Origin: Saccharothrix syringae
GTDB lineage: Bacteria; Actinomycetota; Actinomycetes; Mycobacteriales; Pseudonocardiaceae
Length of the DNA stretch: 64,000 nucleotides
Assembly: GCF_009498035.1 (NCBI RefSeq)
Contig: NZ_CP034550.1
Coordinates: 6,448,001 to 6,512,000 of the forward strand
Direction of reading: 5' to 3'
Both the position numbers and the translations under genes were made by a program. The notes under the pieces were generated by a model that was given only the letters and a program-made list of their open reading frames with translations, was not told the DNA's origin and made no database searches. Of this stretch, positions 1 through 64,000 are shown one piece after another (the first letter of the stretch is position 1; every line of letters starts with the position of its first letter).

Positions 1-2
1 GC

Positions 3-677
3 CCAGGACGATGGAAAGACGGTGGCATGCATGTGCGCGGTCTATGCGGTGACTGCAACAGCATGGCCGGCGGCCGGTACGACAGGGCATATGCCGACTT
101 CGCCCAGAACGTCGCGCGCATGACATCGCCTTTTGCTAGACGTATACAGATTTTCCGGAACGAGCCACCAGCGGTCTTCTTCGCCCCTCGCCTGGTTGCA
201 ATGAGCGTCCTTTACGGGATGTTCGGAATCTATCCAAGACTGCGGATCATATTCCCAAGTTTGGCCGAGGATCTTGCACAGAACGCGGAGTTCATCCGCT
301 GGCCCGACAAAGTCGAGTTGAAGCTGGGTCTCACAACGCCCCAAGTCGGTAAACGCGGACTGCTCACCAGCGGCGTGACAATGATGAAGGTACTAGACGA
401 ACGTCTCGTCTACTTCCCGTTCGCCGACATCGTTTTTCCACCTCTAATATGGACGCTTACGCCGACCGACACCCCACCGGAACTGGGAATGGACATCACC
501 CGAAATCTGACGAACGCCTCCAGCTGGGTTCGATACTCGCAGGACCGGGTGAACGTCGATCTGCGATCCATCACGAAAAATTTACCCTTCTTCGCCCATC
601 CTTTCCTGGGGACAGATCGTGACTCCTGGCCGGAAATGCACGGCGAATCAGTCATAGTCCATGGAATGATCCCTTGA
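3..677 (+). CDS. Hypothetical protein, 5'-truncated by the window edge
   Basis: The reading frame is open from the first bases of the window, so the annotated ATG at 27 may be internal and the true start lies outside. The visible protein begins with a CGDCNSMAGGRYDRAYADF stretch. A CxxCN motif followed by an aromatic-rich helix resembles the second half of an HNH-type or zinc-knuckle fold, but no upstream half can be seen here. The rest of the chain has no recognisable domain. Base composition is clearly lower in GC than the rest of the window, which suggests recent transfer. It lies just upstream of, and in the same direction as, two giant NTPases. Function unknown; the HNH idea is weak. Confidence 0.45.
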   Translation, partial: PGRWKDGGMHVRGLCGDCNSMAGGRYDRAYADFAQNVARMTSPFARRIQIFRNEPPAVFFAPRLVAMSVLYGMFGIYPRLRIIFPSLAEDLAQNAEFIRWPDKVELKLGLTTPQVGKRGLLTSGVTMMKVLDERLVYFPFADIVFPPLIWTLTPTDTPPELGMDITRNLTNASSWVRYSQDRVNVDLRSITKNLPFFAHPFLGTDRDSWPEMHGESVIVHGMIP

Positions 678-758
678 AAGTGAGGATCCGAGGCGAGGCT
701 AGGCTGCTCGAACTGTCGGCCGGGTGAGCAGGGATGACACCGAGGACGAGGATGGAGC

Positions 759-3700
759 GTGATGGTGGTCGACCGTGTCGAACCCGGGATGGATCGCCAT
801 GTCCTGCCTGTCGGAGAGCGAGGTCACCGCGATGGCGACCGCGGCTCCGAAGTGGTACTGGACAGGGAGGGGTTCCTGGAGATTCCCTCCGGGCCTGGTT
901 CCTGGTTCCACGACGGTCCGGTTCCCATCTCGGTGGCCGACTTGGTCGGCTCGTCCGGCAGTTTCGTGTTGTTGGCCTCGGGCGGGGTCGGGAAGACCAC
1001 GGTCCTGGACGCCCTCCGGCTCCAAGAGGACGGCGCCATCGCCGTGGATCTGAGCCTGTTCGACAAGAGCGGTATGCACCACGCGCTCGCCGCAGCGGTC
1101 GAGCGGAGTGGACCGGTCTACCTGGACGGTCTTGACGTCGTCGCTGGCGACGTGCGTGAGGTCTTCAGGATCATCGAGCACCACATGACCCGGCCGGAGG
1201 CACACCGGGTGCGGTGGCGTCTGGCCTGTCGTCCGGCGGTCTGGGACGCCTCGCTCGCCGATGCTCTTGCCCGGTCGCTGCCGGACTTCCGGGAGTTGCG
1301 GTTGCTGCCGCTGACCAGGCACGCGGCGGCGTCGCTGGCGTCCCGGGTCGGGGTTTCCGAGGATTTCCTCGGAGCGGTGGCACGGGCGCGGCTGGGGTTG
1401 CTCGCGGCGTCGGCGATGCGCTTGGAAGCTGCCGCGAAGCAGTGGCGCGAGACCGGCAAGTTGCCCGAGAGCCACGTGCAGGCCGTTCAGTACGAGGTTG
1501 AGCAACTGCTCACCGAGGCCAACCCTGGTGTTGCACAGACGCTGGCTGTGGATCGACGATTGAGGATCGCGATGCGACTGGCCGCGATGTCGATCTTCGG
1601 GAGGATCCACCGGTTCGCCCGCCACCTGCTGCCCGAGTCGCCGGGACGTCGATACCTCGGCAGCCTTCCCTCGGACCCGGAACCCGACGAACCGGGTACG
1701 CCGATCAGTCAGGCCGAGCTGGAGGAGGTGATCGGTACCGCGTTGTTCGAGTGGGCGCCGGACCACGCGGTGATGTTCCGACACCAGCAATACGCGGAGT
1801 ACCTCGCCGCACAGTATGTCGCCACCCGACGGACCAGTCGACGCCAACTGCGGCAGCTCCTCGGCGCCCGGTCGGATGGCCGCGTACCGGGCTTCCTGAC
1901 GGGAGTGCTTGCGTGGCTGGCGACCTTCGCTCCGGACCTGGTCGACGATCTCATTGCGGCCAACGCCCTGGCTTTGGTGCGAACCGGCGTGGAAATTCCC
2001 TCCGACGACGTCCGTGCCGCAGTGGCCGCCGTGCTCCTGGCCCAGGCCGCGGAGAGCGATATCGATCATGATTGGGCTCTGGACCTCGGTGTAGTGGCCC
2101 ATCCAGGTCTGTCGGGTCAGCTGCGCGGCTATCTCGAAGCGGGCTTGCGGCACGACGTGCAGGTGTGGTGGGTCGGCCGGCTGGCCGAAGACGGCAAGTG
2201 CAGCGATCTGGCCGAGGCGTTGCTGGCGGTGGCGCTGGACAAGCGATGGGCACCGCGGGCCCGCAGGCCCATCGTGCTCGCGATCGCCTCATTCGGTATG
2301 GACCCGGTGACCCACCGGTTGGCGCCACTGCTGCGGCTGGAGCCGGCAGACGACCCAGACGACGACCTTCTGGCCGGTGGCATCGACGCGTTGTACCCGC
2401 GGCTGATGGTCACCGAGGACCTGCTCGACGTGCTGCGTCCTCGGCGCAACAGCGACCTGGTCGGCTCCTACCTGGTACTGCTGGGCCGCCTCGCGGACCG
2501 AATCAATCCACACGACCTGCCTACCGTGCTCGACTGGGCGACGCGTCAGGTTCCGGCCGGTGAGTACGCCTACGGCCAGCTGATCCCGCGCCTGGTGCAG
2601 GCGGCGTGGCCTCATGTCGAGTCGACTGCGACGATATCCCGGTTGGCGTGCCTTCTCGCGGCCGTCATCAGCGATGGTCGGTGGACGCCGTGGAACCGGC
2701 ACGAACAGCCGCCATGGCGCGACGGCCCCACCGAACAACGCCGACAGCTGGCAGCGCTGGTCGCCGAGCACCTCGACATGACCTACACCGACAAGCTGTA
2801 CACCCTGGGCTTGCTCGGCAACGGCGATCTCACCTGGCTCATCACGGCCATGCCAGCGGTATCGCCCAAAGCCCAGAAGGTGCTGGCCTACTGCGTTCCC
2901 GAACTGCTCGACTCACCGGACGCACGTACCGCCGATCTCATCCTGTCCCTTCCCACCGACCACCCCGCCTACGAGTCGACGCGGCACCTGCGCGGTCACA
3001 TCGACCTGGAGTCGCCAGGAGCGCGACGCTTCCGCAAGTCGCAACAGCTGCAAGCGGACATCGACCGTCACCGAGACCAACTACGCGACGATCAACGCCG
3101 CCGACTCGTCGAAGCCATCGACACGGCCGTCACCGATCTCAACGCATGGTGGAGGATCGTCGACCTGCTGGCCGCCAACGACGACTCCCATCGCGGCGCG
3201 GACGTCCGAGCCGACCTGACCGAACGTCCCGGCTGGGCACTGCTGGAACGGCGACAACAACAAGCGATCCTCGAACTGGGGACCCAGTACGTCCGCACCC
3301 GACAGGCACGCCTTCCTGCCGGTCACGGCGTCGAGCGCATCACCCTGCCCGAAGTGATGCCCGATTGGGCCGCCGTCTACCTACTCGCCACCCTCGCCCA
3401 GCACCAACCGGGCGCCCTGCAATCGCTGGAAGGTCAGGTGTGGCACTCCTGGGCACCGGCCATCATCGCGGCATGGGGCAGCGGCGATAACGAGGACCGC
3501 GCACTGCGCGCCCAGTTGATCGAATCCGCACCGCACAACGCCCGGACCGCCCTGGCGGAGGCGGCTCTGGAGCGGCTCGACGCCTACCAAGCACAGCAGC
3601 GTTCCTTCACCCGTCGCGACACCTACGAACACTTGCTCCCCGAACTGGCAGCCGACATCACCCGCCGTCTCGTGTCCGGCCACTATGACGGCAAACTCGC

Positions 3701-4805
3701 AGCAGACCTGCTCGCTCTACTCATCAACCACTCCCCTGATCTCGCCCGGACGTTGTGCCGCCAACTGCGCTCGCACCACAATCCCGCGATCGCCCGCCTG
3801 GCCCGCCGGGGACAGGCCACCCTGGACCCCGACAACGTGGTCGACGAACTGACCACCAGCGACACCAGCTCTGATCAACTCCCTGACCTGCTGCGTCCTC
3901 TCGACATCACCGCGCTGGACGACACCCGCCTTCACCACCTGGCGCGGCTCCTACTCGACAGGTACCCCTACGGCCACGATCCCGACTTCCTGTCAGAGCA
4001 CTATTCACCCGACAGCGTCTACAGCGTCCGAGACCGCGTACTCGTTCAACTGTCTTCGCGAGGCCGCGAGGACGTGCTGGCCTCCCTCCGTCGCGACCGT
4101 CCCGACCCGGACCGTGGAGTGTTGTCCGCGCACCTGCGCAGAGCCCGCGACCACGCACCCGGCCTCACCTACACACCGATCGACCCGCGAGAACTCCTCA
4201 AGCTGCTGGGGCGAGCCGACGCACGACTGGTACGCACCGCAGACGACCTCCTTGACGTCCTGCTGGAGAACCTGCACGAACTACAGCACCAGATCTCCCA
4301 CGGAGCTTTCAGGGACCTGTGGAACCTCGGCAAGGACCCTTCTCCCAAGGCCGAGGACGACATCTCCGACTGGATTCAACGCAACCTCGCTCCTCGGCTC
4401 ACCACCACCCTCATCGAACGCGAACCGCAAGCGCACAGGGTCAAAGCGCGCGGCACCGGAACCAGAATGGATCTCACGGTCGCCACTACGACCACGACCC
4501 AGCCGAGCAGCACAGCGCGGATCATCATCGAGGCCAAGCTCGTAAATCACGGGGAACTGCTCACTGCCCTGCCTCAGCAATTGGTCCTGCGCTACCTCAT
4601 CCCGACCGGAACACGACATGGCGTCTACCTCGTCTACTGGGTCGATCCCGTCTGGCACCCGGCGGGCTGGACAGGTCGAGTTCAACACGACGCAGCCGCC
4701 CTGCGGCAGACCCTGAGCGAACAGGCCGCAGAGGTCGCCAGCGACCTCGTAGTGCATCCCTTCATCCTCGACATCACCCCGCCGTATCCGCGGGCACCAC
4801 GATGA
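759..4805 (+). CDS. Giant P-loop (STAND/NACHT-like) NTPase with C-terminal PD-(D/E)XK nuclease-like domain
   Basis: A 1348-aa protein. A Walker A loop, ASGGVGKTT, lies at about residues 73-81. A Walker B-like GPVYLDGLD follows near 119, and a sensor-type segment (RWRLACRP) after that. The FRHQQYAEYLAAQYV segment near 343-357 is typical of the end of NACHT/STAND ATPase modules. The next 800 residues are helical-repeat-like, as in sensor domains. The last 120 residues carry RMDLTV, then IIIEAKL and QQLVLRYL/GVYLVYW, matching the D...ExK core of PD-(D/E)XK nucleases. Family logic suggests a ligand-gated NTPase that activates a nuclease, as in anti-phage STAND proteins. The nuclease sits at the C-terminus rather than the usual N-terminus. 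Start chosen as GTG 759 (ATG at 762 is equivalent). Partnership with the next gene is inferred from adjacency. Confidence 0.75.
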   Translation: MMVVDRVEPGMDRHVLPVGERGHRDGDRGSEVVLDREGFLEIPSGPGSWFHDGPVPISVADLVGSSGSFVLLASGGVGKTTVLDALRLQEDGAIAVDLSLFDKSGMHHALAAAVERSGPVYLDGLDVVAGDVREVFRIIEHHMTRPEAHRVRWRLACRPAVWDASLADALARSLPDFRELRLLPLTRHAAASLASRVGVSEDFLGAVARARLGLLAASAMRLEAAAKQWRETGKLPESHVQAVQYEVEQLLTEANPGVAQTLAVDRRLRIAMRLAAMSIFGRIHRFARHLLPESPGRRYLGSLPSDPEPDEPGTPISQAELEEVIGTALFEWAPDHAVMFRHQQYAEYLAAQYVATRRTSRRQLRQLLGARSDGRVPGFLTGVLAWLATFAPDLVDDLIAANALALVRTGVEIPSDDVRAAVAAVLLAQAAESDIDHDWALDLGVVAHPGLSGQLRGYLEAGLRHDVQVWWVGRLAEDGKCSDLAEALLAVALDKRWAPRARRPIVLAIASFGMDPVTHRLAPLLRLEPADDPDDDLLAGGIDALYPRLMVTEDLLDVLRPRRNSDLVGSYLVLLGRLADRINPHDLPTVLDWATRQVPAGEYAYGQLIPRLVQAAWPHVESTATISRLACLLAAVISDGRWTPWNRHEQPPWRDGPTEQRRQLAALVAEHLDMTYTDKLYTLGLLGNGDLTWLITAMPAVSPKAQKVLAYCVPELLDSPDARTADLILSLPTDHPAYESTRHLRGHIDLESPGARRFRKSQQLQADIDRHRDQLRDDQRRRLVEAIDTAVTDLNAWWRIVDLLAANDDSHRGADVRADLTERPGWALLERRQQQAILELGTQYVRTRQARLPAGHGVERITLPEVMPDWAAVYLLATLAQHQPGALQSLEGQVWHSWAPAIIAAWGSGDNEDRALRAQLIESAPHNARTALAEAALERLDAYQAQQRSFTRRDTYEHLLPELAADITRRLVSGHYDGKLAADLLALLINHSPDLARTLCRQLRSHHNPAIARLARRGQATLDPDNVVDELTTSDTSSDQLPDLLRPLDITALDDTRLHHLARLLLDRYPYGHDPDFLSEHYSPDSVYSVRDRVLVQLSSRGREDVLASLRRDRPDPDRGVLSAHLRRARDHAPGLTYTPIDPRELLKLLGRADARLVRTADDLLDVLLENLHELQHQISHGAFRDLWNLGKDPSPKAEDDISDWIQRNLAPRLTTTLIEREPQAHRVKARGTGTRMDLTVATTTTTQPSSTARIIIEAKLVNHGELLTALPQQLVLRYLIPTGTRHGVYLVYWVDPVWHPAGWTGRVQHDAAALRQTLSEQAAEVASDLVVHPFILDITPPYPRAPR

Positions 4806-4958
4806 CGACTCCGTGTACCAGCTCACGCCTACCCGCCGACTAGAGAGGATCCCCCGTCCCGCACGAAGGCGGTGGTCCTCCACCTCGCATCAAATCGAGT
4901 CAAACGAGAGACAGGCGATTGGTGTTGCCGAGTTCGAGAAGCATCACCGGAGGTCCGG

Positions 4959-7900
4959 ATGCAACAGTCCAACGGTAACGAACCGGGCCTGAACGTCGGA
5001 GAGGATCAAGCTCCCACGATGTCCGGCGTCGCGTCCGTGATCAACAGCATGAGCGGCACCGCCCATAACGTCATACAGGCCGGATCGATCACGATTGCCA
5101 ACAGCAAGATTTCCCCGAGTGATGAGGCAGCACTCCTCTCGGCAGCCGTGGCAGCGCACAAGCGACGCAACGAGTCGCTCAGACCGTCGGTGATGGTCGA
5201 GGATCCGACAGGGTCGCTACTGGTCGGAAAGCTGACCGCCCCGGATTCGAGGCAAGTCCTGGTTCTCCACGGACAAGCGGGATCCGGCAAGAGCACCGTC
5301 GTGGCAGACGCCCTGGACATGCTCGTGGACCTCGGATGGGGCGCCACGGTGATCAGAATGGACGCAGTCCACCATTCCTCCACTTCCGCAGCTCGTCTCG
5401 GCAGCACGATCGAGCTGCCGCGATCACCAGTGCCGGCCATGGTCGACCTGGCCGGAGACCGCCCGCAGGTGCTCGTGATCGAGCAGTTGGACGCAGTCAG
5501 CATGTACAGCGGTCGTATGCCCGACAGCTACGACGCCGTGATGGAACTGCTCGAGCAAGCCGCGGGGCATCCGCAACTGAAAGTGGTACTGGCCGTCAGG
5601 ACCGTCGATCTGCGCTCCGACCCGCGGATGAGCTCCCTTTTGCTCGACGAGCAACGAGTCGACCAGCTCCAGGTCGACCGGCTCGGTACCGAGGCGCTGG
5701 ACACCGCGCTAGCCGCCATGGGAGTGAGAGCAGGCAGCCTTCAGCCGGTCACCTTCGAGCTGCTTCGGGTACCACTGCACTTCAGGGTGTTCTGTCAGCT
5801 GTCTCCTGCGTCACGACAGCTGACCTACCGGACTCTGCCCGACCTGTACAAGCAGTTCACCGAGGAGACCCGGCTACGCGTCGAGCACGACCTGGGGCGA
5901 TTGGACTGGCAGGCCATCACGACGTCACTCGTGACGTACCTGAGCACCCACGAGTCGTTGCAGGCACCGGCCGAAGCGCTGGACGCCTACCAACGACGCG
6001 AAGTGGCCGCTTTGGTCTCCGAGGGACTGCTCGTGCAAGACCACACCGGGATCGGTTTCTTCCACGAGACCTACTTCGACTTCCTCTTCGCCCGGTCGTT
6101 CGTCACCGAAGGCAGGGACCTGCACGACTTCCTGGTCGACTCGGGCCAGCACCTGTTCCGACGCGCCCAAGCACGCCAAGTGCTGGAGCACCTGGCCGGC
6201 ACCAACCGGCCCGCCTTCCGCGCTGCCGTCACGCGCCTACTGAGCAGCTCCACCATCAGAACGCACCTGCTAGACGTATGCGTCAGCGTACTGAGCGCCC
6301 TCGACGCCACCGGAGAGGACTGGCTGTCGCTCGAACCGCTGGCCTTGGGAGACAGCCGCCGCAGCTCCAGGCTGATCAGCCTGCTGTCACTGGGCAACTG
6401 GTTCGACGCCGCTGATCAGGCCGACCGCTGGCCATACCTGATGACCCATGCCGCCGCAGTCCACCAACTGGTCACCGCGGCTCGTGAGCGGCCCGAGCGG
6501 GTCGCCGAGCTGGTCCGGCCGCACATCGGCACCACCGAGGAGTGGAACAACCGGCTGCGCATGATCACGCAATGGTCGCTCAACCCCGGCTTGGTCGACC
6601 TGACCGTCCAACTCATCGACACCGGCGTGCTCGACGACGTCCGCAGTCCGATCGGTGTCAACGGAGACTTCTGGCTGCTCCTGGTCCCCCTTCGAACCGC
6701 CGCACCCGAGGGTGCGGCCCGCATCATCGGCGCCTACCTGCGACGCACCCTGGCCCGCGCTCGCACCGAAGGCGGCTCGGACCCGTTCGGTACCAGGCAC
6801 CTCCGCGACTACTCGACCTCCGGCGGCAGCAGCACAATCGCCACCATCGCCGCCAACGCTCCAGACGAGTACCTCGCCGCCGTGCTCCCGTTCGTTGTCG
6901 AGGTGCTCACCAGCACCGAGGTATCCCGACACGAAGGACTGTCGATCAGCCTCCGCTGGAGCCACCGCTACGTCAGCGACATGCCAGACATCGAATCGGC
7001 CCTGTTCACCGGTCTCGACACGGCGCTGTCGACCATCGCATCCACACGACCATCCGCAGTCCAGGACCTAATTCGGTCACTGGCCCACAGCCGGTGGGAG
7101 GCCCTCCGGTTCCTCACCTGCCGCGCCTACACCACAGCGGCCGCACACCTGGCCGACGAAGCCGTCGACTGGCTGGTCTCCGACACCGCCAACCTCCGCC
7201 TGGGATGGGCCGACAGTCCCCACTGGGCCACACACCAGCTCATCCAGGCCGCAACCGCCCACTGCAGCGAAGAACGCGTGACCGCGCTGTGCACCAAACT
7301 GATGGACTACTACCCCGGCTGGGAGACCACAGCCCCAGGACGTGGAGCCCGAGGCCGCAGCCAACACGAACTACTCACCGCCATCCCCAGCGAACGCCTG
7401 CCCGAGATCAGCCGAAAGCGCCTGGGAGAGCTACAGCGCAAGTTCCCCGACAGCCACCCCAGCCCGCCCGAGCAGCTCGAACTCCAGGTAGTCGGTTCAC
7501 CGGTTCCCGAGCAAGCGGCCGGTCACATGACCGATGACCAGTGGCGTCGCGCCATCGTCAAGTACGACCACAGCCCTGGCATCGACGACCCACTGGAGTT
7601 CATCGGGGGCGCCGACGAACTGGCCGATCTACTCGGCCGTCAGGCCCGGCAAGAGCCCGAGCGTTTCACCCAGCTCGCACTGAGCTTCACCGCCACCACA
7701 GCCGCCGTCTACATCGTCAACGTCATCCAGGCCGTCACGGGACGAATCCCGATCGCGATGCTGTCCCGCCTATGCCTGCACGCCCATCGCACGGCGGCCC
7801 CCGACGCGGGTCTGGCCATCTGCCGCGCCGTGGCTGCCGCAGCCCGGGAAGCCGATGACACGATGGTCGGGCTGCTGGAGCACTACGCGCACGACCCGGA

Positions 7901-8864
7901 CCCCGAGCAGGATCCTACGCTGACACTTGACGAACGTGACGATGAGCTACGCCGCACAGGGATGAACTCCACCCGCGGTGTCGCGGCCGAAGCGATCGCC
8001 CGTGTGATCGCCGCCCAACCGGACCGCGTACCACGCCTACTGCCCACGATCTCCGATCTGGTCACCGATCCAACCATGGCAGTGCGCTCCCAAGCCGCGA
8101 TCGCAACCACAGCGCTACTGGAACACCACCCAGAGCAAGCTCTCACGCTCGCCGAAGCACTGTTCAACGACTCCGGGATCGAACTGTTCGCCGCAGCACC
8201 GGTCAGCGCCCTGCTCAACCACGCCACCCTCAGCGACCCCGAACGCTTCGCGCCGCACCTCGAACGCTCCCTCAACGGACCTACCATCGTCGCCCGCTAC
8301 GCAGGACAAATTTGGGCCAACGCCGTCATCCACAACCGACGTCCCCAGTCGATCATCAGCGACATCGCCACTCTGGCGCCCGAGGCGCGACGTGGCGCCG
8401 CCGACACCCTCGCCAGAAACCCGCAGGCACAGCCAGACATCCTCTGCCCGCTGTTCAACGACAACGACCCCGCCGTCCGCACAGCCGCCACCCACACCAT
8501 CAGCAAGCTCCACCAGGTGGACACCGTGACAGCACACAAGATCACCGAAGCGTTCACGAACAGCCCTGGTTTCGACGACCACTTCGAGACGCTGTTCCAC
8601 GCGCTCCAGGACAACCTCCACCTGATGCCCGAAGCGATCATCACCGCCAGTGAACAAGCCGTCCGCATCGCCGGCACCAAACTCGGAGACATCAGCACAC
8701 GCCACGCCGCAGCCAGCCGCGACATCGTCACCACAGTCGTCCGCCTCTACAGGCAAGGAAACCAAGACGTTCGCCGCCGTTGCCTCGACATCATCGACTC
8801 ACTATGCGAGGCCAACGCGTTCGGAATTGCCGAGTTGCTCGATGCCAATCGCACTGCGACGTAA
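4959..8864 (+). CDS. Giant STAND-type NTPase with N-terminal amyloid/RHIM-like motif
   Basis: A 1301-aa protein from the ATG at 4959, chosen because a perfect GGAGGT lies 5 nt upstream; an upstream in-frame start at 4872 lacks this. Residues about 24-52 contain NSMSGTAHNVIQAGSITIAN. The G-x-V/I-IQAGSI core resembles the RHIM-like bacterial amyloid signalling motifs found on actinobacterial NLR-type proteins. A Walker A, HGQAGSGKST, follows near residue 105, with Walker B PQVLVIEQLDAV and sensor VVLAVRTVDL. FFHETYFDFLFAR marks the end of the NTPase module. The C-terminal ~850 residues are HEAT/ARM-like helical repeats, probably the sensor. It lies 153 bp after the nuclease-NTPase gene, suggesting a two-gene immune system. 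No effector domain is visible in this protein itself. Confidence 0.75.
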   Translation: MQQSNGNEPGLNVGEDQAPTMSGVASVINSMSGTAHNVIQAGSITIANSKISPSDEAALLSAAVAAHKRRNESLRPSVMVEDPTGSLLVGKLTAPDSRQVLVLHGQAGSGKSTVVADALDMLVDLGWGATVIRMDAVHHSSTSAARLGSTIELPRSPVPAMVDLAGDRPQVLVIEQLDAVSMYSGRMPDSYDAVMELLEQAAGHPQLKVVLAVRTVDLRSDPRMSSLLLDEQRVDQLQVDRLGTEALDTALAAMGVRAGSLQPVTFELLRVPLHFRVFCQLSPASRQLTYRTLPDLYKQFTEETRLRVEHDLGRLDWQAITTSLVTYLSTHESLQAPAEALDAYQRREVAALVSEGLLVQDHTGIGFFHETYFDFLFARSFVTEGRDLHDFLVDSGQHLFRRAQARQVLEHLAGTNRPAFRAAVTRLLSSSTIRTHLLDVCVSVLSALDATGEDWLSLEPLALGDSRRSSRLISLLSLGNWFDAADQADRWPYLMTHAAAVHQLVTAARERPERVAELVRPHIGTTEEWNNRLRMITQWSLNPGLVDLTVQLIDTGVLDDVRSPIGVNGDFWLLLVPLRTAAPEGAARIIGAYLRRTLARARTEGGSDPFGTRHLRDYSTSGGSSTIATIAANAPDEYLAAVLPFVVEVLTSTEVSRHEGLSISLRWSHRYVSDMPDIESALFTGLDTALSTIASTRPSAVQDLIRSLAHSRWEALRFLTCRAYTTAAAHLADEAVDWLVSDTANLRLGWADSPHWATHQLIQAATAHCSEERVTALCTKLMDYYPGWETTAPGRGARGRSQHELLTAIPSERLPEISRKRLGELQRKFPDSHPSPPEQLELQVVGSPVPEQAAGHMTDDQWRRAIVKYDHSPGIDDPLEFIGGADELADLLGRQARQEPERFTQLALSFTATTAAVYIVNVIQAVTGRIPIAMLSRLCLHAHRTAAPDAGLAICRAVAAAAREADDTMVGLLEHYAHDPDPEQDPTLTLDERDDELRRTGMNSTRGVAAEAIARVIAAQPDRVPRLLPTISDLVTDPTMAVRSQAAIATTALLEHHPEQALTLAEALFNDSGIELFAAAPVSALLNHATLSDPERFAPHLERSLNGPTIVARYAGQIWANAVIHNRRPQSIISDIATLAPEARRGAADTLARNPQAQPDILCPLFNDNDPAVRTAATHTISKLHQVDTVTAHKITEAFTNSPGFDDHFETLFHALQDNLHLMPEAIITASEQAVRIAGTKLGDISTRHAAASRDIVTTVVRLYRQGNQDVRRRCLDIIDSLCEANAFGIAELLDANRTAT

Positions 8865-8877
8865 GGAAAGTATCTGA

Positions 8878-8897
8878 AGGTGGGCTCTGGCCCACCT
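8878..8897 (+). terminator. Hairpin 13 nt after the second NTPase gene
   Basis: A perfect 8-bp stem (AGGTGGGC/GCCCACCT) with a TCTG loop begins 13 nt after the stop codon. No U-tract follows. In GC-rich actinomycetes such hairpins commonly end transcripts. Confidence 0.6.
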
Positions 8898-8950
8898 GGA
8901 CAGTCGGCAGAAGTTGTTGCTATGCTTGACTTATGTCGGACACATAATTT

Positions 8951-9000
8951 GCCCCGCGAGGTATTTCCAGGTCACCTGGAAGGCTCGCGGGGCTTTGTGT
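8951..9000 (+). terminator. Two-tier strong hairpin terminator
   Basis: Outer arms GCCCCGCGAG (8951-8960) and CTCGCGGGGC (8984-8993) pair perfectly. Inside them TTTCCAGGT and ACCTGGAA form a second stem. A T-rich tail (TTTGTGTTT) follows on the plus strand, so it reads as an intrinsic terminator for rightward transcription from the NTPase genes. Confidence 0.7.
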
Positions 9001-9374
9001 TTCCCGACGCTGCTTCGACCCTACCTGATGGTCGCTGCTCATAGGGTGTCTGCCGGTGCGAGGGCAGGAGCAGTGGGCGGCGGCTGGCTGGTCGTCCCAC
9101 GACCTGTCGACCGCGGTCACGGCCGTGTTCGCCCGGCGGCGGGTACCCCGCTCCCCCGGCTCGGAATACGTCCCGCGAGCGGGTGGTGCGGAGGGTGACG
9201 TGGAACCCGGTCTTCCGGTGCCGACGCTGGGGCACTGCGGGGCGGATCGGTCGCCGGAGAGGCTGGCGCGTGGGGCGAATTCTGTCAGCCGGTGCATCGA
9301 CCCGGCCCGCAGGCGGCGCGTCGGGCTGATCCGCCGCCGAGGCCGTCGCACGACTCAAGGCCAGCAGGAGTTGT
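9001..9374. other. Non-coding stretch between terminator and recombinase gene
   Basis: I see no convincing gene on either strand. It lies downstream of the minus-strand recombinase and of the plus-strand NTPases. It may hold an attachment-site arm, but no repeat that would prove one was found. Confidence 0.4.
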
Positions 9375-10865
9375 TCACCTGCCTCTCCACGATCTCCGGT
9401 CCCGGTCCCGGTCCCGCCATGGAGAGGCTGCGGTGCCAGGCGCCTGTGTGGTGTGCGTGCTCGCCCGGTGGTGCCGCGGCCGAGCAGAGCGAACCCCTGC
9501 GGCGTCGCAGCGCAAGACGAGTCCGAGCTCGTCGACCAGCCGTGCGGTGTGCTCCGGGTCTGGGTTGTCGGCGAGGCCCACAGCGGTGAGGTGTGCGGCG
9601 ATGCGGCCGAGCAGGTGGTCCTCGCGCAGGTAGAGGTTGCCCGGCGCGCCTTCCGGTCGAGTACGGGCGCTGGTGTGACCGTGACGGCACCGGTACGCGG
9701 CACGACCGTGGGAACGATACGAGTCCATCTTCCGCCCGCACACCCCGCACTGCAGCCTGCCCGCCAACAGGTAAACGCGCTCGCCGCCGTCGGCGTCGGC
9801 CTGGCGGGTGCTGTTCCTGGTGGCCTGGATGGTCTGGGCGGTGACGAAGTCCTGCTCGGACACCAACGGCGTGTGGGCGATGCGGGCCGAGATCGCCCAG
9901 GCGTGCTGCTCGTTGCGGACACTGGCACGTCGCCCGCTCGACGAGCGGGTGGCACGGTCGGCGCTCGTGCGGTTCCACACCTGACGACCGGTGTAGCGCG
10001 GATTGCCGAGAATCTCCACCACCGTACGCAGCGACCAACCCTGATCGATCCAACCCCGGCCGCGTTCCGCCTCGGCGCTCGACGGGCTGGGCACGGACTG
10101 CTCGTTGAGGTGGCGGGCGATGCCCGCAGCGCTGTGCCCGGCCAGACGCAAGGAGAAGATCAGCTTCACCACGGGTGCCGTGACCGGGTTGGGCACGAGC
10201 CGCTGCTGGCGCACCCCGCGCCGCGCCAAGGCCCGGTTCGGATGCGGCCCGGCGTCCACGAGACGGTAGCCGTAGGGCGGCCTGCCACCGAGGTAACGTC
10301 CCTGCTCGACGGTCTGCATCCGCATCGCGGTGACGACCCGGTGCCGGGAACGCAGCACCTCGGTGAGCGAGCGCTTCGCGAGCAGCGACAGCAGCGCTTC
10401 GTGCGCGGAATTGTCGAAGTCCACCGGCCCCTCGGCCTCCGGCAGCCACAGCTGCACCCCGAACTCCTCCAGCACCGCCCGCAGCTCCCGCACCTGGGCG
10501 CCATCGAGGAAGGCGCGCTCGTACTCCCCCACCACCACCGCGTCGACCCGGTCCGCGTTCGCCGCGATGTAGCGCAGCATCGCCGCAGCCCGAGGCCGCA
10601 GATGCCACGGCACCTGGCGAGAACACCCGACCTCGAAGTACTCCCCCACGATCGCGCCGTGCCCACCGGTGAGTCTGCGGGAGACATCCAACTGCCACGC
10701 CCGCGAGCTACGCGAATCCTGGTGCTCACGGGTCGAAGCGCGACCGTAGAACAGGAAGCGCAGACTTCCGACCGGCGCGGTGTCCAGGGCCGAGATGCCT
10801 GGTGGGATGGTCGCGGCGATCCACTCGGCGAGCGTGCTCGGGCGTGGCAGGGCGGACACCGTCAT
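9375..10865 (-). CDS. Large serine recombinase
   Basis: A 496-aa protein. The N-terminal resolvase domain carries the catalytic serine in FYGRASTREHQD, followed by the arginine-containing SRAWQ. The recombinase domain has the usual GRPPYGYRLVD and ILGNPRYTGRQVWNR segments. A zinc ribbon follows (CGVCGRKMDSYRSHGRAAYRC). The C-terminal tail is short and basic and may be degraded. Such enzymes integrate or excise phages and integrative elements, or act on short att sites. Its position beside the two defence-like NTPases suggests that those genes travel on an element it mobilises, but no flanking att duplication was recognised. Confidence 0.85.
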   Translation of the reverse strand: MTVSALPRPSTLAEWIAATIPPGISALDTAPVGSLRFLFYGRASTREHQDSRSSRAWQLDVSRRLTGGHGAIVGEYFEVGCSRQVPWHLRPRAAAMLRYIAANADRVDAVVVGEYERAFLDGAQVRELRAVLEEFGVQLWLPEAEGPVDFDNSAHEALLSLLAKRSLTEVLRSRHRVVTAMRMQTVEQGRYLGGRPPYGYRLVDAGPHPNRALARRGVRQQRLVPNPVTAPVVKLIFSLRLAGHSAAGIARHLNEQSVPSPSSAEAERGRGWIDQGWSLRTVVEILGNPRYTGRQVWNRTSADRATRSSSGRRASVRNEQHAWAISARIAHTPLVSEQDFVTAQTIQATRNSTRQADADGGERVYLLAGRLQCGVCGRKMDSYRSHGRAAYRCRHGHTSARTRPEGAPGNLYLREDHLLGRIAAHLTAVGLADNPDPEHTARLVDELGLVLRCDAAGVRSARPRHHRASTHTTQAPGTAASPWRDRDRDRRSWRGR

Positions 10866-10936
10866 GCTTGGTCCTCGACGTCGGAACGGGGATGGACGCC
10901 GGGGTTACGAGGTGCCCTCGCCGCCATGACAGCGAA

Positions 10937-11104
10937 CTACGGAGATACGCCCGATCGGAGCAGTCCGAGCCGCCTGGATCGTCGGTGAACCCGCGACATC
11001 CGGTCACTGACGTCGAAGTCCGCCGCGACCTGGGTGACACGGCGGTCGGACGCGACCAGGGCGAGGACCTTGCTTCGGAACTCGGGTAGATACCTCTCCG
11101 GCAT
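10937..11104 (-). pseudogene. IS3-type OrfA fragment
   Basis: A 55-codon frame begins MPERYLPEFRSKVLALVAS and continues RVTQVAADFDVSD. This matches the N-terminal helix-turn-helix of IS3-family OrfA, then runs into a premature stop. No OrfB is present. It lies just upstream of the recombinase gene, so the site has been a transposition target. Confidence 0.6.
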
Positions 11105-11221
11105 CGTGGGCCGTCCTCCGGGCTACTGAGACGCGTGATCCTCCAGTGCCCGAGTCCGTACAACCAGGTGAAGACCAGTTCGTTGATCTGAGAGCCCGTT
11201 GCCGGGTGTCAGCAGCAGGCG

Positions 11222-12087
11222 TCACTGCCTGTCAGCACCAGTGTCGTCGAGGTCGTCAAGTTGGCGTTGCACGCGCTCGGTGTCGACTTCGCGGCCTTGT
11301 TCCCGGTACAGCTCCAGCGCCTCCCGCCACACCTCGCGGGCCTGCTCGTGGTGGCCGAGCGCGGCGTGGGGGTGGCCCATGCGGTCGAGGGTGTCCGCGA
11401 CCTGGGAGGCGTTGCCGAGGGTGCGGAACAGGGTGAGGGCCTGGCGGTAGTGGTCGAGGGCTTGACGGTGGTCGTCGGCGCGGTGGGCGATGTAGCCGAG
11501 GCTGTCCAGGGTGTTCGCCTCGCCGTTGAGGTTCTGGCGGTTCCGGTGCAGGGCAAGGGCGGCGTGGCAGTGGTCGCGAGCGGTGTCCAACTCGCCCAGC
11601 CGCGCGGCGTACCAGCCCACCGCGTTGAGCGCGTCGGCTTCCCACATCGGATCGTCGAGGGTGCGGTGGAGGTCGAGGGAGTGTCGGGCGTGGTCCATGG
11701 CCTGCCGGTCATCCCCCCGCTGTGCCCAGGCGAGTGCGAGTGCCCGGTGGGTGTGGGCCTGTTCGGCGGTGTCGTGGTGGCTCATGGCCAGGTCGAGGGC
11801 CCGCTGCAGGTGTCCGGTGGCCTGCTCGTGCAGGCCCAGCCGGGAGCAGGCGCGGCCGAGGCGCCGGTGGGTGTGGATGCGGGTGGCGGGGTCGGGCAGG
11901 TGCGCTGCGGCGTCGAGGGCGGCCTGCCACGCGGCGAGCGCGTCGCGCAGGTGCCCCCGCCAGTAGTGGAAGGTGTCCAGATTCCAGGCGAGGTGCCAGA
12001 CGGCGTGGTGGCGGCCGAGCGTGGCGGCGGTGCGCTGGGTGGCCAGCAGGGTGGCGTGCTCGACCTCCAGCCAGGCGCGCGCGGCCG
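11222..12087 (-). pseudogene. TPR domain fragment of an AfsR/SARP-type or NB-ARC-TPR regulator
   Basis: About 285 residues of tetratricopeptide repeats (AWNLDTFHYWRGHLRDAL, ALDLAMSHHDTAEQAHTH, DSLGYIAHRADDHRQALDHY and so on), typical of the C-terminal half of AfsR-type regulators. It opens with a WLEVEHATLLATQRTAA stretch that in those proteins follows the NB-ARC domain. Upstream of about 12087 the homology stops abruptly, because the opposite strand now encodes part of an isochorismatase. There is no start codon at the boundary that makes sense for a complete gene. I read it as the 3' remnant of a rearranged gene. See the truncated SARP at 16984-17964 for a possible other half. Confidence 0.65.
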
Positions 12088-12524
12088 GCGTGCTCGTGGT
12101 GTTCGTGCGCTTCGCCCTCCGGCCCAGCGGCGCCGACCTGCTGCCGGACAACGAGTTGCACAGGTCCTTCTTCGAGGCCGGCGACACCTTCCACGAGGGG
12201 TCGGCCGGCACCGAGGTCGACCTGCCGGTCGCCGACGGGGACGTGGTCGTGCTCGAGCGCCGCGCCAGTGCGTTCGCCGGCACCGACCTCGACCTGGTGC
12301 TGCGCGCCCGCGACGTCGGCGCCATCGCGGGCGCCGGGGTCGCGACCAGCGCGATGGTGGCCGCCACGTGCTACGACGCGGCCGATCGCGGCTACCGGGT
12401 GACCGTGCTGCGCGACGGTTGCGCCGACGGCGACCCGGCGGTGCACGACTTCTTCGTCGACACCGTCTTCCCCGGCCGGGGGTTCGAGGTCGTGCCCTGC
12501 GCCGACTGGCCCCGGGTGCGCTGA
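12087..12524 (+). pseudogene. Isochorismatase-family cysteine hydrolase, N-terminus missing
   Basis: From GVLVVFVRF onwards the frame matches the isochorismatase-like fold. It has VVLERRASAFAGTDLDLVL (the conserved lysine position is R here), GAGVATSAMVAATCYDAADRGY with the catalytic-cysteine region (the usual Cys is Ser in VATS), and the DGCAD...HDFFVDTVFP end. The N-terminal ~40 residues with the catalytic Asp are absent: the frame abuts the TPR fragment on the other strand. Truncation plus the missing Asp means it should be inactive. Confidence 0.6.
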
Positions 12525-12741
12525 TCCGGGTGCCGGTCGGCGCGGCCGGACACCCCGCTACGCGCGCAGCGGTTGCACGTCGTCTACCCCCACGGCTAAC
12601 TTGTTGTTCGCCGATCTTGTCCGCTCCACCGCCCGGCCCGCGTGCCACGGCCGCGGGAACCGGCCTGGTGGGCGGTGCTGCCGGTGGACTGCCCGACGGC
12701 ACCGCGGATGCCGGCGACCTCGTTGATCGGAGGGTCGGTCC

Positions 12742-14094
12742 ATGGACCGGGTGCGCGCCGCCACCGACTGGATCGCCCGGGTGCTGCCCGGGTTGCTGGA
12801 GCGGCACGAGGTTCCCGGTGCCCAGGTGGCGGTGCTGGCCGACGGCCACGTCGCGGGTGCGGCGGCCGGCGTGCTGAACGTCGCCACGGGAGTGCCGGTC
12901 ACCGACGACGCGGTGTTCCAGATCGGCTCGATCACCAAGGTGTGGACGGCGACCCTGGTGCAGCAGCTCGTCAACGACGGCCTGCTCGACCTGGACCGGC
13001 CCGTGCGCGACCACCTGGCCGACTTCCGGCTCGCCGACCGGTCTGCTGCCGAGACCGTGACCGCCCGGCAGTTGCTCAGCCACACCGCGGGTTTCGAGGG
13101 CGACCTGTTCACCGACACGGGCACCGGTGACGACGCCATCGGGAAGTACGTGGCCGGTCTCGCCGACGCGCGTCAGGTGTTCCCGCCCGGCGAGCGGTTC
13201 TCGTACTGCAACAGCGGTTACGTGGTGCTCGGTCGCCTGGTGGAGGTGTTGCGGGGCAAGCCGTTCAACGCGGTGCTGCGCGAACGCCTGGTCGACCCGC
13301 TCGGACTGGCCGACGTCGCGACGTCACTCGACGAGGCGATCCTGCGACGCCCCGCCGTGGGGCACGTCCGTTCCGCCTCCGACGCGGTCAGGCCGGTCCG
13401 GGTGTGGTCGATGGCGCCTTCCACCGCTCCGGCGGGCGCGGTGCTCGCCATGAGCGCGCGTGACCTGCTCGGCTTCGTGCGGATGCATTTGGAGCACACC
13501 GATTTCGACGCGATGCGGGAACCCCAGGTCGAGGTCCCCGACCTGGGGATGATCAGCGGCCACTGGGCGCTGGGGTGGGCGCTGCCCGACTACCGGGGGC
13601 CGCTCGTGCTCGGGCACACCGGCAGGACGGCCGGGCAGCGCGCGTTCCTGCGCGTGGTGCCCGGCGTGGGCGTGGCGGTGGCGATGCTGACCAACGGCGG
13701 GAACGTGTACCCGGTGTTCGCCGAGGTGTTCGGTCACCTGCTCGGGGAACTGGGCGGGGTGGTCCAACCCGGGTTGCCCGTTCCACCGGCGGCTCCGCGG
13801 CCCGTCGACGCGGACCGGGTCGCCGGGACGTACCGGTCGCCCGTGGCCGACAACGTGGTGCACGTCGACGCGGACGGACGCACGTGGCTGCGGATCCTGC
13901 CCCACGCGGCTCCCGCCGAACCGGACGCCTTCACCGCGAACGCGCACGAACTGGTCGCGTTGGACCCGGACAGGCTGATCATGGTGGCGCAGGACGATGG
14001 AGCGCACCCGGTGATAGGTCTGGTCGACGACGTCGGCGACGGCCGCGTCCGCTACCTGCACACCAGCCGCGCGATCCCCCGGGTGCCCGGGTGA
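12742..14094 (+). CDS. Serine beta-lactamase-fold hydrolase (class C / PBP4-like)
   Basis: A 450-aa protein with the full catalytic set: SxxK as SITK in FQIGSITKVWTAT (about residues 68-71), YxN as SYCNSGY (about 155), and the third motif as GHTGRTAG (about 294). A C-terminal ~100-residue beta-rich domain follows, as in many esterase or peptidase members. No signal peptide, so probably cytoplasmic. The ATG at 12742 has a GGAGGG Shine-Dalgarno 7 nt upstream. The family includes esterases, D-aminopeptidases and resistance enzymes; the substrate cannot be told from sequence. It stands alone, convergent with the GNAT/Sdp operon. Confidence 0.85.
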   Translation: MDRVRAATDWIARVLPGLLERHEVPGAQVAVLADGHVAGAAAGVLNVATGVPVTDDAVFQIGSITKVWTATLVQQLVNDGLLDLDRPVRDHLADFRLADRSAAETVTARQLLSHTAGFEGDLFTDTGTGDDAIGKYVAGLADARQVFPPGERFSYCNSGYVVLGRLVEVLRGKPFNAVLRERLVDPLGLADVATSLDEAILRRPAVGHVRSASDAVRPVRVWSMAPSTAPAGAVLAMSARDLLGFVRMHLEHTDFDAMREPQVEVPDLGMISGHWALGWALPDYRGPLVLGHTGRTAGQRAFLRVVPGVGVAVAMLTNGGNVYPVFAEVFGHLLGELGGVVQPGLPVPPAAPRPVDADRVAGTYRSPVADNVVHVDADGRTWLRILPHAAPAEPDAFTANAHELVALDPDRLIMVAQDDGAHPVIGLVDDVGDGRVRYLHTSRAIPRVPG

Positions 14095-14131
14095 GCGCAC
14101 TGCCCGGCGGCGCGTCACAGGCAGGTGCCGG

Positions 14132-15154
14132 TCACCTCGTGCGGAGCTCGGCCTCCAGTTCGGCGAGGTCCCGGTTGACCGCGACCATGGTCCGGACCGT
14201 GGTGAAGCCCAGCTGCTCGTTGACCCGGATCATGTGCTCGTTGCCGGCGCCGGTGGTCGTGTAGATCCGGTCCAGGTCGGGGCGGTCGGCCAGCAGCCAG
14301 TGGATGAGGTGCGCCTTGATGCACCGACCGAGCCCGTGGCCCCGGTGCGGCGCCGACACCGCGGTGTCGCGCTGGAAGCCCCAGAACGGGCGGTGGGGGT
14401 GCAGTTCGAGTTCGGTCAGCCCGGCGACCTCACCGGTGCTCTCGTGCACGGCGACGACCGCCCGCAGCTCGATGTTGTTCCGCCGCAGCTCGGCCTCGCG
14501 CGCCCGGACCCGCTCGGCCGTCCACTCCGGCTCCTCGTAGCCCAGACCTCCCAGCGGTGCGTCGTGCATGGCATTGCGAGCGGCCGCGAAGGAGGTGACG
14601 AGGTCCTCGGGCACGACGCCCGCCCAGCGCCGCAGCCGGTAACCGGCGGGAACGTCGTCCTGCCACAGCGCGCTGTCGGCTCCGGGGATCACCAGCGCTT
14701 GCATGAGCACGGTGTGCACGGATCGGAAGTTCAGCGACCGCGCCCACCGCTCACCGTCGCTGCCCTTGGTGATCTGCCAGGTCTCGACCAGGGTGCGGCC
14801 ACGGGCGCGCAGCTCCGGGACGACGGCCTTCAGGACCGCGGTGCCGATCCCCCGCCGGCGGACCCGCGGGTGGACGATGACCTCCGTCAGGCCGATGTGG
14901 CCGCTCTCCTCCTCCAGGAAGTAGACGATCGCGAGCCCCACGACCTCACCGCCCAGGCGCGCGACCCAGTAGACCACCGGCCCGAAGCCGACGAACGGGT
15001 TCTCCAAGCGGCCCAGGACGTCCTCGTACGTCAGCCGGGGCTCGTCGGGGCGGTCGATCTCCTGCCTCGCCAGCATCACCCGGTAGTACCCGCGAAGATC
15101 GCCCTCGGTGGCGCACGCGGGATCGAACCGCTCGACTTCGAGACCTGCTGTCAC
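14132..15154 (-). CDS. Tandem-GNAT acetyltransferase
   Basis: A 340-aa protein with two GNAT folds. The first has VVGLAIVYFLEE...IHPRVRRRGIGTAVL with the R/Q-x-x-G-x-G/A acetyl-CoA loop (VRRRGIGTA). The second has GEVAGLTELELHP...HRGHGLGRCIKAHLIHWL with loop HRGHGLG and the NEHMIRVNEQLGF end typical of MshD-like double-GNAT proteins. It starts at GTG 15154, overlapping the sdpB-like stop in a GTGA, so it is translationally coupled to the Sdp-type operon. A role in modifying or protecting against the peptide toxin is an inference from that coupling; N-acetyltransferases of this type act on diverse amines. Confidence 0.8.
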   Translation of the reverse strand: MTAGLEVERFDPACATEGDLRGYYRVMLARQEIDRPDEPRLTYEDVLGRLENPFVGFGPVVYWVARLGGEVVGLAIVYFLEEESGHIGLTEVIVHPRVRRRGIGTAVLKAVVPELRARGRTLVETWQITKGSDGERWARSLNFRSVHTVLMQALVIPGADSALWQDDVPAGYRLRRWAGVVPEDLVTSFAAARNAMHDAPLGGLGYEEPEWTAERVRAREAELRRNNIELRAVVAVHESTGEVAGLTELELHPHRPFWGFQRDTAVSAPHRGHGLGRCIKAHLIHWLLADRPDLDRIYTTTGAGNEHMIRVNEQLGFTTVRTMVAVNRDLAELEAELRTR

Positions 15155-16068
15155 GGGCGATTCCTCTCCTCGGACGCGGCGCCGGGCTGACCGGCCCGCC
15201 GCTCGGACGTCACGGACGCGGCGCTGATGACCAGCACCGCGATCATGACCATGCCGAAGCTCGGCAAGCTCATGAAGAACATGATGCCCAGGTGGAGGCC
15301 GCCCCCGAGCACCAGGGCGACCAGCCGGTGCCTCCGCCGCCCCAGGGTCAACAGCGCCAGCGCCACCTGGACGCCGACCACCGACCACGACAGGAGGGCG
15401 ACGGACCAGTAGGAGCCCAGCACCGGCGAGAGCAGGTCGCGGACCGGCACGGGGAACCCGTACTGGGGGTGGTGCGCCACGGTGGACAGCGCGGTGCCGT
15501 GCCGCCACTGGGGATCCATCAGCTTGGCGGTCACCGCGCCGAGGTAGATCAGGCAGAGCTGCGCGCGCAGACCGAGGTGGGCGGCGAACGCGCTGCCCCG
15601 CCACGACGGCGCGAGCGGGCGGAGCACCGGCTGCCAGTGCGACACCCGGTCGTCGCCCAGGCACACGGGGACGAGCAGCATCGTGGCGACCTGCGCGATG
15701 GTGTCCCCGCCGTTGGCCATCTCCATCGCGGCCGCGAGGCTGAACGCGACGTACCAGTGCGGGACGCAGGTCCACCGCGGGCTGAACCCGACCAGGACGA
15801 GCACCAGCACCACGACCGCGAGGGTCCGGCCGACCGGCAGACCGGATTCGGTCGGTCCCACCAGGCACCACAGCGAGGCCGCGCGCACACCTGTGCACCG
15901 CATGCCGTCCGGCAGCTCCGCGGTGCGGATGAACAGCTCCGAATCCGAGCTGAGGAGAACCGTGAGCAGGCTCGCGGCGGCCAACAGGCTGCGGCCGACC
16001 GCGAGAGGCGTCCCCCGCGGCTCGGCCCGGTCGATCGCGCGGGCCAGTCGTCCCGCCAATCCGCTCAC
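15151..16068 (-). CDS. sdpB: SdpB-family membrane protein (HTTM-type)
   Basis: A 305-aa polytopic membrane protein with about seven hydrophobic segments (SLLAAASLLTVLL, TLAVVVLVLVLVGF and others). It contains the AQLCLIYLGAVTAKLMDPQWRHGTAL region characteristic of SdpB/HTTM proteins (tyrosine-rich helix, K/W, GTAL). In Bacillus SdpA and SdpB are both needed to process the SdpC toxin. Start GTG 16068 overlaps the sdpA-like stop (GTGA). Next in the operon is the tandem-GNAT gene, again by GTGA overlap. The assignment to SdpB rests on domain pattern and gene order. Confidence 0.7.
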   Translation of the reverse strand: MSGLAGRLARAIDRAEPRGTPLAVGRSLLAAASLLTVLLSSDSELFIRTAELPDGMRCTGVRAASLWCLVGPTESGLPVGRTLAVVVLVLVLVGFSPRWTCVPHWYVAFSLAAAMEMANGGDTIAQVATMLLVPVCLGDDRVSHWQPVLRPLAPSWRGSAFAAHLGLRAQLCLIYLGAVTAKLMDPQWRHGTALSTVAHHPQYGFPVPVRDLLSPVLGSYWSVALLSWSVVGVQVALALLTLGRRRHRLVALVLGGGLHLGIMFFMSLPSFGMVMIAVLVISAASVTSERRAGQPGAASEERNRP

Positions 16069-16643
16069 GTCCGGCACCGGAGGTCCGCGAACGCGATGCG
16101 GAAAACCTCCCTGGGCCGAGCCGGGACCTGGCGGGCGACCAACGGGGACGGGCGTTCCACCGTGATGGCGACCTGCCCGCACAACACCGGGTTCTCAGCC
16201 CGGTTCTCCGCCCGGTACGGCTCCGCGCCGTTCCACAACCCGCCGCAATCGGCGGCCTCCGATTCGTCGCACGGCAACCAGAACCGGTCCGGTATCCGGC
16301 GCGCGATGGCGCGCAATTCCGCCGATTCGGCGTACCCGGCCCGGCTGAGCCCCCAGGACCACTCGTCCCACCGCCGGCGTTCCGTCAACCCACCCAGCCG
16401 CGGGCTACCGGGGACGACCCGGTAGCCCACGAGCAGGTCCCTGTCGAGATCCACGAAGAACGTCCAGCGCTGCGGCCAGACTTCGAGGTAGCCGGTGAGC
16501 CGATCACGCAGCCCGGCCACGTCCAGCGCGGCGAGCCACGTGATCACGAGGCTGGTTACCAACACCGTCGCCGTCAACGCGAACCCGTGCAACGCACGCG
16601 CGGCGCCCTCCTCGGAATGGCCCGTTCGCCCCACTGAAGACAC
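16065..16643 (-). CDS. sdpA: SdpA-family antimicrobial peptide system protein
   Basis: A 192-aa protein with one N-terminal membrane helix (about residues 18-42, FALTATVLVTSLVITWLAAL). The periplasm-facing part contains VWPQRWTFFVDLDRD, the W-x-F-F pattern of SdpA, and ends with NPVLCGQVAITVERPSPLVA, which matches the SdpA NPxLCG...PxP ending. Three other cysteines near WLPCDESEAADCG may be disulfide-bonded. It starts at GTG 16643, 9 nt after the stop of the 53-aa precursor gene, and overlaps sdpB by GTGA. Known SdpA works with SdpB in toxin maturation. Confidence 0.72.
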   Translation of the reverse strand: MSSVGRTGHSEEGAARALHGFALTATVLVTSLVITWLAALDVAGLRDRLTGYLEVWPQRWTFFVDLDRDLLVGYRVVPGSPRLGGLTERRRWDEWSWGLSRAGYAESAELRAIARRIPDRFWLPCDESEAADCGGLWNGAEPYRAENRAENPVLCGQVAITVERPSPLVARQVPARPREVFRIAFADLRCRT

Positions 16644-16652
16644 CTTCGCGGC

Positions 16653-16814
16653 TCAGGTACCCTGGCTGCACACTTCCTGACCGGTGCCCTCGTTCACCAC
16701 GCTGTTCTCCGCGTACGGCCGGTCCCCCACTTCAGCGGACGAACCACCCGCCGTCACCACCACGACGAACAGGGCCGCGGACAGCGCGAACCCGAACGAA
16801 AACGCCTTCTTCAT
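16653..16814 (-). CDS. 53-aa secreted peptide, candidate Sdp-type toxin precursor
   Basis: ATG 16814 is preceded by GGGGGA at a good spacing; an upstream in-frame ATG at 16847 would add 11 residues. The product is a clean Sec signal peptide (MKKAFSFGFALSAALFVVVV) ending TAGGSSA, so cleavage gives a 26-residue EVGDRPYAENSVVNEGTGQE... peptide with a single cysteine. It is first in an operon with SdpA and SdpB homologues, where SdpC-type toxin genes are found. It is far shorter than Bacillus SdpC (about 200 aa) and has no hydrophobic toxin core, so it may be a different class of processed peptide or signal. Function inferred only from context. Confidence 0.6.
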   Translation of the reverse strand: MKKAFSFGFALSAALFVVVVTAGGSSAEVGDRPYAENSVVNEGTGQEVCSQGT

Positions 16815-16983
16815 AACAAATTCCCCCGTCAGCGAAGTCGTCGACATAGCCCTTCGGGTCCGGCCGCGTCGGCGGACCCGACCTCCGCGACTATGGCATC
16901 ATGAGCTACCTGGCCGCTAACGAGTTGCTACTCGCCGTGCACGCCGGTCTCGGTCGATCGAGTCGGACCAGGGGGTCATCGCT

Positions 16984-17964
16984 TTGGAGTTCCGGATCCT
17001 GGGACCTCTGGAAGTCCGCTTCGACGGACAACCCGTTCGCATCGGCGGCGCGCGGCAACAGCGGCTCCTCGCGCTGCTGCTGCTGGCCGCCAACCGGGTG
17101 GTCCTGGTCGAGCGCCTGGTCGACGAGCTGTGGAGCAGTCCTCCCCGGTCGGCGCGCCAGCAGATCCACAACGCCATCGCGAGCCTCCGGCGCACGCTGG
17201 CCGAACACAGCGCGGACGTGCACATCCGGTGGACCGAGGCCGGCTACCTGCTCGACGTCCCGGAATCGTCGATCGACGTCAACCAGTTCCTGGGGCTCCT
17301 CGACGAGGCCAGGCAAGCGGAGACCCGCGGGCGGTTGACCGAGGCGGTGGCCGCGCTGCGCGGCGCGCTCGACATGTGGCGGGGAGACGTGCTGGCCGGG
17401 CTCGGCGGCACGGTGGTCGAGAACGCGGTCGCCGGGCTGCACGAGCAACGGCTCGGCGCCGTCGAGACCCTGATGTCCCTGCGCCTGCGCACCGGTGAGA
17501 CCGGTTCGGTGGTCAGCGAGCTGCGGCAGCTCGTCAACGAGCACCCGCTGCGCGACTCCCTGCGCATCAGCCTGATGCAGGCCCTCTACCGCAGCGGGCG
17601 ACAGGCCGACGCGCTGGCCGTGTACGACGACGGCAGGAGGATGCTGGCCGACGACCTCGGCCTCGACCCGAGCCCGGAACTCCAGCGGGTGCACGCCGAC
17701 GTGCTGCGCGGCACGCTGGAGTCCGCGCCCGCGCCGACCGAACCCGGAGCGGACCCGTCCGAGGTGCAGGGTGTCCGGTCCTACCTGCCCCACGACATCA
17801 GCGACTTCTCCGGCCGGTCGGCGGAACTCCTGCAGCTGCGCGCCGCCACGCGGGCCACGTCGCCGACCGCGATCACGATCTCCGCGGTCGACGGCATGGG
17901 CGGGGTCGGCAAGACGACGCTGGCGGTCCACCTGGCGCACCGGGTCGCGGGTGACTGGGCCTGA
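16984..17964 (+). pseudogene. SARP/AfsR-type transcriptional activator truncated inside the NB-ARC domain
   Basis: A 326-aa product. Residues 1-95 are the OmpR-type winged helix of SARPs (MEFRILGPLEVRFDGQPV, RQQRLLALLLLAANRVV, LWSSPPRSARQQIHNAI). Residues 96-255 are the bacterial transcriptional activation domain (LRQLVNEHPLRDSLRISLMQ, ALAVYDDGRRMLADDLGLDP). An NB-ARC P-loop GMGGVGKTTLAVHLAHRV follows and the frame ends 11 codons later. Full AfsR-type proteins continue 300-600 residues. The stop codon TGA is supplied by the first bases of an IS3-like terminal sequence. The DNA-binding and BTAD parts are intact, so a small-SARP activity is possible. TTG start with a GGGGG tract upstream. Confidence 0.75.
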
Positions 17965-18060
17965 CCCGTTTTGACGGACATCTGAGATCAGGGGACGCGT
18001 GTCCCCGGAAGGATGTTCCATCATGGAGTCCATGGGCAGGAAGAAGCGGCGGCCTCGGCC
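17962..18060 (+). mobile_element. Left-end remnant of an IS3-type element
   Basis: Begins TGACCCGTTTTGACGGACAT, the TG-start layout of IS3-family termini. About 60 nt later there is an ATG (18022) for MESMGRKKRRPRP, which looks like an IS3 OrfA start before decaying. The insertion supplies the stop codon of the SARP gene. No right end or OrfB remains, and the next 200 bp to 18270 show no gene. Confidence 0.5.
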
Positions 18061-18270
18061 TTGCCGGACCGCCCGGGGACCGGCGGGGTGCCGGAGCACC
18101 GACTCCCCGCCCTGCCCGAGGGCCCGGCGCGCGGAGCGGGGAGAACCACCGGCTGGAGGACCGGGAGGACAGCGGGTGTGCCCCCGCTCTGCCCTCCCGG
18201 TCATCCCCGGACGCGCGGCGGAGTGGTTCGTTGGGATCGCGTTCACAGCAGGAACGGGCGAGGGGGACCC

Positions 18271-20877
18271 ATGCACGCTCAAGGGCGCGACACCGGCGGC
18301 GCGGAGGCCCGGCAGCACCGCGAGCCGTCACCGGGCGGGCACGACGTCCCGCCTCCGCCGGACCGGGTCCTCGCCCCCGGCGCACCGGTCACCCCCGGCC
18401 ACCTGCTGGCCCTGCAGCGGGCCGTGGGCAACGACGCCGTGATGCACGCCGTCCAGCGGTCCCACGCCGTTCAGCGGTCGGACACCGGACAGCCGCGGGA
18501 GACGGGTGCCGGGGTGGGTGACGTGCTCAAGTCCTCCGGCAGTCCGCTCGCCCCGCACGTGCGCGAGGACATGGAGTCCCGGCTCGGCGCCGACTTCTCC
18601 GACGTCCGGGTGCACACCGGCGCGGACGCCCGGCGCTCGGTCCGGGACCTCGGCGCCCACGCCTACACCTCCGGCAACCACGTGGTCCTGGGCGCGGGCG
18701 GCGGCGACCGGCACACCCTGGCGCACGAGCTGGTCCACGTCGTCCAGCAGCGCCAGGGCCCGGTGGCGGGCACCGACACCGGCACGGGCGTGAGCGTGAG
18801 CGACCCCGGCGACCGCTTCGAGCGGGAGGCTGAGGCCACCGCCCACCGGGTCCTGGCGGGCGCCCCGGCGCACCTGCACGACCACCCGCACCCCCACTCC
18901 CCCGCCGCCGGCGAAACCCCCGTGCAGCGCAGGGTCACGACGCAGATCGTGGCGGACGAACCGGCCGAGGGGGCGGAGGTCAAGGTCGACAGTCTCATCA
19001 CGATCGGCCGTCCCGACTCCCCGCACAGCCAGACCGAGGGGGACCACACCACCGCCTACGTCGTGCTGACCCAGGCCGTGCGCCGGGTGGTCACCGGCCT
19101 GACCGCCGCGAAGGCCGCGGAAGCCGTGTGGGCGCTCTACCAGGAGGCCAAGACGCTGCCCGGCGAGAACTTGCGCGGGAACCTCACCCCCGACGGGAAG
19201 CACGCCAGGCTCCTCGACGAGGCGGCGGACCGACTGGAGAAGCTGCACGCGCTGCCCGAGGGGAAGCGGTGGGACATGCCCAGGCTGCAAGAACTGATCA
19301 GCGCGTACCTCGACTACCGCGGGACGCTGCCCCTGTCCACCCTGAACATCAAGGCGACCGGGAAGGGGCACGGGAAGGGCACCGGTGAGTCCTCGCGCGT
19401 CGATCCCCTGAGGCGCTACGAGGCAGGCGACCGGAGCATCTCCGCCGACACCATCAAGAAGGCCGTGTGCGCCCTGCTGGACGACAAGGCCCTCCTGACC
19501 TACGCGGTCAACCTCGAAGCACCGAGCCACAAGGTGGCACCCGGCACGAAGGGCGACGAGCCGATCGAGGACCGGCTCAAGCTCGTGATCAAGCAGCACG
19601 TCATCTCCGTCAGGCAGGCATTCCCCGCCGCCTTCGAGAAGGCGTGGCCCGGGCCGGCGGAGGCGGAGGCGGAGGCGGAGGCGGAGTTGTTGGGAGAGCT
19701 CAAGAAGATCCTGAGGGAGACGAAGGACGAAGCGGTCGAGTACTACCTCAAACGCCTCGGGGCAGTGCGGCAGAAGAGCAGTGACCGGATCCTGGCCGGG
19801 CGGTACGAGGAGATCTTGCGCCTCTACGGCGTGGAACCCCCCGAGGAAGAGGAGGTGAAGCGCGGCAGGGGCCAGCGCCTGAAGCACAAGGTGAAGGACA
19901 AGGGCAAGGACGCGTTCACCAGCATCGCGAGCAGCCCCGCGAAGATCGGGAGGTCCTTGGGCTCGCTCTTCGACAAGCAGTCGAAGGAGGCTGACCAGAG
20001 GTTGGAGGAGGAGGCCGACCAGAGGCTGGAGGAGGAGATCGACCAGGAACCCGAACCCGAGCAGACCGCGCGGATGGCGACGCAAGTGGTGCTCGACGAC
20101 AAGGGGACGATCACCGAGGTGTGGTCGGCGGGACGCCCCAGGTCACCGTTCTCCGGGACCATGGGCGCCCACACGACCGCCTGGATCGCGCACCTGGACT
20201 TCACCCGGGCCCGCCTGGTCGGCAAGGACGTCCCCGCCGCGATCGGAGAGCTCTCCGGGCTGGTCCAGCACGTGCGGGACATGGCGGAGCGGCTGAAGGG
20301 CTTCAAGAAGGACGACGCCGCCGAAGGCGGCGACACCGACGAGATCACCGCGCGACTGGCGGGCACGCACATCTCCGGACCGGCCGGCCAAGAGGGCCCC
20401 GAGGTGTCCGAGGTCGATCCCACGGCCATCGAGGCCAACATGAACAGGCTGGTGGCGGCGGCGGAGAACGCCGCGGGCAAGTCGTCCGACCTCCAGGTGC
20501 CGCTGCTGCAACGAGCCGTGGGAGCGATCCTCGAACGGCTCAACGTCGTGCCGGGCGCGACGCTGGCGAAGGCGAGCACCGCGGGCAAGGGCGAGGGGAC
20601 CTACCGCGGGATGCTGCGCACGGGGAAGCGGGGCCGCAAGGAGGAGCCCATGAAGCGGAAGGACTACCAGACCGCGATCTTCGGCCTGCTGGACATCGGG
20701 GACGGCGTGACCGACGAAGAGCAGACGGCCCTGATGAGGAACCACCTGACCATCATCGACGGGGCGTACCCCGGCGCACTCGGACAAGCCGGCCTCTCGG
20801 CGGACAAACCGGCGGAAGCGCTCAAGCTGTGGCACAAGCTGGGCAAGGAAGCCGACAACCCCTTCTTCCGAGCTTGA
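18271..20877 (+). CDS. DUF4157 (eCIS-core) protein with duplicated C-terminal module
   Basis: An 868-aa protein; ATG 18271 has GAGGGGG just upstream. The N-terminal ~150 residues are disordered, with LLALQRAVGNDAV and VQRS segments that precede DUF4157. Then comes DUF4157 itself: PLAPHVREDMESRLGADFSD, VRVHTGADAR, LGAHAYTSGNHVVLG and the zincin-like HTLAHELVHVVQQR. These modules mark cargo of extracellular contractile injection systems. The rest contains two divergent copies of one module (see 18950-19200 and 20080-20310), each with GRPxSPxSxxxGxHTTA. Repetitive charged linkers lie between them, an EAEAEAE run and two DQRLEEE copies. No sheath, tube or AAA+ gene is in the window, so it is an orphan cargo or toxin candidate. 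Confidence 0.75.
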   Translation: MHAQGRDTGGAEARQHREPSPGGHDVPPPPDRVLAPGAPVTPGHLLALQRAVGNDAVMHAVQRSHAVQRSDTGQPRETGAGVGDVLKSSGSPLAPHVREDMESRLGADFSDVRVHTGADARRSVRDLGAHAYTSGNHVVLGAGGGDRHTLAHELVHVVQQRQGPVAGTDTGTGVSVSDPGDRFEREAEATAHRVLAGAPAHLHDHPHPHSPAAGETPVQRRVTTQIVADEPAEGAEVKVDSLITIGRPDSPHSQTEGDHTTAYVVLTQAVRRVVTGLTAAKAAEAVWALYQEAKTLPGENLRGNLTPDGKHARLLDEAADRLEKLHALPEGKRWDMPRLQELISAYLDYRGTLPLSTLNIKATGKGHGKGTGESSRVDPLRRYEAGDRSISADTIKKAVCALLDDKALLTYAVNLEAPSHKVAPGTKGDEPIEDRLKLVIKQHVISVRQAFPAAFEKAWPGPAEAEAEAEAELLGELKKILRETKDEAVEYYLKRLGAVRQKSSDRILAGRYEEILRLYGVEPPEEEEVKRGRGQRLKHKVKDKGKDAFTSIASSPAKIGRSLGSLFDKQSKEADQRLEEEADQRLEEEIDQEPEPEQTARMATQVVLDDKGTITEVWSAGRPRSPFSGTMGAHTTAWIAHLDFTRARLVGKDVPAAIGELSGLVQHVRDMAERLKGFKKDDAAEGGDTDEITARLAGTHISGPAGQEGPEVSEVDPTAIEANMNRLVAAAENAAGKSSDLQVPLLQRAVGAILERLNVVPGATLAKASTAGKGEGTYRGMLRTGKRGRKEEPMKRKDYQTAIFGLLDIGDGVTDEEQTALMRNHLTIIDGAYPGALGQAGLSADKPAEALKLWHKLGKEADNPFFRA

Positions 20878-21093
20878 CTCCGTCGGGAATCGGGACTGCA
20901 GATCGCTCCTCTGCCAAGGGGCGGTAGGCCGGGTGCTGGTGGCGTCGGTGCGCAGGGCGCGGTAGACGACGTCGGAGAGGTGTCTTCTGAGCACGCGGAA
21001 GGCTTCGAGTCCGCCGCCACCGCATCCTCCCGCCCTGACAGGTGCCCGGCGTCACCACCGACTACGGGCCAGAGCCGATGGTTGAATAGTCCC

Positions 21094-21717
21094 GTGGCAT
21101 TGACACCGCCGGACTTCGACCGGCTACTCGTCCCCGGCACCAGGGTTGGCGCCGCGTCCGGATCGGGGACCGTCGCCGAACCGCTGCGCACCGAGCTGTC
21201 GCTGCCCTCGGGCGAGGTGGTCGCTTCGGAATGGCGCTGGGAGCCGATCGGGTTCACCGAAATCGCACCGCCCGGCCGCTACCCGGTGCTGCTCCACCCG
21301 CTGGTCCTCGACGGCGGCGAGACGCGGGCTCCGATTCCGCTGGCGGTGCGGCTGGTCATCCGCGACCGGCCGGTGGCGTCCTGGACCATGGCGCTGCTGC
21401 CCGGCCAGGACCCCGCCGAGTTGAGCGAGGAGGGCTTCTACGGTTTTCCGGTGGACGGCGGCGAAGGCAGCTTGATCGACGCGCAGTACCTCCGCGAGCT
21501 GCACGAGACCGGCACGTACCACGAATTTGTCGACACCGCCAAGATCGACCTCGGCTTCGGTGAGCTGCTGGAGCCGTCCGAGGACGAGGACGGTCGCCAG
21601 ACGGTGGGGTTCACCATCGGCTGCGACGGCGTCTACCCGACCTGGATCGGCCACACCGCGGACGGTGACCTCGCCTGTTACGTGATCGATCTGCTGGAAC
21701 TCGACGAGCGGACCTGA
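21094..21717 (+). CDS. DUF4241-type protein
   Basis: A 207-aa protein from GTG 21094. It has the ordered features of DUF4241: a LPSGEVVASEWRW opening, PVLLHPLVLDGGETR, a central FPVDGGEGSLIDAQYLREL, and an acidic-to-aromatic end with VGFTIGCDGVYPTWIGHTADGDLACYVIDL. The family is uncharacterised and often found near secreted toxins. It lies 216 bp after the DUF4157 cargo gene in the same direction, so an immunity or accessory role is possible but unproven. Confidence 0.65.
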   Translation: MALTPPDFDRLLVPGTRVGAASGSGTVAEPLRTELSLPSGEVVASEWRWEPIGFTEIAPPGRYPVLLHPLVLDGGETRAPIPLAVRLVIRDRPVASWTMALLPGQDPAELSEEGFYGFPVDGGEGSLIDAQYLRELHETGTYHEFVDTAKIDLGFGELLEPSEDEDGRQTVGFTIGCDGVYPTWIGHTADGDLACYVIDLLELDERT

Positions 21718-21773
21718 GGAGCCCGGCGCGGTCGCGACTCGGCACCGCACCGGCTCCGGGTCCCCGGAATCCG

Positions 21774-21990
21774 GTGCCGGTCGACCGGTCACCGGCCGAC
21801 CCCCCGGCCGCCGCCCTCGGCGACGTCGGCAGCGCGTCCGAGCGGCTGACCGGTTCCGTGGAGCACTTCGCCGACGAACCCACCACAAGGCCGTGGGACA
21901 ACCGTGCGCTGCCGTTCCGCGACCCTGACGGCAAGCTCGTCGACTTCTTCACCCCGGTCACCCCAGCCGCCGCCGTCGAGGAGTTCACCC
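21774..21990 (+). pseudogene. Glyoxalase/VOC-family C-terminal fragment
   Basis: The frame contains VEHFADEPTTRPWDNRALPF then RDPDGKLVDFFTPVTPAA, the conserved C-terminal strand of VOC (glyoxalase-like) proteins. The N-terminal half is missing and the frame has no proper end: it runs into the 3' side of the MarR gene. It is a decayed fragment. The remaining sequence up to 22159 shows nothing else. Confidence 0.55.
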
Positions 21991-22159
21991 GCTCACGCCG
22001 GCACGGCAGCCCACGACAGGCGGCGGCGCCGCGCAACGCCGTGCGCGGGGTACCGGGGTCGGGGGTCGCGCCGCTGCGGCGGGTGGTCGCCGCCGTCGGG
22101 CGCGGGTCGAGGGAGCACCCGCTGATCAGGGCGGTGCTCGACGAGCTGCGGACGGCGCG

Positions 22160-22606
22160 TCAGGGCGGCGGGATCGACACCCGCAGCTTCGCGGCGATCC
22201 GCGTCAACGCCTGGCGGTCCTCCGCCGTCAGCGGGTCCAGCGCGTACTGCCGGACCGCACGCAGGTGCACCGGCGCGGCCGCCTCCACCACCCCGAACCC
22301 CGAGTCGGTCAGCGACGCGATCGTGTACCGGCCGTTGTCCGGGTCCGGGTGGCGCACCACCCAGCCGCGTTGCTCGAAGCGCTTGACCACGTTCGAGAGG
22401 CGCGACAGCGAGCCGTTCGCCAGGACGGCGAGCTCGCTCATGCGGATGCTGCGATCGGGGGCCTCCGAGATGTGGCTGAGCACCAGGTAGTCGAAGAGGC
22501 TCAGGCCCGACTTCCGCAGGGGTGCCTCCAGCCGGCCCGGCATCAGCAGCAGCAACGAGACCAGGCCGGTCCAGGCTTCCTTCTCCTCCGCGTTCAGCCA
22601 CTCCAC
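22160..22606 (-). CDS. MarR-family transcriptional repressor
   Basis: A 148-aa protein with the MarR layout: an N-terminal dimer helix, LSLFDYLVLSHISEAPDRSIRM, the recognition helix ANGSLSRLSNVVKRFEQRGWV, and the wing DPDNGRYTIASLTDSGF. It starts at GTG 22606. It is divergent from ridA across 70 bp that hold two perfect inverted repeats, so it very likely represses both itself and ridA and is released by a small ligand. The ligand is unknown. Confidence 0.88.
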   Translation of the reverse strand: MEWLNAEEKEAWTGLVSLLLLMPGRLEAPLRKSGLSLFDYLVLSHISEAPDRSIRMSELAVLANGSLSRLSNVVKRFEQRGWVVRHPDPDNGRYTIASLTDSGFGVVEAAAPVHLRAVRQYALDPLTAEDRQALTRIAAKLRVSIPPP

Positions 22607-22618
22607 GTCGCGCAGCTT

Positions 22619-22634
22619 ACTTCACGCTTGAAGT
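22619..22634. promoter_or_regulatory. MarR operator 1
   Basis: Perfect inverted repeat ACTTCA-N4-TGAAGT, just upstream of the marR start. Identical half-sites to operator 2. Confidence 0.75.
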
Positions 22635-22644
22635 GGTGTACGGT

Positions 22645-22664
22645 TGACTTCAAGCATGAAGTCA
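22645..22664. promoter_or_regulatory. MarR operator 2
   Basis: Perfect inverted repeat TGACTTCA-N4-TGAAGTCA. Its centre is 28 bp from that of operator 1 and it ends 12 bp before the ridA start, so a bound dimer would block ridA expression. It also overlaps upstream in-frame TTG/ATG codons, which argues that the real ridA start is at 22677. Confidence 0.75.
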
Positions 22665-22676
22665 GGGGAGGCGCAG

Positions 22677-23099
22677 ATGAGCAAGCCGGAGTTCTTCGCG
22701 ACACCCGGATACGGCGAGACGCAGTCGGAGAACATGCACTACAGCCAGGCCGTGCGGATCGGCGACCGGGTCGAGACGTCGGGGCAGGGTGGCTGGGACG
22801 ACGGGTTCGAGTTCCCCGAGACGCTGGAGGAGGAAATCGTCCGGGCCTTCGACAACGTCGAGCGGACGCTCCGGGCCGCGGGCAGCAGCTGGGCCGACGT
22901 CGTGCACGTCAACTCGTACCACGTGCTCGGCGACGACTCGTTCGACGACCACAACCGGGTCATGGTCGAGCAGTTCCGCAAGCGCATGGGCGAGCGCAAG
23001 CCCATCTGGACCGAGAGCGGGGTCACCGCCCTCGGTCACCCGAAGATGCGCGTCGAGATCCGCGTGACCGCCGTCGACCAAGGGATTGCAGATGATTAG
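22677..23099 (+). CDS. ridA: RidA/YjgF-family protein
   Basis: A 140-aa protein. The ATG at 22677 has GGGGAGG 6 nt upstream, and earlier starts fall in the operator. It shows the RidA pattern: YSQAVRIGDRVETSGQGGWD, RAFDNVERTLRAAGSSWADVV, and GHPKMRVEIRVTAVD with the carboxylate-binding Arg. Family members deaminate reactive enamines/imines or act as chaperones; this is the small-molecule-regulated subtype paired with MarR. The last codons and TAG stop lie at the left inverted repeat of an IS5-type relic, so the natural C-terminus may have been trimmed slightly. Confidence 0.82.
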   Translation: MSKPEFFATPGYGETQSENMHYSQAVRIGDRVETSGQGGWDDGFEFPETLEEEIVRAFDNVERTLRAAGSSWADVVHVNSYHVLGDDSFDDHNRVMVEQFRKRMGERKPIWTESGVTALGHPKMRVEIRVTAVDQGIADD

Positions 23100-23935
23100 T
23101 AGCCGTTTCCGATCTGCTGGGGTTGGGTGAGTCGACGGCTGGTGATGCGGATCATGGACCAGCGGACCATCGCCTCGTGGTGGTGGGGCAGGCGTTCGTA
23201 GTCACGCACGCGGCGGCGGTGTCCGGTGATCCGGGCAAGGCTTCGTTCGACCACCCACCTCCTGGGCGGCACGGTGAAGTACGGCACCTGCGGGCGTTGA
23301 ACGATCTGCACCACCAGGCCGAGTCTTGCGGGCCCGGTCGAGCAGGGGCCCGGTGTAGCCGCCGTCGGCCCACGCCGGCGCGGCCCGTTTCCCGGCGGTG
23401 TCGCGCAGACGTCGTAACGGGCTGCGGGCGGCGACTCGGTCCCGCGTCGAGGCCGGGGTCACCGGCACCGCCACCGGCGGGCCCGGGGTGTCGACCACGA
23501 TGTGGCGCTTGCGGCCCGCGAGCTTCTTCCCGCCGTCCCAGCCGCGGGTGGCACGGCCGACGGTGGCCGCGGCGCGCACCGACCCTCTCCCAGGCGGCGA
23601 AACGCTTGTAGAGGCGTCGGCCAGGGCGGGAAGTCCGCCGGCAGGGCCCGCCACTTGATGCCGTTGTCGACCACGTACGGGATCGCGTCCACGATCAGGC
23701 GGCGGCAGTGCTTCTCCCACCGCCCACCCCGACACCGGGCCGTCCGCACGGTGGGCTGGTGGGAGGCGGCCAGGCGGCAGCAGAGGCCACCCGCGGTGGA
23801 CCCGCCCGCGGGCATCGGGCACGACAACAACGGAACTCCTGGCAGAACGGCGCTTCGACAACGTCCGATCTACCAGGAGTTCCCTCGTCTGCGCACCAAA
23901 GAGCCGTCACCTGCCCAAGCTCGGAAACGGCCACT
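23098..23935 (-). mobile_element. Degenerate IS5-type insertion sequence
   Basis: Bounded by imperfect inverted repeats built on AGTAGCCGTTTCCGA (23098-23112) and its partner TCGGAAACGGCCACT (23921-23935). The minus strand encodes pieces of an IS5-family DDE transposase in three frames: RRLIVDAIPYVVDNGIKWRA, DGGKKLAGRKRHIVVDTPG, and RRWVVERSLARITGHRRRV with the catalytic-Glu region. At least two frameshifts make it inactive. Confidence 0.8.
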
Positions 23936-24021
23936 GAGGAGGCTGGGGCGCAGCAATGCGCCCCGGCTACCCGACGGACACCCCCGGGAACGCACGGCCG
24001 GCGGTCCTCCCGCGACCGGGA

Positions 24022-24337
24022 TCAGGCGTCGTACTCGTAGAGGTAGACGTTCGCGCCGGCGCCCGGCTCGGTCCAGCTGAAGTACTCCCGGTCACCCTTG
24101 GGGCCCACGGGCTCGCTGTACTTCCAGTTGCCGCTCTGGTGGAAGTGCACCTTGACCTTCTCGCCGGAGCAGGACAGCTCCCAGAACGCCCGCGCGCCGG
24201 AGGTGCGGTGCTCGCGGCCCGGACCGCACGGCGCCATGGGGGCCGCCGGCCACCGTGCCGCCGGTCACCGCCAGGGCGGCCAGCGTGCCGCCCAGGGCCG
24301 CCCGACGCCACCGCGTGTACTCGAATCGATCGCTCAT
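24022..24337 (-). pseudogene. Small secreted protein gene broken by a frameshift in a G/C run
   Basis: The frame from ATG 24337 encodes a signal peptide (RRAALGGTLAALAVTGGTVAG). The following frame encodes the mature part (GREHRTSGARAFWELSCSGE, KVKVHFHQSGNWKYSEPV, YFSWTEPGAGANVYLYEYDA). The switch occurs at a run of five C on the coding strand (about 24238-24242). With one base changed this would be an intact ~105-aa exported protein, so it may be a recent frameshift, a phase-variable site or a sequence error. No family recognised. Confidence 0.6.
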
Positions 24338-24353
24338 GGTCTTCTCCGCCTTC

Positions 24354-24971
24354 TCACCCGACTCGGGTGTTCTCCGTGGTGCCGAGCAGGTACCTGCCCG
24401 GCGCGGACGTGCGCGTGGACGCCCAGGACTCGCGCGTGACCGAGCGGAAGAGGACGTCCCAGTAGCGGTCGGCCAGGAACACGAACGCGGTGGGCCTCGC
24501 CTCGGCGACGAGGAATCCGCGGTCGACCGCCGAGGCGAACCGCGGCAGGTTGAACTCCGGCGTTTCCAGGTAGAGCTTGCGGAACGGCCAGCCGCCGAAG
24601 AGGTAGTCGAAGAAGAGCGCCAGCCCGGCCAGGAACGAGTTGTCCATCGACCCGTCCAGGGTCAGGCGCGCGCCCGCCACCCGGCAGTGCCCGTTGCGCT
24701 GGTCCGCCTGGTAGGCGGACAGGAGTCCGATCGGTGTCGCGTCGCCGGCCTTCTCCACCACGAACATCACCAGCAGCCCGTTCCAGAGCTGGTCGATGAA
24801 GTCGTGCGGACTGGGGTGACCGCCGCGCAACCGCCAGCGGAAGGCCGGCAGTTCGTCCGTCTCGGCGGCCCGCAACCAATCCAGGTCGTCCACGCCGAGC
24901 GCGCGGAGGCGTACGCGACCGTTGCCCAACACCGGTGTCCCGGTGGATTCCACTGCGCCGTTCCCGGTCAT
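24354..24971 (-). CDS. GNAT-family N-acetyltransferase-like protein
   Basis: A 205-aa protein from ATG 24971 (GAGGAGAGGG upstream). It has the RimJ/RimL-type layout: RVRLRALGVDDLDWLRAAE, a central strand ATPIGLLSAYQADQRNGHC, and LYLETPEFNLPRFASAVDRG with the usual NxxxxxxxxxxGF-like end. The acetyl-CoA loop is not a textbook QxxGxG/A, so activity is uncertain. It runs into the frameshifted secreted-protein gene 16 nt later, so the two probably form one transcript. Confidence 0.65.
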   Translation of the reverse strand: MTGNGAVESTGTPVLGNGRVRLRALGVDDLDWLRAAETDELPAFRWRLRGGHPSPHDFIDQLWNGLLVMFVVEKAGDATPIGLLSAYQADQRNGHCRVAGARLTLDGSMDNSFLAGLALFFDYLFGGWPFRKLYLETPEFNLPRFASAVDRGFLVAEARPTAFVFLADRYWDVLFRSVTRESWASTRTSAPGRYLLGTTENTRVG

Positions 24972-25338
24972 CGCCCTCTCCTCCTCGGCTCTGCACAGAA
25001 CGTAAGGAGGCGGCCCACAACCGGCCCGCACCACGACCACAGCGGTTGTCCCCGATACCGTTCCCGGTGTAATTCACCGACCTTTTCCCGGCGATGTCCC
25101 ATTCAGCCCCGCGATGCGCGCGGTCGGAGTCCGACGGCTGGTCCGAGTGGACTGGGTGGCCCCTCGTTTTGCGGCTTGATCCACGACAATGCCCAGTACA
25201 GTGGGATTCCGCGCGTTTCCCGCCGGTGCGGCGCTCCTGCCGCCTTCTCGCAATGCCGGCCGGACGCGGAGACGTTCCGAGCGCGGGCGGCACCCCACCT
25301 GCCGAAGGTGGGCAACGTCGACCAGAAGGAATTCACCA
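24972..25338. other. Divergent intergenic region
   Basis: A 367-bp gap between the minus-strand GNAT gene and the plus-strand deacetylase. It must hold both promoters. No clear -35/-10 pair, repeat or small gene could be singled out. Confidence 0.4.
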
Positions 25339-26070
25339 ATGGGTGGGTCATCCGGAGTAAGACGGCTCGCGGAGCCGGTGGAACGGTTGTTCGGCGGAAT
25401 CATCGGTTCCGTGTGCGCGGTGCGGACCTCCGCGCCGCACGTGGTGCTGACCTACGACGACGGCCCCGAGCCGGGCAGTACCGAGGCGGTGTTGGAGGCG
25501 CTCCGCGCTTTCCGGGCGACCGCCACCTTCTTCGTGCTGATGACCCGTGTCCGGCGTTTCCCCGGGCTGCTCGCGGAGGTGGTGGCGGAAGGGCACGAGG
25601 TAGGGCTGCACGGGCTGGACCACCGCCGGCTCACCGGTTTCCCGGCGGACGAGGTCGAGCGGCGCACCCGGAGCGGCCGGGCCGAGCTGGAGGACGTGAT
25701 CGGCCGCGCCGTCACCTGGTTCCGCCCGCCGTACGGCACGCAGTCACCGCGCACCTGGCGCGCGGTGACCCGGGACGGGTTGGTGCCCGTGCTGTGGGGA
25801 CCGACGCTGCGCGATTGGCAGGACGTGTCGCAGGACGAGCGGGTGGCCGGTGCGCTGCGCGGCAGCCGGGGCGGGGCGATCGTGCTCGGCCACGACGGCT
25901 TCGCCGGCCCGGAGGACGGCGTGGACGACGGTCCCGCGCCGTTGGTGGACCGGGGCGACCTGACCCGGCGGCTGCTGCGGGCCTGCGGTGAACGCGGCCT
26001 GGTGGGCCGTTCCCTGGGGGACGCGTTGGTCGTGGGAGAGCAGTCGCGGCGCGCCTGGTTCCGCCGCTGA
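25339..26070 (+). CDS. Polysaccharide deacetylase (NodB-type)
   Basis: A 243-aa protein from ATG 25339 (AAGGA upstream). All NodB motifs are present: motif 1 TYDDGP (catalytic and metal Asp), motif 2 HGLDH (the HxxxH metal ligands), motif 3 WFRPPYGTQS, motif 4 LRDW, and motif 5 IVLGHDG. There is no signal peptide or membrane helix, which is unusual for cell-wall deacetylases and suggests a cytoplasmic substrate or loss of an export signal. Substrate unknown. Confidence 0.85.
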   Translation: MGGSSGVRRLAEPVERLFGGIIGSVCAVRTSAPHVVLTYDDGPEPGSTEAVLEALRAFRATATFFVLMTRVRRFPGLLAEVVAEGHEVGLHGLDHRRLTGFPADEVERRTRSGRAELEDVIGRAVTWFRPPYGTQSPRTWRAVTRDGLVPVLWGPTLRDWQDVSQDERVAGALRGSRGGAIVLGHDGFAGPEDGVDDGPAPLVDRGDLTRRLLRACGERGLVGRSLGDALVVGEQSRRAWFRR

Positions 26071-26180
26071 CCGCGCGCGACCCGGCCGGTGGTCGCACCC
26101 GGCCGGTGATCGCGCCCGTACCCGTCCGGCGCGGTTCCCCTTCGGCGCGGGACCCTGTGACCGGCACCCGTTCGGCCCGG

Positions 26181-26585
26181 TCAGCCCGGTGCCCACCGGG
26201 CGTGCTCGGTGAACGCCCGGAGCCGGTGCGCCAGGTCGGCCGGCTCCCCCTGGGCGGACACGCGCTCGCAGTACCGCAGCAGGGGGAGCAACCGGTCGGC
26301 CACCCTGGCGGAGGCGAGCCCGTCCGCGCTGTCGAGGGCCAGGTGGGCGACGCGGATCGCGGTGCCGTGGTCGCGGTCGAGGAGGTGGTTCAGCGCCAGG
26401 GCGATCAGGCTGAAGACCTTGCTGCGGCGCATCTTCGGCGGGTAGGCGCCCAGGGCAGGGATCGCCGACCGGGTGTGCCCGAGGTCGCGGCTGCACGCCA
26501 GTTCGGTGTGGACGATCCCGGTCATCGCGTGCAGGTCGGTGGCGTCGAAGAACGCCGCCCACGGCGGCGCCGGGATGTCGGTCAC
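26181..26585 (-). pseudogene. C-terminal fragment of an XRE/TPR-type regulator
   Basis: A 134-aa frame with the alpha-helical end of actinobacterial XRE-TPR regulators (TGIVHTELACSRDLGHTRSA, IRVAHLALDSADGLASARV, LAHRLRAFTEHARWAPG). The helix-turn-helix domain that should precede it is missing. The break at about 26585 coincides with the truncated start of the neighbouring DUF5753 fragment on the other strand, so both were cut by the same rearrangement. Confidence 0.5.
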
Positions 26586-26608
26586 CCGGCGAACTCCTCA
26601 CCGACGCG

Positions 26609-27373
26609 GTGGAGTCGGCCGACCTGATGTGCGAGCAGATCGACCACCTGTCGCAGATCATGCGAAGACCAAACGTCCAGCTGGGTGTGGTGCCGTGGTC
26701 GGTGGACGCGAACATGGTCGCCCCGCACGGGTTCCAGGTCTACGACGAGCGCGTGGTGACGCTGACCGTGCTGACGGGCAACGCGACCATCGCCGACCCG
26801 CACGACGTGCGGGACGTCGACCGCCGCGACACGTCCATCGACGCCCTGGTCGATGGCGCCGCCCACGGCGACCAGGCCGCGATCCACGCCCTGATGACCA
26901 GAATCCGGCCCCACGTCGTGCGGTACTGCCGGCTACGCGGCCTGGACAGGACACCGATCGGCACCGACGACGTGACACAGGAAGTGTGCCTGGCAGTCCC
27001 CAAGGCACTACCGACCTTCCGCGAGCAGGGCCGAACGTTCCTGGCATTCGTCTACGGCATCACCTCCCACAAGGTGACCGACGCACGCCGGGCGATGGCA
27101 CGCAATGGGGCCGAACCGGTGCCGGAACTCCCCGACCACCCGAGCACCGAACGCGGACCGGAAGAACAGGCACTGGCAGAGGATGCACACACCCGCCTCA
27201 TGTCCCTCCCGCACCACCTGCCCGACCGGCAGCGGAAAATCCTGGTGCTACGCGTCGGCGCGGGCCTGTCTGCGGAGGAAACCGCGCACCTGCTCGACTC
27301 GACCCCCAATGCGGTACGCGTTGCTCAACACCGGGCGTTGAAGCGACTACGCGGGTTGTTCAGGGACGGCTAG
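26609..27373 (+). CDS. Chimeric gene: DUF5753 fragment fused in frame to an ECF sigma factor
   Basis: A 254-aa product. Residues 1-68 match the C-terminal part of DUF5753 from XRE-type regulators (CEQIDHLSQIMRRPNVQLGV, HGFQVYDERVVTLTVLTG). From about residue 75 it is a complete ECF sigma factor of the ShbA/SigD-like type: region 2 RPHVVRYCRLRGLDR, DDVTQEVCLAV, FLAFVYGITSHKVTDARRA, and region 4 LPDRQRKILVLRVGAGLSAE, ETAHLL, VRVAQHRALKRL. The open frame even continues upstream of the GTG. ShbA in Streptomyces drives the principal sigma gene. This copy has lost its own promoter and start region, so whether it is expressed is unclear. An IS630-type element begins 4 bp after its stop. Confidence 0.6.
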   Translation: MESADLMCEQIDHLSQIMRRPNVQLGVVPWSVDANMVAPHGFQVYDERVVTLTVLTGNATIADPHDVRDVDRRDTSIDALVDGAAHGDQAAIHALMTRIRPHVVRYCRLRGLDRTPIGTDDVTQEVCLAVPKALPTFREQGRTFLAFVYGITSHKVTDARRAMARNGAEPVPELPDHPSTERGPEEQALAEDAHTRLMSLPHHLPDRQRKILVLRVGAGLSAEETAHLLDSTPNAVRVAQHRALKRLRGLFRDG

Positions 27374-27383
27374 TGGGCGACCG

Positions 27384-27731
27384 TTAGTTCGTCGGGGGTT
27401 GGCGCCAGGCGGTGATGTCGTTGAGGTAGAGCCCGCAGGCGCAGTCGAGTGCTTCCTGTGGTGTGCCGGAGGGGTGTCCGCTGGGCAGGATCGAGTTCTC
27501 GTAGTCGTCGTGGCTGGCGCGGTAGATGGCGAAGCCCCAGGTGGTGGCTGATCCGTGGTAGCGCAATCGCAGCAGCGGCAGGATGGTGCCGTCGGGGAGT
27601 TCGCCGGTGACGTAGGCGAAAGCTCCGTGGTGGCGTACCTTCACGGTGGCCAGTTGCGGCCAGCGTTCCCGGGTGCGGGCCAGCAGGCGTTGGCGCAGCG
27701 AGACTTTGGTCGACTCGGGCGGGGAGGCCAT
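27384..27731 (-). CDS. Passenger protein inside the IS630-type element
   Basis: A 115-aa protein (LRQRLLARTRERWPQLATVK, TGELPDGTILPLLRLRYHG, WGFAIYRASHDDYENSILPS, EALDCACGLYLNDITAW). Its stop codon lies within the left inverted repeat, so it is part of the mobile unit, head-to-head with the transposase. Similar proteins are common and uncharacterised in actinomycetes, as far as I recall. It looks intact while the transposase is broken. Role unknown. Confidence 0.65.
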   Translation of the reverse strand: MASPPESTKVSLRQRLLARTRERWPQLATVKVRHHGAFAYVTGELPDGTILPLLRLRYHGSATTWGFAIYRASHDDYENSILPSGHPSGTPQEALDCACGLYLNDITAWRQPPTN

Positions 27732-27732
27732 G

Positions 27733-28711
27733 GCCACGATCCTGCCCCCGAGCATCGCCGGGTGCTGCGGGCGCGGATCGTGTTGGCGGCTGCCGACGGG
27801 TGGTCCAACGCCGACATCGCCCGCGAACTGCGGATCGTCGAGGACATGGTGTGCAAGTGGCGCAGGCGGTTCCGCCATGAAGGGATGCCGGGGTTGGCCG
27901 ACCGGTCGCGCAGCGGGCGGCCTCGGGTCTTCCCCGCCGCGGTCGTGGCGGAGGTCAAGGCACTGGCCTGCGAGCTGCCCACGCAGGGCGACGTGCCGTT
28001 GGCGCGGTGGAGCTGCCCGGAGTTGGCCCGCGAGGCGGTCGCCCGTGGCGTCTGCGAGCGGGTGTCGGCATCCACAGTGCGCCGCTGGTTGGCCGCCGAC
28101 GCGATCAAGCCGTGGCAGCACCGGTCGTGGATCGTTCCGCGCGACCCGCACTTCGCGGTCAAGGCGTCCCGGGTGCTCGACCTGTACGCCCGCGTCTGGG
28201 AAGGCGAACCGTTGGGAGAGAACGACTTCGTGCTCAGCGCCGACGAGAAACCCGGCGCGCCGCCTACGACGTCCATCATGCCCGTGTGATGGACCGTTGC
28301 GAGCCCACCACGGGCATCGTCCCGTTCTCCCGTCTGGTCGACCAGGTCATGACCACCGAGACCTATGCCAGTGCCCGCCACGTGTTCTGGATCGTGGACA
28401 ACGGGGCGTCGCACCGCAACTGGGCCGCCGCTGTCCGGATGAACGACGCCTTCCCCAACGCCCACATGGTCCACTTACCGGTACACGCCTCGTGGTTGAA
28501 CCAGGTGGAGATCTACTTCTCCGCCGTGCAGCGCAAAGCGGTCACCCCGGACGACTTCGGCGACCTCGACGAAGTCTCCGAACGGCTGCTGTCCTCCAGG
28601 AGCACTACAACGCCACTGCCCAGCCCTTCGACTGGACCTTCACCCGTCACGACCTCAACCTGCTGCTCACGCGGATCGGCCGTCATGATCGTCATGCACC
28701 ACAACCACTGA
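27733..28711 (+). pseudogene. IS630-family transposase with internal deletion and frameshifts
   Basis: The N-terminal helix-turn-helix (GWSNADIARELRIVEDMVCK, GMPGLADRSRSGRPR) and DDE start (DFVLSADEKPG) are in one frame. The frame then shifts near 28255, with about 80 residues missing, to AYDVHHARVMDRCEPTTGIV, FWIVDNGASHRN and the HASWLNQVEIYFS catalytic-Glu region. It shifts again near 28600 to NATAQPFDWTFTRHDL. It cannot make an active enzyme. Confidence 0.8.
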
Positions 28712-28993
28712 CAGCATGATCACCCCCGACGAACTAACGGTCGCGACCACCAGTAGGGCTGGTCGGCGGCGATGCGGTCGATGGGCAGCGGGGGTGGCCG
28801 TCGAAGATGACGTTGGGCCTCGCGGGTGCAGCGGCAGACGGCGGTCGTGCGGACGACCCATCCGGTGTCGATGGACCTGTTGGCGCGCAGGGGTGTGGCG
28901 AAGCCGGTCCGAGGTCGGGGACATGGCCGAAAGACTCTAGTGGTCCGGGTCACAGTCGAGGTATTCATGGGGCGCGCAGGGGGAGGTGCCGCC

Positions 28994-29968
28994 ATGTTGG
29001 AAGTCGAATTAGACGTTTTCTCGGGTATGCCCAATCCTCGGTGGGTGCTTTCGGAGGGCGAGGAGCGCGAGCTGCTCGACCGGGTCACCGCCGATCCCGG
29101 TCAGCTCTCGCCGGTCGCCACCGAGGACGAGCAGTTCAGCCTCGGCTACCGCGGCCTGCTCGTCCGACAGGTCAAGCCGGACGCGGGGGCGTGGAGCACG
29201 ACCAGGCTGGCAGGGGGCCGGTCGCTGCCCGGGGAGTTCCGGGTGGGCAGCAAGCCCGCGGACGAGCCGATCGCGCAGTGGCTGCTGGGCACGTCGGAGC
29301 AGCGCGAGACCGCGGTGACCGACGAGCTCCGCGAGGTGGCCGCGCAGGGCGTCGTGCTGCTGGAGTCGTCCTGGACGGCGGCGGACCCGCGCCAGGTTCC
29401 GCTGCCGACCGACGAGCACGAGCCCCGACTGGAAGGGGAGGGGCCGCACGGTCCGGCGGGCGAGGGGGGTGACATCTCGGCCGCGGGAGCGACGTGGTGG
29501 TCGTGCGGGTCGAACTACTTCAGCGCCAACGCCGACCTGTTCAACGACCCCGCCTACGTCACCAGGAACAACTGCTACTGCTTCGCCAGCAACCACCTGG
29601 CGAACTCGCGCTACGCGCTGCCCGGGCGCCGCGGGGGCCGCCCGGCGACGTCGATCACCTGCGGCGGCGTGACCGACGGGCTGCGCGCCGACGGGTGGCA
29701 GGATGGCTGCCAGACCAACACGCTGACCATCGTGCTGGTGATCTGGCCGGGCGTGGACTACCACTTCTACCGGCTGGTCACCGGCGATCCTTACTGGTGG
29801 TGGGGGCACAAGCCCGGTGGCACACCGGCGAAGTACACCGACGACTGCGGCCACAGCATCTACCAGTACCAGGGCAGCGGGTACGCGCCGAACAACTGCT
29901 GCCGCGGCAACTACACCGATTTCTGCGGGTACTTCTACCAGAACAACAACACGGCGTTGGTCGCCTAG
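28994..29968 (+). CDS. Unknown two-domain Cys/Trp-rich protein with a DVFSG-type N-terminal domain
   Basis: 324 aa from ATG 28994. The N-terminal ~100 residues start MLEVELDVFSGMPNPRWVLS and continue LGYRGLLVRQ; the same domain occurs in the next gene. The C-terminal ~150 residues are rich in Cys, Trp, Tyr and Asn (TRNNCYCFASNHLANSRYAL, DYHFYRL, YWWWGHKPGGTPAKY, NNCCRGNYTDFCGYFYQN), suggesting disulfides and an extracellular life, yet no signal peptide is visible. The H and K/Y positions in the HKPGGTPAKY block might be catalytic, but I do not recognise the fold. It is 2 bp from the following lipoprotein gene. Confidence 0.6.
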   Translation: MLEVELDVFSGMPNPRWVLSEGEERELLDRVTADPGQLSPVATEDEQFSLGYRGLLVRQVKPDAGAWSTTRLAGGRSLPGEFRVGSKPADEPIAQWLLGTSEQRETAVTDELREVAAQGVVLLESSWTAADPRQVPLPTDEHEPRLEGEGPHGPAGEGGDISAAGATWWSCGSNYFSANADLFNDPAYVTRNNCYCFASNHLANSRYALPGRRGGRPATSITCGGVTDGLRADGWQDGCQTNTLTIVLVIWPGVDYHFYRLVTGDPYWWWGHKPGGTPAKYTDDCGHSIYQYQGSGYAPNNCCRGNYTDFCGYFYQNNNTALVA

Positions 29969-29970
29969 CG

Positions 29971-30417
29971 ATGGCCCGGCTCCTCCTGGTGCTCGTGCTC
30001 GTGCTCGCGGGCTGCGGATCGGCGCCACCCGCACCTGAGGTGGCGCCGGGCACGACGCCGGGAGGAGGTCGCGTGGTGGAAGTGGAGCTGGACGTCTTCT
30101 CCGGCAAGCCGAACCCGACCTGGTCACTGTCGCCCGCCGACGCGGACGCCTTCGCGGCCAAGGTGGCCGCGTTGCCCGCCGCTTCGCCGACGGCGCTGGC
30201 CAACCCCCTGGGCTACCGGGGCTTCCTGGTGCACGTCCGCGGGGAGGAGCGGAAGTCCGAGGTGGCCGTGCAGGAAGGCTCGGTGCAGTCAACTGCGGGC
30301 GGCACGACGACCTACCTCGGTGATCCGGGCCGGGCGCTGGAGCGCTGGTTGCTGGACACCGGCCGGCCGTCCCTGCCGCCGGAGCTGGTCGAGGCGGTGG
30401 AACGATCCCTGCGCTGA
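29971..30417 (+). CDS. Lipoprotein sharing the DVFSG-type domain
   Basis: 148 aa. MARLLLVLVLVLAGC is a lipoprotein signal with lipobox LAGC (Cys 15). After a proline-rich linker comes VVEVELDVFSGKPNPTWSLS and LGYRGFLVHV, homologous to the start of the previous protein. It lies 2 bp downstream of that gene. The pair may be a secreted effector with a membrane-anchored partner or immunity protein; that is inference only. Confidence 0.65.
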   Translation: MARLLLVLVLVLAGCGSAPPAPEVAPGTTPGGGRVVEVELDVFSGKPNPTWSLSPADADAFAAKVAALPAASPTALANPLGYRGFLVHVRGEERKSEVAVQEGSVQSTAGGTTTYLGDPGRALERWLLDTGRPSLPPELVEAVERSLR

Positions 30418-30689
30418 CCACGCCACGAGCCGGACGGGGGTGCAGGCCGGTGCACGGGCCGAGGCTGCGACGCTGATGGCGGCCACGGCGTGACAGTGTT
30501 CCCGCTGTCCCCCGCCGGACACGGGTGCACCCGGCACGCCCACCCGCCCAATCCCCGACGACTGGCCGCTCTGGCCGGCACCGCACCAGAGCAGTGGAGC
30601 CTGCTCCTGGTCTTCGGTAATCGAGCCGGCAATCACAGCCCCCCGATCGCCGATCACCGATCACGTCCAGGGCGCCTTGACGGGCAGGT

Positions 30690-31632
30690 CAAGCCTGAGG
30701 CGGATGCGCGGTTGTCGGATCGGATCGCGATCGGGTTGTTGACCTGGTCGTTTCCGCCGGAGTTGGTGGATCGGGTGATCGCGGAGACCGGTCGGGAGGG
30801 GCAGCGTGACCGGTTGCTGCCGCCGCGGGTGGTGGCGGTGGCCGAGTGCGGCACGCATGCGATCGTCACGGCCGCCCCTGGGGCCGATCGCCAAGGCCGA
30901 GGCCACCCTGGCCCGGGAGTTGTTCCCCGGCCTGGGCGGGGGTGAGCTGCTGATCGCCGATCGGGGGTTTACGGGGCTGCCGTTGTGGTGGGCCGCGTCG
31001 GCGACCGGGGCGGACCTGTTGTGGCGGGTGCGGTCCAACATCGTGTTGCCGGTGAAGCAAGATCTGCCGGACGGGTCGTACCTGTCGGAGATCGTGGCCA
31101 CCGGGGACCGTTACCGGCGGGCCGATCCGGTGACGGTGCGGGTGGTCGAGTACACGCTGGGAGATCGAGACCGCGCCGGACGAACTCAAGACCCACCAAC
31201 GCGGTCCCGGACAGGTGCTGCGGTCCCGCTCGCCCGACGGCGTCGAGCAGGAGGTCTGGGCACACCTGCTGGTACACCACGCGATCCGGTCGCTGATGCA
31301 CACCACCGCCACCGACGCCGGCCTGGCCCCCGACCGGCTCTCGTTCACCCGCACCCTGCGCCTGGCCCGCCGCCAGACCACCGCGCAGGCCGCATTTTCC
31401 CCCTGAGCGATTAACGGATGCGCTGCTCGACGGAGGCCGCGAGATCCTGGCCCGCCTCCTGCCCGGACGGCGACGACGCAGCAACCCCCGCGTGGTCAAA
31501 CGCAGGATGTCCAACTACAAACTCAAACACACCGAGCACCCGACCCGGCCACAACCCACCCACGACCCTGCCGAGACACTTCGGATCGCACCGCACCACC
31601 GCCTCCACCAACGAGCAGCACAACCACTCTGA
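30690..31632 (+). pseudogene. IS4-type transposase remnant
   Basis: Fragments in several frames: LSDRIAIGLLTWSFPPELVD, ETGREGQRDRLLPPRVVA, ELLIADRGFTGLPLWWAASA (catalytic region), LWRVRSNIVLPV, VEQEVWAHLLVHHAIRSLMH, and the tail ARLLPGRRRRSNPRVVKRRM. At least three frameshifts. Sequence before it (30418-30689) shows no gene. Confidence 0.75.
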
Positions 31633-31648
31633 GTCACCGGCATTGCCC

Positions 31649-32053
31649 CTAACCCACAAATGGCGGCTCAAAGGAGTCGTCCTCAGGATATTTGAATTCC
31701 CTGTACCTCTCGTCCACCAGGGCCAACGAAGCACGTACCGCGCCTATGGCTTTGAAAAAGCCTCGGTGTGCATAGGGTAAATTATCTTCGTAACAAAGTA
31801 GATCCCAATCGGTTTCCCGCAGCGCGTCATCCAGCATGGCGATCGACTTGTAGCCAACCGCTGACAACTCCTCCACCAGTTCCGATAGATCCTCCTCGGA
31901 GACCTCACTCCAACGATCCGGGTAGCGCCTTTTCAGGTAGGATTTCAGCTCATCCGAAGATATTTTCAACGCATCCCCCACGGAAACATCCATCGATACT
32001 TCGCCGCGACTCCGGATCGTGCCCACAATGCGACAGTCGACCTCCGGTCTCAT
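31649..32053 (-). CDS. Hypothetical acidic protein of low GC
   Basis: A 134-aa protein (KISSDELKSYLKRRYPDRWS, ELVEELSAVGYKSIAMLDDA, LPYAHRGFFKAIGAVRASLA). It is acidic, lacks export signals and has no recognised family. Codon use and base composition are much less GC-rich than the surroundings, pointing to recent import. It sits alone among IS relics. Small acidic orphan proteins like this are often immunity proteins, but nothing here proves it. Confidence 0.55.
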   Translation of the reverse strand: MRPEVDCRIVGTIRSRGEVSMDVSVGDALKISSDELKSYLKRRYPDRWSEVSEEDLSELVEELSAVGYKSIAMLDDALRETDWDLLCYEDNLPYAHRGFFKAIGAVRASLALVDERYREFKYPEDDSFEPPFVG

Positions 32054-32159
32054 GGGCTGCCACTCCCCGAGGTGATCGGTGCATCCCGCACGCCCATCAT
32101 CCCGGCCGCGGCAACCAGGCCATACCGCCTGATTGGCGAAGGCTGGGGTCTTGGACCGC

Positions 32160-32860
32160 TACAGAGGAGTCTGTCCAGTTGTCGACCCTGGCCCGTGGTC
32201 GGTGGTAACGCGAAGTAACCGGCCGTGATCATGATCTTGTGATGGATGTGGATTCTCTTGTGGGGACGGTGTTTGCCGGGTTGTCGGCACTGGTCGTCCA
32301 GGACGTGGCGGACCGTGGCGGCATGGTGGTGGCCACGGCCCACACTCGGGGTGGCCGTGCCGCGTCCGGCTCTGGCGCACTTTCGGCGGTAACGGTGAGT
32401 AGCCGGTCGCGCCTGGGCCTTGCGGTGGAGATCGATCCCCATGGTGGGAATGTGCTTTCGGGCTATCGACGCCTTCGTCATCGCAGCGCCAGCGGCACGG
32501 CCACAACCCGGATGCGGACCGCGACCACTGTCCTCCTCCATGCACCCGACGACCGGAACCGACAGTCCGAAATACCGTCCCCGCAAGCGGATCGACATCC
32601 ATAACAGGATCACGAACCGACTGGCTACCCACCGTCACCACCGGAAGTGCGCCAGAGCCCCGTGTCCGGTGTGCGGGACCGCGACGGCGAAGGTGCACGG
32701 GTACCACCCGCGGCAGACCTTCCGGGAACAGGTTCCCGGACTGCTGGAACGCCACCAGCGCCGCACGGTGCGGCTCGTCCGGCGCTGTTCGCGGGGAGTG
32801 GATCGCCCCCTGGCGTCGGTGAACGTGGTGGTGCATCGCGTGTCTCAAGCAGAAGGCTCG
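32160..32860. mobile_element. Scrambled ISL3-type relics in both orientations
   Basis: The plus strand from 32241 encodes MDVDSLVGTVFAGLSALVVQ, the start of an ISL3-family transposase. The minus strand from 32602 encodes a second start, MDVDPLAGTVFRTV. A third piece on the plus strand near 32640-32800 gives CPVCGTATAKVHGY and RQTFREQVPGLLERHQRRTV, the zinc-finger and next region. These are nested decayed copies; no intact gene. Confidence 0.65.
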
Positions 32861-33382
32861 CCTGTGCCGCGAACAGGTGGTCGGGCAGGGCGATCCAGGC
32901 GGTCGTGGAGACTTCCTTCACCTGCACCTCTACTGGTCGGTAGATGGCGGGATCGACCGCTTCGGAGTGGCGGGCTACCTCGCCGAAGATCCGCTTGGAC
33001 GCGATCAGGGCCACGACGCCGGGCGAGTTGTTGAGCGCGGCTTTCAGGGGAGCGGCGTCCAAGAGGCGGAAAGTAGTGTCGATCGAGGTGGCGGTGGCAC
33101 CGTGCGCGTCGAAGAGCACTTCATGCGCGTTGACGACCGGCACCACGTCGACGAGCGCCGCCTTGGAGAAGTCCGACGGGACCAGGATGAAGATGCCATA
33201 CCCCGGTCCTCCACGTGACACTCTCCCCACCGCACTCCTGCTGCGTCGAACGCTTCCCGTACCGCGCGGTACAGGGCATCACGGACCACCTGCTGATGAG
33301 GCAGAGTCCTCTGGGGATTGCCAAACTTCTCCACGTCCACCGGGACGATGGTGCGGTGGACTGCCCTTCCCGGATCCTGCAC
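32840..33382 (-). pseudogene. Broken nucleotide-cyclase-like regulatory protein
   Basis: Pieces in two frames join to VHRTIVPVDVEKFGNPQRTL, ALYRAVREAFDAAGV, YGIFILVPSDFSKAALVDVV, then HGATATSIDTTFRLLDAAPL, SPGVVALIASKRIFGEVARH. This is a common actinomycete protein related to class III cyclase domains. About 60 residues are missing after VVPVVNAHEV and there is a frameshift near 33200, so it is dead. Confidence 0.55.
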
Positions 33383-33401
33383 CTTGCTCCTACCTGCCGT
33401 T

Positions 33402-34740
33402 CTAGTGCAGTTCTAGCCCGGATCTTTCACGTGGTTGGTGTCCTGGGTCGCGGCCGTGGCCGGTACCTGTCGGGTGTCCTCCTTCCGGTGTTCGGGGTGG
33501 TCGAGGTGGCCCGTTGTCGGTTGGGTGCCGCCGGGTTCGGTGGCCGGTCAGGATCAGTTCCCAGCGGCGGGCTTCGTGGCCGGTCAGGGCGAGCATCTGG
33601 GTCCAAGCGGTGAGGTCCAACGCCAAAGCGACGATCGCGACCCAGACCCGGTTGTGGGCGAAGCCGTGCAGGGGCAGGTTGGTCAGTCCGGTGGCCTTCG
33701 CGGCGCGGATGCGGTCCTCCGCGCGGGCCCGACGGCGGTGCCGCAACTCCAGATCCGCCAGCTGTCCGCGACCGGTGTTGGTGGCGAACGCGGTCAACCG
33801 CAGGCCGTCGGCGTCGGTGAACCGCAGCTGCGCGCCGGGATGCGGGCGCTCCTTGCGGACGATGACCCGCGTGCCCTTCGGCCATCCGGACAGGTCCAGC
33901 ACGCCGGTGGCCTCGGCGACCCACACCCCCTCGCGCGGGGTGCCCTCGTCGTCGTAGGCCGGTGTCCACACGGCCTTCGGGATTAGGGCGAGGCGTCGCA
34001 CCGCGTCATCGGGCAGGGTGAACCCGAGCGAGTAGCCCAGTCTTCTGGCTTGTAACCAGTTCACGAACTCGTGGGTGCCGCCGGCGGCGTCGGCGCGGAC
34101 GAGCACCTTGTGTCCGACCCTGCCGCCTTTGGCGGTGAACGGCAACTGCCGCAACGCCTCCCGCGCGACGGTGATGTGGTCCGCCGCGGTGTTCGAGCCC
34201 GCGTTGCCCGGCCGCAACATGATCGACAACGGTTCACCGGTGCCCGCGGCGCCGTGGTCGACGAATGAGCACAACGGATGGAAACCGACGCCACGCTTGA
34301 ACGTCGGCGCCGCGTTCTGCTTCTCCGAGTGCGCGTCGAGCAGAGTGGCGTCCAGATCGACGATCAACGGATCGCCCGCGTCGATGTCGTGGTCCGGGGC
34401 CTTGTCGCAGTCGCGGGCCAGAGTGTCGACCAACCGGGACACCGTCGGGTCCGAGGCCACCGACCCGAACAGGCCCGGCTCGGCCCGTAGCATCACGATG
34501 TCGGCCAGGCAGTCACCGCCCAGCGCGAGCGCGATCGCCAGATCGCACACGATCTTCCCGGGGTCGTGGATCGCCGTTGGACGCCGTCACCGACTCAACG
34601 CCGCCGACAACGCCCGTCCAGACCGGTCCTGCGCACGGCCTCGACCGGCAACGTCGCACCCGCCTGCGACACGATCCCCGTCCCGGAGGTGTCGACGGTC
34701 AACGACGGATGGAACCCGGCAGACTTACCCACCAGAAAGG
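33402..34740 (-). pseudogene. IS1380-family transposase, frameshifted
   Basis: The main frame (33402-34550) has IVDLDATLLDAHSEKQNAAP, RADAAGGTHEFVNWL, and the C-terminal LTNLPLHGFAHNRVWVAIVA of IS1380 DDE enzymes. The true N-terminus (FHPSLTVDTSGTGIVSQAGA, EAVRRTGLDG) is in another frame from about 34740 to 34600. Its start is fused directly to the cut end of an IS701-type gene at about 34740, so this element inserted into that one. Confidence 0.78.
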
Positions 34741-35487
34741 TGCTCCTGAACTCGTAGCGCGAGGGGTGTGCGCGTCGTTCGCGGGCGTCCGGATTCCCCG
34801 CTTGGGCCGCAGCGCCACCACGTACGGCAGCCCCGCGCGTGACAGGTCGGCGCGGAAGTCGTCCTGGTCGCCGTGGGCGGCATCGGCGACCACCGCGCGG
34901 AAGGCCACCCCCGCCGCACGGGCGTCGCGGGCCAGCTCGGCGCCGATCCGCAGCTTGGTCCGGAACCCCGGATCGTTCTTCCCCTTCGGGAAATAGGCGG
35001 CCGGGGTGTAGGGCACCGCGTGCAGCGGGTAGTACAGGTTCTCGTCGGCCCACAGGGTGGTCACCGTGACGATCCCGCGATCGATCTTCCCGTAGCGCCC
35101 CAGGTACCGACTGCCCACGTGCGCGGTCGCACGGCCGTCCTCGCGATCCCCGGAGTCGTCGATCACCAGCGCACCACCGGCATGCGGCGCGGTGGCCGGG
35201 TCGGCCAGCAACAACTCCAGGCGCCGGTCGTTGATCCGCTCGTGGTCCCAGGTGGACTCCGACAGGAAGAACTGCAACCGCTGCACCGCCGGATACCGCG
35301 CCCCCACCACCGGCTCCGCCCCGGCCAGCGAAGTCAGCGTCTTGCTCCGATCTCGCGGGTCCAACAGACCCGTCAAGTACTCCCGAAAGCCGCGGCGTTG
35401 AGCCAGCGTGCCGAACAGATCGTCGAAACGGGCCGCGTAACCCTCCAGCGGACACGGAGCCGGCGGACACGGACGACGTGCGGTCAT
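34741..35487 (-). pseudogene. IS701-type transposase, C-terminus lost
   Basis: Residues 1-245 of an IS701-family DDE protein: YAARFDDLFGTLAQRRGFRE, ALVIDDSGDREDGRATAHVG (catalytic Asp region), VTTLWADENLYYPLHAVPY, VVADAAHGDQDDFR. The second half has been replaced by the IS1380-type element. It is the last relic before the biosynthetic cluster; the 236 bp to 35723 show no gene. Confidence 0.75.
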
Positions 35488-35723
35488 GACGCACCTCGCA
35501 CAGGCGCGAAAGCCTTACCTCCACGGCCTACCGCATCCACGCTCCGCCGTCAACGAACTACCGGTAGCGGACCGGCGGAAACCGGGCACGCTCCATCGGA
35601 TCAGCCGACTCGGTGTCGGCATCGACATCGCAGGGATGGTGACCACGGTGCTCGCCACCAACCGGATCCGTGTCATCCCGCCGACCGTCGCACGGGCGGT
35701 CACCCGCCAGTACCGTGTCGCGG

Positions 35724-37073
35724 GTGACCGATTCCGCGTTGTTATCCCCGGTGTGGGCGGGAAGTGGCGACGGCCTTTCCGATGAAGCTTGGCTCGCCGC
35801 GATGCTCGAAGTGGAGGTGGCGCTGGCCCGCGCGCAGGCCGCACTGGGCGTGGTGCCCGAACGGGCAGCCGAAGTGATCGCGGACGTGGCCGGGTCGGCC
35901 CGACTGGACGTGGCGGACATCGCGGTGCGCTCCCGCGAGGCGGCCAACCCGGTGGTGGTGCTGGTGCAGCGGCTGACCGCCGCTGTCGCCGAGGTCGACC
36001 CGGCCGCCGCTGAGCACGTTCACCGGGGCGGCACCAGCCAGGACGTGCTGGACTCGGCGGCGGTGCTGCTGGCCTCGCGAACGTTGCGGGGGATCGACGG
36101 CGACCTGGTGAGGTCGGCTGACGCCTTGGCCCGGCTCGCCGACCGGCACCGGCACACCGTGCTGGCCGGCCGCACGATGGCCCAGCACGCGGTGCCGATC
36201 ACGTTCGGGCTCAAGGCCGCCGGGTGGCTCGCGGGCGTGCTGGACGCCTCCGACCGGGTTCGGCGCACCACCGCCGACCTGCCTGTGCAGTTGGGCGGTG
36301 CGGCGGGCACGTTGGCCTCCTACGAGGCGTACGCCGGCCGGCCCGGCCACGGCGTGCGGCTGGCCCGCGAGTTCGCCACCCGCCTCGGCCTGCGGGAACC
36401 GGACCTGCCGTGGCACGCACGGCGCACCCCGCTGCTGGACCTGGGCTGGGCACTGACCGCCGTCACCGGGGCGCTGGGCAAGATCGCGCTGGACGTGCAG
36501 GGCATGTCCCGCACCGAGGTCGGCGAGTTGGCCGAGCCCTCGGCGGAGGGCCGGGGCGCGTCCTCGGCGATGCCGCAGAAGCGCAACCCCGTGCTGGCCA
36601 CGCTGCTGGTGTCGGCCGCCCGCACGGTGCCCGCGCAGGCGCTGGTGCTGGGCCAAGCGCTGCTCGCGGAGGACGAACGCGCGCCCGGCGCGTGGCACTC
36701 GGAGTGGCAACCGCTGCGCGAGGCGCTGCGCACGGCGGCCGGTGCGGCGGCCACCGCGGTGACCTTGCTGGAGGGGCTGGAGGTGTTCCCCGGCCGGATG
36801 CGCGCCAACCTGGACCTGTCGGGCGGCGCGATCGTTGCCGAGCGGCTGAACGTGGTGCTCGCGCCGCAACTGGGCAAAGCCGGAGCGAAAGCGCTGTTGG
36901 GCCGGTTGGCCAGGGAGGCGGCGGCGGGCGAGCGGCCGTTCGCGGACCTGCTTCGGGAGGTGCCGGAACTCGACGCGGACCGAGTACACGATCTGCTGAA
37001 CCCTGAGCGCTACCTCGGAGCGGCCGCCGACCTGATCGACCGGGTCCTGGCCCGGCACCGCGACCACGGCTGA
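35724..37073 (+). CDS. creD: Nitrosuccinate lyase-like protein of the aspartase/fumarase superfamily (CreD-type)
   Basis: 449 aa from GTG 35724 (start VTDSALLSPVWAGSG is typical). Superfamily signatures are present: HRGGTSQDVLDSAAVLLASR (C1), GRTMAQHAVPITFGLKAAGW (C2), and SSAMPQKRNPV (C3, the flexible loop with the catalytic Ser). By sequence type it is PcaB/adenylosuccinate-lyase-like. CreD enzymes have this architecture and release nitrous acid from nitrosuccinate. No other protocatechuate-pathway gene is nearby and a CreE-type monooxygenase closes the cluster, so the CreD reading is favoured over 3-carboxymuconate cycloisomerase. Cytosolic. First gene after the IS graveyard. Confidence 0.72.
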   Translation: MTDSALLSPVWAGSGDGLSDEAWLAAMLEVEVALARAQAALGVVPERAAEVIADVAGSARLDVADIAVRSREAANPVVVLVQRLTAAVAEVDPAAAEHVHRGGTSQDVLDSAAVLLASRTLRGIDGDLVRSADALARLADRHRHTVLAGRTMAQHAVPITFGLKAAGWLAGVLDASDRVRRTTADLPVQLGGAAGTLASYEAYAGRPGHGVRLAREFATRLGLREPDLPWHARRTPLLDLGWALTAVTGALGKIALDVQGMSRTEVGELAEPSAEGRGASSAMPQKRNPVLATLLVSAARTVPAQALVLGQALLAEDERAPGAWHSEWQPLREALRTAAGAAATAVTLLEGLEVFPGRMRANLDLSGGAIVAERLNVVLAPQLGKAGAKALLGRLAREAAAGERPFADLLREVPELDADRVHDLLNPERYLGAAADLIDRVLARHRDHG

Positions 37074-37193
37074 CCCACCCCCGCGCGTTCCGCCACCAAA
37101 AGCGGATGCACAGCGCAAACGCCACGGTACTGGAAACACGTCCGGACCTCCACCATCCGGAAGCGCACAGTAGGCGGTTGATTACCGAACGGC

Positions 37194-37221
37194 TTGACAT
37201 CCCTTTTCGGTCGACTACCAT
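37194..37221 (+). promoter_or_regulatory. Sigma-70-type promoter for the MMPL exporter gene
   Basis: TTGACA (37194-37199), 16-bp spacer, TACCAT (37216-37221), about 50 bp upstream of the exporter start. Good match to the housekeeping actinomycete consensus. Confidence 0.55.
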
Positions 37222-37275
37222 CCGATTTGAAGGTTCATTCGGGTTCCAGTCTGTTCACGAAAGCGCTGGGTGGTC

Positions 37276-39435
37276 ATGCTCGCTTGGCTGGGGAGCGTCG
37301 CACATCGGCGCGCTCGCCTGATTCTGATAGTCGCCGGAATATTCCTGGTAGCCACCGGAATTCTAGCCGTGGGCGCCTTGAACAACGTGCGTCTGGGCGG
37401 TTATCTCGACGACAACTCGGAGTCCACTGCCGCGTCGAAGCTGATCAACTCGGAATTCGGCGGCCGCTACAACCTGATCCTCCTGGTGACCTCGGAATCC
37501 GGTGACGTGGATCGGCCGGAGGTGGCCGCCGAGGGGGCGCGCCTGAGCCGGGACCTGGCGGGCGAGAACTCGCTGACCAACGTGACGTCGTACTGGGCGA
37601 CCGGAATCCCGGCGCTCAAGACCGCCGACGGGAAGTCCGCGATCATCGCCGCCCACGTGGAGGGCGACGAGGACGCACAGCTCAGGCACGCCGAGGACCT
37701 GCACCAGAAGTACACGTCGTGGGGAGGGCCGTTCCGTGTCGAGTTCGGTGGTCAGGCGGCGGTCAACCGGGACGTGTTCGACGAGCTGATGACCAGCCTG
37801 GTCATCGCCGAGGCGATCGCCATCCCGGTCACCCTGCTGCTGCTGATCCTGGCGTTCGGCAGCGTGATCGCGGCGTTGCTGCCACTGGTCATCGGTGTGC
37901 TCGCGATCGTCGGCACGATGGCCGAGATCGCCGTGCTGGGCAACGTCACCGACGTGTCGATCTTCGCCACCAACCTGACCACCGGCCTGGGCCTGGGGTT
38001 GGGCATCGACTACGCGTTGTTCCTGGTGGCCAGGTTCCGGGAACAACTGGCCGCCGGCGACGACGTGGAGACCGCCGTGGCCACCACGACCCGCACGGCC
38101 GGCCGCACCATCCTGTTCTCCGCCATCACGGTCGCCGCCGCGCTGGCCACCATGGCGGTGTTCCCGCTGTACTTCCTGCAATCCCTGGCCTACGCGGGTG
38201 TGGGCGTGGTCGCCATCGCGGCCGTGGCCAGTCTGGTAGTCGTCCCGGCGTTGCTGTCCGTGCTGGGGCACAGGGTGAACGCGCTGAAGCTGCCCTGGTC
38301 CAAAAACAACCGGGGCTCCGACGCGCCGTTCTGGGGCAGGCTCGCCAGCAGGGTCGGCAAGCGACCTGTGCTGGCGGCGGTGCCGGCCGTGCTGGTGCTG
38401 CTGCTGATGGCCTCCCCGGCGCTGCACGCGGCGTTCGGCACGGTCGACGACCGGGTGCTGCACCACGACGTGGAGAGTCGCAGCGTCAACGACAGGCTGC
38501 GCCAGGACTTCGGGGCGTTCCCGGCCGCGCCGATCGAGGTGGTCCTACAAGGCGAGGTCGACCAGGCGGCGGTCGCGGACTACGCGCGGGAAGTGTCGTT
38601 GCTGCCCGACGTGACCAGTGTGCAGACCAGCGCGGGCATCTTCTCCCGGGGCGCCGTGGTGCTCCAGTTGCCCACGGACGCGATCCGCGGCAAGCCGCAC
38701 GCGCAGTGGCTCAGCGTCGCCACCGGCGAGCGACCCAAGTCCGAGCCGGCCGTGGACCTGATGAAGCAGTTGCGCGGCCGGGCGGGTCCGAGCGGCACGA
38801 CCGTGCTCGTGGGTGGCTCCGAGGCGGAGATGATCGACACCCAGCAGGCCATCGTGGACAAGCTCCCGTGGGCGTTCGCGATCATCGTCGTGATCACGTT
38901 CCTGGTGCTGTTCCTGTTCACCGGCGGCGTGCTGCAACCGGTGCGGGCCCTGGTGCTCAACGGGTTGAGCCTCGCCGCGACGTTCGGGATCATGGTCTGG
39001 GGCTTCCAGGACGGGCACCTGTCCGGTCTGCTGGGCTTCACGCCGCAGCCCACCGACACCGCGATGACGGTGTTCGTGTTCTGCGTCGTATTCGGCCTCT
39101 CCATGGACTACGAGGTCTTCCTGATCAGCCGGATCAAGGAGCTGCACGACCTGGGGCACTCCCCGGTGGAGGCGGTCAGCCTGGGGTTGGCCCGCACCGG
39201 CCGGATCGTGTCGACCGCCGCCGGCCTGCTGGCCGTGGTGTTCTTCGCCTTCCTGGCCAGCTCCATCAGCTTCCTCCAGCTGTTCGCCCTCGGCGCGGGC
39301 GCGGCGATCCTGATCGACGCGATCATCGTGCGCGGTGTGCTGGTGCCCGCCGCGATCGCGCTGCTCGGCCGGGCCGCCTGGTGGTCGCCGCCGCTGCTGC
39401 GCCGCGCCTACACCCGGGTGAAGCTCGCCGACTGA
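37276..39435 (+). CDS. MMPL/RND-family exporter
   Basis: A 719-aa protein of two homologous halves. One N-terminal helix (LILIVAGIFLVATGILAV) is followed by an extracytoplasmic loop (LDDNSESTAASKLINSEF) and five helices with GLGLGIDYALFLVARFRE. The second half repeats this: VDKLPWAFAIIVVITFLVLF, then VFGLSMDYEVFLISRIKELHDLG. The ID/MDY motifs are the proton-relay signatures of MMPL transporters. It probably exports the cluster product and so gives self-resistance. Own promoter at 37194-37221. An alternative GTG start lies two codons upstream. Confidence 0.85.
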   Translation: MLAWLGSVAHRRARLILIVAGIFLVATGILAVGALNNVRLGGYLDDNSESTAASKLINSEFGGRYNLILLVTSESGDVDRPEVAAEGARLSRDLAGENSLTNVTSYWATGIPALKTADGKSAIIAAHVEGDEDAQLRHAEDLHQKYTSWGGPFRVEFGGQAAVNRDVFDELMTSLVIAEAIAIPVTLLLLILAFGSVIAALLPLVIGVLAIVGTMAEIAVLGNVTDVSIFATNLTTGLGLGLGIDYALFLVARFREQLAAGDDVETAVATTTRTAGRTILFSAITVAAALATMAVFPLYFLQSLAYAGVGVVAIAAVASLVVVPALLSVLGHRVNALKLPWSKNNRGSDAPFWGRLASRVGKRPVLAAVPAVLVLLLMASPALHAAFGTVDDRVLHHDVESRSVNDRLRQDFGAFPAAPIEVVLQGEVDQAAVADYAREVSLLPDVTSVQTSAGIFSRGAVVLQLPTDAIRGKPHAQWLSVATGERPKSEPAVDLMKQLRGRAGPSGTTVLVGGSEAEMIDTQQAIVDKLPWAFAIIVVITFLVLFLFTGGVLQPVRALVLNGLSLAATFGIMVWGFQDGHLSGLLGFTPQPTDTAMTVFVFCVVFGLSMDYEVFLISRIKELHDLGHSPVEAVSLGLARTGRIVSTAAGLLAVVFFAFLASSISFLQLFALGAGAAILIDAIIVRGVLVPAAIALLGRAAWWSPPLLRRAYTRVKLAD

Positions 39436-39505
39436 CCGGCCGGGCCCGCACAGGTCGTGCCCGGGTCCGGCCGCACCCACCGACTCGAAGGGAGACGAGC
39501 GCCCC

Positions 39506-40534
39506 GTGTTCGACAACGACGACCTTGTCCGCATCCTGTTCGGCTCTGCGGCGTTCCAGATGCTCAACGCCGGGTGCCGGCTCGGTCTGTTCCCGCTGCT
39601 GTCGGCCGAACCCGGCAGCACCGCCGAGGAGGTCGGCGCGGGCCTGGGCCTCAACCCCCGGCCGACCCAGACCCTGCTGCTGGGCACCACCGCGCTGGGC
39701 CTGACCACGCACGAGGGCGGCGGCTACCGCAACGCCGAGCTGATCGAGCAGCGGCTGCGCGACGGGACCTGGGAGATCATCGAGGACCTGGTGGCCTTCG
39801 AGGCGGGCATCGTGGTGCCCGCCGACCCGGACTTCACCGAGTCGCTGCGCCAGGACACCAACGTCGGACTGCGCCGGCTGGCCGGCGAGGGCACCGACCT
39901 CTACCACCGGCTGACCCACCACCCCGAGCTCAGCGACCTGTTCTACCGCTGCATGCACTCGTGGTCGCGGCTGTCCAACCCGGTGCTGGTGGCCGAGGCC
40001 GACCTCAGCGGTGTCACGCGGGTGCTGGACGTGGGCGGCGGCGACGGGGTGAACGCGATCGCGCTGGCCCAGGCGAACCCGGGCGTCGAGTTCACCGTGC
40101 TCGACCTGCCCGGCGCGGTGGGGATCGCCCGCCGCAAGGTCGCCGAACGCGGCCTGGCCGACCGGATCTCGGTGGTGGAGGGCGACATCTTCGCCGACGA
40201 CTACCCCGCGGGCCACGACTGCGTGCTGTTCGCGAACCAGCTGGTGATCTGGTCGCCGGAGGAGAACACCGCGCTGCTGGCCAAGGCGCACCGGGCGCTG
40301 CCGGCGGGCGGGCGGGTCCTGGTGTTCAGCGCCGTCTCCGACGAGAGCGGCGACGGCCCGCTGTACGCGGCGCTGGACAACGTCTACTTCACCACGCTGC
40401 CCGCCGCGAAGAGCACGATCTACCACTGGGGCCAGTACGAGGAGTGGCTGACCAAGGTCGGCTTCACCGACGTGGCCCGGCACGCCGGGAACACCTGGAC
40501 CCCGCACGGCGTGGTGAGCGCGCGCAAGCCGTGA
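39506..40534 (+). CDS. SAM-dependent methyltransferase (acetylserotonin O-MT-like, catalytic His missing)
   Basis: A 342-aa protein with an N-terminal dimerisation domain (AAFQMLNAGCRLGLFPLLS) and a class I methyltransferase fold: motif I VLDVGGGDGVNAI, DLPGAVGIARRKVAERGLAD, GDIFADDYPAGHD. In the usual catalytic position (HxWxD in O-methyltransferases) this protein has NQLVIWSPEENTALL: the general-base His is absent. It may therefore methylate carbon or nitrogen, or use another base. GTG start with AAGGGAG upstream. It converges on the kynurenine operon (18-bp gap), and probably tailors an aromatic intermediate. Confidence 0.75.
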   Translation: MFDNDDLVRILFGSAAFQMLNAGCRLGLFPLLSAEPGSTAEEVGAGLGLNPRPTQTLLLGTTALGLTTHEGGGYRNAELIEQRLRDGTWEIIEDLVAFEAGIVVPADPDFTESLRQDTNVGLRRLAGEGTDLYHRLTHHPELSDLFYRCMHSWSRLSNPVLVAEADLSGVTRVLDVGGGDGVNAIALAQANPGVEFTVLDLPGAVGIARRKVAERGLADRISVVEGDIFADDYPAGHDCVLFANQLVIWSPEENTALLAKAHRALPAGGRVLVFSAVSDESGDGPLYAALDNVYFTTLPAAKSTIYHWGQYEEWLTKVGFTDVARHAGNTWTPHGVVSARKP

Positions 40535-40552
40535 CGGGGTCCGCGCCCCGGG

Positions 40553-41812
40553 TCAGGTGATCCGTGCCAGGGCACGGGCGTGCCGCTCGTAGGACCGGCT
40601 GTCGAGCACTCCGCACAGCCGGTCCACCGCGTCCCAGAGCTCGGTGAACGTGGTGTAGAGCGGGGACGGCCCGATCCGCAGCCGGTCGGGGGCCCGGTAG
40701 TCGCACACCACGCCCGCGTCCTCGGCCAGCGCCCGGCAGATCCGCCACGCGTCGGGGTGGGCCAGCGACACGTGCGCGCCGCGCCGGTCCGGGTCGACCG
40801 GCGACGCGAGCCGGAAACCACGCTCCGCCAAGCGTTCCCGGGCCAGGTCGACCACGAACCGGCCCATCCGCACGCTCTTCGCCCGGATGCGCTCCACCCC
40901 GGCCTCCTCGACCACGGCCAGCGCCGGATCCACGGCGGCCAGCGACAGCAGCGGCGGCGTACCCACCAGGAACCGGTCCAGGTGCTCCACCGGGTCGTAG
41001 TCCGGCCCCATGGCGAACTGGTCGCGCTGCCCGAACCAGCCCTGGATCGGCTGGCGCAGCAGCGGTTGCAGTCCCTTGCGCACGTAGAGGAACGCGGGCG
41101 AGCCCGGTCCGCCGTTGAGGTACTTGTAGGTGCAGCCCACGGCCAGGTCCGCACCGGTCGCCGCGAGTTCGACCGGCACCGCGCCGGCGGCGTGGCACAG
41201 GTCCCACAGCACCAGCGCGCCGACCTCGTGGGCCATCCGGTTCACCTCGGCCATGTCCGGCATCGCCCCGGAGCGGTAGGACACGGCGGAGAGGACCACC
41301 AGGGCCACGTCCTCGTCCAGCGCGGCCCGCAACCGGTCCGGCGACAGGCCGCGGTCGATGTCGGACCGCAGTTCGCGCACGGTCCCGCCGTGGTGCTCGA
41401 CCAGGCCCTGCACGACGTACCGGTCGGTCGGGAAGTCGTCGGTGTCCACTACGACCACACCGCGGTCCGACGCCGCCAGCGCCGCCGCCGCCAGCTTGTA
41501 CAGGTTCACCGAGGTCGAGTCGGACAGCACCACCTCGCCGGGCCGCGCGCCCAGCACGTGGTCGGCCAGCCGGTCGCCGAGCCGGGCGGCCCAGTCGATC
41601 CAGTCACCCCACGACCGGATCAGGCCCCTCCCCCAGCCCTCGCGCACGACGTGGTCCAGGAACGCCGGGGTGGCGGCGGGCAGTCGGCCGAGCGAGTTGC
41701 CGTCCAGGTAGATCAGGTCGGGGTCGGCGACGACGAACCGGGCGCGGAACCGGGCGAGCTCGTCGTGCCCGTCGAGTTCCTCGGCCGCCGTGCGGGAGAG
41801 ATCACCTGTCAT
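40553..41812 (-). CDS. kynU: Kynureninase
   Basis: A 419-aa fold-type I PLP enzyme. IYLDGNSLGRLPA near the start, LSDSTSVNLYKLAAAAL, SYRSGAMPDM, and ALVLWDLCHAAGAVPVELAA (Asp binding the PLP ring) are present. The PLP lysine is in GCTYKYLNGGPGSPAFLYV. It cleaves L-kynurenine to anthranilate and alanine. It lies 24 bp after the TDO gene and ends the 14-gene operon. With no anthranilate dioxygenase or 3-hydroxylase nearby, anthranilate is likely a building block rather than a catabolite. Confidence 0.92.
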   Translation of the reverse strand: MTGDLSRTAAEELDGHDELARFRARFVVADPDLIYLDGNSLGRLPAATPAFLDHVVREGWGRGLIRSWGDWIDWAARLGDRLADHVLGARPGEVVLSDSTSVNLYKLAAAALAASDRGVVVVDTDDFPTDRYVVQGLVEHHGGTVRELRSDIDRGLSPDRLRAALDEDVALVVLSAVSYRSGAMPDMAEVNRMAHEVGALVLWDLCHAAGAVPVELAATGADLAVGCTYKYLNGGPGSPAFLYVRKGLQPLLRQPIQGWFGQRDQFAMGPDYDPVEHLDRFLVGTPPLLSLAAVDPALAVVEEAGVERIRAKSVRMGRFVVDLARERLAERGFRLASPVDPDRRGAHVSLAHPDAWRICRALAEDAGVVCDYRAPDRLRIGPSPLYTTFTELWDAVDRLCGVLDSRSYERHARALARIT

Positions 41813-41836
41813 GGGTCTGTTCGCCTTCCTCGGAGG

Positions 41837-42715
41837 TCACGACGTGGAGCGCACCGCCCACAGTTCGGGGAAGAACCGGTGCGAGCTGATCCGGTCCAGC
41901 CAGGCCACGCCCCGCGTGCCCCCGGTGCCGGGTTTGGTGCCGAGCAGCCGCTGGACGGTCACCAGGTGGGTGTACCGCCAGCGGGCGAACAGGTCCGCCG
42001 CGTCCACCAGGGCCTCGGCGAGCAGGTGCAGGTCGGGGTGCGCGCGCCGGTCGCGGTACACCTGCGCCCACGCCCGTTCGACCTCCTCGCTGGCCTGGTA
42101 GGGCTTCGTCGGGTCCGCGGCGAGGACGTCGGCGGGCACCGGCAGGCCACGCCGGGCCAGCAGCGCGAGGGTCGCGTCGTACACGCTCGGCTCGCGCAGC
42201 TGCGCCAGCACGTCCTCGTAGTAGGGCGAGTTGCGGTGCGCATCCACCATCGACGGGTTCTTGTTGCCCAGCACGAACTCCAGCCGCCGGTAGGAGAAGG
42301 ACTGGAAGCCCGACGCGCTGCCCAGCACGTCCCGGAACTCGGCGAACTCCTGCGGCGTGAGCGCGCCGAGCACGTCCCAGCACACCTGGAGCAGGCCCTG
42401 GACGCGGGCCGCGCGGCGCAGCACCCACAGCGCTTCGCCCACCTCGTCCTCGTCGATCCGGTCGCGGACCGCGGTGAACTCGATGCGCAGCAGGTTGAAC
42501 AGCAGTTCCTTGACCTGGCTGATGATGATGAAGCCGGGTTCGGTCGGCGCGGACGTGCGCGGGTCGAGCAGGTCCAGCAACGCGTCCATCTTCGCGTAGG
42601 TGACGAACGGCGTGTGCCCGTGCGGGAAGTCGACGATCGGCTCGCCACCGGACAGCTCCGCGAGCCGCAGTCGTTCGTCGTCCGAGGACAGCGGGCAGCC
42701 GTGGTCGCTCGTCAC
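41837..42715 (-). CDS. kynA: Tryptophan 2,3-dioxygenase
   Basis: A 292-aa haem enzyme. The family signatures are in order: TPFVTYAKMDALLDLL, GFIIISQVKELLFNLLRIEF, SASGFQSFSYRRLEFVLGNK, and WRYTHLVTVQRLLGTKPGTG with the proximal-haem His. It opens the indole ring of L-tryptophan to N-formylkynurenine. The start overlaps the formamidase stop (ATGA). It is the committing step of the cluster's anthranilate supply. Confidence 0.93.
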   Translation of the reverse strand: MTSDHGCPLSSDDERLRLAELSGGEPIVDFPHGHTPFVTYAKMDALLDLLDPRTSAPTEPGFIIISQVKELLFNLLRIEFTAVRDRIDEDEVGEALWVLRRAARVQGLLQVCWDVLGALTPQEFAEFRDVLGSASGFQSFSYRRLEFVLGNKNPSMVDAHRNSPYYEDVLAQLREPSVYDATLALLARRGLPVPADVLAADPTKPYQASEEVERAWAQVYRDRRAHPDLHLLAEALVDAADLFARWRYTHLVTVQRLLGTKPGTGGTRGVAWLDRISSHRFFPELWAVRSTS

Positions 42716-43524
42716 GTCGTCTCCTCCATCGCGGTGAGCACGGCGCCGCCCAGCGCCGTACCGGGGTCGGTCAGGTCGTAGGGCAGGTCGAAGTGGTTGC
42801 GGCCGGCCACCACGAACGAGGTCAGCGGGGCGCGCCAGGCCAGCGCGGCCACCAGCAGCGCGTGCTGGCGGTGGTACTCCTCGGTCTCGTTGTCACCGAC
42901 GGCGGCGATCACCGGGGGCAGCCGCTCGGGCAGCCACCAGATCGGGCTGTTGCGGCGCGCGCCCGCGAAGTCCAGGCCCAGCGCGTCGTTGACGTAGCTG
43001 CGGCGGACCGGTTCCAGGTCGTACATGCCGCTGAGCAGCACCAGGCCCGCCAGCGGCGGGCAGGCGGGGTCAACGGCGGTCATCGCGGCCAGGTGCGCGC
43101 CCGCCGACGTGCCGCACAGGTGGATGCGCCGGGGGTGGAAGCCGAGCCGTTCCGCGTTGGCGTGCAGCCAGTGGACGCATCGGCGGACCGCGCTGACGAT
43201 GTCGTCCAGCGCCGCGCCGGGCGCGAGCGGGTAGTCCACGGCGGCGAACGACGCACCGGCGGCCAGTGCGCCGGGCGCGCCGAACGCCGAGTCGGCGCGG
43301 CCCAGCGCCTGCCAGTTGCCGCCGTGCACGAACACCAGCAGCGGCCCGCCGGCCGGACCCGGGAACAGGTCGACCAGTTCGTCCGGCCCCGGCCCGTAGC
43401 GCGCCACGCGGACCTCGTGCCCGTCCCGCGCGGCGGCGCTGGCCACCGCGTACTCGTCCAGGTACCGCCGGAGGCTCGGCACCCGCGTGCTGGGCGAGTA
43501 CTGGCGGTCCAGTTCCGCCGTCAC
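42712..43524 (-). CDS. kynB: Kynurenine formamidase (alpha/beta-hydrolase type)
   Basis: 270 aa from GTG 43524, which overlaps the upstream stop (GTGA). Alpha/beta-hydrolase features: oxyanion HGGNWQ, nucleophile elbow GTSAGAHLAAM (Ser), Asp in VGDNETEEYH, and catalytic His in GRNHFDLPYDL. This is the eukaryote-like AFMID type rather than the metal-dependent KynB fold. It hydrolyses N-formylkynurenine to kynurenine, and its position between TDO and the rest of the operon supports that. Confidence 0.85.
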   Translation of the reverse strand: MTAELDRQYSPSTRVPSLRRYLDEYAVASAAARDGHEVRVARYGPGPDELVDLFPGPAGGPLLVFVHGGNWQALGRADSAFGAPGALAAGASFAAVDYPLAPGAALDDIVSAVRRCVHWLHANAERLGFHPRRIHLCGTSAGAHLAAMTAVDPACPPLAGLVLLSGMYDLEPVRRSYVNDALGLDFAGARRNSPIWWLPERLPPVIAAVGDNETEEYHRQHALLVAALAWRAPLTSFVVAGRNHFDLPYDLTDPGTALGGAVLTAMEETT

Positions 43525-44150
43525 GGGGTGATCCGGTGCCGGGCGCACGCCGCCAGGTACGCCTCGTACAGCACCGCGTCGATCCGGTCGGGCTTGCGGA
43601 ACCTCGCGCCGAACCGGGACAGGTACTCCTCGAACCACTCCCGGCGCTCGCCCAGGAACAGCACGTCGTGCACCGCCATCCGGCGCACCGCCAGCAGCGG
43701 CACCGGAGACTTGCTCACCTCGAACTCGGGGTTGCGGGCCGACCGCTCGGTGCACGTCGGGTGGAACTGGCCGATCATCAGCCCGCGCAGCACGCTCTCG
43801 GTCTTCACCGCCGCGTGCGCGGCGTCGAAGGTCGACCACCGGTCCTCCGGCAGGTCGGGCAGCACCACCACCAGCGACCGCAGCGGTGACGGGTCGCCGA
43901 CGGCGTCCATCAGCTCGTACTCGTCCAGGCTGCACCGGACCACCTCGACCAGCAGCGCCGGGCTGGGCGAGGGCCCCACGAGGCGTACCCGCGAGTCGAC
44001 CACGCCCGCCCGCCGGGCGGGTTCGACGAACGGGCACACCGCGCCGCTCCGCCCGATGTCGCGGTGCGGCCGGCTGATGTAGTCGGTGAGCCAGGCGTCC
44101 ACCACCTTCAGCGACTCGCCCAGGTCAACGGTCAGCACGCCAGTAGACAT
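43521..44150 (-). CDS. Conserved protein of unknown function (CPFV / FHPTC motifs)
   Basis: 209 aa from ATG 44150 (GGTGGGGG upstream); an ATG 24 nt earlier is less likely. Conserved-looking features: DYISRPHRDIGRSGAVCPFV near the N-terminus, LVVVLPDLPE in the middle, LMIGQFHPTCTERSARNPEF with His and Cys, and LFLGERREWFEEYLSRFG at the end. It resembles proteins labelled DUF6875, as far as I recall. Cys and His in fixed motifs could bind metal or haem. It sits between the UbiA and formamidase genes and overlaps the latter by GTGA, so it is an integral pathway member. Reaction unknown. Confidence 0.6.
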   Translation of the reverse strand: MSTGVLTVDLGESLKVVDAWLTDYISRPHRDIGRSGAVCPFVEPARRAGVVDSRVRLVGPSPSPALLVEVVRCSLDEYELMDAVGDPSPLRSLVVVLPDLPEDRWSTFDAAHAAVKTESVLRGLMIGQFHPTCTERSARNPEFEVSKSPVPLLAVRRMAVHDVLFLGERREWFEEYLSRFGARFRKPDRIDAVLYEAYLAACARHRITP

Positions 44151-44181
44151 TGCCCCCACCAAACCGGAATTCACACGACGG

Positions 44182-45120
44182 TTACGCGGCCAGCAGCGCG
44201 GCCACTAGTCCGAGGCAGCCCAGGTCGACCGTGAGCAGCCCCATGAATCGCGCTTTGCGCAATTCCCTGCGGTACACCCCGTAATAGAGTTGGAACACGT
44301 GCAGGACCACCACCGGCACCGCTGTGAAGGCAAGCACCGGGGAGAACCGGGTGGTGGTGAACAGCAGCGCCAACGTTCCGGCGCTGGCCAGGCAGAACAG
44401 GTGCAGCACCGCCGCGAACGCCGTCGGCGGCAACGTGACCGCCATGGTCCGGCGGCCCACCTCGGCGTCGCCGGCGCGGTCGGAGGCGTTGCCGTAGGAC
44501 ACCACCAGCAGGAACCACAGCCCGACCAGGAGGCTCATCAGCAGGATCTCCGGTTCGACCCGGCCGGCGGCGATCCAGTACGGCGCGAGCGCGGTGCAGG
44601 CGATGGTGAACAGGATCGTGCCCTCCAGGCCCAGCGGCCGGTAGCTGAGCTTGAGGCCCAGCGAGTACTGCACGGCCACGACCTGGGCGACCAGGAGCAC
44701 GGCCACCGCGAGCGGTGGCGCGGACACCAGCACGGCCGCGGCGATCCCGGCGGCCACGCCCACGATCCACGTCCAGACCGCGAACCGGACCGCTTCGCGT
44801 TCCGTGAGCGCCCCGGTGACCAGCGGTTTCTTCACCACGGTCAGCGGCGGACGGCCCGCGTAGTTGCGGGCGTCGCTGCCGTCGCGGTGCCCGCCGATGT
44901 CGTCGGCGGCGGCCGCGCTCCACTGCGTGGCCAGCACCATGACCAGCAGCAGGGCCAGCGCGAGGAGCTGCCGGGCGCTCACCGGTCCGTCCCGGACCAG
45001 CAGCAGCGCCGCGAGCACCCAGCCGTACACGTGGTGGTAGATCCGCGCCTTGCCGAGCCTGAGGTAGGTGGCGATCCGCGACCCGACCGTGGTCGGTGCC
45101 GCCGTCCGCGCGGTGGTCAT
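44182..45120 (-). CDS. UbiA-superfamily membrane prenyltransferase
   Basis: A 312-aa, roughly eight-helix protein. First Asp-rich motif AADDIGGHRDGSD, followed by KKPLVTGALTEREAV, the KPLVxGxLT sequence of UbiA proteins. Second motif SYGNASDRAGDAEVG. Such enzymes transfer prenyl groups to aromatic acids in the membrane. No isoprenyl diphosphate synthase lies in the window, so the donor would come from primary metabolism. The acceptor could be the anthranilate-derived unit. It lies 31 bp after the adenylating-enzyme gene. Confidence 0.75.
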   Translation of the reverse strand: MTTARTAAPTTVGSRIATYLRLGKARIYHHVYGWVLAALLLVRDGPVSARQLLALALLLVMVLATQWSAAAADDIGGHRDGSDARNYAGRPPLTVVKKPLVTGALTEREAVRFAVWTWIVGVAAGIAAAVLVSAPPLAVAVLLVAQVVAVQYSLGLKLSYRPLGLEGTILFTIACTALAPYWIAAGRVEPEILLMSLLVGLWFLLVVSYGNASDRAGDAEVGRRTMAVTLPPTAFAAVLHLFCLASAGTLALLFTTTRFSPVLAFTAVPVVVLHVFQLYYGVYRRELRKARFMGLLTVDLGCLGLVAALLAA

Positions 45121-45151
45121 CGACCCCTCCTTCCGCCGCCGGGCGGACCGG

Positions 45152-46702
45152 CTAGCTGCCGGCCGCGTAGTAGGTCTCGTTGTCGGAGAACGTGAGGCGG
45201 CCGGGCTCGGCGAGCAGTTCCCGCAGCTCGACCCGCTTGACCTTGCCGGTGGCGGTGCGCGGGAAGCGGGCGTCGGGGATGATGATCGGCCGCCGCAGCG
45301 CGGCGATGCCCCGGGTCAGCTCGCCCCACTCGCGGGCCCGGAACCTGTTGTCCGGCCGGATCGACGCGATCGGCTGCAACGCGCCGCCGACCTCCAGGAC
45401 CACCAGCTCCAGCAGCTCGGGCGACCGCTCCAGCAACGCGTCCTCGATGGCGATGCCGCTGGCCGCCGCGGTGATCTTGTCCACCCGGCGGTCGACCAGG
45501 GTGAGGAACCCGGTGCGGGACAGCGAGCCCCAGTCGCCGGTGTCCCACCAGCCGCCCTGGAGGTACTTGATCTCCGGGCGGTTGAGGTAGCCGGAGTGCC
45601 CGCCGGGGGTGCGCACTACGATCCGGCCCGGCGTGCCGTGCGGCAGGTCGTAGCCCTCCTCGTCGATGATCCGCACCCCGCAGAACGGGAACCTCGGCCC
45701 CACCGGGTGGCCGTTGCGGGGTTTGCCCGCTCGGCGCGCGGGCAGCCAGGACGGCCGCCGCGCGTGGGTGCGGATCGCGATCGCGCCGGTCTCGCTCTGC
45801 CCGTAGACCTCGACGAACATCGGCAGCCGGCGGCGGGAGCCGCGCAGCATCGCGTCCACCGTGTCCGGGTGGATGACGTCGAAGCCCGCGGCGAAGAACC
45901 GCACCGAGGCGAACGCGCCGCGCGGCGCGAGGTGCTGCCACGCCCGGTAGGTGTTCGGGTGGGTCTCGAAGTACACCGGGCGGTGCCGGTTCAGCAGCCG
46001 CTCCACCTCGTCCGCCGAGTCGCCCTTGAGCAGCATCAGCGGCGCGTTGCGCTTGAGCGCCACCAGGATCGCCACCACCGTGCGGGAGTGCACCGGGGAC
46101 AGCGCCAGTGCGCAGTAGCCCTTCAGCCGGGCCAGTCGGTGGATGCGGGCCTGCACGTCGGCGTGGAACTCGATGCCGCGCGCGGCGTACTCGACGAGCT
46201 TGGGCACGCCGGTGGTGCCGGAGGTGTGGAACACCGCGTAGGGCGCTTCCGGCGAGGTCGGCCGGGACCGGCGGTGCGGTGCGCAGCCCGCCGCCGCCTC
46301 GGCGACCTGCCGCCAGTCCAGCGCGACCAGGTCGCCGAAGTGGCCGTTGCCCGCCGTCAGCCGCTGCTCGTCGCCGATGATCGCGACCACGCCGGGGACG
46401 CCCGTGATCATCGCCCGCACCACCTGCGCGGACAGCGTCGGACTGGCCAGCACCGGCACCGCGTCCAGCGCCATGAGGGCGACGTGGGCGACGATCACGT
46501 CGGTGGGCGAGTCCAGCCACACCACGCACCGGTCGCCCCTGCCGACCCCGGTGGACGCGAGGTGGGTGGCCACCCGGGCGGCGGCCCGGCCGAGGTCGGC
46601 GGGGTGGAGCAGGCCGTCCGGTGCGGCGACCGCGACCGGCTCGTGGTCCACGATCCACGGCCGGGCGTCGCCGGGCAGCTCCAGCAACTTCTCGAAGATC
46701 AT
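45152..46702 (-). CDS. ANL-superfamily acid:AMP ligase (candidate diazotising enzyme)
   Basis: 516 aa from ATG 46702 (GGGAGAGGTCGGAG upstream). ANL core motifs: FHTSGTTGVPKLVEY (A3), YGQSETGAIAI (A5), WWDTGDWGS (A7), and TGKVKRVELRELL (A10 Lys). Two roles are possible. It may activate a carboxylate such as anthranilate for transfer to the ACP or CoA. Or it may be CreM-like: in several nitrous-acid clusters ANL ligases activate nitrite with ATP to diazotise an aromatic amine. The CreD/CreE pair makes the second role attractive, but the motifs alone cannot decide it. Confidence 0.7.
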   Translation of the reverse strand: MIFEKLLELPGDARPWIVDHEPVAVAAPDGLLHPADLGRAAARVATHLASTGVGRGDRCVVWLDSPTDVIVAHVALMALDAVPVLASPTLSAQVVRAMITGVPGVVAIIGDEQRLTAGNGHFGDLVALDWRQVAEAAAGCAPHRRSRPTSPEAPYAVFHTSGTTGVPKLVEYAARGIEFHADVQARIHRLARLKGYCALALSPVHSRTVVAILVALKRNAPLMLLKGDSADEVERLLNRHRPVYFETHPNTYRAWQHLAPRGAFASVRFFAAGFDVIHPDTVDAMLRGSRRRLPMFVEVYGQSETGAIAIRTHARRPSWLPARRAGKPRNGHPVGPRFPFCGVRIIDEEGYDLPHGTPGRIVVRTPGGHSGYLNRPEIKYLQGGWWDTGDWGSLSRTGFLTLVDRRVDKITAAASGIAIEDALLERSPELLELVVLEVGGALQPIASIRPDNRFRAREWGELTRGIAALRRPIIIPDARFPRTATGKVKRVELRELLAEPGRLTFSDNETYYAAGS

Positions 46703-46787
46703 CTCCGACCTCTCCCGCGCTGGTCGCGCATTTCCTCGCCGGTTCCGGCACGCCTTGGGGAAAGCAGTTCTACGGGAACTCCGGGAT

Positions 46788-47855
46788 TCACCCGCCGGTT
46801 GCACCGGCGGATTCCCGGGTGATGACGGATACCGCACCGATCGCACCGTCGACCGCCACTTTATAGCCGCCCGCCAGGTGCTCCAAGGCGTCTTCGCCGA
46901 CGCCCGTGACGCATGGAATGCCCAATTCCCGGGCCACGATCGCGGTGTGGCAGAGCATTCCGCCGTGCGCGGTCACCAGGGCGGCGGCCTCGGCCAGCAC
47001 CGGGGTCCAATCCGGGTCGGTGCGCTCGGTGAGCAGCACCAAACCGGGTCGCCACCGGTCGTCGAACGGGTCGTGCGCGCGCAGCGCCGGGGCGACCGCC
47101 CGTCCCGGCGCGGCGGCCACACCCCGCACCACCCGCCCGACCGGCGATTCGCCGGCAGCCGGACCCAGGGGGGCGGTCACCGGCCGGAACTGGAGCCACA
47201 GCAGGCTGTTCCCGACGACCGCCAGCTCCAGGTCGGCGGCCGCGCCCAGCGCGTGCTGCGCCGCCAGGCAGGCCGCACCGACCGGATCGCCGCCGACCGC
47301 GAACACCTCGCCGGAATCGGCGGTGCGGCCGTCCTCCGCCCACTCCTCCCACCGCGGGGTGACCGCGCCGCCGACGAGCCGTTCGCCGCTGCCGTCGGTC
47401 CACTCCAGCCGGCCCGCGCCGGGTCGGCGCCCGATCCACAGGCCGCTGCGGGACGGCGGCCGGTACGGCTGGAGCGCCACGGCCATCGCGACGCCGCCCG
47501 CGCCCGCGCCGACCCTGTCGCGGTAGGCCGCCACCCGTCCGTCCGCCACCGACGCCCGGACCCGGGCGACCGCGTCCGGAACGGCGTCGGCCGGCACGTC
47601 CAGCTCGGTGCGGAACAGCCCGGCGTAGGACAGGCCCGCGTCGTCCTCGACGCTCGCCGAGCTGCGCACCGCCCAGCGCGGCGCGCGCCCGGCCAGGTCG
47701 GCGACGTCCGCCGCGTCCAGCTCCGCGCCGACCGGCAGCACCCACGTGTCGGGCACCGCCAGCCCGGCCGCGAGCAGCGCGGCCAGCCCGACCACCTTGC
47801 CGCCGAACGACTCCCGGGCGTCGGCGCCCGCGGTCACCCGGACCAGCCCGGTCAC
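46788..47855 (-). CDS. PEP-synthase-like protein: ATP-binding domain plus swivelling His domain
   Basis: 355 aa from GTG 47855, overlapping the upstream stop (GTGA). Residues 1-220 match the PPDK/PEP-synthase ATP-binding domain (ESFGGKVVGLAALLAAGLAV, WAVRSSASVEDDAGLSYAGL, VGNSLLWLQFRPV). Residues 270-345 are the mobile phosphohistidine domain (VTAHGGMLCHTAIVARELGI, CVTGVG). The PEP/pyruvate barrel is absent. It probably moves phosphate from ATP via His to a substrate held by another subunit, as in phenylphosphate synthase or rifampicin phosphotransferase. The likely partner is the 497-aa protein. Confidence 0.7.
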   Translation of the reverse strand: MTGLVRVTAGADARESFGGKVVGLAALLAAGLAVPDTWVLPVGAELDAADVADLAGRAPRWAVRSSASVEDDAGLSYAGLFRTELDVPADAVPDAVARVRASVADGRVAAYRDRVGAGAGGVAMAVALQPYRPPSRSGLWIGRRPGAGRLEWTDGSGERLVGGAVTPRWEEWAEDGRTADSGEVFAVGGDPVGAACLAAQHALGAAADLELAVVGNSLLWLQFRPVTAPLGPAAGESPVGRVVRGVAAAPGRAVAPALRAHDPFDDRWRPGLVLLTERTDPDWTPVLAEAAALVTAHGGMLCHTAIVARELGIPCVTGVGEDALEHLAGGYKVAVDGAIGAVSVITRESAGATGG

Positions 47856-48484
47856 GACGCCGACCCCGACGCGTGCTCCAGCGCCTCCTCGGCCTCCCGG
47901 GTCGAACCGGTGGACAGCAGCAGGTCGGCGTGCAACTCCATCCACACGTCGTGGTACGACTCGACGCCCACGCCCGTGAACGCCGACCGCTCCCCCGACT
48001 CGACCCGGTCCAGCGCGCCGGCCAGCCGGGTCCCGTAGCGCGCGAACCGGTCGCGCACCGCCGCCAGGTCCCCGACCACGGCCTCCGCTTCCCGGTGCAG
48101 CGCACCGAGTTCGGCCACCACGTCCCGGTCGTAGCCGGGATCGCCGTGGTCGTTCGCGGCACCGCCACGCAGCTGCCACCGCGTGCACAGATCCTTGAAC
48201 CGCTGGTTGAGCGGCACGAACGCCCGGTGCACGCCGGACAGCGCGGCCCTGGCCGGCGGTGGGACGTCGGCGGCGAGCAGCCCGGCGTGGTGCCGCATCC
48301 CGTCCGCGGTCAGCCGCCACAGCCCACGCCGCTCCATCAGCACGACCACGCCGGCCACGCGCAGCCGGTCCAGCTCGGCGAGCACGTCCCCGGGCGCGTG
48401 CCCGGTGGCCGCGACCACCCGTTCCACCGGCCCCATCCGCAGCACCGCCAACGCGTGCGCCACGGGGAAAGCCCCGATACCCAC
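47852..48484 (-). CDS. Small winged-helix plus helical protein of the PEP-synthase-like unit
   Basis: A 210-aa protein. Residues 1-75 look like a winged helix (PVERVVAATGHAPGDVLAEL, GLWRLTADGMRHHAGLL). The remainder is helical (LNQRFKDLCTRWQLRGGAAN, DRVESGERSAFTGVGVESYH, HADLLLSTGS). It lies between the ACP and the ATP-binding PEP-synthase-like gene and overlaps the latter. It may be a structural or substrate-selecting subunit, or a regulator; I do not recognise the family with confidence. Confidence 0.55.
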   Translation of the reverse strand: MGIGAFPVAHALAVLRMGPVERVVAATGHAPGDVLAELDRLRVAGVVVLMERRGLWRLTADGMRHHAGLLAADVPPPARAALSGVHRAFVPLNQRFKDLCTRWQLRGGAANDHGDPGYDRDVVAELGALHREAEAVVGDLAAVRDRFARYGTRLAGALDRVESGERSAFTGVGVESYHDVWMELHADLLLSTGSTREAEEALEHASGSAS

Positions 48485-48498
48485 GTGCCCTCCCCGGC

Positions 48499-48765
48499 TC
48501 AGCCGCGCAGCGCGGTGATCAGCTCGACCAGGTCGCCGACCGTCTCGACGTCCGCCGCCCTGGGGTCCTCGACCAGGGAGATCCCGAACCTGTCCTCCAG
48601 GGACAGCAGGAGTTCCACGGTGGCCAGGGAGTCGATGCCGAGGTCGGCCACGATCCGGTCGCCGGGCCGCAGCTCGCGGCTGATCCGCTTGATCCGGGTG
48701 TAGACCTCTTCCAGGGCGGGCAGGACGTCCGCCGCCGTGGCGCTGGTGTTGTCCGAGACTGTCAC
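48499..48765 (-). CDS. Acyl carrier protein
   Basis: 88 aa from GTG 48765, overlapping the preceding stop (GTGA). The phosphopantetheine site is in VADLGIDSLATVELLLSLED (Ser of DSL). Compact acidic four-helix pattern ending VGDLVELITALRG. It probably carries the acyl group activated by the FAAL-like ligase and acted on by the acyl-CoA dehydrogenase and reductases of the same operon. No ketosynthase is present, so it is a carrier for one unit rather than for chain extension. Confidence 0.9.
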   Translation of the reverse strand: MTVSDNTSATAADVLPALEEVYTRIKRISRELRPGDRIVADLGIDSLATVELLLSLEDRFGISLVEDPRAADVETVGDLVELITALRG

Positions 48766-50255
48766 TGGACCTTCACCTCTCCGGTGCTGCCGTTGATGGA
48801 CACGACCGTGCCGGGCGGGAGCGACGCCGCTCCCGGGAAACCCACGACACAGGGGATGTTGGCCTCGCGGGCCAGGATCGCGATGTGCGACAGCTCGCTG
48901 CCGCGCTCGCTGAGCACGCCCTCCGCGAACGGGAGCAGCGGCGCGATGTCGGCGTCGGCCGAGGAGCACACCAGGATCACCGGCTCGTCGGGCAGGTCGT
49001 CGTCGGGCGAGGCGACCACACCGACGCCGATGCCGGGCGAGACCCCGCGCGGGCGGACCACCGAGCCGGACGCCCAGGGCCGGACCCCGCCGTCGTGGCC
49101 GCCGAGGTCCAAGTGCTCGGGCATGGGGGTGGCCAGCGCCGTCCGGCACGCCTCGACCCGGTCGGCCGCCCGCGCGAGCGCACCGGACGCCCGGGTCGCC
49201 AGGTCGAGGAATTCCCGGATCGTCAGATAGGGCCAGATCTCCGCCACGCCGAACACGGGCGCGAGTTCGGGCAGCAGCGTGCGGAACACGTGCAGCGCGC
49301 GCATGGCCAGCGACTTGGTCTGCTCGCGGTCGGCCATGGTCTCGCCGACCGCGACGGCCAGCGACCGCACGACCCGGCCGCGCCACGCGGGCAGCATCCC
49401 GGCCACGGCCTCCGCCGGGTCCAGCACGGCGACCGCCGCGGTGCCGTCCGGGGTGGCGGTCCTCTTGTGCCGCACCGCGTAGTCCCGCCACGGCACGAGG
49501 TGGTCGGCCACCTCGTAGAACGACGAGTCGAGGAAGGCACCGGGCCCGGTGCCCGCCGACGCGGCGGTGTGCAGCCGGTCCCACACCAGTTCGCGGGGCT
49601 TGGACAGCCAGTCGGCGATCTCCCCGCCGTGCGCGGTCAACCGCCGGTAGACCTTCTTCTGCAACGCCCGCATCGGCACCAGCGCGGACGTGGTGGTCAC
49701 GTGCGCCGCCCACGCCTCCCGCAGCACGGATTCGGCGTTCTCCAGCACGCGAACCAGCCCGTGCCGGTGCTCGGTGCCCAGCGCCCCGCGCGCGTCCCAT
49801 TCCAGTTCGGCGACCCGGGCCTCCAGCAGCCGCAGCCGGTGCCCGGTGTCGCGGATCTCGCGGGCGAACCGGGCCGCGCCGCCGTACTGGCGGACCCGGC
49901 CCTCCCGCAGGGCGACGTTCTCCGCCGGCCCGTCGACGCCCTCGAAGTAGGCGTCCGTGACGTCCCGGGGAGTCAGGCCCGGCACGCTGTTCGCGAGGTG
50001 ACACCAGGCGGACAGGTTGTGGTAGGGCCGGCAGCCGAAGTAGCCGACGAACACGTAGTGCGCGCCTTCCGCCCACGGGCGGCGGCCCCACAGCCTGCGG
50101 GCCAGCTCACGGGTGCCGCGTTCCATCGGGTCGCCGACCAGCGACCACGACATCGGCGACAGCCGCTGCGGCGCGACCTCACCGAAGTTGCCCGCCGAGT
50201 AGACCCGGAAGTACGGGTGCGGGTCGGTGTCCACGGTCCTCGGGCGCGCGCTCAT
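48762..50255 (-). CDS. PEP-utilising-enzyme-like protein lacking the ATP-binding domain
   Basis: 497 aa from ATG 50255 (overlap with upstream stop). The N-terminus (YFRVYSAGNFGEVAPQRLSP, MSWSLVGDP) matches the substrate-binding middle region of rifampicin-phosphotransferase-like enzymes. A long helical part follows. The C-terminal ~100 residues are the mobile His domain (SERGSELSHIAILAREANIP, CVVGF, VSINGSTGEVKV). It has no ATP-grasp, which is instead supplied in the 355-aa protein, a split like that of phenylphosphate synthase. The substrate is likely a hydroxyl or carboxyl group of the pathway intermediate. Confidence 0.7.
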   Translation of the reverse strand: MSARPRTVDTDPHPYFRVYSAGNFGEVAPQRLSPMSWSLVGDPMERGTRELARRLWGRRPWAEGAHYVFVGYFGCRPYHNLSAWCHLANSVPGLTPRDVTDAYFEGVDGPAENVALREGRVRQYGGAARFAREIRDTGHRLRLLEARVAELEWDARGALGTEHRHGLVRVLENAESVLREAWAAHVTTTSALVPMRALQKKVYRRLTAHGGEIADWLSKPRELVWDRLHTAASAGTGPGAFLDSSFYEVADHLVPWRDYAVRHKRTATPDGTAAVAVLDPAEAVAGMLPAWRGRVVRSLAVAVGETMADREQTKSLAMRALHVFRTLLPELAPVFGVAEIWPYLTIREFLDLATRASGALARAADRVEACRTALATPMPEHLDLGGHDGGVRPWASGSVVRPRGVSPGIGVGVVASPDDDLPDEPVILVCSSADADIAPLLPFAEGVLSERGSELSHIAILAREANIPCVVGFPGAASLPPGTVVSINGSTGEVKVQ

Positions 50256-51235
50256 CGTGCCGCCTCCGCGGGTGCGCGGCCGAGCAGCGCGCGGCCCATC
50301 GCACCCAGGTAGTCCGGTTCGGGTCGCGGCCACGGCCGGGGGATGTCGTCGAGCACCGCCGGGTCGAGGTCCAGCCACGGCTCGGCGTAGTCGAGCAGTT
50401 CCGGGGCCAACCCCAGCCGCGCGCCCACCAGCCGGCTGAGCCGGTCGAACAGGCGCGCCTCGACGATCCTGGGCACCACGCCCCACGGCCGGCACACCTC
50501 GGTGAGCACGTCGGCGGTGCTGGGCATCGCGGGGTCGAACCAGGTCCAGGTGGCCCGGCCGATCGGCGCGGTCAGCGCCCTGCGCACGACCTCGCCCGCC
50601 GACATGACATCGCTGGCCCAGCTGGGGAACTCGCCCCGCCTGACCAGGTGCACCGGATAGCCCGCGAGCACGTGCGGGATGGCGGCCTGGAGCCCGGTGC
50701 GGGTGTCGGGCACGCCGCCGCGCGGGTCGGGCCCGAGCACCGGGCCGAACCGGACCACGCCCACCGGCAGGTCGGTCGCGTCCCGGACGTGCCGCTCGGC
50801 GCAGTACTTGCCGTACTCGTACCAGTTGCGGAACGTCTGGCCGACGTAGAGCTCCCGATTGGACACGCGCCCCTCGGCGCGGCCCATGACCAGCAGGGAG
50901 GACACGTGCACGGCCTGTTCCAGCGCCGGGAGCCCGCGCAGGAACCCCAGCACCGACCGGGTGGCCGCGTCGTGGGTCTCCAGCGTCTCGCCCGGCCCGC
51001 CGCGCCACGACACCGAACCGAAGGCGAGCACCACGTGCGTGACCCGCGCCTTCACCCGGGCCAGGTCGTCGCGGGACAGGCCGAGGCCGGGTGCGCGCAC
51101 GTCGCCGCGCAGCCCTTCGCCGACCGACGCGGTGCCGCGCCGGGACAGCACCAGAACCTCGTCGCCCGCGTCGCGGCACGCGGTGGCGACGGCGGTGCCG
51201 AGGTAACCCGACCCGCCCAGGACGAGCACGCTCAT
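50252..51235 (-). CDS. NAD(P)-dependent SDR/epimerase-type oxidoreductase
   Basis: 327 aa from ATG 51235 (ATGA overlap). Rossmann start MSVLVLGGSGYLGTAVATAC, HVSSLLVMG, and the active-site YEYGKYCAE (YxxxK with Y and K) are all present, followed by PVGVVRFGPVLGP. Extended-SDR type. It probably reduces or epimerises a carrier-bound or sugar-like intermediate. Substrate unknown. Confidence 0.75.
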   Translation of the reverse strand: MSVLVLGGSGYLGTAVATACRDAGDEVLVLSRRGTASVGEGLRGDVRAPGLGLSRDDLARVKARVTHVVLAFGSVSWRGGPGETLETHDAATRSVLGFLRGLPALEQAVHVSSLLVMGRAEGRVSNRELYVGQTFRNWYEYGKYCAERHVRDATDLPVGVVRFGPVLGPDPRGGVPDTRTGLQAAIPHVLAGYPVHLVRRGEFPSWASDVMSAGEVVRRALTAPIGRATWTWFDPAMPSTADVLTEVCRPWGVVPRIVEARLFDRLSRLVGARLGLAPELLDYAEPWLDLDPAVLDDIPRPWPRPEPDYLGAMGRALLGRAPAEAAR

Positions 51236-52350
51236 GGCCGGAACCTCGCCAGGTTCGGGTCGCCGGGGGCGACGGGTGGACGCGGTGCGGGCAGGTCGAA
51301 CGTCAGCCTGGCCAGCACCTCGGGGTCCGCGGCGGGCAGCGGGCCGGCCACCAGGTCGGCCAGCCGACCGCGTTCCCAGATCCGGTCCAGGCCGATGTAC
51401 CGCAGCCCGATGACCCGGTTGCGCCAGCCCTTGGACAGCGGCAGGAACCGTTGCGCGTTGCCGGAGAGCCACAGGATCCGCTCCGCGCTCGCGGGCACCA
51501 GCCGCACCCACTCGCCGAACGCCCCGGGCGCGATGGACCGGGCGGTCTCCAGCAGGTTGCGCAAGGTCGGGGCCCGCTCCCCCGCCGTCACGTGCACGAT
51601 CACCGGCTCGGCCCGGGGTCCGGCGCGCACCATGCCGTCCAGGGCGTCGAGCAGGCCGCGGGCGGCGACGTCGCGGGGCAGGATGTCGACCCGCGCGCCG
51701 GGCATCGCGGGCAGCACCCGACCCGGCAGGTCGCGCCACCGGTCGGACAGCACGTACAGCGAGTTCCGCTTGGCGGTGCGGCCGGTGCGCGAGTCGCCCA
51801 GCAGCGCGCCGACGCGGGCGATCAGCACGTCGGGGTCGCCCGGCCGGTGCGCGGCCGCCAGCTCCCGCTCGGCCACCCATTTGCTCTCCTCGTACTGGGT
51901 GCGGTGCCGGTCCGGCGGCAGGGGCACCTCCGCGATCGAGCCGAGCGCGCCGCCGGCGACCACGAACGACGAGACGTGGCAGTACAGCAGGCGGCGCCCG
52001 GAGCGGCGCTGGAGTTCCCGCGCCACGTCCAGGCCGTGCCGCGCGCCCAGCACGTTGGTGGCGTACAGGTCGCGGGCGGAGGCCGCCCAGTCGGTGTCGC
52101 CGGCGAGGTTGAGCACCACGTCGACGGTGGCGGCCAGTTCGTCCAGCGCGGCCTCGGCCAGCCCCCAGGACGGCTGCCGCACGTCGCCGGTGACGATCCC
52201 GCCCGCCAGCTGCGGGAACACCCGGTCCACCGGCAGCCGGCCCGGCCGGTGCGCGCGCACCACGGGCGCGAGGTCGAGCCCCCGTTCGGGCGCGAGGTCC
52301 ACGACGGCGGAGCCCAGTTGGCCCGCGACCCCGGTCAGCAGCAGCTTCAT
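51232..52350 (-). CDS. Thioester-reductase-like NAD-binding protein
   Basis: 372 aa from ATG 52350 (ATGA overlap with the dehydrogenase gene). MKLLLTGVAGQLGSAVVDLA opens a Rossmann fold. VDVVLNLAGDTDW, NVLGARHGLDVARELQ, CHVSSFVVAG and YEESKWVAERELAA (YxxxK) resemble the NAD_binding_4 family, which includes thioester reductases of carboxylic acid reductases and NRPSs. It could release the ACP-bound acyl group as an aldehyde. Stand-alone form, no carrier domain. Confidence 0.7.
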   Translation of the reverse strand: MKLLLTGVAGQLGSAVVDLAPERGLDLAPVVRAHRPGRLPVDRVFPQLAGGIVTGDVRQPSWGLAEAALDELAATVDVVLNLAGDTDWAASARDLYATNVLGARHGLDVARELQRRSGRRLLYCHVSSFVVAGGALGSIAEVPLPPDRHRTQYEESKWVAERELAAAHRPGDPDVLIARVGALLGDSRTGRTAKRNSLYVLSDRWRDLPGRVLPAMPGARVDILPRDVAARGLLDALDGMVRAGPRAEPVIVHVTAGERAPTLRNLLETARSIAPGAFGEWVRLVPASAERILWLSGNAQRFLPLSKGWRNRVIGLRYIGLDRIWERGRLADLVAGPLPAADPEVLARLTFDLPAPRPPVAPGDPNLARFRP

Positions 52351-53561
52351 CCGAGGTCCACGCTCTCCGCGTAGCCGACGTGGTCGGGCACCAGACCCTT
52401 GGCGACCAGCTCCCACATCATCTCGTCGCTGCCGCCGCCGAGGCGGGCCAGCCGGGAGTCGCGCCACATCCGCGACAGCGGGGTCTCGTCCTCCAGGTAA
52501 CCCGCGCCGCCGAACAGGTGCATGCACTCGCTCATGACCTCCTCGGCGAACCGCGCGGCGGTCACCTTCACCGCGGCCAAGTCCCGCGTGTCGCACGCGC
52601 CGGCGACCGGAACCCCTTGTGCCGCCGCGTACACGGCGTACCGCAGCACGGTCAGCCTGGACGCCAGTTCGGCCAGCCGCAGCCGCAACGCCTGGTGCTC
52701 GATCAGCGGCACGCCGAACTGCTCACGGGTGTGCAGGTGCGCGGTGGCCAGGCCGATCGCGGTCGCCGCCCCGCCCACGGTCTGCGCGGCGATGGACAGC
52801 CGCTCGTGGTTGAGCCCCCACACGGCGGCGACGAGGCCGAGCCCGGTGCGGCCGACCAGCGCCTGGTCCGGCACCTCGGCGTCGATCGCCATCCAGGTGG
52901 TGTCCAGCGCGGACGTGCCCGCCTTGGTGTGCCGCTTGCGCGGGGTGAGCCCGCCGGCGGGCACCGCGAACAGGCCGAGCCTGCCCGCCACCGCGCCGGT
53001 GCCCTCGTCCAGTCGGGCCAGCACCAGCGCGAAGTCGCACACCGCGCCCAGCGAGAGGTACTTCTTCTCCCCCGCCACGTGCCAGCCGGTGCCGGTGCGG
53101 CGGGCCACCGTGCGCACGCCGTTGAGGTCGGACCCGCCGGTCGGCTCGGACGCGCCGAGGCAGCCGACCAGCCTGCCCGCCAGCATCCCGTTCAGGTAGT
53201 CGCGCAACAGCGGGGTGTCCCCGTAGCGGACCAGGATCGACGAGACCGTCTCGCAGTGCAGGCTCAGCCCCACCGACAGCCCGGCCTGCGCCAGCCGTCC
53301 GCTCTCCTCGGCGATGATCACGCCCATGCCCGGGTCGCCGTAGGGCCGCTGCTCCCAGCGCTCCCGGAACAGCCCGGCCCCGGCCAGCGGCACCAGCCGC
53401 TCGCGCGGGAACAGGCCGGTCCGCTCGGCCTCCCGCGCGACCTCCGGGTCGAACGCCTCCCGCAGCAGGGCCGCGACCCGCTTGCGGTACTGCTCGACGG
53501 GCTCGCCGAACGGCCCGTTCGCGAACAGGCCGCCGGGCGGGGCGACGCTGTGCTCTGCCAT
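52347..53561 (-). CDS. Acyl-CoA (acyl-ACP) dehydrogenase
   Basis: 404 aa from ATG 53561 (AGAGGAAC upstream). Full acyl-CoA dehydrogenase pattern: VGCLGASEPTGGSDLNGVRT, WHVAGEKKYLSLG, GLNHERLSIAAQTVGGAATA, LHTREQFGVPLIEHQALRLR, HLFGGAGYLEDETPLSRMWR, and GGSDEMMWELVAKGL. The usual catalytic Glu region reads GGSDEMM, so a base is present. FAD enzyme; likely desaturates the acyl chain on the ACP. Confidence 0.87.
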   Translation of the reverse strand: MAEHSVAPPGGLFANGPFGEPVEQYRKRVAALLREAFDPEVAREAERTGLFPRERLVPLAGAGLFRERWEQRPYGDPGMGVIIAEESGRLAQAGLSVGLSLHCETVSSILVRYGDTPLLRDYLNGMLAGRLVGCLGASEPTGGSDLNGVRTVARRTGTGWHVAGEKKYLSLGAVCDFALVLARLDEGTGAVAGRLGLFAVPAGGLTPRKRHTKAGTSALDTTWMAIDAEVPDQALVGRTGLGLVAAVWGLNHERLSIAAQTVGGAATAIGLATAHLHTREQFGVPLIEHQALRLRLAELASRLTVLRYAVYAAAQGVPVAGACDTRDLAAVKVTAARFAEEVMSECMHLFGGAGYLEDETPLSRMWRDSRLARLGGGSDEMMWELVAKGLVPDHVGYAESVDLG

Positions 53562-53602
53562 GTTCGTTCCTCTCGGCATCGGACTCGGTGTGCGGCACGC
53601 GG

Positions 53603-55273
53603 TCACGACGTGGGCCCGCCGGCCGGCGGCAGTTCGCCCGCCAGGTAGGCCAACCAGAGCGCACGTCGGCGTGGTTTGCCGCTGGAGGTCAGCGGGATCG
53701 TGCCGCGCGCGACGTGCCGCACCAGGATGCGGGCACCGGGCCCCCCGGACCGCTGGAGCACCGCGAGCAGCGCGTCGAGGTCGTCGCCGGGGTCCTTCTC
53801 GGTGACCAGCAGCACGGTCGGCGTGCCCGCCTCGATGCCGGCGACGACCGCCAGGTGCCGGTCCGGGATGCTCGTGGCGGCGCGCAGCTCCTGCTCGACG
53901 TCCTCGACGAACACGCTCTGGCCGTTGACCTTCACGCTGTCGCCGAGCCGGCCCACCACGTAGAGCTCGCCGTCGAGCAGGAACCCGGCGTCGCGGGTGT
54001 GCAGCCGGCCGCCGCCGAGCCGGGCGGCGTCCTCGGCGGTCGGGTCGAGGTAGCCGTCGGCCACCGACGGGCCCTCGACGTAGATCTCGCCCAGCACGCC
54101 CTCGGGCTGGCGCACCCCGTCCTCGTCCAGCACGTGCACGGTCAGGCCGGCCAGCGGAAGCCCGCAGCTGACCTGCCACTGCCACGGCTCGGCGACCGGT
54201 TCCACGCCGAGCTCGACCACTTCCAGGATCTCCACGGGCTCGCCGAGCCTGCGGTCCAGGGACTTGGTGTGCACCAGGCGCGGCACGCGGTCCGCCGCGT
54301 CGCCGGACACCGCCAGCGTGCCCTCGGCCAGTCCGTAGGCGGGCATCAGGGCGCGCACGTCGAACCCGGTGGGCTCCAGCAGCGCGGCGAACCGGGACAG
54401 CACGTCCGGGTCGATCCGCTCCGCGCCGCTGATCACCGTCCTGAGGTGGGACAGGTCCACGCCGACCAGGTCCTCGGGGCGGACCTTCTCCAGCACCTGC
54501 CGAAAGCCGAAGTTCGGCATGACCATGGCGTGGTAGGGGGTGCGGCCGTACTCGGCGAGCCAGCCCGCCGGGTCGCGCAGGAAGTGCGCCGGCTGCATCA
54601 GCGCGTGCTCCAGCTGCGCGGTCACCGCCGAGAGCAGGCCGCCGACCAGACCCATGTCGTGGTAGAGCGGCAGCCAGCAGACCGCGCCGTAGCGGTCCAG
54701 CCGCATCCAGCGCTGGATCATCCGCAGGTTCGCGGCCATGTTCGCCACGCTGATCCGCAGGCCGCGCGGGTCGCCCCGGGAGCCCGAGGTGAATTGCAGG
54801 ACGGCGGCCTCCCCGCGGGTGAACGGCAGATCGCCACCGTCCAGGTAGGACGGTTCGAGCAGCCGGGCACCGGCCAGGCCGTCCGCGAGCAGGTCCCGGT
54901 ATTGCGCGGCGACCACGGCGTGCGCGGGTCGGATCACGCCGGTGATGGCCCGCACCTGCCGCAGGTACGCCTCGGTACCGCGCAGCGCCCACGGCAGCGG
55001 GAGCACCGACGGCGTCGCGCCCAGCGCCAGCACGCCGAAGAAGTGCGTGACGAAGTCCGGGCCGGCGGGCACCGCCATCGGCACGACGTCCCCGGCGCGC
55101 ACGCCGGCGTCGGCCAGGGCGTGCCCGGCGCGCACGGCGTCGGCGGCGAGCTCGGCGTAGGTCCACCGCCGCCACGTGCCGTCGTCCCCGCGGAAGCGCA
55201 CGCCCCGTTCCGCGGTCGGGTCGGCAAGCCAGCCGACCAGCTGGCGGTGGTCCCGAGCGACCTGCCACGACAT
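53603..55273 (-). CDS. Fatty acyl-AMP ligase-like enzyme (FAAL)
   Basis: 556 aa from ATG 55273 (GAGGTG upstream). AVLQFTSGSRGDPRGLRIS (A3), CWLPLYHDMGLVGGLLSAV and PAYGLAEGTLAVSG are FAAL hallmarks; HTRDAGFLLDGELYVVGRLG and TSSGKPRRRALW complete the ANL set. FAALs activate a carboxylic acid as AMP ester and load it on an ACP. First gene of the 14-gene operon, just upstream of the dehydrogenase, so it starts the ACP branch. Confidence 0.82.
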   Translation of the reverse strand: MSWQVARDHRQLVGWLADPTAERGVRFRGDDGTWRRWTYAELAADAVRAGHALADAGVRAGDVVPMAVPAGPDFVTHFFGVLALGATPSVLPLPWALRGTEAYLRQVRAITGVIRPAHAVVAAQYRDLLADGLAGARLLEPSYLDGGDLPFTRGEAAVLQFTSGSRGDPRGLRISVANMAANLRMIQRWMRLDRYGAVCWLPLYHDMGLVGGLLSAVTAQLEHALMQPAHFLRDPAGWLAEYGRTPYHAMVMPNFGFRQVLEKVRPEDLVGVDLSHLRTVISGAERIDPDVLSRFAALLEPTGFDVRALMPAYGLAEGTLAVSGDAADRVPRLVHTKSLDRRLGEPVEILEVVELGVEPVAEPWQWQVSCGLPLAGLTVHVLDEDGVRQPEGVLGEIYVEGPSVADGYLDPTAEDAARLGGGRLHTRDAGFLLDGELYVVGRLGDSVKVNGQSVFVEDVEQELRAATSIPDRHLAVVAGIEAGTPTVLLVTEKDPGDDLDALLAVLQRSGGPGARILVRHVARGTIPLTSSGKPRRRALWLAYLAGELPPAGGPTS

Positions 55274-55386
55274 GGCCACACCTCACCCCGAATCGGTGTG
55301 TGGAAATAGCGGAAGAATTTAGGAGACGGCCGCGTGGCGTTACCCCACCATCGCGCGACCGATTCCAAAATAACCGATCGCCGCGC

Positions 55387-55404
55387 CCCCGGTCCATCGA
55401 CCGG
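55387..55404 (-). terminator. Hairpin between StrR-type gene and the operon
   Basis: Perfect 7-bp stem CCCGGTC/GACCGGG with a CATC loop, 45 nt after the StrR-type gene's stop and 114 nt before the FAAL start. Probably separates regulator from operon transcription. Confidence 0.5.
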
Positions 55405-55448
55405 GCGGCTGCGGCGATTTGATGACGAGCGACCCTCGGATTTTCCGA

Positions 55449-56438
55449 TCAGCCCGAAGAACGCAGATCGGGCCGTTGTTCCAGTTCCACCGCGAACTCC
55501 CGCCAGGCGGCCCCGCATTCTCGCGCGGCGGCCACCAGCACGTCCACGTAGCGGGCCGGTATCCGCTCCGGCGAGTACACCCAGTCCTGGGATTCCACGA
55601 CGCACGTGTAGAGCAGCCGCAGCAGCGTGCGCCCGGACTCGGAGAAGCGCAGCGCCGGGTCCTTGCGCAGCATGTGGATCAGCGCGAACCGGTCCACCGA
55701 CGGCGGTTTCGCGGGTGCCGCCGCCGGTCGGGCGGGCGGCGGCGGGTCACCGCGGCGCGGCGCGGCCACCGGCTCCTCGGCGCGTTCCAGCCGAGCCCGC
55801 ACGTCGCGCACGGTGGCCACCGAGATCCGGGTCCGCCGGGCGATCTCGCGCAGCGACACGTCCGGCTGCTCCACCAGCAGCCGCTCCGCCTCGCGCCGCC
55901 CTTCCGACACGTCGGCCAGCCGGATCGTGCCGTCCCTGCCGCGCCGGGCGGCCACGTCGACCGCCTCGCCGCCCTCCCGGCGGCGGATCGCGCCCACCGT
56001 CTTGTGCGCCAGCCCGGTGATCTCCGCGATCGACCGGTCCGACCAGTGGCCGTGCCGCAGCAGGATGCCCCTGGCCGCGGCCACCCGGTCGGCCAGCGTC
56101 AGCGGCAGGCCGTGCGCGGTGTTGAGCTGCACCGAGAGCACGAACGCCTCGTCGTCGTCGCAGTCGACGAACCGGGCGCGGATGTCGGTGTCGCCGCGCA
56201 AGCGGGCCGCGACCAGCCGGTGCGCGCCGTCCACCACCTCCCGGTTGCGCCGGTTCACCACGATCGGCGGCAGTTCCGCGTCGAGCTGCGCGAGCAGCCG
56301 GGTGTGAGCCGCGTCCACCCCGGCGGAACGGGGCGACGCCGAGGTGCGCAGCGAATCCAGGGGCACCGTTTCCACGGCACCCCCCGATGCCCACGCGGTC
56401 AACCGATTCGCCAAGCCGGCGGCGATCTCGACTTTCAC
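55449..56438 (-). CDS. StrR-family (ParB-like) pathway activator 1
   Basis: 329 aa from GTG 56438, preferred because GGGGGG lies just upstream; an earlier GTG at 56510 also exists. ParB-like domain: LPPIVVNRRNREVVDGAHRL, AFVLSVQLNTAHGLPLTLAD, HWSDRSIAEITGLAHKTVGA. A second HTH (SLREIARRTRISVATVRDVR) follows, then a helical C-terminal domain. StrR-type proteins bind long inverted repeats and switch on antibiotic clusters. It sits immediately upstream of the 14-gene operon. Confidence 0.85.
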   Translation of the reverse strand: MKVEIAAGLANRLTAWASGGAVETVPLDSLRTSASPRSAGVDAAHTRLLAQLDAELPPIVVNRRNREVVDGAHRLVAARLRGDTDIRARFVDCDDDEAFVLSVQLNTAHGLPLTLADRVAAARGILLRHGHWSDRSIAEITGLAHKTVGAIRRREGGEAVDVAARRGRDGTIRLADVSEGRREAERLLVEQPDVSLREIARRTRISVATVRDVRARLERAEEPVAAPRRGDPPPPARPAAAPAKPPSVDRFALIHMLRKDPALRFSESGRTLLRLLYTCVVESQDWVYSPERIPARYVDVLVAAARECGAAWREFAVELEQRPDLRSSG

Positions 56439-56534
56439 CTTGCCCCCCAGATGACTTGCACCTTGACCCCCAATTGATGCGAACGCGTATCGGAACTCGT
56501 CGGTTCCCACACGCGCTCCCCACAGGCTGCGAAA

Positions 56535-57494
56535 TCATGCCCGACCCGGGGCCGGCCGAACAGGAATGCGCCGGTCGGTGTCGCCCCCGTGCCGTTCCAG
56601 CCGCTCGGCCACGCCGTCCCACACCTCCGCGCACTCGCGGGCGGCCGAGGACACCAGCTCGACCAGGTGTCGGGGGGTGTGCTCGATCATCGGCTGACGC
56701 CGGCGCATCGACCGCATGTGCAGGTCGAGCAGGAGCAACAGCCGCTTGATCTCCCCGGAGCGCACCACCGGGTCGCTCAGCAGCGCGATCATGGCGTCCA
56801 CCGGTACCGGCGGCGGGTCCTCCAGCCGCTTGCGCACCTCCCGCACCGTCGAGGGCGACAGGCCGGTGGCCTTGGCGACCTCCCGCAGGGACGCGGACGG
56901 CCGGTCCTCCAGCATCCGCCGCGCCTCCAACCGGCTCACCGAGGTGTCCAGCGGCCACTGCCTGCCGTCCTGGCCGACCCGGTGGGTGTGCGAGTGGGTA
57001 CTTTCCCCACTCGCACACTTCCGCAGCGCCCCGACGGTCTTGTGCGACAGGCCCGCTATGGTCGAGATGCGCCGGTCGGACCACGTGCCGTGCTCGGCGA
57101 TCAGCCGGGCGGCCGCGGCCTTGCGGTCGGCCAGCGCCAGCGGCAGGCCATGTGTGGTGTTCGCGGTGACCGCCAGGACGAACGCCTCGGCCGGCGTGCC
57201 GTCGAAGAACACCACGTCGATCTCGACGTCGCCCCGGTGCTGTGCGGCGCGCAGCCGGTGCAGCCCGTCGACGACGCTCATGGTGGGGCGGTGCACGACG
57301 ATCGGCGGCAGGCTCCCGGCCACCTCGGCCAGCGCCCGCACGTGCGCCACGTCGACCCCGGCGGACCGGACCCGCCACCCCACCACGAGCGAGTCCACGG
57401 CGACCCTGGTCGGTGCCGAGCACTCCACTCCCGAGCCCGGGGCGACCGCCCCGTCCCGCCCACCCGCGACGGACCCATTGGTGACCGAAGACAT
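56535..57494 (-). CDS. StrR-family (ParB-like) pathway activator 2
   Basis: 319 aa from ATG 57494 (GGGGGG 2-7 nt upstream). Same architecture as its neighbour: LPPIVVHRPTMSVVDGLHRL, AFVLAVTANTTHGLPLALAD, TWSDRRISTIAGLSHKTVGA, SLREVAKATGLSPSTVREVR. The two are clearly paralogues. 96 bp separates them. Two such regulators in tandem is unusual for one cluster. Confidence 0.85.
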   Translation of the reverse strand: MSSVTNGSVAGGRDGAVAPGSGVECSAPTRVAVDSLVVGWRVRSAGVDVAHVRALAEVAGSLPPIVVHRPTMSVVDGLHRLRAAQHRGDVEIDVVFFDGTPAEAFVLAVTANTTHGLPLALADRKAAAARLIAEHGTWSDRRISTIAGLSHKTVGALRKCASGESTHSHTHRVGQDGRQWPLDTSVSRLEARRMLEDRPSASLREVAKATGLSPSTVREVRKRLEDPPPVPVDAMIALLSDPVVRSGEIKRLLLLLDLHMRSMRRRQPMIEHTPRHLVELVSSAARECAEVWDGVAERLERHGGDTDRRIPVRPAPGRA

Positions 57495-57928
57495 ATCCCC
57501 CCCGCCATCCCGCACGATAGATCGACTGGCTATCCTCGAATACCGGCGGCAACATCTACCCGACAGCCCTGCTGCGAATTCCTGAGCGGTCCGCCGGCCG
57601 ACCCCGCACAGCTGCGCGGCCGGCCCCTCCGGCCGCCCGGTGGTGCTCGACGGCCCGACTCTCGAACGAACCCGTGAATCGCACGGGTGTTCCCCCATCG
57701 GTGCCAACATGCCACGGGGGCCCACCGTTGGGTCAATCGGCCGATGGGGTCAATCGGTGAATGCGGACAACCGCCGCCGGGTTCCCCCGCTTGACATCCG
57801 TACCGAGCCGTACGGTTGACGGAACAAGAGCCATCCGACCCGGTCGAATGCGCCATCGGAAACGTCCGGTGGCAGGTTCCCGGCCCCGGTCGGAGCCGGG
57901 AAGCACCCCGCGCGGCGCGCACGGCCGG
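57495..57928. other. Regulatory gap before the StrR-type genes
   Basis: 434 bp without a gene, between the end of the CreE-type gene and the first StrR-type gene on the same strand. It probably contains the StrR promoter. Short TCGA-containing inverted repeats are visible near 57520-57545, but none matches the StrR consensus well. Confidence 0.45.
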
Positions 57929-59788
57929 TTAGCCCATTCCCAGGCAGGCCCGCGCGATGGCGTCCGAATCGCCCAGGATCACCGAATCCACCCCGGGTCT
58001 GATGCCCGCCGCGGTCGCCCAGTGCACCGACTCGGTCGGCACCCCGTAGGCGAATCGCGCCGGGTGCGGCCTGCCCGCGCGGTCCACCACCCGGTAGGGC
58101 CGCGCGGTGACATCCACCGCGCCGGTCTCGTACGCTCCGGCCAGGTCGTCCGGAATGCGATACGGCCGGCACTGCCCGCGCCCGACCATGTCGCCGAGCA
58201 GCGGCTCGGTCGCCGTGCGCAGGTCCGGAGCGGGCAGCCGCGCCTCGACCAGCGCGGTGACCAGCACCTGCGAGCCCGCGACGGCGGGCGAGGACACCAC
58301 GAACCCGCCCCGGCCGGGTCGGACCCGCAGCTCCGGGCCGACCGGCACCACCACCCCGGCCTCCACCAGCGCCACGAGTTCCGCGACCCGGCTCGGCGGC
58401 GGTCCGATCGAGGTGAACGCGTTGAGCGGCGTGTACCAGGAGCGCAGCTCGTCCCGGTACGACGCACCCGCGATACCGGCCTGGTCGACCGCCAGTCGCA
58501 CCTCGTTGCGCAGGTCGCGCAGCACGTCGAGGGCCGCCTTGAGCGGTCCGCGCACGTTGCCGCGCCGGGCCTGCGCCAGGTCGGACCGCAGGTGGTCGAG
58601 CATCCAGCGGCGGAACGCCCCGGGACCTGCGAACGCCAAGCCCCGCAACGGCTGCGCCACCGCGTCCCAGTCCCACCGTTCCCCGGTGCCCACGCCGTGC
58701 GCGCGCAGCAGCACGTCCACCTCCGCCGGGTCGGTGCGGACGTACTCGGTCAGGAACTCCCCCGCCCGTGGCGCGCCGTCCCGGTCGGCGATCAGCGCGT
58801 GGTAGTACACCGCCTCGACCTCCCGGGCGATCAGCGGCCACACGTGCGCGCGGAACTCCGTACGGGGGCGTCGCCGCAGGTCGCGAATGGTGTCCTGGTC
58901 GAGGAAGAGCGGCGCGTGCCGCCCGGTCGCGCCCTTCTGGTTCTCCCCGCGCGAGTGGTACGGGACACCGCGCCGCGACCCCGCGTACAGCACGGGCTCC
59001 TTCCCGGAGGGCTCGTAGCGCGGGGCGTCGCGGTCGCCGGTGAACCGCCCACCGCGCCCCACCGTGAGCAGTGCCACGTGGTCGAAGAAGTTCAAGCCCA
59101 GGCCGCGCACGCCGACCGGTTCGCCGGGGGTGACCCGGTCGTGGTCGGCCTCGGCGGGGTTGCCGGGCGGCAGGTAGGTCAGGCCGTGGCGCGCGGCGAA
59201 CCCCGCCAACTCGCGCTCGACCCCGGTGGGCGCGGCGTCCACGTGGCCCTGCGCCAGCACCACCGCCTCGACCACCACCCGCGTACCGTCGTCGAGCAGC
59301 ACGGACTGCCCGCCACCGGGCAGGTCGTCCAGGGACAGCGCGGTCCGCTGGTGGCGCACCACGGTGACGTCGGGCGGCGCGGTGCGCGTGATGTGGTCGA
59401 GGAACCAGCACAGGTAGTGGCCGTAGAAGGCGCGCGTGGGGTAGGAGTCCGGGCCGAGCCCGGCGGCTTCCGCGCGCACGAGGGCGGAATACCCGCCCGC
59501 CGTGCCGGCGGCGACATCCCGGGCCCAGTCGTACAGGCTCGGGCCGGGTTCCACCGGACCCGCGCACCGCACGCTGTCGTCGGTGAACATGGTGACCTGG
59601 GAGGCCACCGTATTCATGACCAAAGAATCCGGTTGTCCGGTGCGCCAGACCCGGCCGCCGAATCCGAGGTAGGGGTCCACGACGTGCACCTCGACCGGTT
59701 CCCCGGTGGTCCGGGCGTTCGCGCAGAGTCGTTCCAGCACGGACAGGCCCCGCGGGCCCGCGCCGATTACGCAGATCCTGTTCGCCAC
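57929..59788 (-). CDS. creE: L-aspartate N-monooxygenase-like flavoprotein (CreE-type)
   Basis: 619 aa from GTG 59788. An FAD-binding start RICVIGAGPRGLSVLERLCA, then FGGRVWRTGQP, MNTVASQVTMFTD, a central VVLAQGHVDAAPTGVEREL, LPPGNPAEADHD and GLGLNFFDHVALLTVGRGG. This layout is that of the large FAD/NAD(P)-binding proteins that include CreE and FzmM, which oxidise aspartate to nitrosuccinate. With the CreD-type lyase it would generate nitrous acid. It stands at the far right of the cluster, 311 bp from the next gene, with its own promoter region. Confidence 0.72.
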   Translation of the reverse strand: MANRICVIGAGPRGLSVLERLCANARTTGEPVEVHVVDPYLGFGGRVWRTGQPDSLVMNTVASQVTMFTDDSVRCAGPVEPGPSLYDWARDVAAGTAGGYSALVRAEAAGLGPDSYPTRAFYGHYLCWFLDHITRTAPPDVTVVRHQRTALSLDDLPGGGQSVLLDDGTRVVVEAVVLAQGHVDAAPTGVERELAGFAARHGLTYLPPGNPAEADHDRVTPGEPVGVRGLGLNFFDHVALLTVGRGGRFTGDRDAPRYEPSGKEPVLYAGSRRGVPYHSRGENQKGATGRHAPLFLDQDTIRDLRRRPRTEFRAHVWPLIAREVEAVYYHALIADRDGAPRAGEFLTEYVRTDPAEVDVLLRAHGVGTGERWDWDAVAQPLRGLAFAGPGAFRRWMLDHLRSDLAQARRGNVRGPLKAALDVLRDLRNEVRLAVDQAGIAGASYRDELRSWYTPLNAFTSIGPPPSRVAELVALVEAGVVVPVGPELRVRPGRGGFVVSSPAVAGSQVLVTALVEARLPAPDLRTATEPLLGDMVGRGQCRPYRIPDDLAGAYETGAVDVTARPYRVVDRAGRPHPARFAYGVPTESVHWATAAGIRPGVDSVILGDSDAIARACLGMG

Positions 59789-60099
59789 GTCGTCACCACG
59801 TTCTCTGAAAACCAGCGGAAAGGCCGGGCGACCACGCGCCGAGGTCACCGGCCGAACCACCGGGAATGCGGAGGCGGGGAAGTGGCAGACGGAATCGACA
59901 GCGAATGCGATCCGAATGCCGACGACCACAGTGTGGCCATCGCCATCCGGGGGTGCAACCACTCGCGGGGACGCGGCAGGCAATCGTCGGCAGTGGCGCG
60001 CGCACGTTCCGGAAATCCGCGCGGTACCCGACCACCGGTCGGCCGCCTGGCCCGACGCGGGCGGCCGAGGGGTGGTTCGCGGTGGGTGGTCCGCGCGCA
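59789..60099. other. Promoter region of the CreE-type gene
   Basis: 311 bp between the CreE-type start and the end of the oxidoreductase gene. No small gene is visible and no clear promoter hexamers could be fixed. Confidence 0.4.
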
Positions 60100-61233
60100 T
60101 CAGGACGGCAACAGCGGTCCGGGCAGGCGGGTGAAGGTGAGCGCACTGCGCACGATGCCCTCCTTGAACAGCGCGGCGGCCCGGCCGGTGAGCACCCGGT
60201 CGCGCGGCCGGTCGTCGCCGTGCAGGAACTGGATCAGCCCGTCGCGGCGGCCGAGGCTGATGCACTGGAACGCGTAGCTGAACCGCATCGGGCGCGGGGT
60301 GCGGCCGGCCAGCCGCGCGGCGATGCTGTCCGCGACCTGCCGCCCGGACGGCAGTGCGGTAGCGCACGCCATGCGCAGCTCACCGCCCAGCGCCCCGCCC
60401 ATCGCGGCGGCGTCACCCGCGGCGTAGACCTCGGGGTGGGAGTACGAGCGCATGGTGCCGTCGACCCTGACCCGCCCGGACCGGTCGACCTCCAGGCCCG
60501 CCCGCGCGGCCAGCGACGGCACGTCGAAGCCCACCGACCACACCACCGCGTCCGATGACAGGACCTGCCCGTCGTCGAGCACCAGCCCGTCCGCCGCGAC
60601 CTCGACCACCTCGACGTGGTCGCGCACCTGCACGCCAAGCCGCTCCAGTGCGGAGCGCACGTGCGCCCGGCCGCGTGGGGACAGCCAGCCGCCCAGCTCC
60701 TCGTCGGTGACCAGCCGCAGCCGCAGACCGGGGTGGGTCTCGGCGAGTTCGGCGGCCACCTCGATGCCGGTCGCGCCGCCACCGACCACGGTGACCCACG
60801 CGCCGTCGGTCAAGTCCGCCAACCGGGCGCGGGCGGCAGCGGTGTCGGCCGCGCCGGAGACTGTCAGCGCGTGCTCGGCGACGCCCGGTACGCACCCGGT
60901 GCGGGCGGTACTGCCCGCCGTGTAGACCAGAGTGTCGTACTCCAACTCGTGCGACCCGCCCGTGGTCGCCACGGCCACCCGGCGCCCTGCCAAGGCGAGT
61001 TCGGTGACCGTACCGCGCAGGAACGCCACCCGTCGGTCGGCCAGCGTCTCCGCCAGCGACAGGTCGACGGCGGGCGCGCCGGCGGCGACCTCGTGCAGCC
61101 GGACCCGCTCCACGAACACGTCGGCCGGGTTGACCACCGTGACGGCGACTCGCCCGCCCAGGCCGCGCGCCGCCCGCTTGGCCGCCGACAGGCCCGCATA
61201 GCCCGCGCCCACCACCACGATGCGATGTGCCAC
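60100..61233 (-). CDS. FAD-dependent oxidoreductase, NDH-2-like
   Basis: 377 aa from GTG 61233. FAD site IVVVGAGYAGLSAAKRAARG, NAD site VTVVGGGATGIEVAAELAET, and the C-terminal VYAAGDAAAMGG typical of NDH-2/pyridine nucleotide-disulfide folds. No C-terminal membrane anchor. ECF41 sigma factors are usually paired with one oxidoreductase, decarboxylase or epimerase gene; this is the likely partner of the adjacent sigma gene rather than a biosynthetic enzyme. Confidence 0.75.
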   Translation of the reverse strand: MAHRIVVVGAGYAGLSAAKRAARGLGGRVAVTVVNPADVFVERVRLHEVAAGAPAVDLSLAETLADRRVAFLRGTVTELALAGRRVAVATTGGSHELEYDTLVYTAGSTARTGCVPGVAEHALTVSGAADTAAARARLADLTDGAWVTVVGGGATGIEVAAELAETHPGLRLRLVTDEELGGWLSPRGRAHVRSALERLGVQVRDHVEVVEVAADGLVLDDGQVLSSDAVVWSVGFDVPSLAARAGLEVDRSGRVRVDGTMRSYSHPEVYAAGDAAAMGGALGGELRMACATALPSGRQVADSIAARLAGRTPRPMRFSYAFQCISLGRRDGLIQFLHGDDRPRDRVLTGRAAALFKEGIVRSALTFTRLPGPLLPS

Positions 61234-61311
61234 CGCTCGCCCCTCCCTCGCCCGAACTCCGGGATGTCAGGGTTGAACCGGTCAGCGGACCCCGTTCTGA
61301 CAGCACCGGGA

Positions 61312-61327
61312 CGTGATGTGCATCACG
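61312..61327. promoter_or_regulatory. Palindrome at the sigma-factor gene end
   Basis: CGTGATGTGCATCACG, 7-bp arms about a TG centre, overlapping the sigma gene's stop codon and lying 79 bp upstream of the oxidoreductase. Could be an operator for the oxidoreductase or a weak hairpin. Confidence 0.4.
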
Positions 61328-62219
61328 CAGTCGTGCAGAGCTGGGAATCGGCGAAGGCGAGCTTGTCGGGGTTGACGACCGTGCGCAGGGCGGCTATCCG
61401 GCCGGCCATCATCTCCAGCACCATCACGCCCCACAGCCGGCCGGCGGACACCGCCAGGATCGCGGGCTCACCGTTGACCTCGCGGATGGCGATCTCCAGG
61501 CCGGGCAGCGATCCGGCCATCCAGCCGGCGAGGTAGCGGGCGACCTCGGGCGCGCCCCGCACCAGCCGCCTGGCGGCGGTGACCTTGCCACCGCCGTCGG
61601 CCCAGGACACCACGTCGGCGGCGAGCACGCGCTCCAGTTCGACCAGGTTGCCGGTACGGGCGGCGGAGAAGAACCGGCGGGCGATCAGCGCGCCCTGCGC
61701 CGGGTCGGGCTCGAACCGGCGACGCGACCGGTCCAGGTGCGCACGAGCCCGCCGGTAGAGCTGCTGGGAACTCGCCTCGCTGACGTTCAGCACTTCGGCG
61801 ATGCCCCGGTGCGTGTACCCGAAGGCTTCGCGCAGCACGAACACCGCCCGCTCGGCCGGGGTCAGCCGCTCCAGCAGCACCAGCAGCGCCAGGGACACCG
61901 ATTCGCGCTGCTCGGCGACCTCCATCGGCCCCAGCGGCGCGGTGTCGGTGAGCACCGGTTCGGGCAGCCACGGCCCGACGTAGCGCTCGCGGAGGTTGCG
62001 CGCGGAGGTGAGCCGGTTCAGGCACAAATTGGTCAGCACCTTGGCCAGCCACGCCCCGGGCGTGGCCACGTACTCCCGGTCGACCGCGCTCCACCGCAGA
62101 TAGGTGTCCTGCACGACGTCCTCGGCCTCCGCGGCGGAGCCCAGCAGCCGATAGGCGAGCGCGAACAGCCGGGGGCGCTGCTGCTCGAACTCGGTCGCCG
62201 AATCGGGCGTGTCCGCCAT
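61323..62219 (-). CDS. sigJ: ECF41-family RNA polymerase sigma factor (SigJ-type)
   Basis: A 298-aa protein. Sigma regions 2 and 4 (LFALAYRLLGSAAEAEDVVQ, AVFVLREAFGYTHRGIAEVL) are followed by a SnoaL-like C-terminal domain with the ECF41 signatures WLPEP, DGGGKV and NPDKL. In this group the fused domain acts as the regulator, so no anti-sigma gene is needed. It is 90 bp upstream of its usual kind of partner, an FAD oxidoreductase. ATG 62219. Confidence 0.9.
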   Translation of the reverse strand: MADTPDSATEFEQQRPRLFALAYRLLGSAAEAEDVVQDTYLRWSAVDREYVATPGAWLAKVLTNLCLNRLTSARNLRERYVGPWLPEPVLTDTAPLGPMEVAEQRESVSLALLVLLERLTPAERAVFVLREAFGYTHRGIAEVLNVSEASSQQLYRRARAHLDRSRRRFEPDPAQGALIARRFFSAARTGNLVELERVLAADVVSWADGGGKVTAARRLVRGAPEVARYLAGWMAGSLPGLEIAIREVNGEPAILAVSAGRLWGVMVLEMMAGRIAALRTVVNPDKLAFADSQLCTTA

Positions 62220-62553
62220 GCTCCCAGGGTACTGAACGGCGAAACACGAACCGCCCGAAGGTCAACGCCATACTCCGGCCGACCCGTTCGCGTGGTTCAG
62301 CACGCTCTCGACTGGGCACCGGATCGACGATCGCGCCGATCGGGGTTCGTGCGTGCCGCCGCCGATCGCATAGCGATCAATCGCCTGCTCCGCCCGCGTT
62401 GCCGCAGCAGCCGAAATGGGGTCCGCCCGGCATTCGGCTTTGTCCCACTTTCGGAATGCCGGTGGTAATCCCGGGTGTTCGCCCCCTGGAGATCGTCGGT
62501 TAGCACTCCAGCCAAAGTTCGTGATCTCGACTGGTCAGGGGCCGTGAAGATGG
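62220..62553. other. Gap between sigma gene and IS relics
   Basis: 334 bp with no gene. It contains the sigJ promoter; the right part may include the terminal repeat of the IS701-type relic. Confidence 0.4.
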
Positions 62554-63420
62554 GTGCGGCCACCGGACGATCATGAACGGTTCGTGAGGACTGTCCAAGA
62601 TCATGTGGTGGCCGCGGGCCACAGCGTAGACCTCGACCGATGGCGGGATACACTCGACGGGCTCATGGCCCGCGTGGCCCGCCGGTTCACCCGAGTGGAA
62701 CCGCGTCGACGAGCGCGTGCGTTCGTGCTGGGCCTGTTGTCGGATCTGCCGCGCAAGAACTGTTGGACGATCGCCGGGTATGTCGGCGATTCCGGGCCGG
62801 CGGGGATGCAGCACCTGTTGCGCAAGGCGGTGTGGGATGCCGACGCCGTCCGCGACGACATCCGCACGGTCGCCGTGGAGCACCTGGGCGCCGCCGACGC
62901 GATCCTGGTCGTGGACGAGACCGGGGACGTGAAGAAGGGCGTTCACACCGTCGGTGTGCGACGGCAGTACACCGGGACCGCAGGCCGGATCGAGAACGCG
63001 CAGGTCGGGGTGTTCCTGACCTGCACCACCGCCGTCGGGCACACCCTGATCGACCGGGAGCTGCACCTGCCGGCGTCGTGGACCGACGACACACGGCGCC
63101 GCGCGGCGGCGGGAGTGCCCGAGGACACCGTGTTCGCCACGAAGACCGAACTGGCCCGGCGCATGCTCGTTCGCGCGCTGGACGGCGGTGCCACGGCGGC
63201 CTGGGTGACCGGCGACGAGGTTCACGGCGCCGCCTCGGCGTTGCGCGCCGCCGGGGCACCGCTGGTTGTCGGTCCGCCGCAACCGCCGTACCGGAGAGTT
63301 GGCTTCCTATCGCTGCTACCCGCGGTCGTCGGTGGCGCTGTCGGTCCTGGTGCGGGACGAGCACCAGGTCCGAACCTGGCCCTCGTGGCACCGCTGGACC
63401 ACGTTACTGATCTTTTCGTT
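62554..63420 (+). pseudogene. IS701-type transposase with internal deletion
   Basis: N-terminal two-thirds intact: RARAFVLGLLSDLPRKNCWT, ILVVDETGDVKKGVHTVGVR, RRQYTGTAGRIENAQVGVFL, ATKTELARRMLVRALDGGAT. Near 63290 the frame breaks; ELASYRCYPRSSVALSVLVR and HQVRTWPSWHRWTTLLIFSF, from the C-terminal part, appear in another frame with the middle missing. Confidence 0.8.
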
Positions 63421-63435
63421 TCGGGGTGATGGTGG

Positions 63436-64000
63436 GTGCATGCCGGTGGCATGCGGTATTCCGATGGTGGTGGTCTGACCGCGAAGCAGCGAGCCCAGCG
63501 GGAGCGGGTCCGGTTCGAGGCCGCCGGGATGTTCGCCCGGGGTGTGGCTCCGCCGCGGGTGGCGCGGCTGTTACGGGTCTCGCGCAAGTCCGCCTACGGC
63601 TGGCACACCCGCTGGCGGACCGGCGGGGTGGAGGTGCCGCGGTCGCGGGGCCCGTGCGGGCGGCGGTCGCGCATGCGCCCAGACCTGGTGGATCCTGCGG
63701 CAGATGGGCTTCACCCCGCAGCTGCCGGTGCAGCGGGCCGCCGAACGCGACGAGTCCGGCGTGGCCACCTGGGTGCGCACGACCTGGCCGCGTGAAAAAC
63801 GGTGAGGGCCCGGGACGCGTGGCTGTGCTTCGTCGACGAGGCCGGGCAGCTGCTGCGGCCGCCCCGGACCCGCACCTGGGCCCGCCGTGGCCGGACACCG
63901 GCGCTGCCGGTGCGCACCACCCAGGCGGGGCGGGTGTCCCTGGCCGGCACGGTCTGCCGCAAACCCGACTTCGCCGTCCTGCTCGATGCCGCCCACCAGC
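63436..64000 (+). pseudogene. IS630-type transposase relic, runs off the window
   Basis: The helix-turn-helix part (RFEAAGMFARGVAPPRVARL, VSRKSAYGWHTRWRTGGVE) is in one frame. From 63802 another frame gives WLCFVDEAGQLLRPPRTRTW, RRGRTPALPVRTTQAGRVSL of the DDE domain and continues past the window end. A large piece between them is missing. Confidence 0.75.

Follow-up and report, generated by a model that had tools for sequence, protein, structure and literature searches.

A gene cluster of Saccharothrix syringae appears to combine a nitrous-acid pathway with an operon that could alkylate anthranilate. We propose, with a probability of roughly 0.4, that a UbiA-family enzyme attaches an activated allylic alcohol to anthranilate and that nitrous acid then attacks the alkylated product. 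The cluster occupies positions 35724-59788 of the window, the 64,000-nucleotide stretch of DNA analysed here, with a CreD-type lyase at one end and a CreE-type flavoprotein at the other. Gene calls, Pfam and NCBIfam placed every gene named in the initial annotation, which had described CreD- and CreE-type genes bracketing a 14-gene operon.

Anthranilate supply and core operon

The centre of the cluster is a minus-strand operon, g34-g47 (40553-55273), in which 7 of the 13 junctions overlap and the remaining 6 are spaced 14-85 bases. Transposase-type genes border the locus (33405-35307 and 62725-63426), as do an ECF-type sigma factor and a pyridine-nucleotide oxidoreductase (60103-62219). Two plus-strand genes precede the operon. 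One encodes an MMPL-family transporter and likely exporter (g32, 37270..39435; PF03176), and a 62% identical MMPL adjoins the conserved core, defined below, in Amycolatopsis arida (L015). The other encodes a PF00891 methyltransferase (g33, 39506..40534; Pfam); G014 and G022 have distant OMTs (25-31%) close to their cores. Beyond the operon lie two minus-strand genes for ParB-like regulators with HTH matches: g48 (55449..56318), which has a 55% orthologue in L014 and a sequence cluster shared with G001-G007, and g49 (56535..57428).

Four operon genes account for the predicted anthranilate supply. The identities of kynureninase (g34, 40553..41812; PF22580; TIGR01814 255.2 bits, above the cut-off of 246.4) and tryptophan 2,3-dioxygenase (TDO; g35, 41837..42715; PF03301; TIGR03036 296.8 bits, below the cut-off of 390.7) are clear. 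The alpha/beta hydrolase g36 (42712..43548; PF07859/PF20434) is likely the kynurenine formamidase, judging by its HGGNW and GTSAG motifs and its position; its top NCBIfam match is a lipase family, below cut-off. The DUF6875 protein g37 (43521..44138; PF21780) is a likely TDO partner, as L149 and L150 carry its domain fused to TDO and L148 has it next to TDO and KYN. The earlier proposal that TDO, formamidase and kynureninase supply anthranilate is thus supported by homology, with motif and position standing in for homology in the case of the formamidase.

The other ten operon genes, g38-g47, constitute the core: a fatty acyl-AMP ligase (FAAL), an acyl carrier protein (ACP), a dehydrogenase, reductases, a split rifampin-phosphotransferase-like pair, a UbiA enzyme and others. 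The FAAL, g47 (53603..55273), scores 177 bits against FAAL 3pbk and 270.7 bits on NF006624, below its cut-off of 600. It is followed on the minus strand by an MbtN-like acyl-ACP dehydrogenase (g46, 52347..53561; PF00441; NF037942 MbtN 343.8 bits, below the cut-off of 700), the thioester-reductase-like SDR reductase 2 (g45, 51232..52350; PF07993; TIGR01746 84.9 bits, below the cut-off of 213) and SDR reductase 1 (g44, 50252..51235; PF07993/PF01370). The ACP, g42 (48499..48765; PF00550), carries an LGIDSL motif. A second ANL ligase, g39 (45152..46702; PF00501), has 55-58% orthologues in L009-L015, and the UbiA-family prenyltransferase g38 (44182..45120; PF01040, over the gathering score) is the likely aromatic alkylating enzyme. 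These assignments agree with the initial list of two ANL genes, UbiA, ACP and PEP-synthase-like pieces.

The PEP-synthase-like unit is present under a label that we would replace. By fold, g43 (48762..50255) matches rifampin phosphotransferase (RPH) and comprises a substrate-binding and His-swivel half, and g40 (46788..47855; PF01326, PF00391) contributes a dikinase ATP-grasp domain and a His swivel domain. The single-chain RPH layout of ATP-grasp, substrate domain and His swivel is here split into g40 and g43, and split rifampin-phosphotransferase-like enzyme is the more fitting name. GGK, RSS..ED, Q.RP.T and the swivel His of g40 are conserved in 12 aligned homologues. Between the halves lies a conserved small partner, g41 (47852..48484), with orthologues in G001-G009, G012 and G013; it alone among the cluster genes has no match in Pfam or NCBIfam. 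Fusions tie these families together: among the matches listed, protein P0032 combines about 77% of g43 with SDR domains, and a FAAL-dikinase fusion was also seen (the protein database yielded 160 g43 relatives, 120 of them listed, with genomic context seen for a minority).

From these families we outline a pathway. TDO, formamidase and kynureninase would convert tryptophan to anthranilate. The FAAL would load an acid onto the ACP, the MbtN-like dehydrogenase would form an enoyl-ACP, and the two SDRs would reduce the thioester to an allylic alcohol, probably in the order SDR2/SDR1. The g40/g43 pair, with g41, would phosphorylate this alcohol, and UbiA would use the activated allyl group to alkylate anthranilate. 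Export by the MMPL transporter is predicted to follow. A literature search found no precedent for an alcohol-to-UbiA route, so every step between FAAL and UbiA is inferred, on the basis of gene families, co-conservation and fusions. In the open-licence PMC literature, outside which most subscription papers lie, titles and abstract openings held nothing relevant on the core operon, on nitrous acid with a prenyltransferase and aminobenzoic acid, or on kynureninase with diazo or nitrous acid. Chain attachment to anthranilate would be the work of an uncharacterised enzyme set, and the route would be new.

An ordinary prenyl diphosphate could instead be the UbiA donor, prenyl diphosphates being the normal substrates of the family. 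UbiA would then place a polyprenyl group from primary metabolism on anthranilate, and the FAAL core would produce a further acyl or alkyl unit, whether ester, amide or amine, for a PigC/TamQ-like step to join on. RedH/PigC profiles do also match g40 and g43, all below cut-off. We consider this account unlikely, given that by fold g43 matches a hydroxyl phosphotransferase, RPH, and that the UbiA accompanying the core falls into three sequence groups at several positions.

Recurrence of the core in other actinomycetes

A pattern-based search, which may miss some loci, found the core, whole or partial, at 28 other loci in Streptomyces, Amycolatopsis, Actinomadura, Frankia, Nocardia and Micromonospora, mostly without CreD/CreE. 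Seven Streptomyces and Amycolatopsis loci (L009-L015) have all ten genes together; this recurrence, with the strong family matches, excludes chance as an explanation. The initial annotation knew of no described cluster with the whole gene set, and none of the 28 other core loci has the whole combination. Kynurenine genes are absent within 10 kb of all 28 and from all 21 extended core loci.

The aromatic supplier varies among the extended loci. A 3-hydroxyanthranilate-type supply occurs in 6 of the 21, a 3,4-AHBA-type supply in 3 (the pair in L028 scoring below NCBIfam cut-offs), a type III PKS in 4 (PF00195 near the core in G014, G015, G022 and G083) and anthranilate synthase in 1; the ADIC-like label of cluster c16 comes from reading its sequence alone. 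No aromatic supplier was recognised in 7/21 (G006, G008, G009, G012, G013, G019 and G020). Sixteen extended loci have a UbiA-family gene no farther than 10 kb from the core, and a 17th has one at about 16 kb. The remaining four (G012, G013, G014 and G022) lack a UbiA assignable to the core; G013 has just a high-scoring UbiA-family gene ~19 kb off, of a kind that tops the lists in other genomes too. Our local UbiA profile was built partly from proteins that it then found, so the count was not taken from it.

Only 2 of the 21 extended loci have both CreD and CreE at 25 kb or less from the core, and 1 more has CreD and a CreE remnant, so the core does not depend on nitrous acid. One contig of the metagenome-assembled genome Nocardia RYN_116 (G011) carries the core, UbiA, anthranilate synthase (TIGR01815 850.8, above the cut-off of 739), CreD, CreE and a CreM-like diazotase. 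The initial annotation regarded anthranilate as the natural acceptor of nitrous acid. Its supply is upheld; its main role as acceptor is unproven. Because core loci elsewhere draw on different aromatic suppliers and most have no CreD/CreE close by, anthranilate is likely first of all a building block of the core.

A broader reading, tentative and on our own estimate somewhat unlikely, is that the core is a portable actinomycete route, leading from an ACP-bound acid through an allylic alcohol and a split (pyro)phosphotransferase to a non-isoprenoid UbiA donor, with exchangeable aromatic suppliers. Here it would be joined to nitrous acid to give a new N-N product, such as an indazole or cinnoline formed by ortho-cyclisation or else a diazo compound. 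If true, fatty acids as well as isoprenoids would supply UbiA enzymes, through the rifampin-phosphotransferase family, which is best known for antibiotic inactivation. Genome mining could then use the core to find alkylated aromatics, and new N-N natural products would best be sought first in the window and at the Nocardia RYN_116 locus.

Nitrous acid and its target

The nitrite-forming steps of the cluster are well supported by homology: CreE would oxidise L-aspartate to nitrosuccinate, and CreD would release nitrous acid. The CreE-type L-aspartate N-monooxygenase g50 (57929..59788, minus strand; PF13454) matches the solved L-aspartate N-hydroxylase 8cp2 at 616 bits and 55% identity and keeps 10/10 of its aligned substrate-site residues. 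The CreD-type nitrosuccinate lyase g31 (35724..37073, plus strand; GTG start at 35724) scores 422 bits against PDB CreD 5xny versus 264 against CMLE. In a 51-row tree it falls on the CreD side, grouped with CreE-linked lyases and apart from CMLEs linked to PcaGH (protocatechuate dioxygenase). The nitrous-acid reading therefore survives on both points on which it had been staked, the kinship of the flavoprotein and that of the lyase.

CreD and CreE might be mere neighbours, making nitrite for another pathway beside a cluster whose product has no N-N bond. Most core loci have no CreD/CreE nearby, the same genome has a second pair at 2.14 Mb, and here the two genes sit non-adjacent at opposite ends. 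Against this, they bracket the cluster, CreD and the MMPL gene share a strand with short spacing, and G011 has a diazotase in addition. Of 25 other core genomes, 2 have CreE no more than 25 kb from the core, versus 0.076 expected by chance, a rough post hoc figure that assumes random placement of 13 CreE copies, near full length and at least 50% identical, with partial, split and less similar copies dropped. We judge mere neighbourhood fairly unlikely.

Nitrous acid may diazotise or nitrosate the aromatic amine enzyme-free or via a diazotase encoded elsewhere, since profile searches found no CreM/AvaA6-type diazotase in the cluster. The ligase g39 was rejected as a candidate at 72 bits on NF058622 (cut-off 975) versus 392-406 for CreM-like proteins. 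The sole CreM-like match in the genome (E up to 1e-60; G000:C1:7348046-7349647) is 0.84 Mb away, outside the window. That gene makes a tasikamide-like scheme conceivable, in which the core's fatty alcohol is esterified to (hydroxy)anthranilate and the ester diazotised from elsewhere in the genome. The tasikamide aha cluster is reported to use such chemistry, making an alkyl 5-hydroxyanthranilate diazotised by the CreM homologue Aha11 (PMC11705231). We regard the scheme as improbable: it leaves UbiA and the phosphotransferase pair unexplained, no aromatic hydroxylase was recognised among the cluster genes by Pfam, and the distant CreM-like gene adjoins its own NRPS and ABC transporter.

A last alternative makes g31 a 3-carboxymuconate cycloisomerase and removes the nitrous-acid pathway. 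No curated profile cut-off decides its class: on NF052556 it scores 568.7 bits, under the cut-off of 650 and within the 541-772 range of 8 CreE-adjacent lyases, 3 of which pass the pcaB model cut-off. Profile scores alone were rejected as decisive, the one PcaGH-linked CMLE scored (L095) reaching 540 bits on NF052556. The CreD fingerprint given in PMC13411527 (E49/H118/D125/H253/R341 and the SS-loop) was likewise rejected, being kept both in g31 and in the PcaGH-linked CMLEs checked. Identities of g31 to CreE-linked (54-59%) and PcaGH-linked lyases (46-57%) are similar, many near relatives are annotated as cycloisomerases, and the nearest in the family (G031, 83%) has no adjacent CreE. Yet this alternative is highly improbable, as a branch with support of 99/95 parts g31 from the PcaGH-linked lyases, 27 of the 35 lyases closest to it among 200 genomes of the family adjoin CreE, it falls under the TIGR02426 (pcaB) cut-off (341.1 of 355.75), pca genes are absent from the cluster's genes, and the PcaH-linked lyase of the same genome is just 46% identical to it.

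Comparison with known systems

The closest described likeness to an alkylated anthranilate meeting nitrous acid is the aha cluster of Streptomyces tasikensis (BGC0002661), which pairs CreD/CreE homologues with an alkyl-bearing, anthranilate-based aromatic amine, a 5-hydroxyanthranilate ester. It differs in having Aha11, a CreM homologue that the window cluster lacks; this comparison follows the available description, not gene content. By the portions of their descriptions at hand, the cremeomycin (cre), penzonemycin (pzm), avenalumic acid (ava) and p-coumaric acid (cma) clusters also combine CreD/CreE with an aminobenzoate-type amine. Unlike the window cluster, they have a CreM/AvaA6-type enzyme, and the amine of pzm, ava and cma is made by routes other than the kynurenine route. 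Those descriptions, which are not full gene lists, mention no operon like the core.

RPH-Lm resembles the phosphotransferase pair in that its substrate-binding and swivel part matches g43, with ATP-grasp and swivel coming from g40; the window enzyme differs in that two genes share its parts and two swivel domains are present. In related core loci the kynurenine route is replaced by supplies of the calcimycin/pzm type (3-hydroxyanthranilate) and the GriI/GriH type (3,4-AHBA), whereas the window draws on tryptophan catabolism.

Cluster layout and nitrous-acid enzymes

Every gene named in the initial annotation was recovered by our own gene calls and Pfam/NCBIfam scans. The host genome is a single 10.93-Mb contig, with the window at 6448001-6512000. 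Fourteen genes form one minus-strand operon (40553-55273) in the order kynureninase, tryptophan 2,3-dioxygenase (TDO), formamidase-type hydrolase, DUF6875, UbiA, ANL ligase, ATP-grasp/swivel protein (g40), small partner (g41), ACP, swivel protein (g43), two SDRs, acyl-ACP dehydrogenase and FAAL. Neighbouring genes overlap at 7 of 13 junctions and are separated by 14-85 bases at the other six. The left flank, facing the operon, carries CreD, MMPL and methyltransferase genes; on the right, two ParB-like regulators precede CreE. The cluster is bordered by transposase-type genes and by a sigma factor alongside an oxidoreductase. Outside it, the protein encoded at 18271-20877 has an eCIS core domain (PF13699).

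The CreD-type lyase, g31, had to be told apart carefully from true 3-carboxymuconate cycloisomerases. It is 57.7% identical to CreD 5xny; other CreE-linked lyases share 54-59% identity with g31, and lyases beside protocatechuate dioxygenase genes 46-57% (linkage Pfam-checked for L095, of PcaG, PcaH and PcaL type, and L092, PcaH; others by similarity). Profile scores alone are not decisive. On NF052556 (cut-off 650), g31 scored 568.7 bits, eight CreE-adjacent lyases 541-772 and the single PcaGH-linked lyase scored, 540. On the pcaB profile TIGR02426 (cut-off 355.75), the respective scores were 341.1, 335-362 (three of eight above the cut-off) and 420. In a 51-row tree, the branch parting PcaGH-linked lyases from g31 and the CreE-linked lyases had support of 99/95. 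Within the CreE-linked side, the g31 subclade consists of database proteins without known genomic context, including P0230, which exceeds the nitrosuccinate-lyase cut-off (675.7 versus 650). Surveying 200 genomes of the same family (E up to 1e-130; window lyase excluded) yielded 35 lyases, 25 with CreE directly adjacent and two more on inspection (one CreE gene call was short). Thus g31 lies with the CreE-linked rather than the PcaGH-linked lyases, and its relatives adjoin CreE in 27 of 35 cases. Judged from sequence, the nitrous-acid reading stands, resting on tree and gene neighbours more than on profile scores. The eight lyases lacking an adjacent CreE include the nearest g31 relative in this family (83%; G031:C1:3925019-3926362, L113), which has a beta-lactamase-family gene on one side, an alpha/beta hydrolase on the other and no CreE nearby. 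Separately, P0122, P0128, P0138 and similar proteins are probably nitrosuccinate lyases, although the database gives them names such as 3-carboxymuconate cycloisomerase or adenylosuccinate lyase.

The flavoprotein g50 also fits its predicted CreE role, matching an L-aspartate N-hydroxylase. The sole distinct PDB sequence matched at E up to 1 was 8cp2 (616 bits), from work on the Streptomyces sp. V2 enzyme (PMC10404684). The available text of that paper assigns 11 residues to the arginine cluster and the entry chamber; ten of them aligned, all identical in g50, and R597 falls outside the aligned part. Elsewhere, CreE and CreD share one long frame (L103, L104 and G022:C1:961548-964835), resembling the spinamycin SpiED entry in the accessible part of PMC11705231. 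In Streptomyces sp. SAJ15 (L028, 17313-17561), CreE is reduced to its C-terminal end next to an intact CreD.

We rejected the ANL ligase g39 as an AvaA6-type diazotase: it scored 72 bits on the AvaA6 profile, lower than on several general ANL profiles, versus 392 and 406 bits for two CreM-like proteins. No CreM-like gene lies within the cluster; the sole own-genome match (E up to 1e-60), the 406-bit ligase at 7348046-7349647 (L128), is ~0.84 Mb away, where its neighbours are an NRPS of C-A-PCP organisation and an ABC transporter. The host carries a second CreD/CreE pair at 2.14 Mb.

A recurring core and its aromatic suppliers

A pattern-based scan of 84,980 genomes, built on 33 aligned g43 relatives, found the core, made up of ten operon genes, in full or in part at 28 other loci. 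Using tblastn with window proteins (up to 10 kb each side, several loci clipped by contig ends), we detected SDR1 in 28/28, SDR2 and the dehydrogenase in 27 each, FAAL in 26, ACP in 21, g41 in 17 and a g38-type UbiA in 10. Kynureninase, TDO, formamidase and DUF6875 were found in none of the 28, and no kynurenine genes appeared in the 21 loci that were extended (up to 30 kb each side).

The suppliers in these 21 loci vary: chorismate-to-3-hydroxyanthranilate type genes in six (in L009, DAHP synthase, isochorismatase and dihydroxybenzoate dehydrogenase were checked, and an ADIC-like synthase assigned by reading the sequence), a chalcone-synthase-family gene in four (PF00195 above cut-off, 5-12 kb from the core), 3,4-AHBA type genes in three (scores under curated cut-offs) and anthranilate synthase in one (G011); none was recognised in seven. 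UbiA and type III PKS labels were confirmed on re-check. The changing suppliers therefore show a recurring machine coupled to several aromatic sources, with the window version using tryptophan. FAAL and the ATP-grasp/swivel dikinase occupy one frame in L028 (11777-15502; 1241 aa, Pfam-checked) and L030 (11777-15328), downstream of 3,4-AHBA-type supply genes.

DUF6875 (43521-44138) probably serves tryptophan-to-kynurenine conversion, because it is fused to TDO in two genomes (L149, L150), and in another (L148) its neighbours are TDO and kynureninase. In about half of 20 places inspected it adjoins large proteins that are probably NRPSs.

Nitrous-acid genes near the core

Two loci, in Nocardia RYN_116 (G011) and Antrihabitans (G022), carry CreD as well as CreE no more than 25 kb from the core; G016 retains an intact CreD and only a CreE remnant. 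By a rough, post hoc estimate, random placement would put 0.076 CreE copies this close, versus two seen. The most telling of these loci is G011, from a metagenome-assembled genome, where a single contig holds the core, UbiA, DAHP synthase, a fused anthranilate synthase, a CreM-like ligase and both CreE and CreD. Together with the window, it indicates that two lineages coupled the same core to anthranilate and nitrous acid via different anthranilate routes. Nitrous acid is therefore likely, though not certain, to act on an anthranilate-derived amine.

Relation to known clusters

We found no paper resembling the window's gene set in the openly licensed PMC literature. The words kynuren-, anthranil- and prenyltransferase are absent from the available main texts of PMC10777205 and PMC11429834, whose topic is 3,4-AHBA-based clusters. 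Known CreD/CreE clusters, as covered in the accessible portion of PMC11705231, include those for cremeomycin, alazopeptin, tasikamides, spinamycin, penzonemycins, avenalumic acid and p-coumaric acid; for pzm, the available text of PMC9323291 proposes a chorismate route to 3-hydroxyanthranilate. Of these known clusters, the tasikamide aha cluster is nearest in logic. The window cluster belongs to the known nitrous-acid kind and is attached to the core, whose chemistry would be new if it is as we infer.
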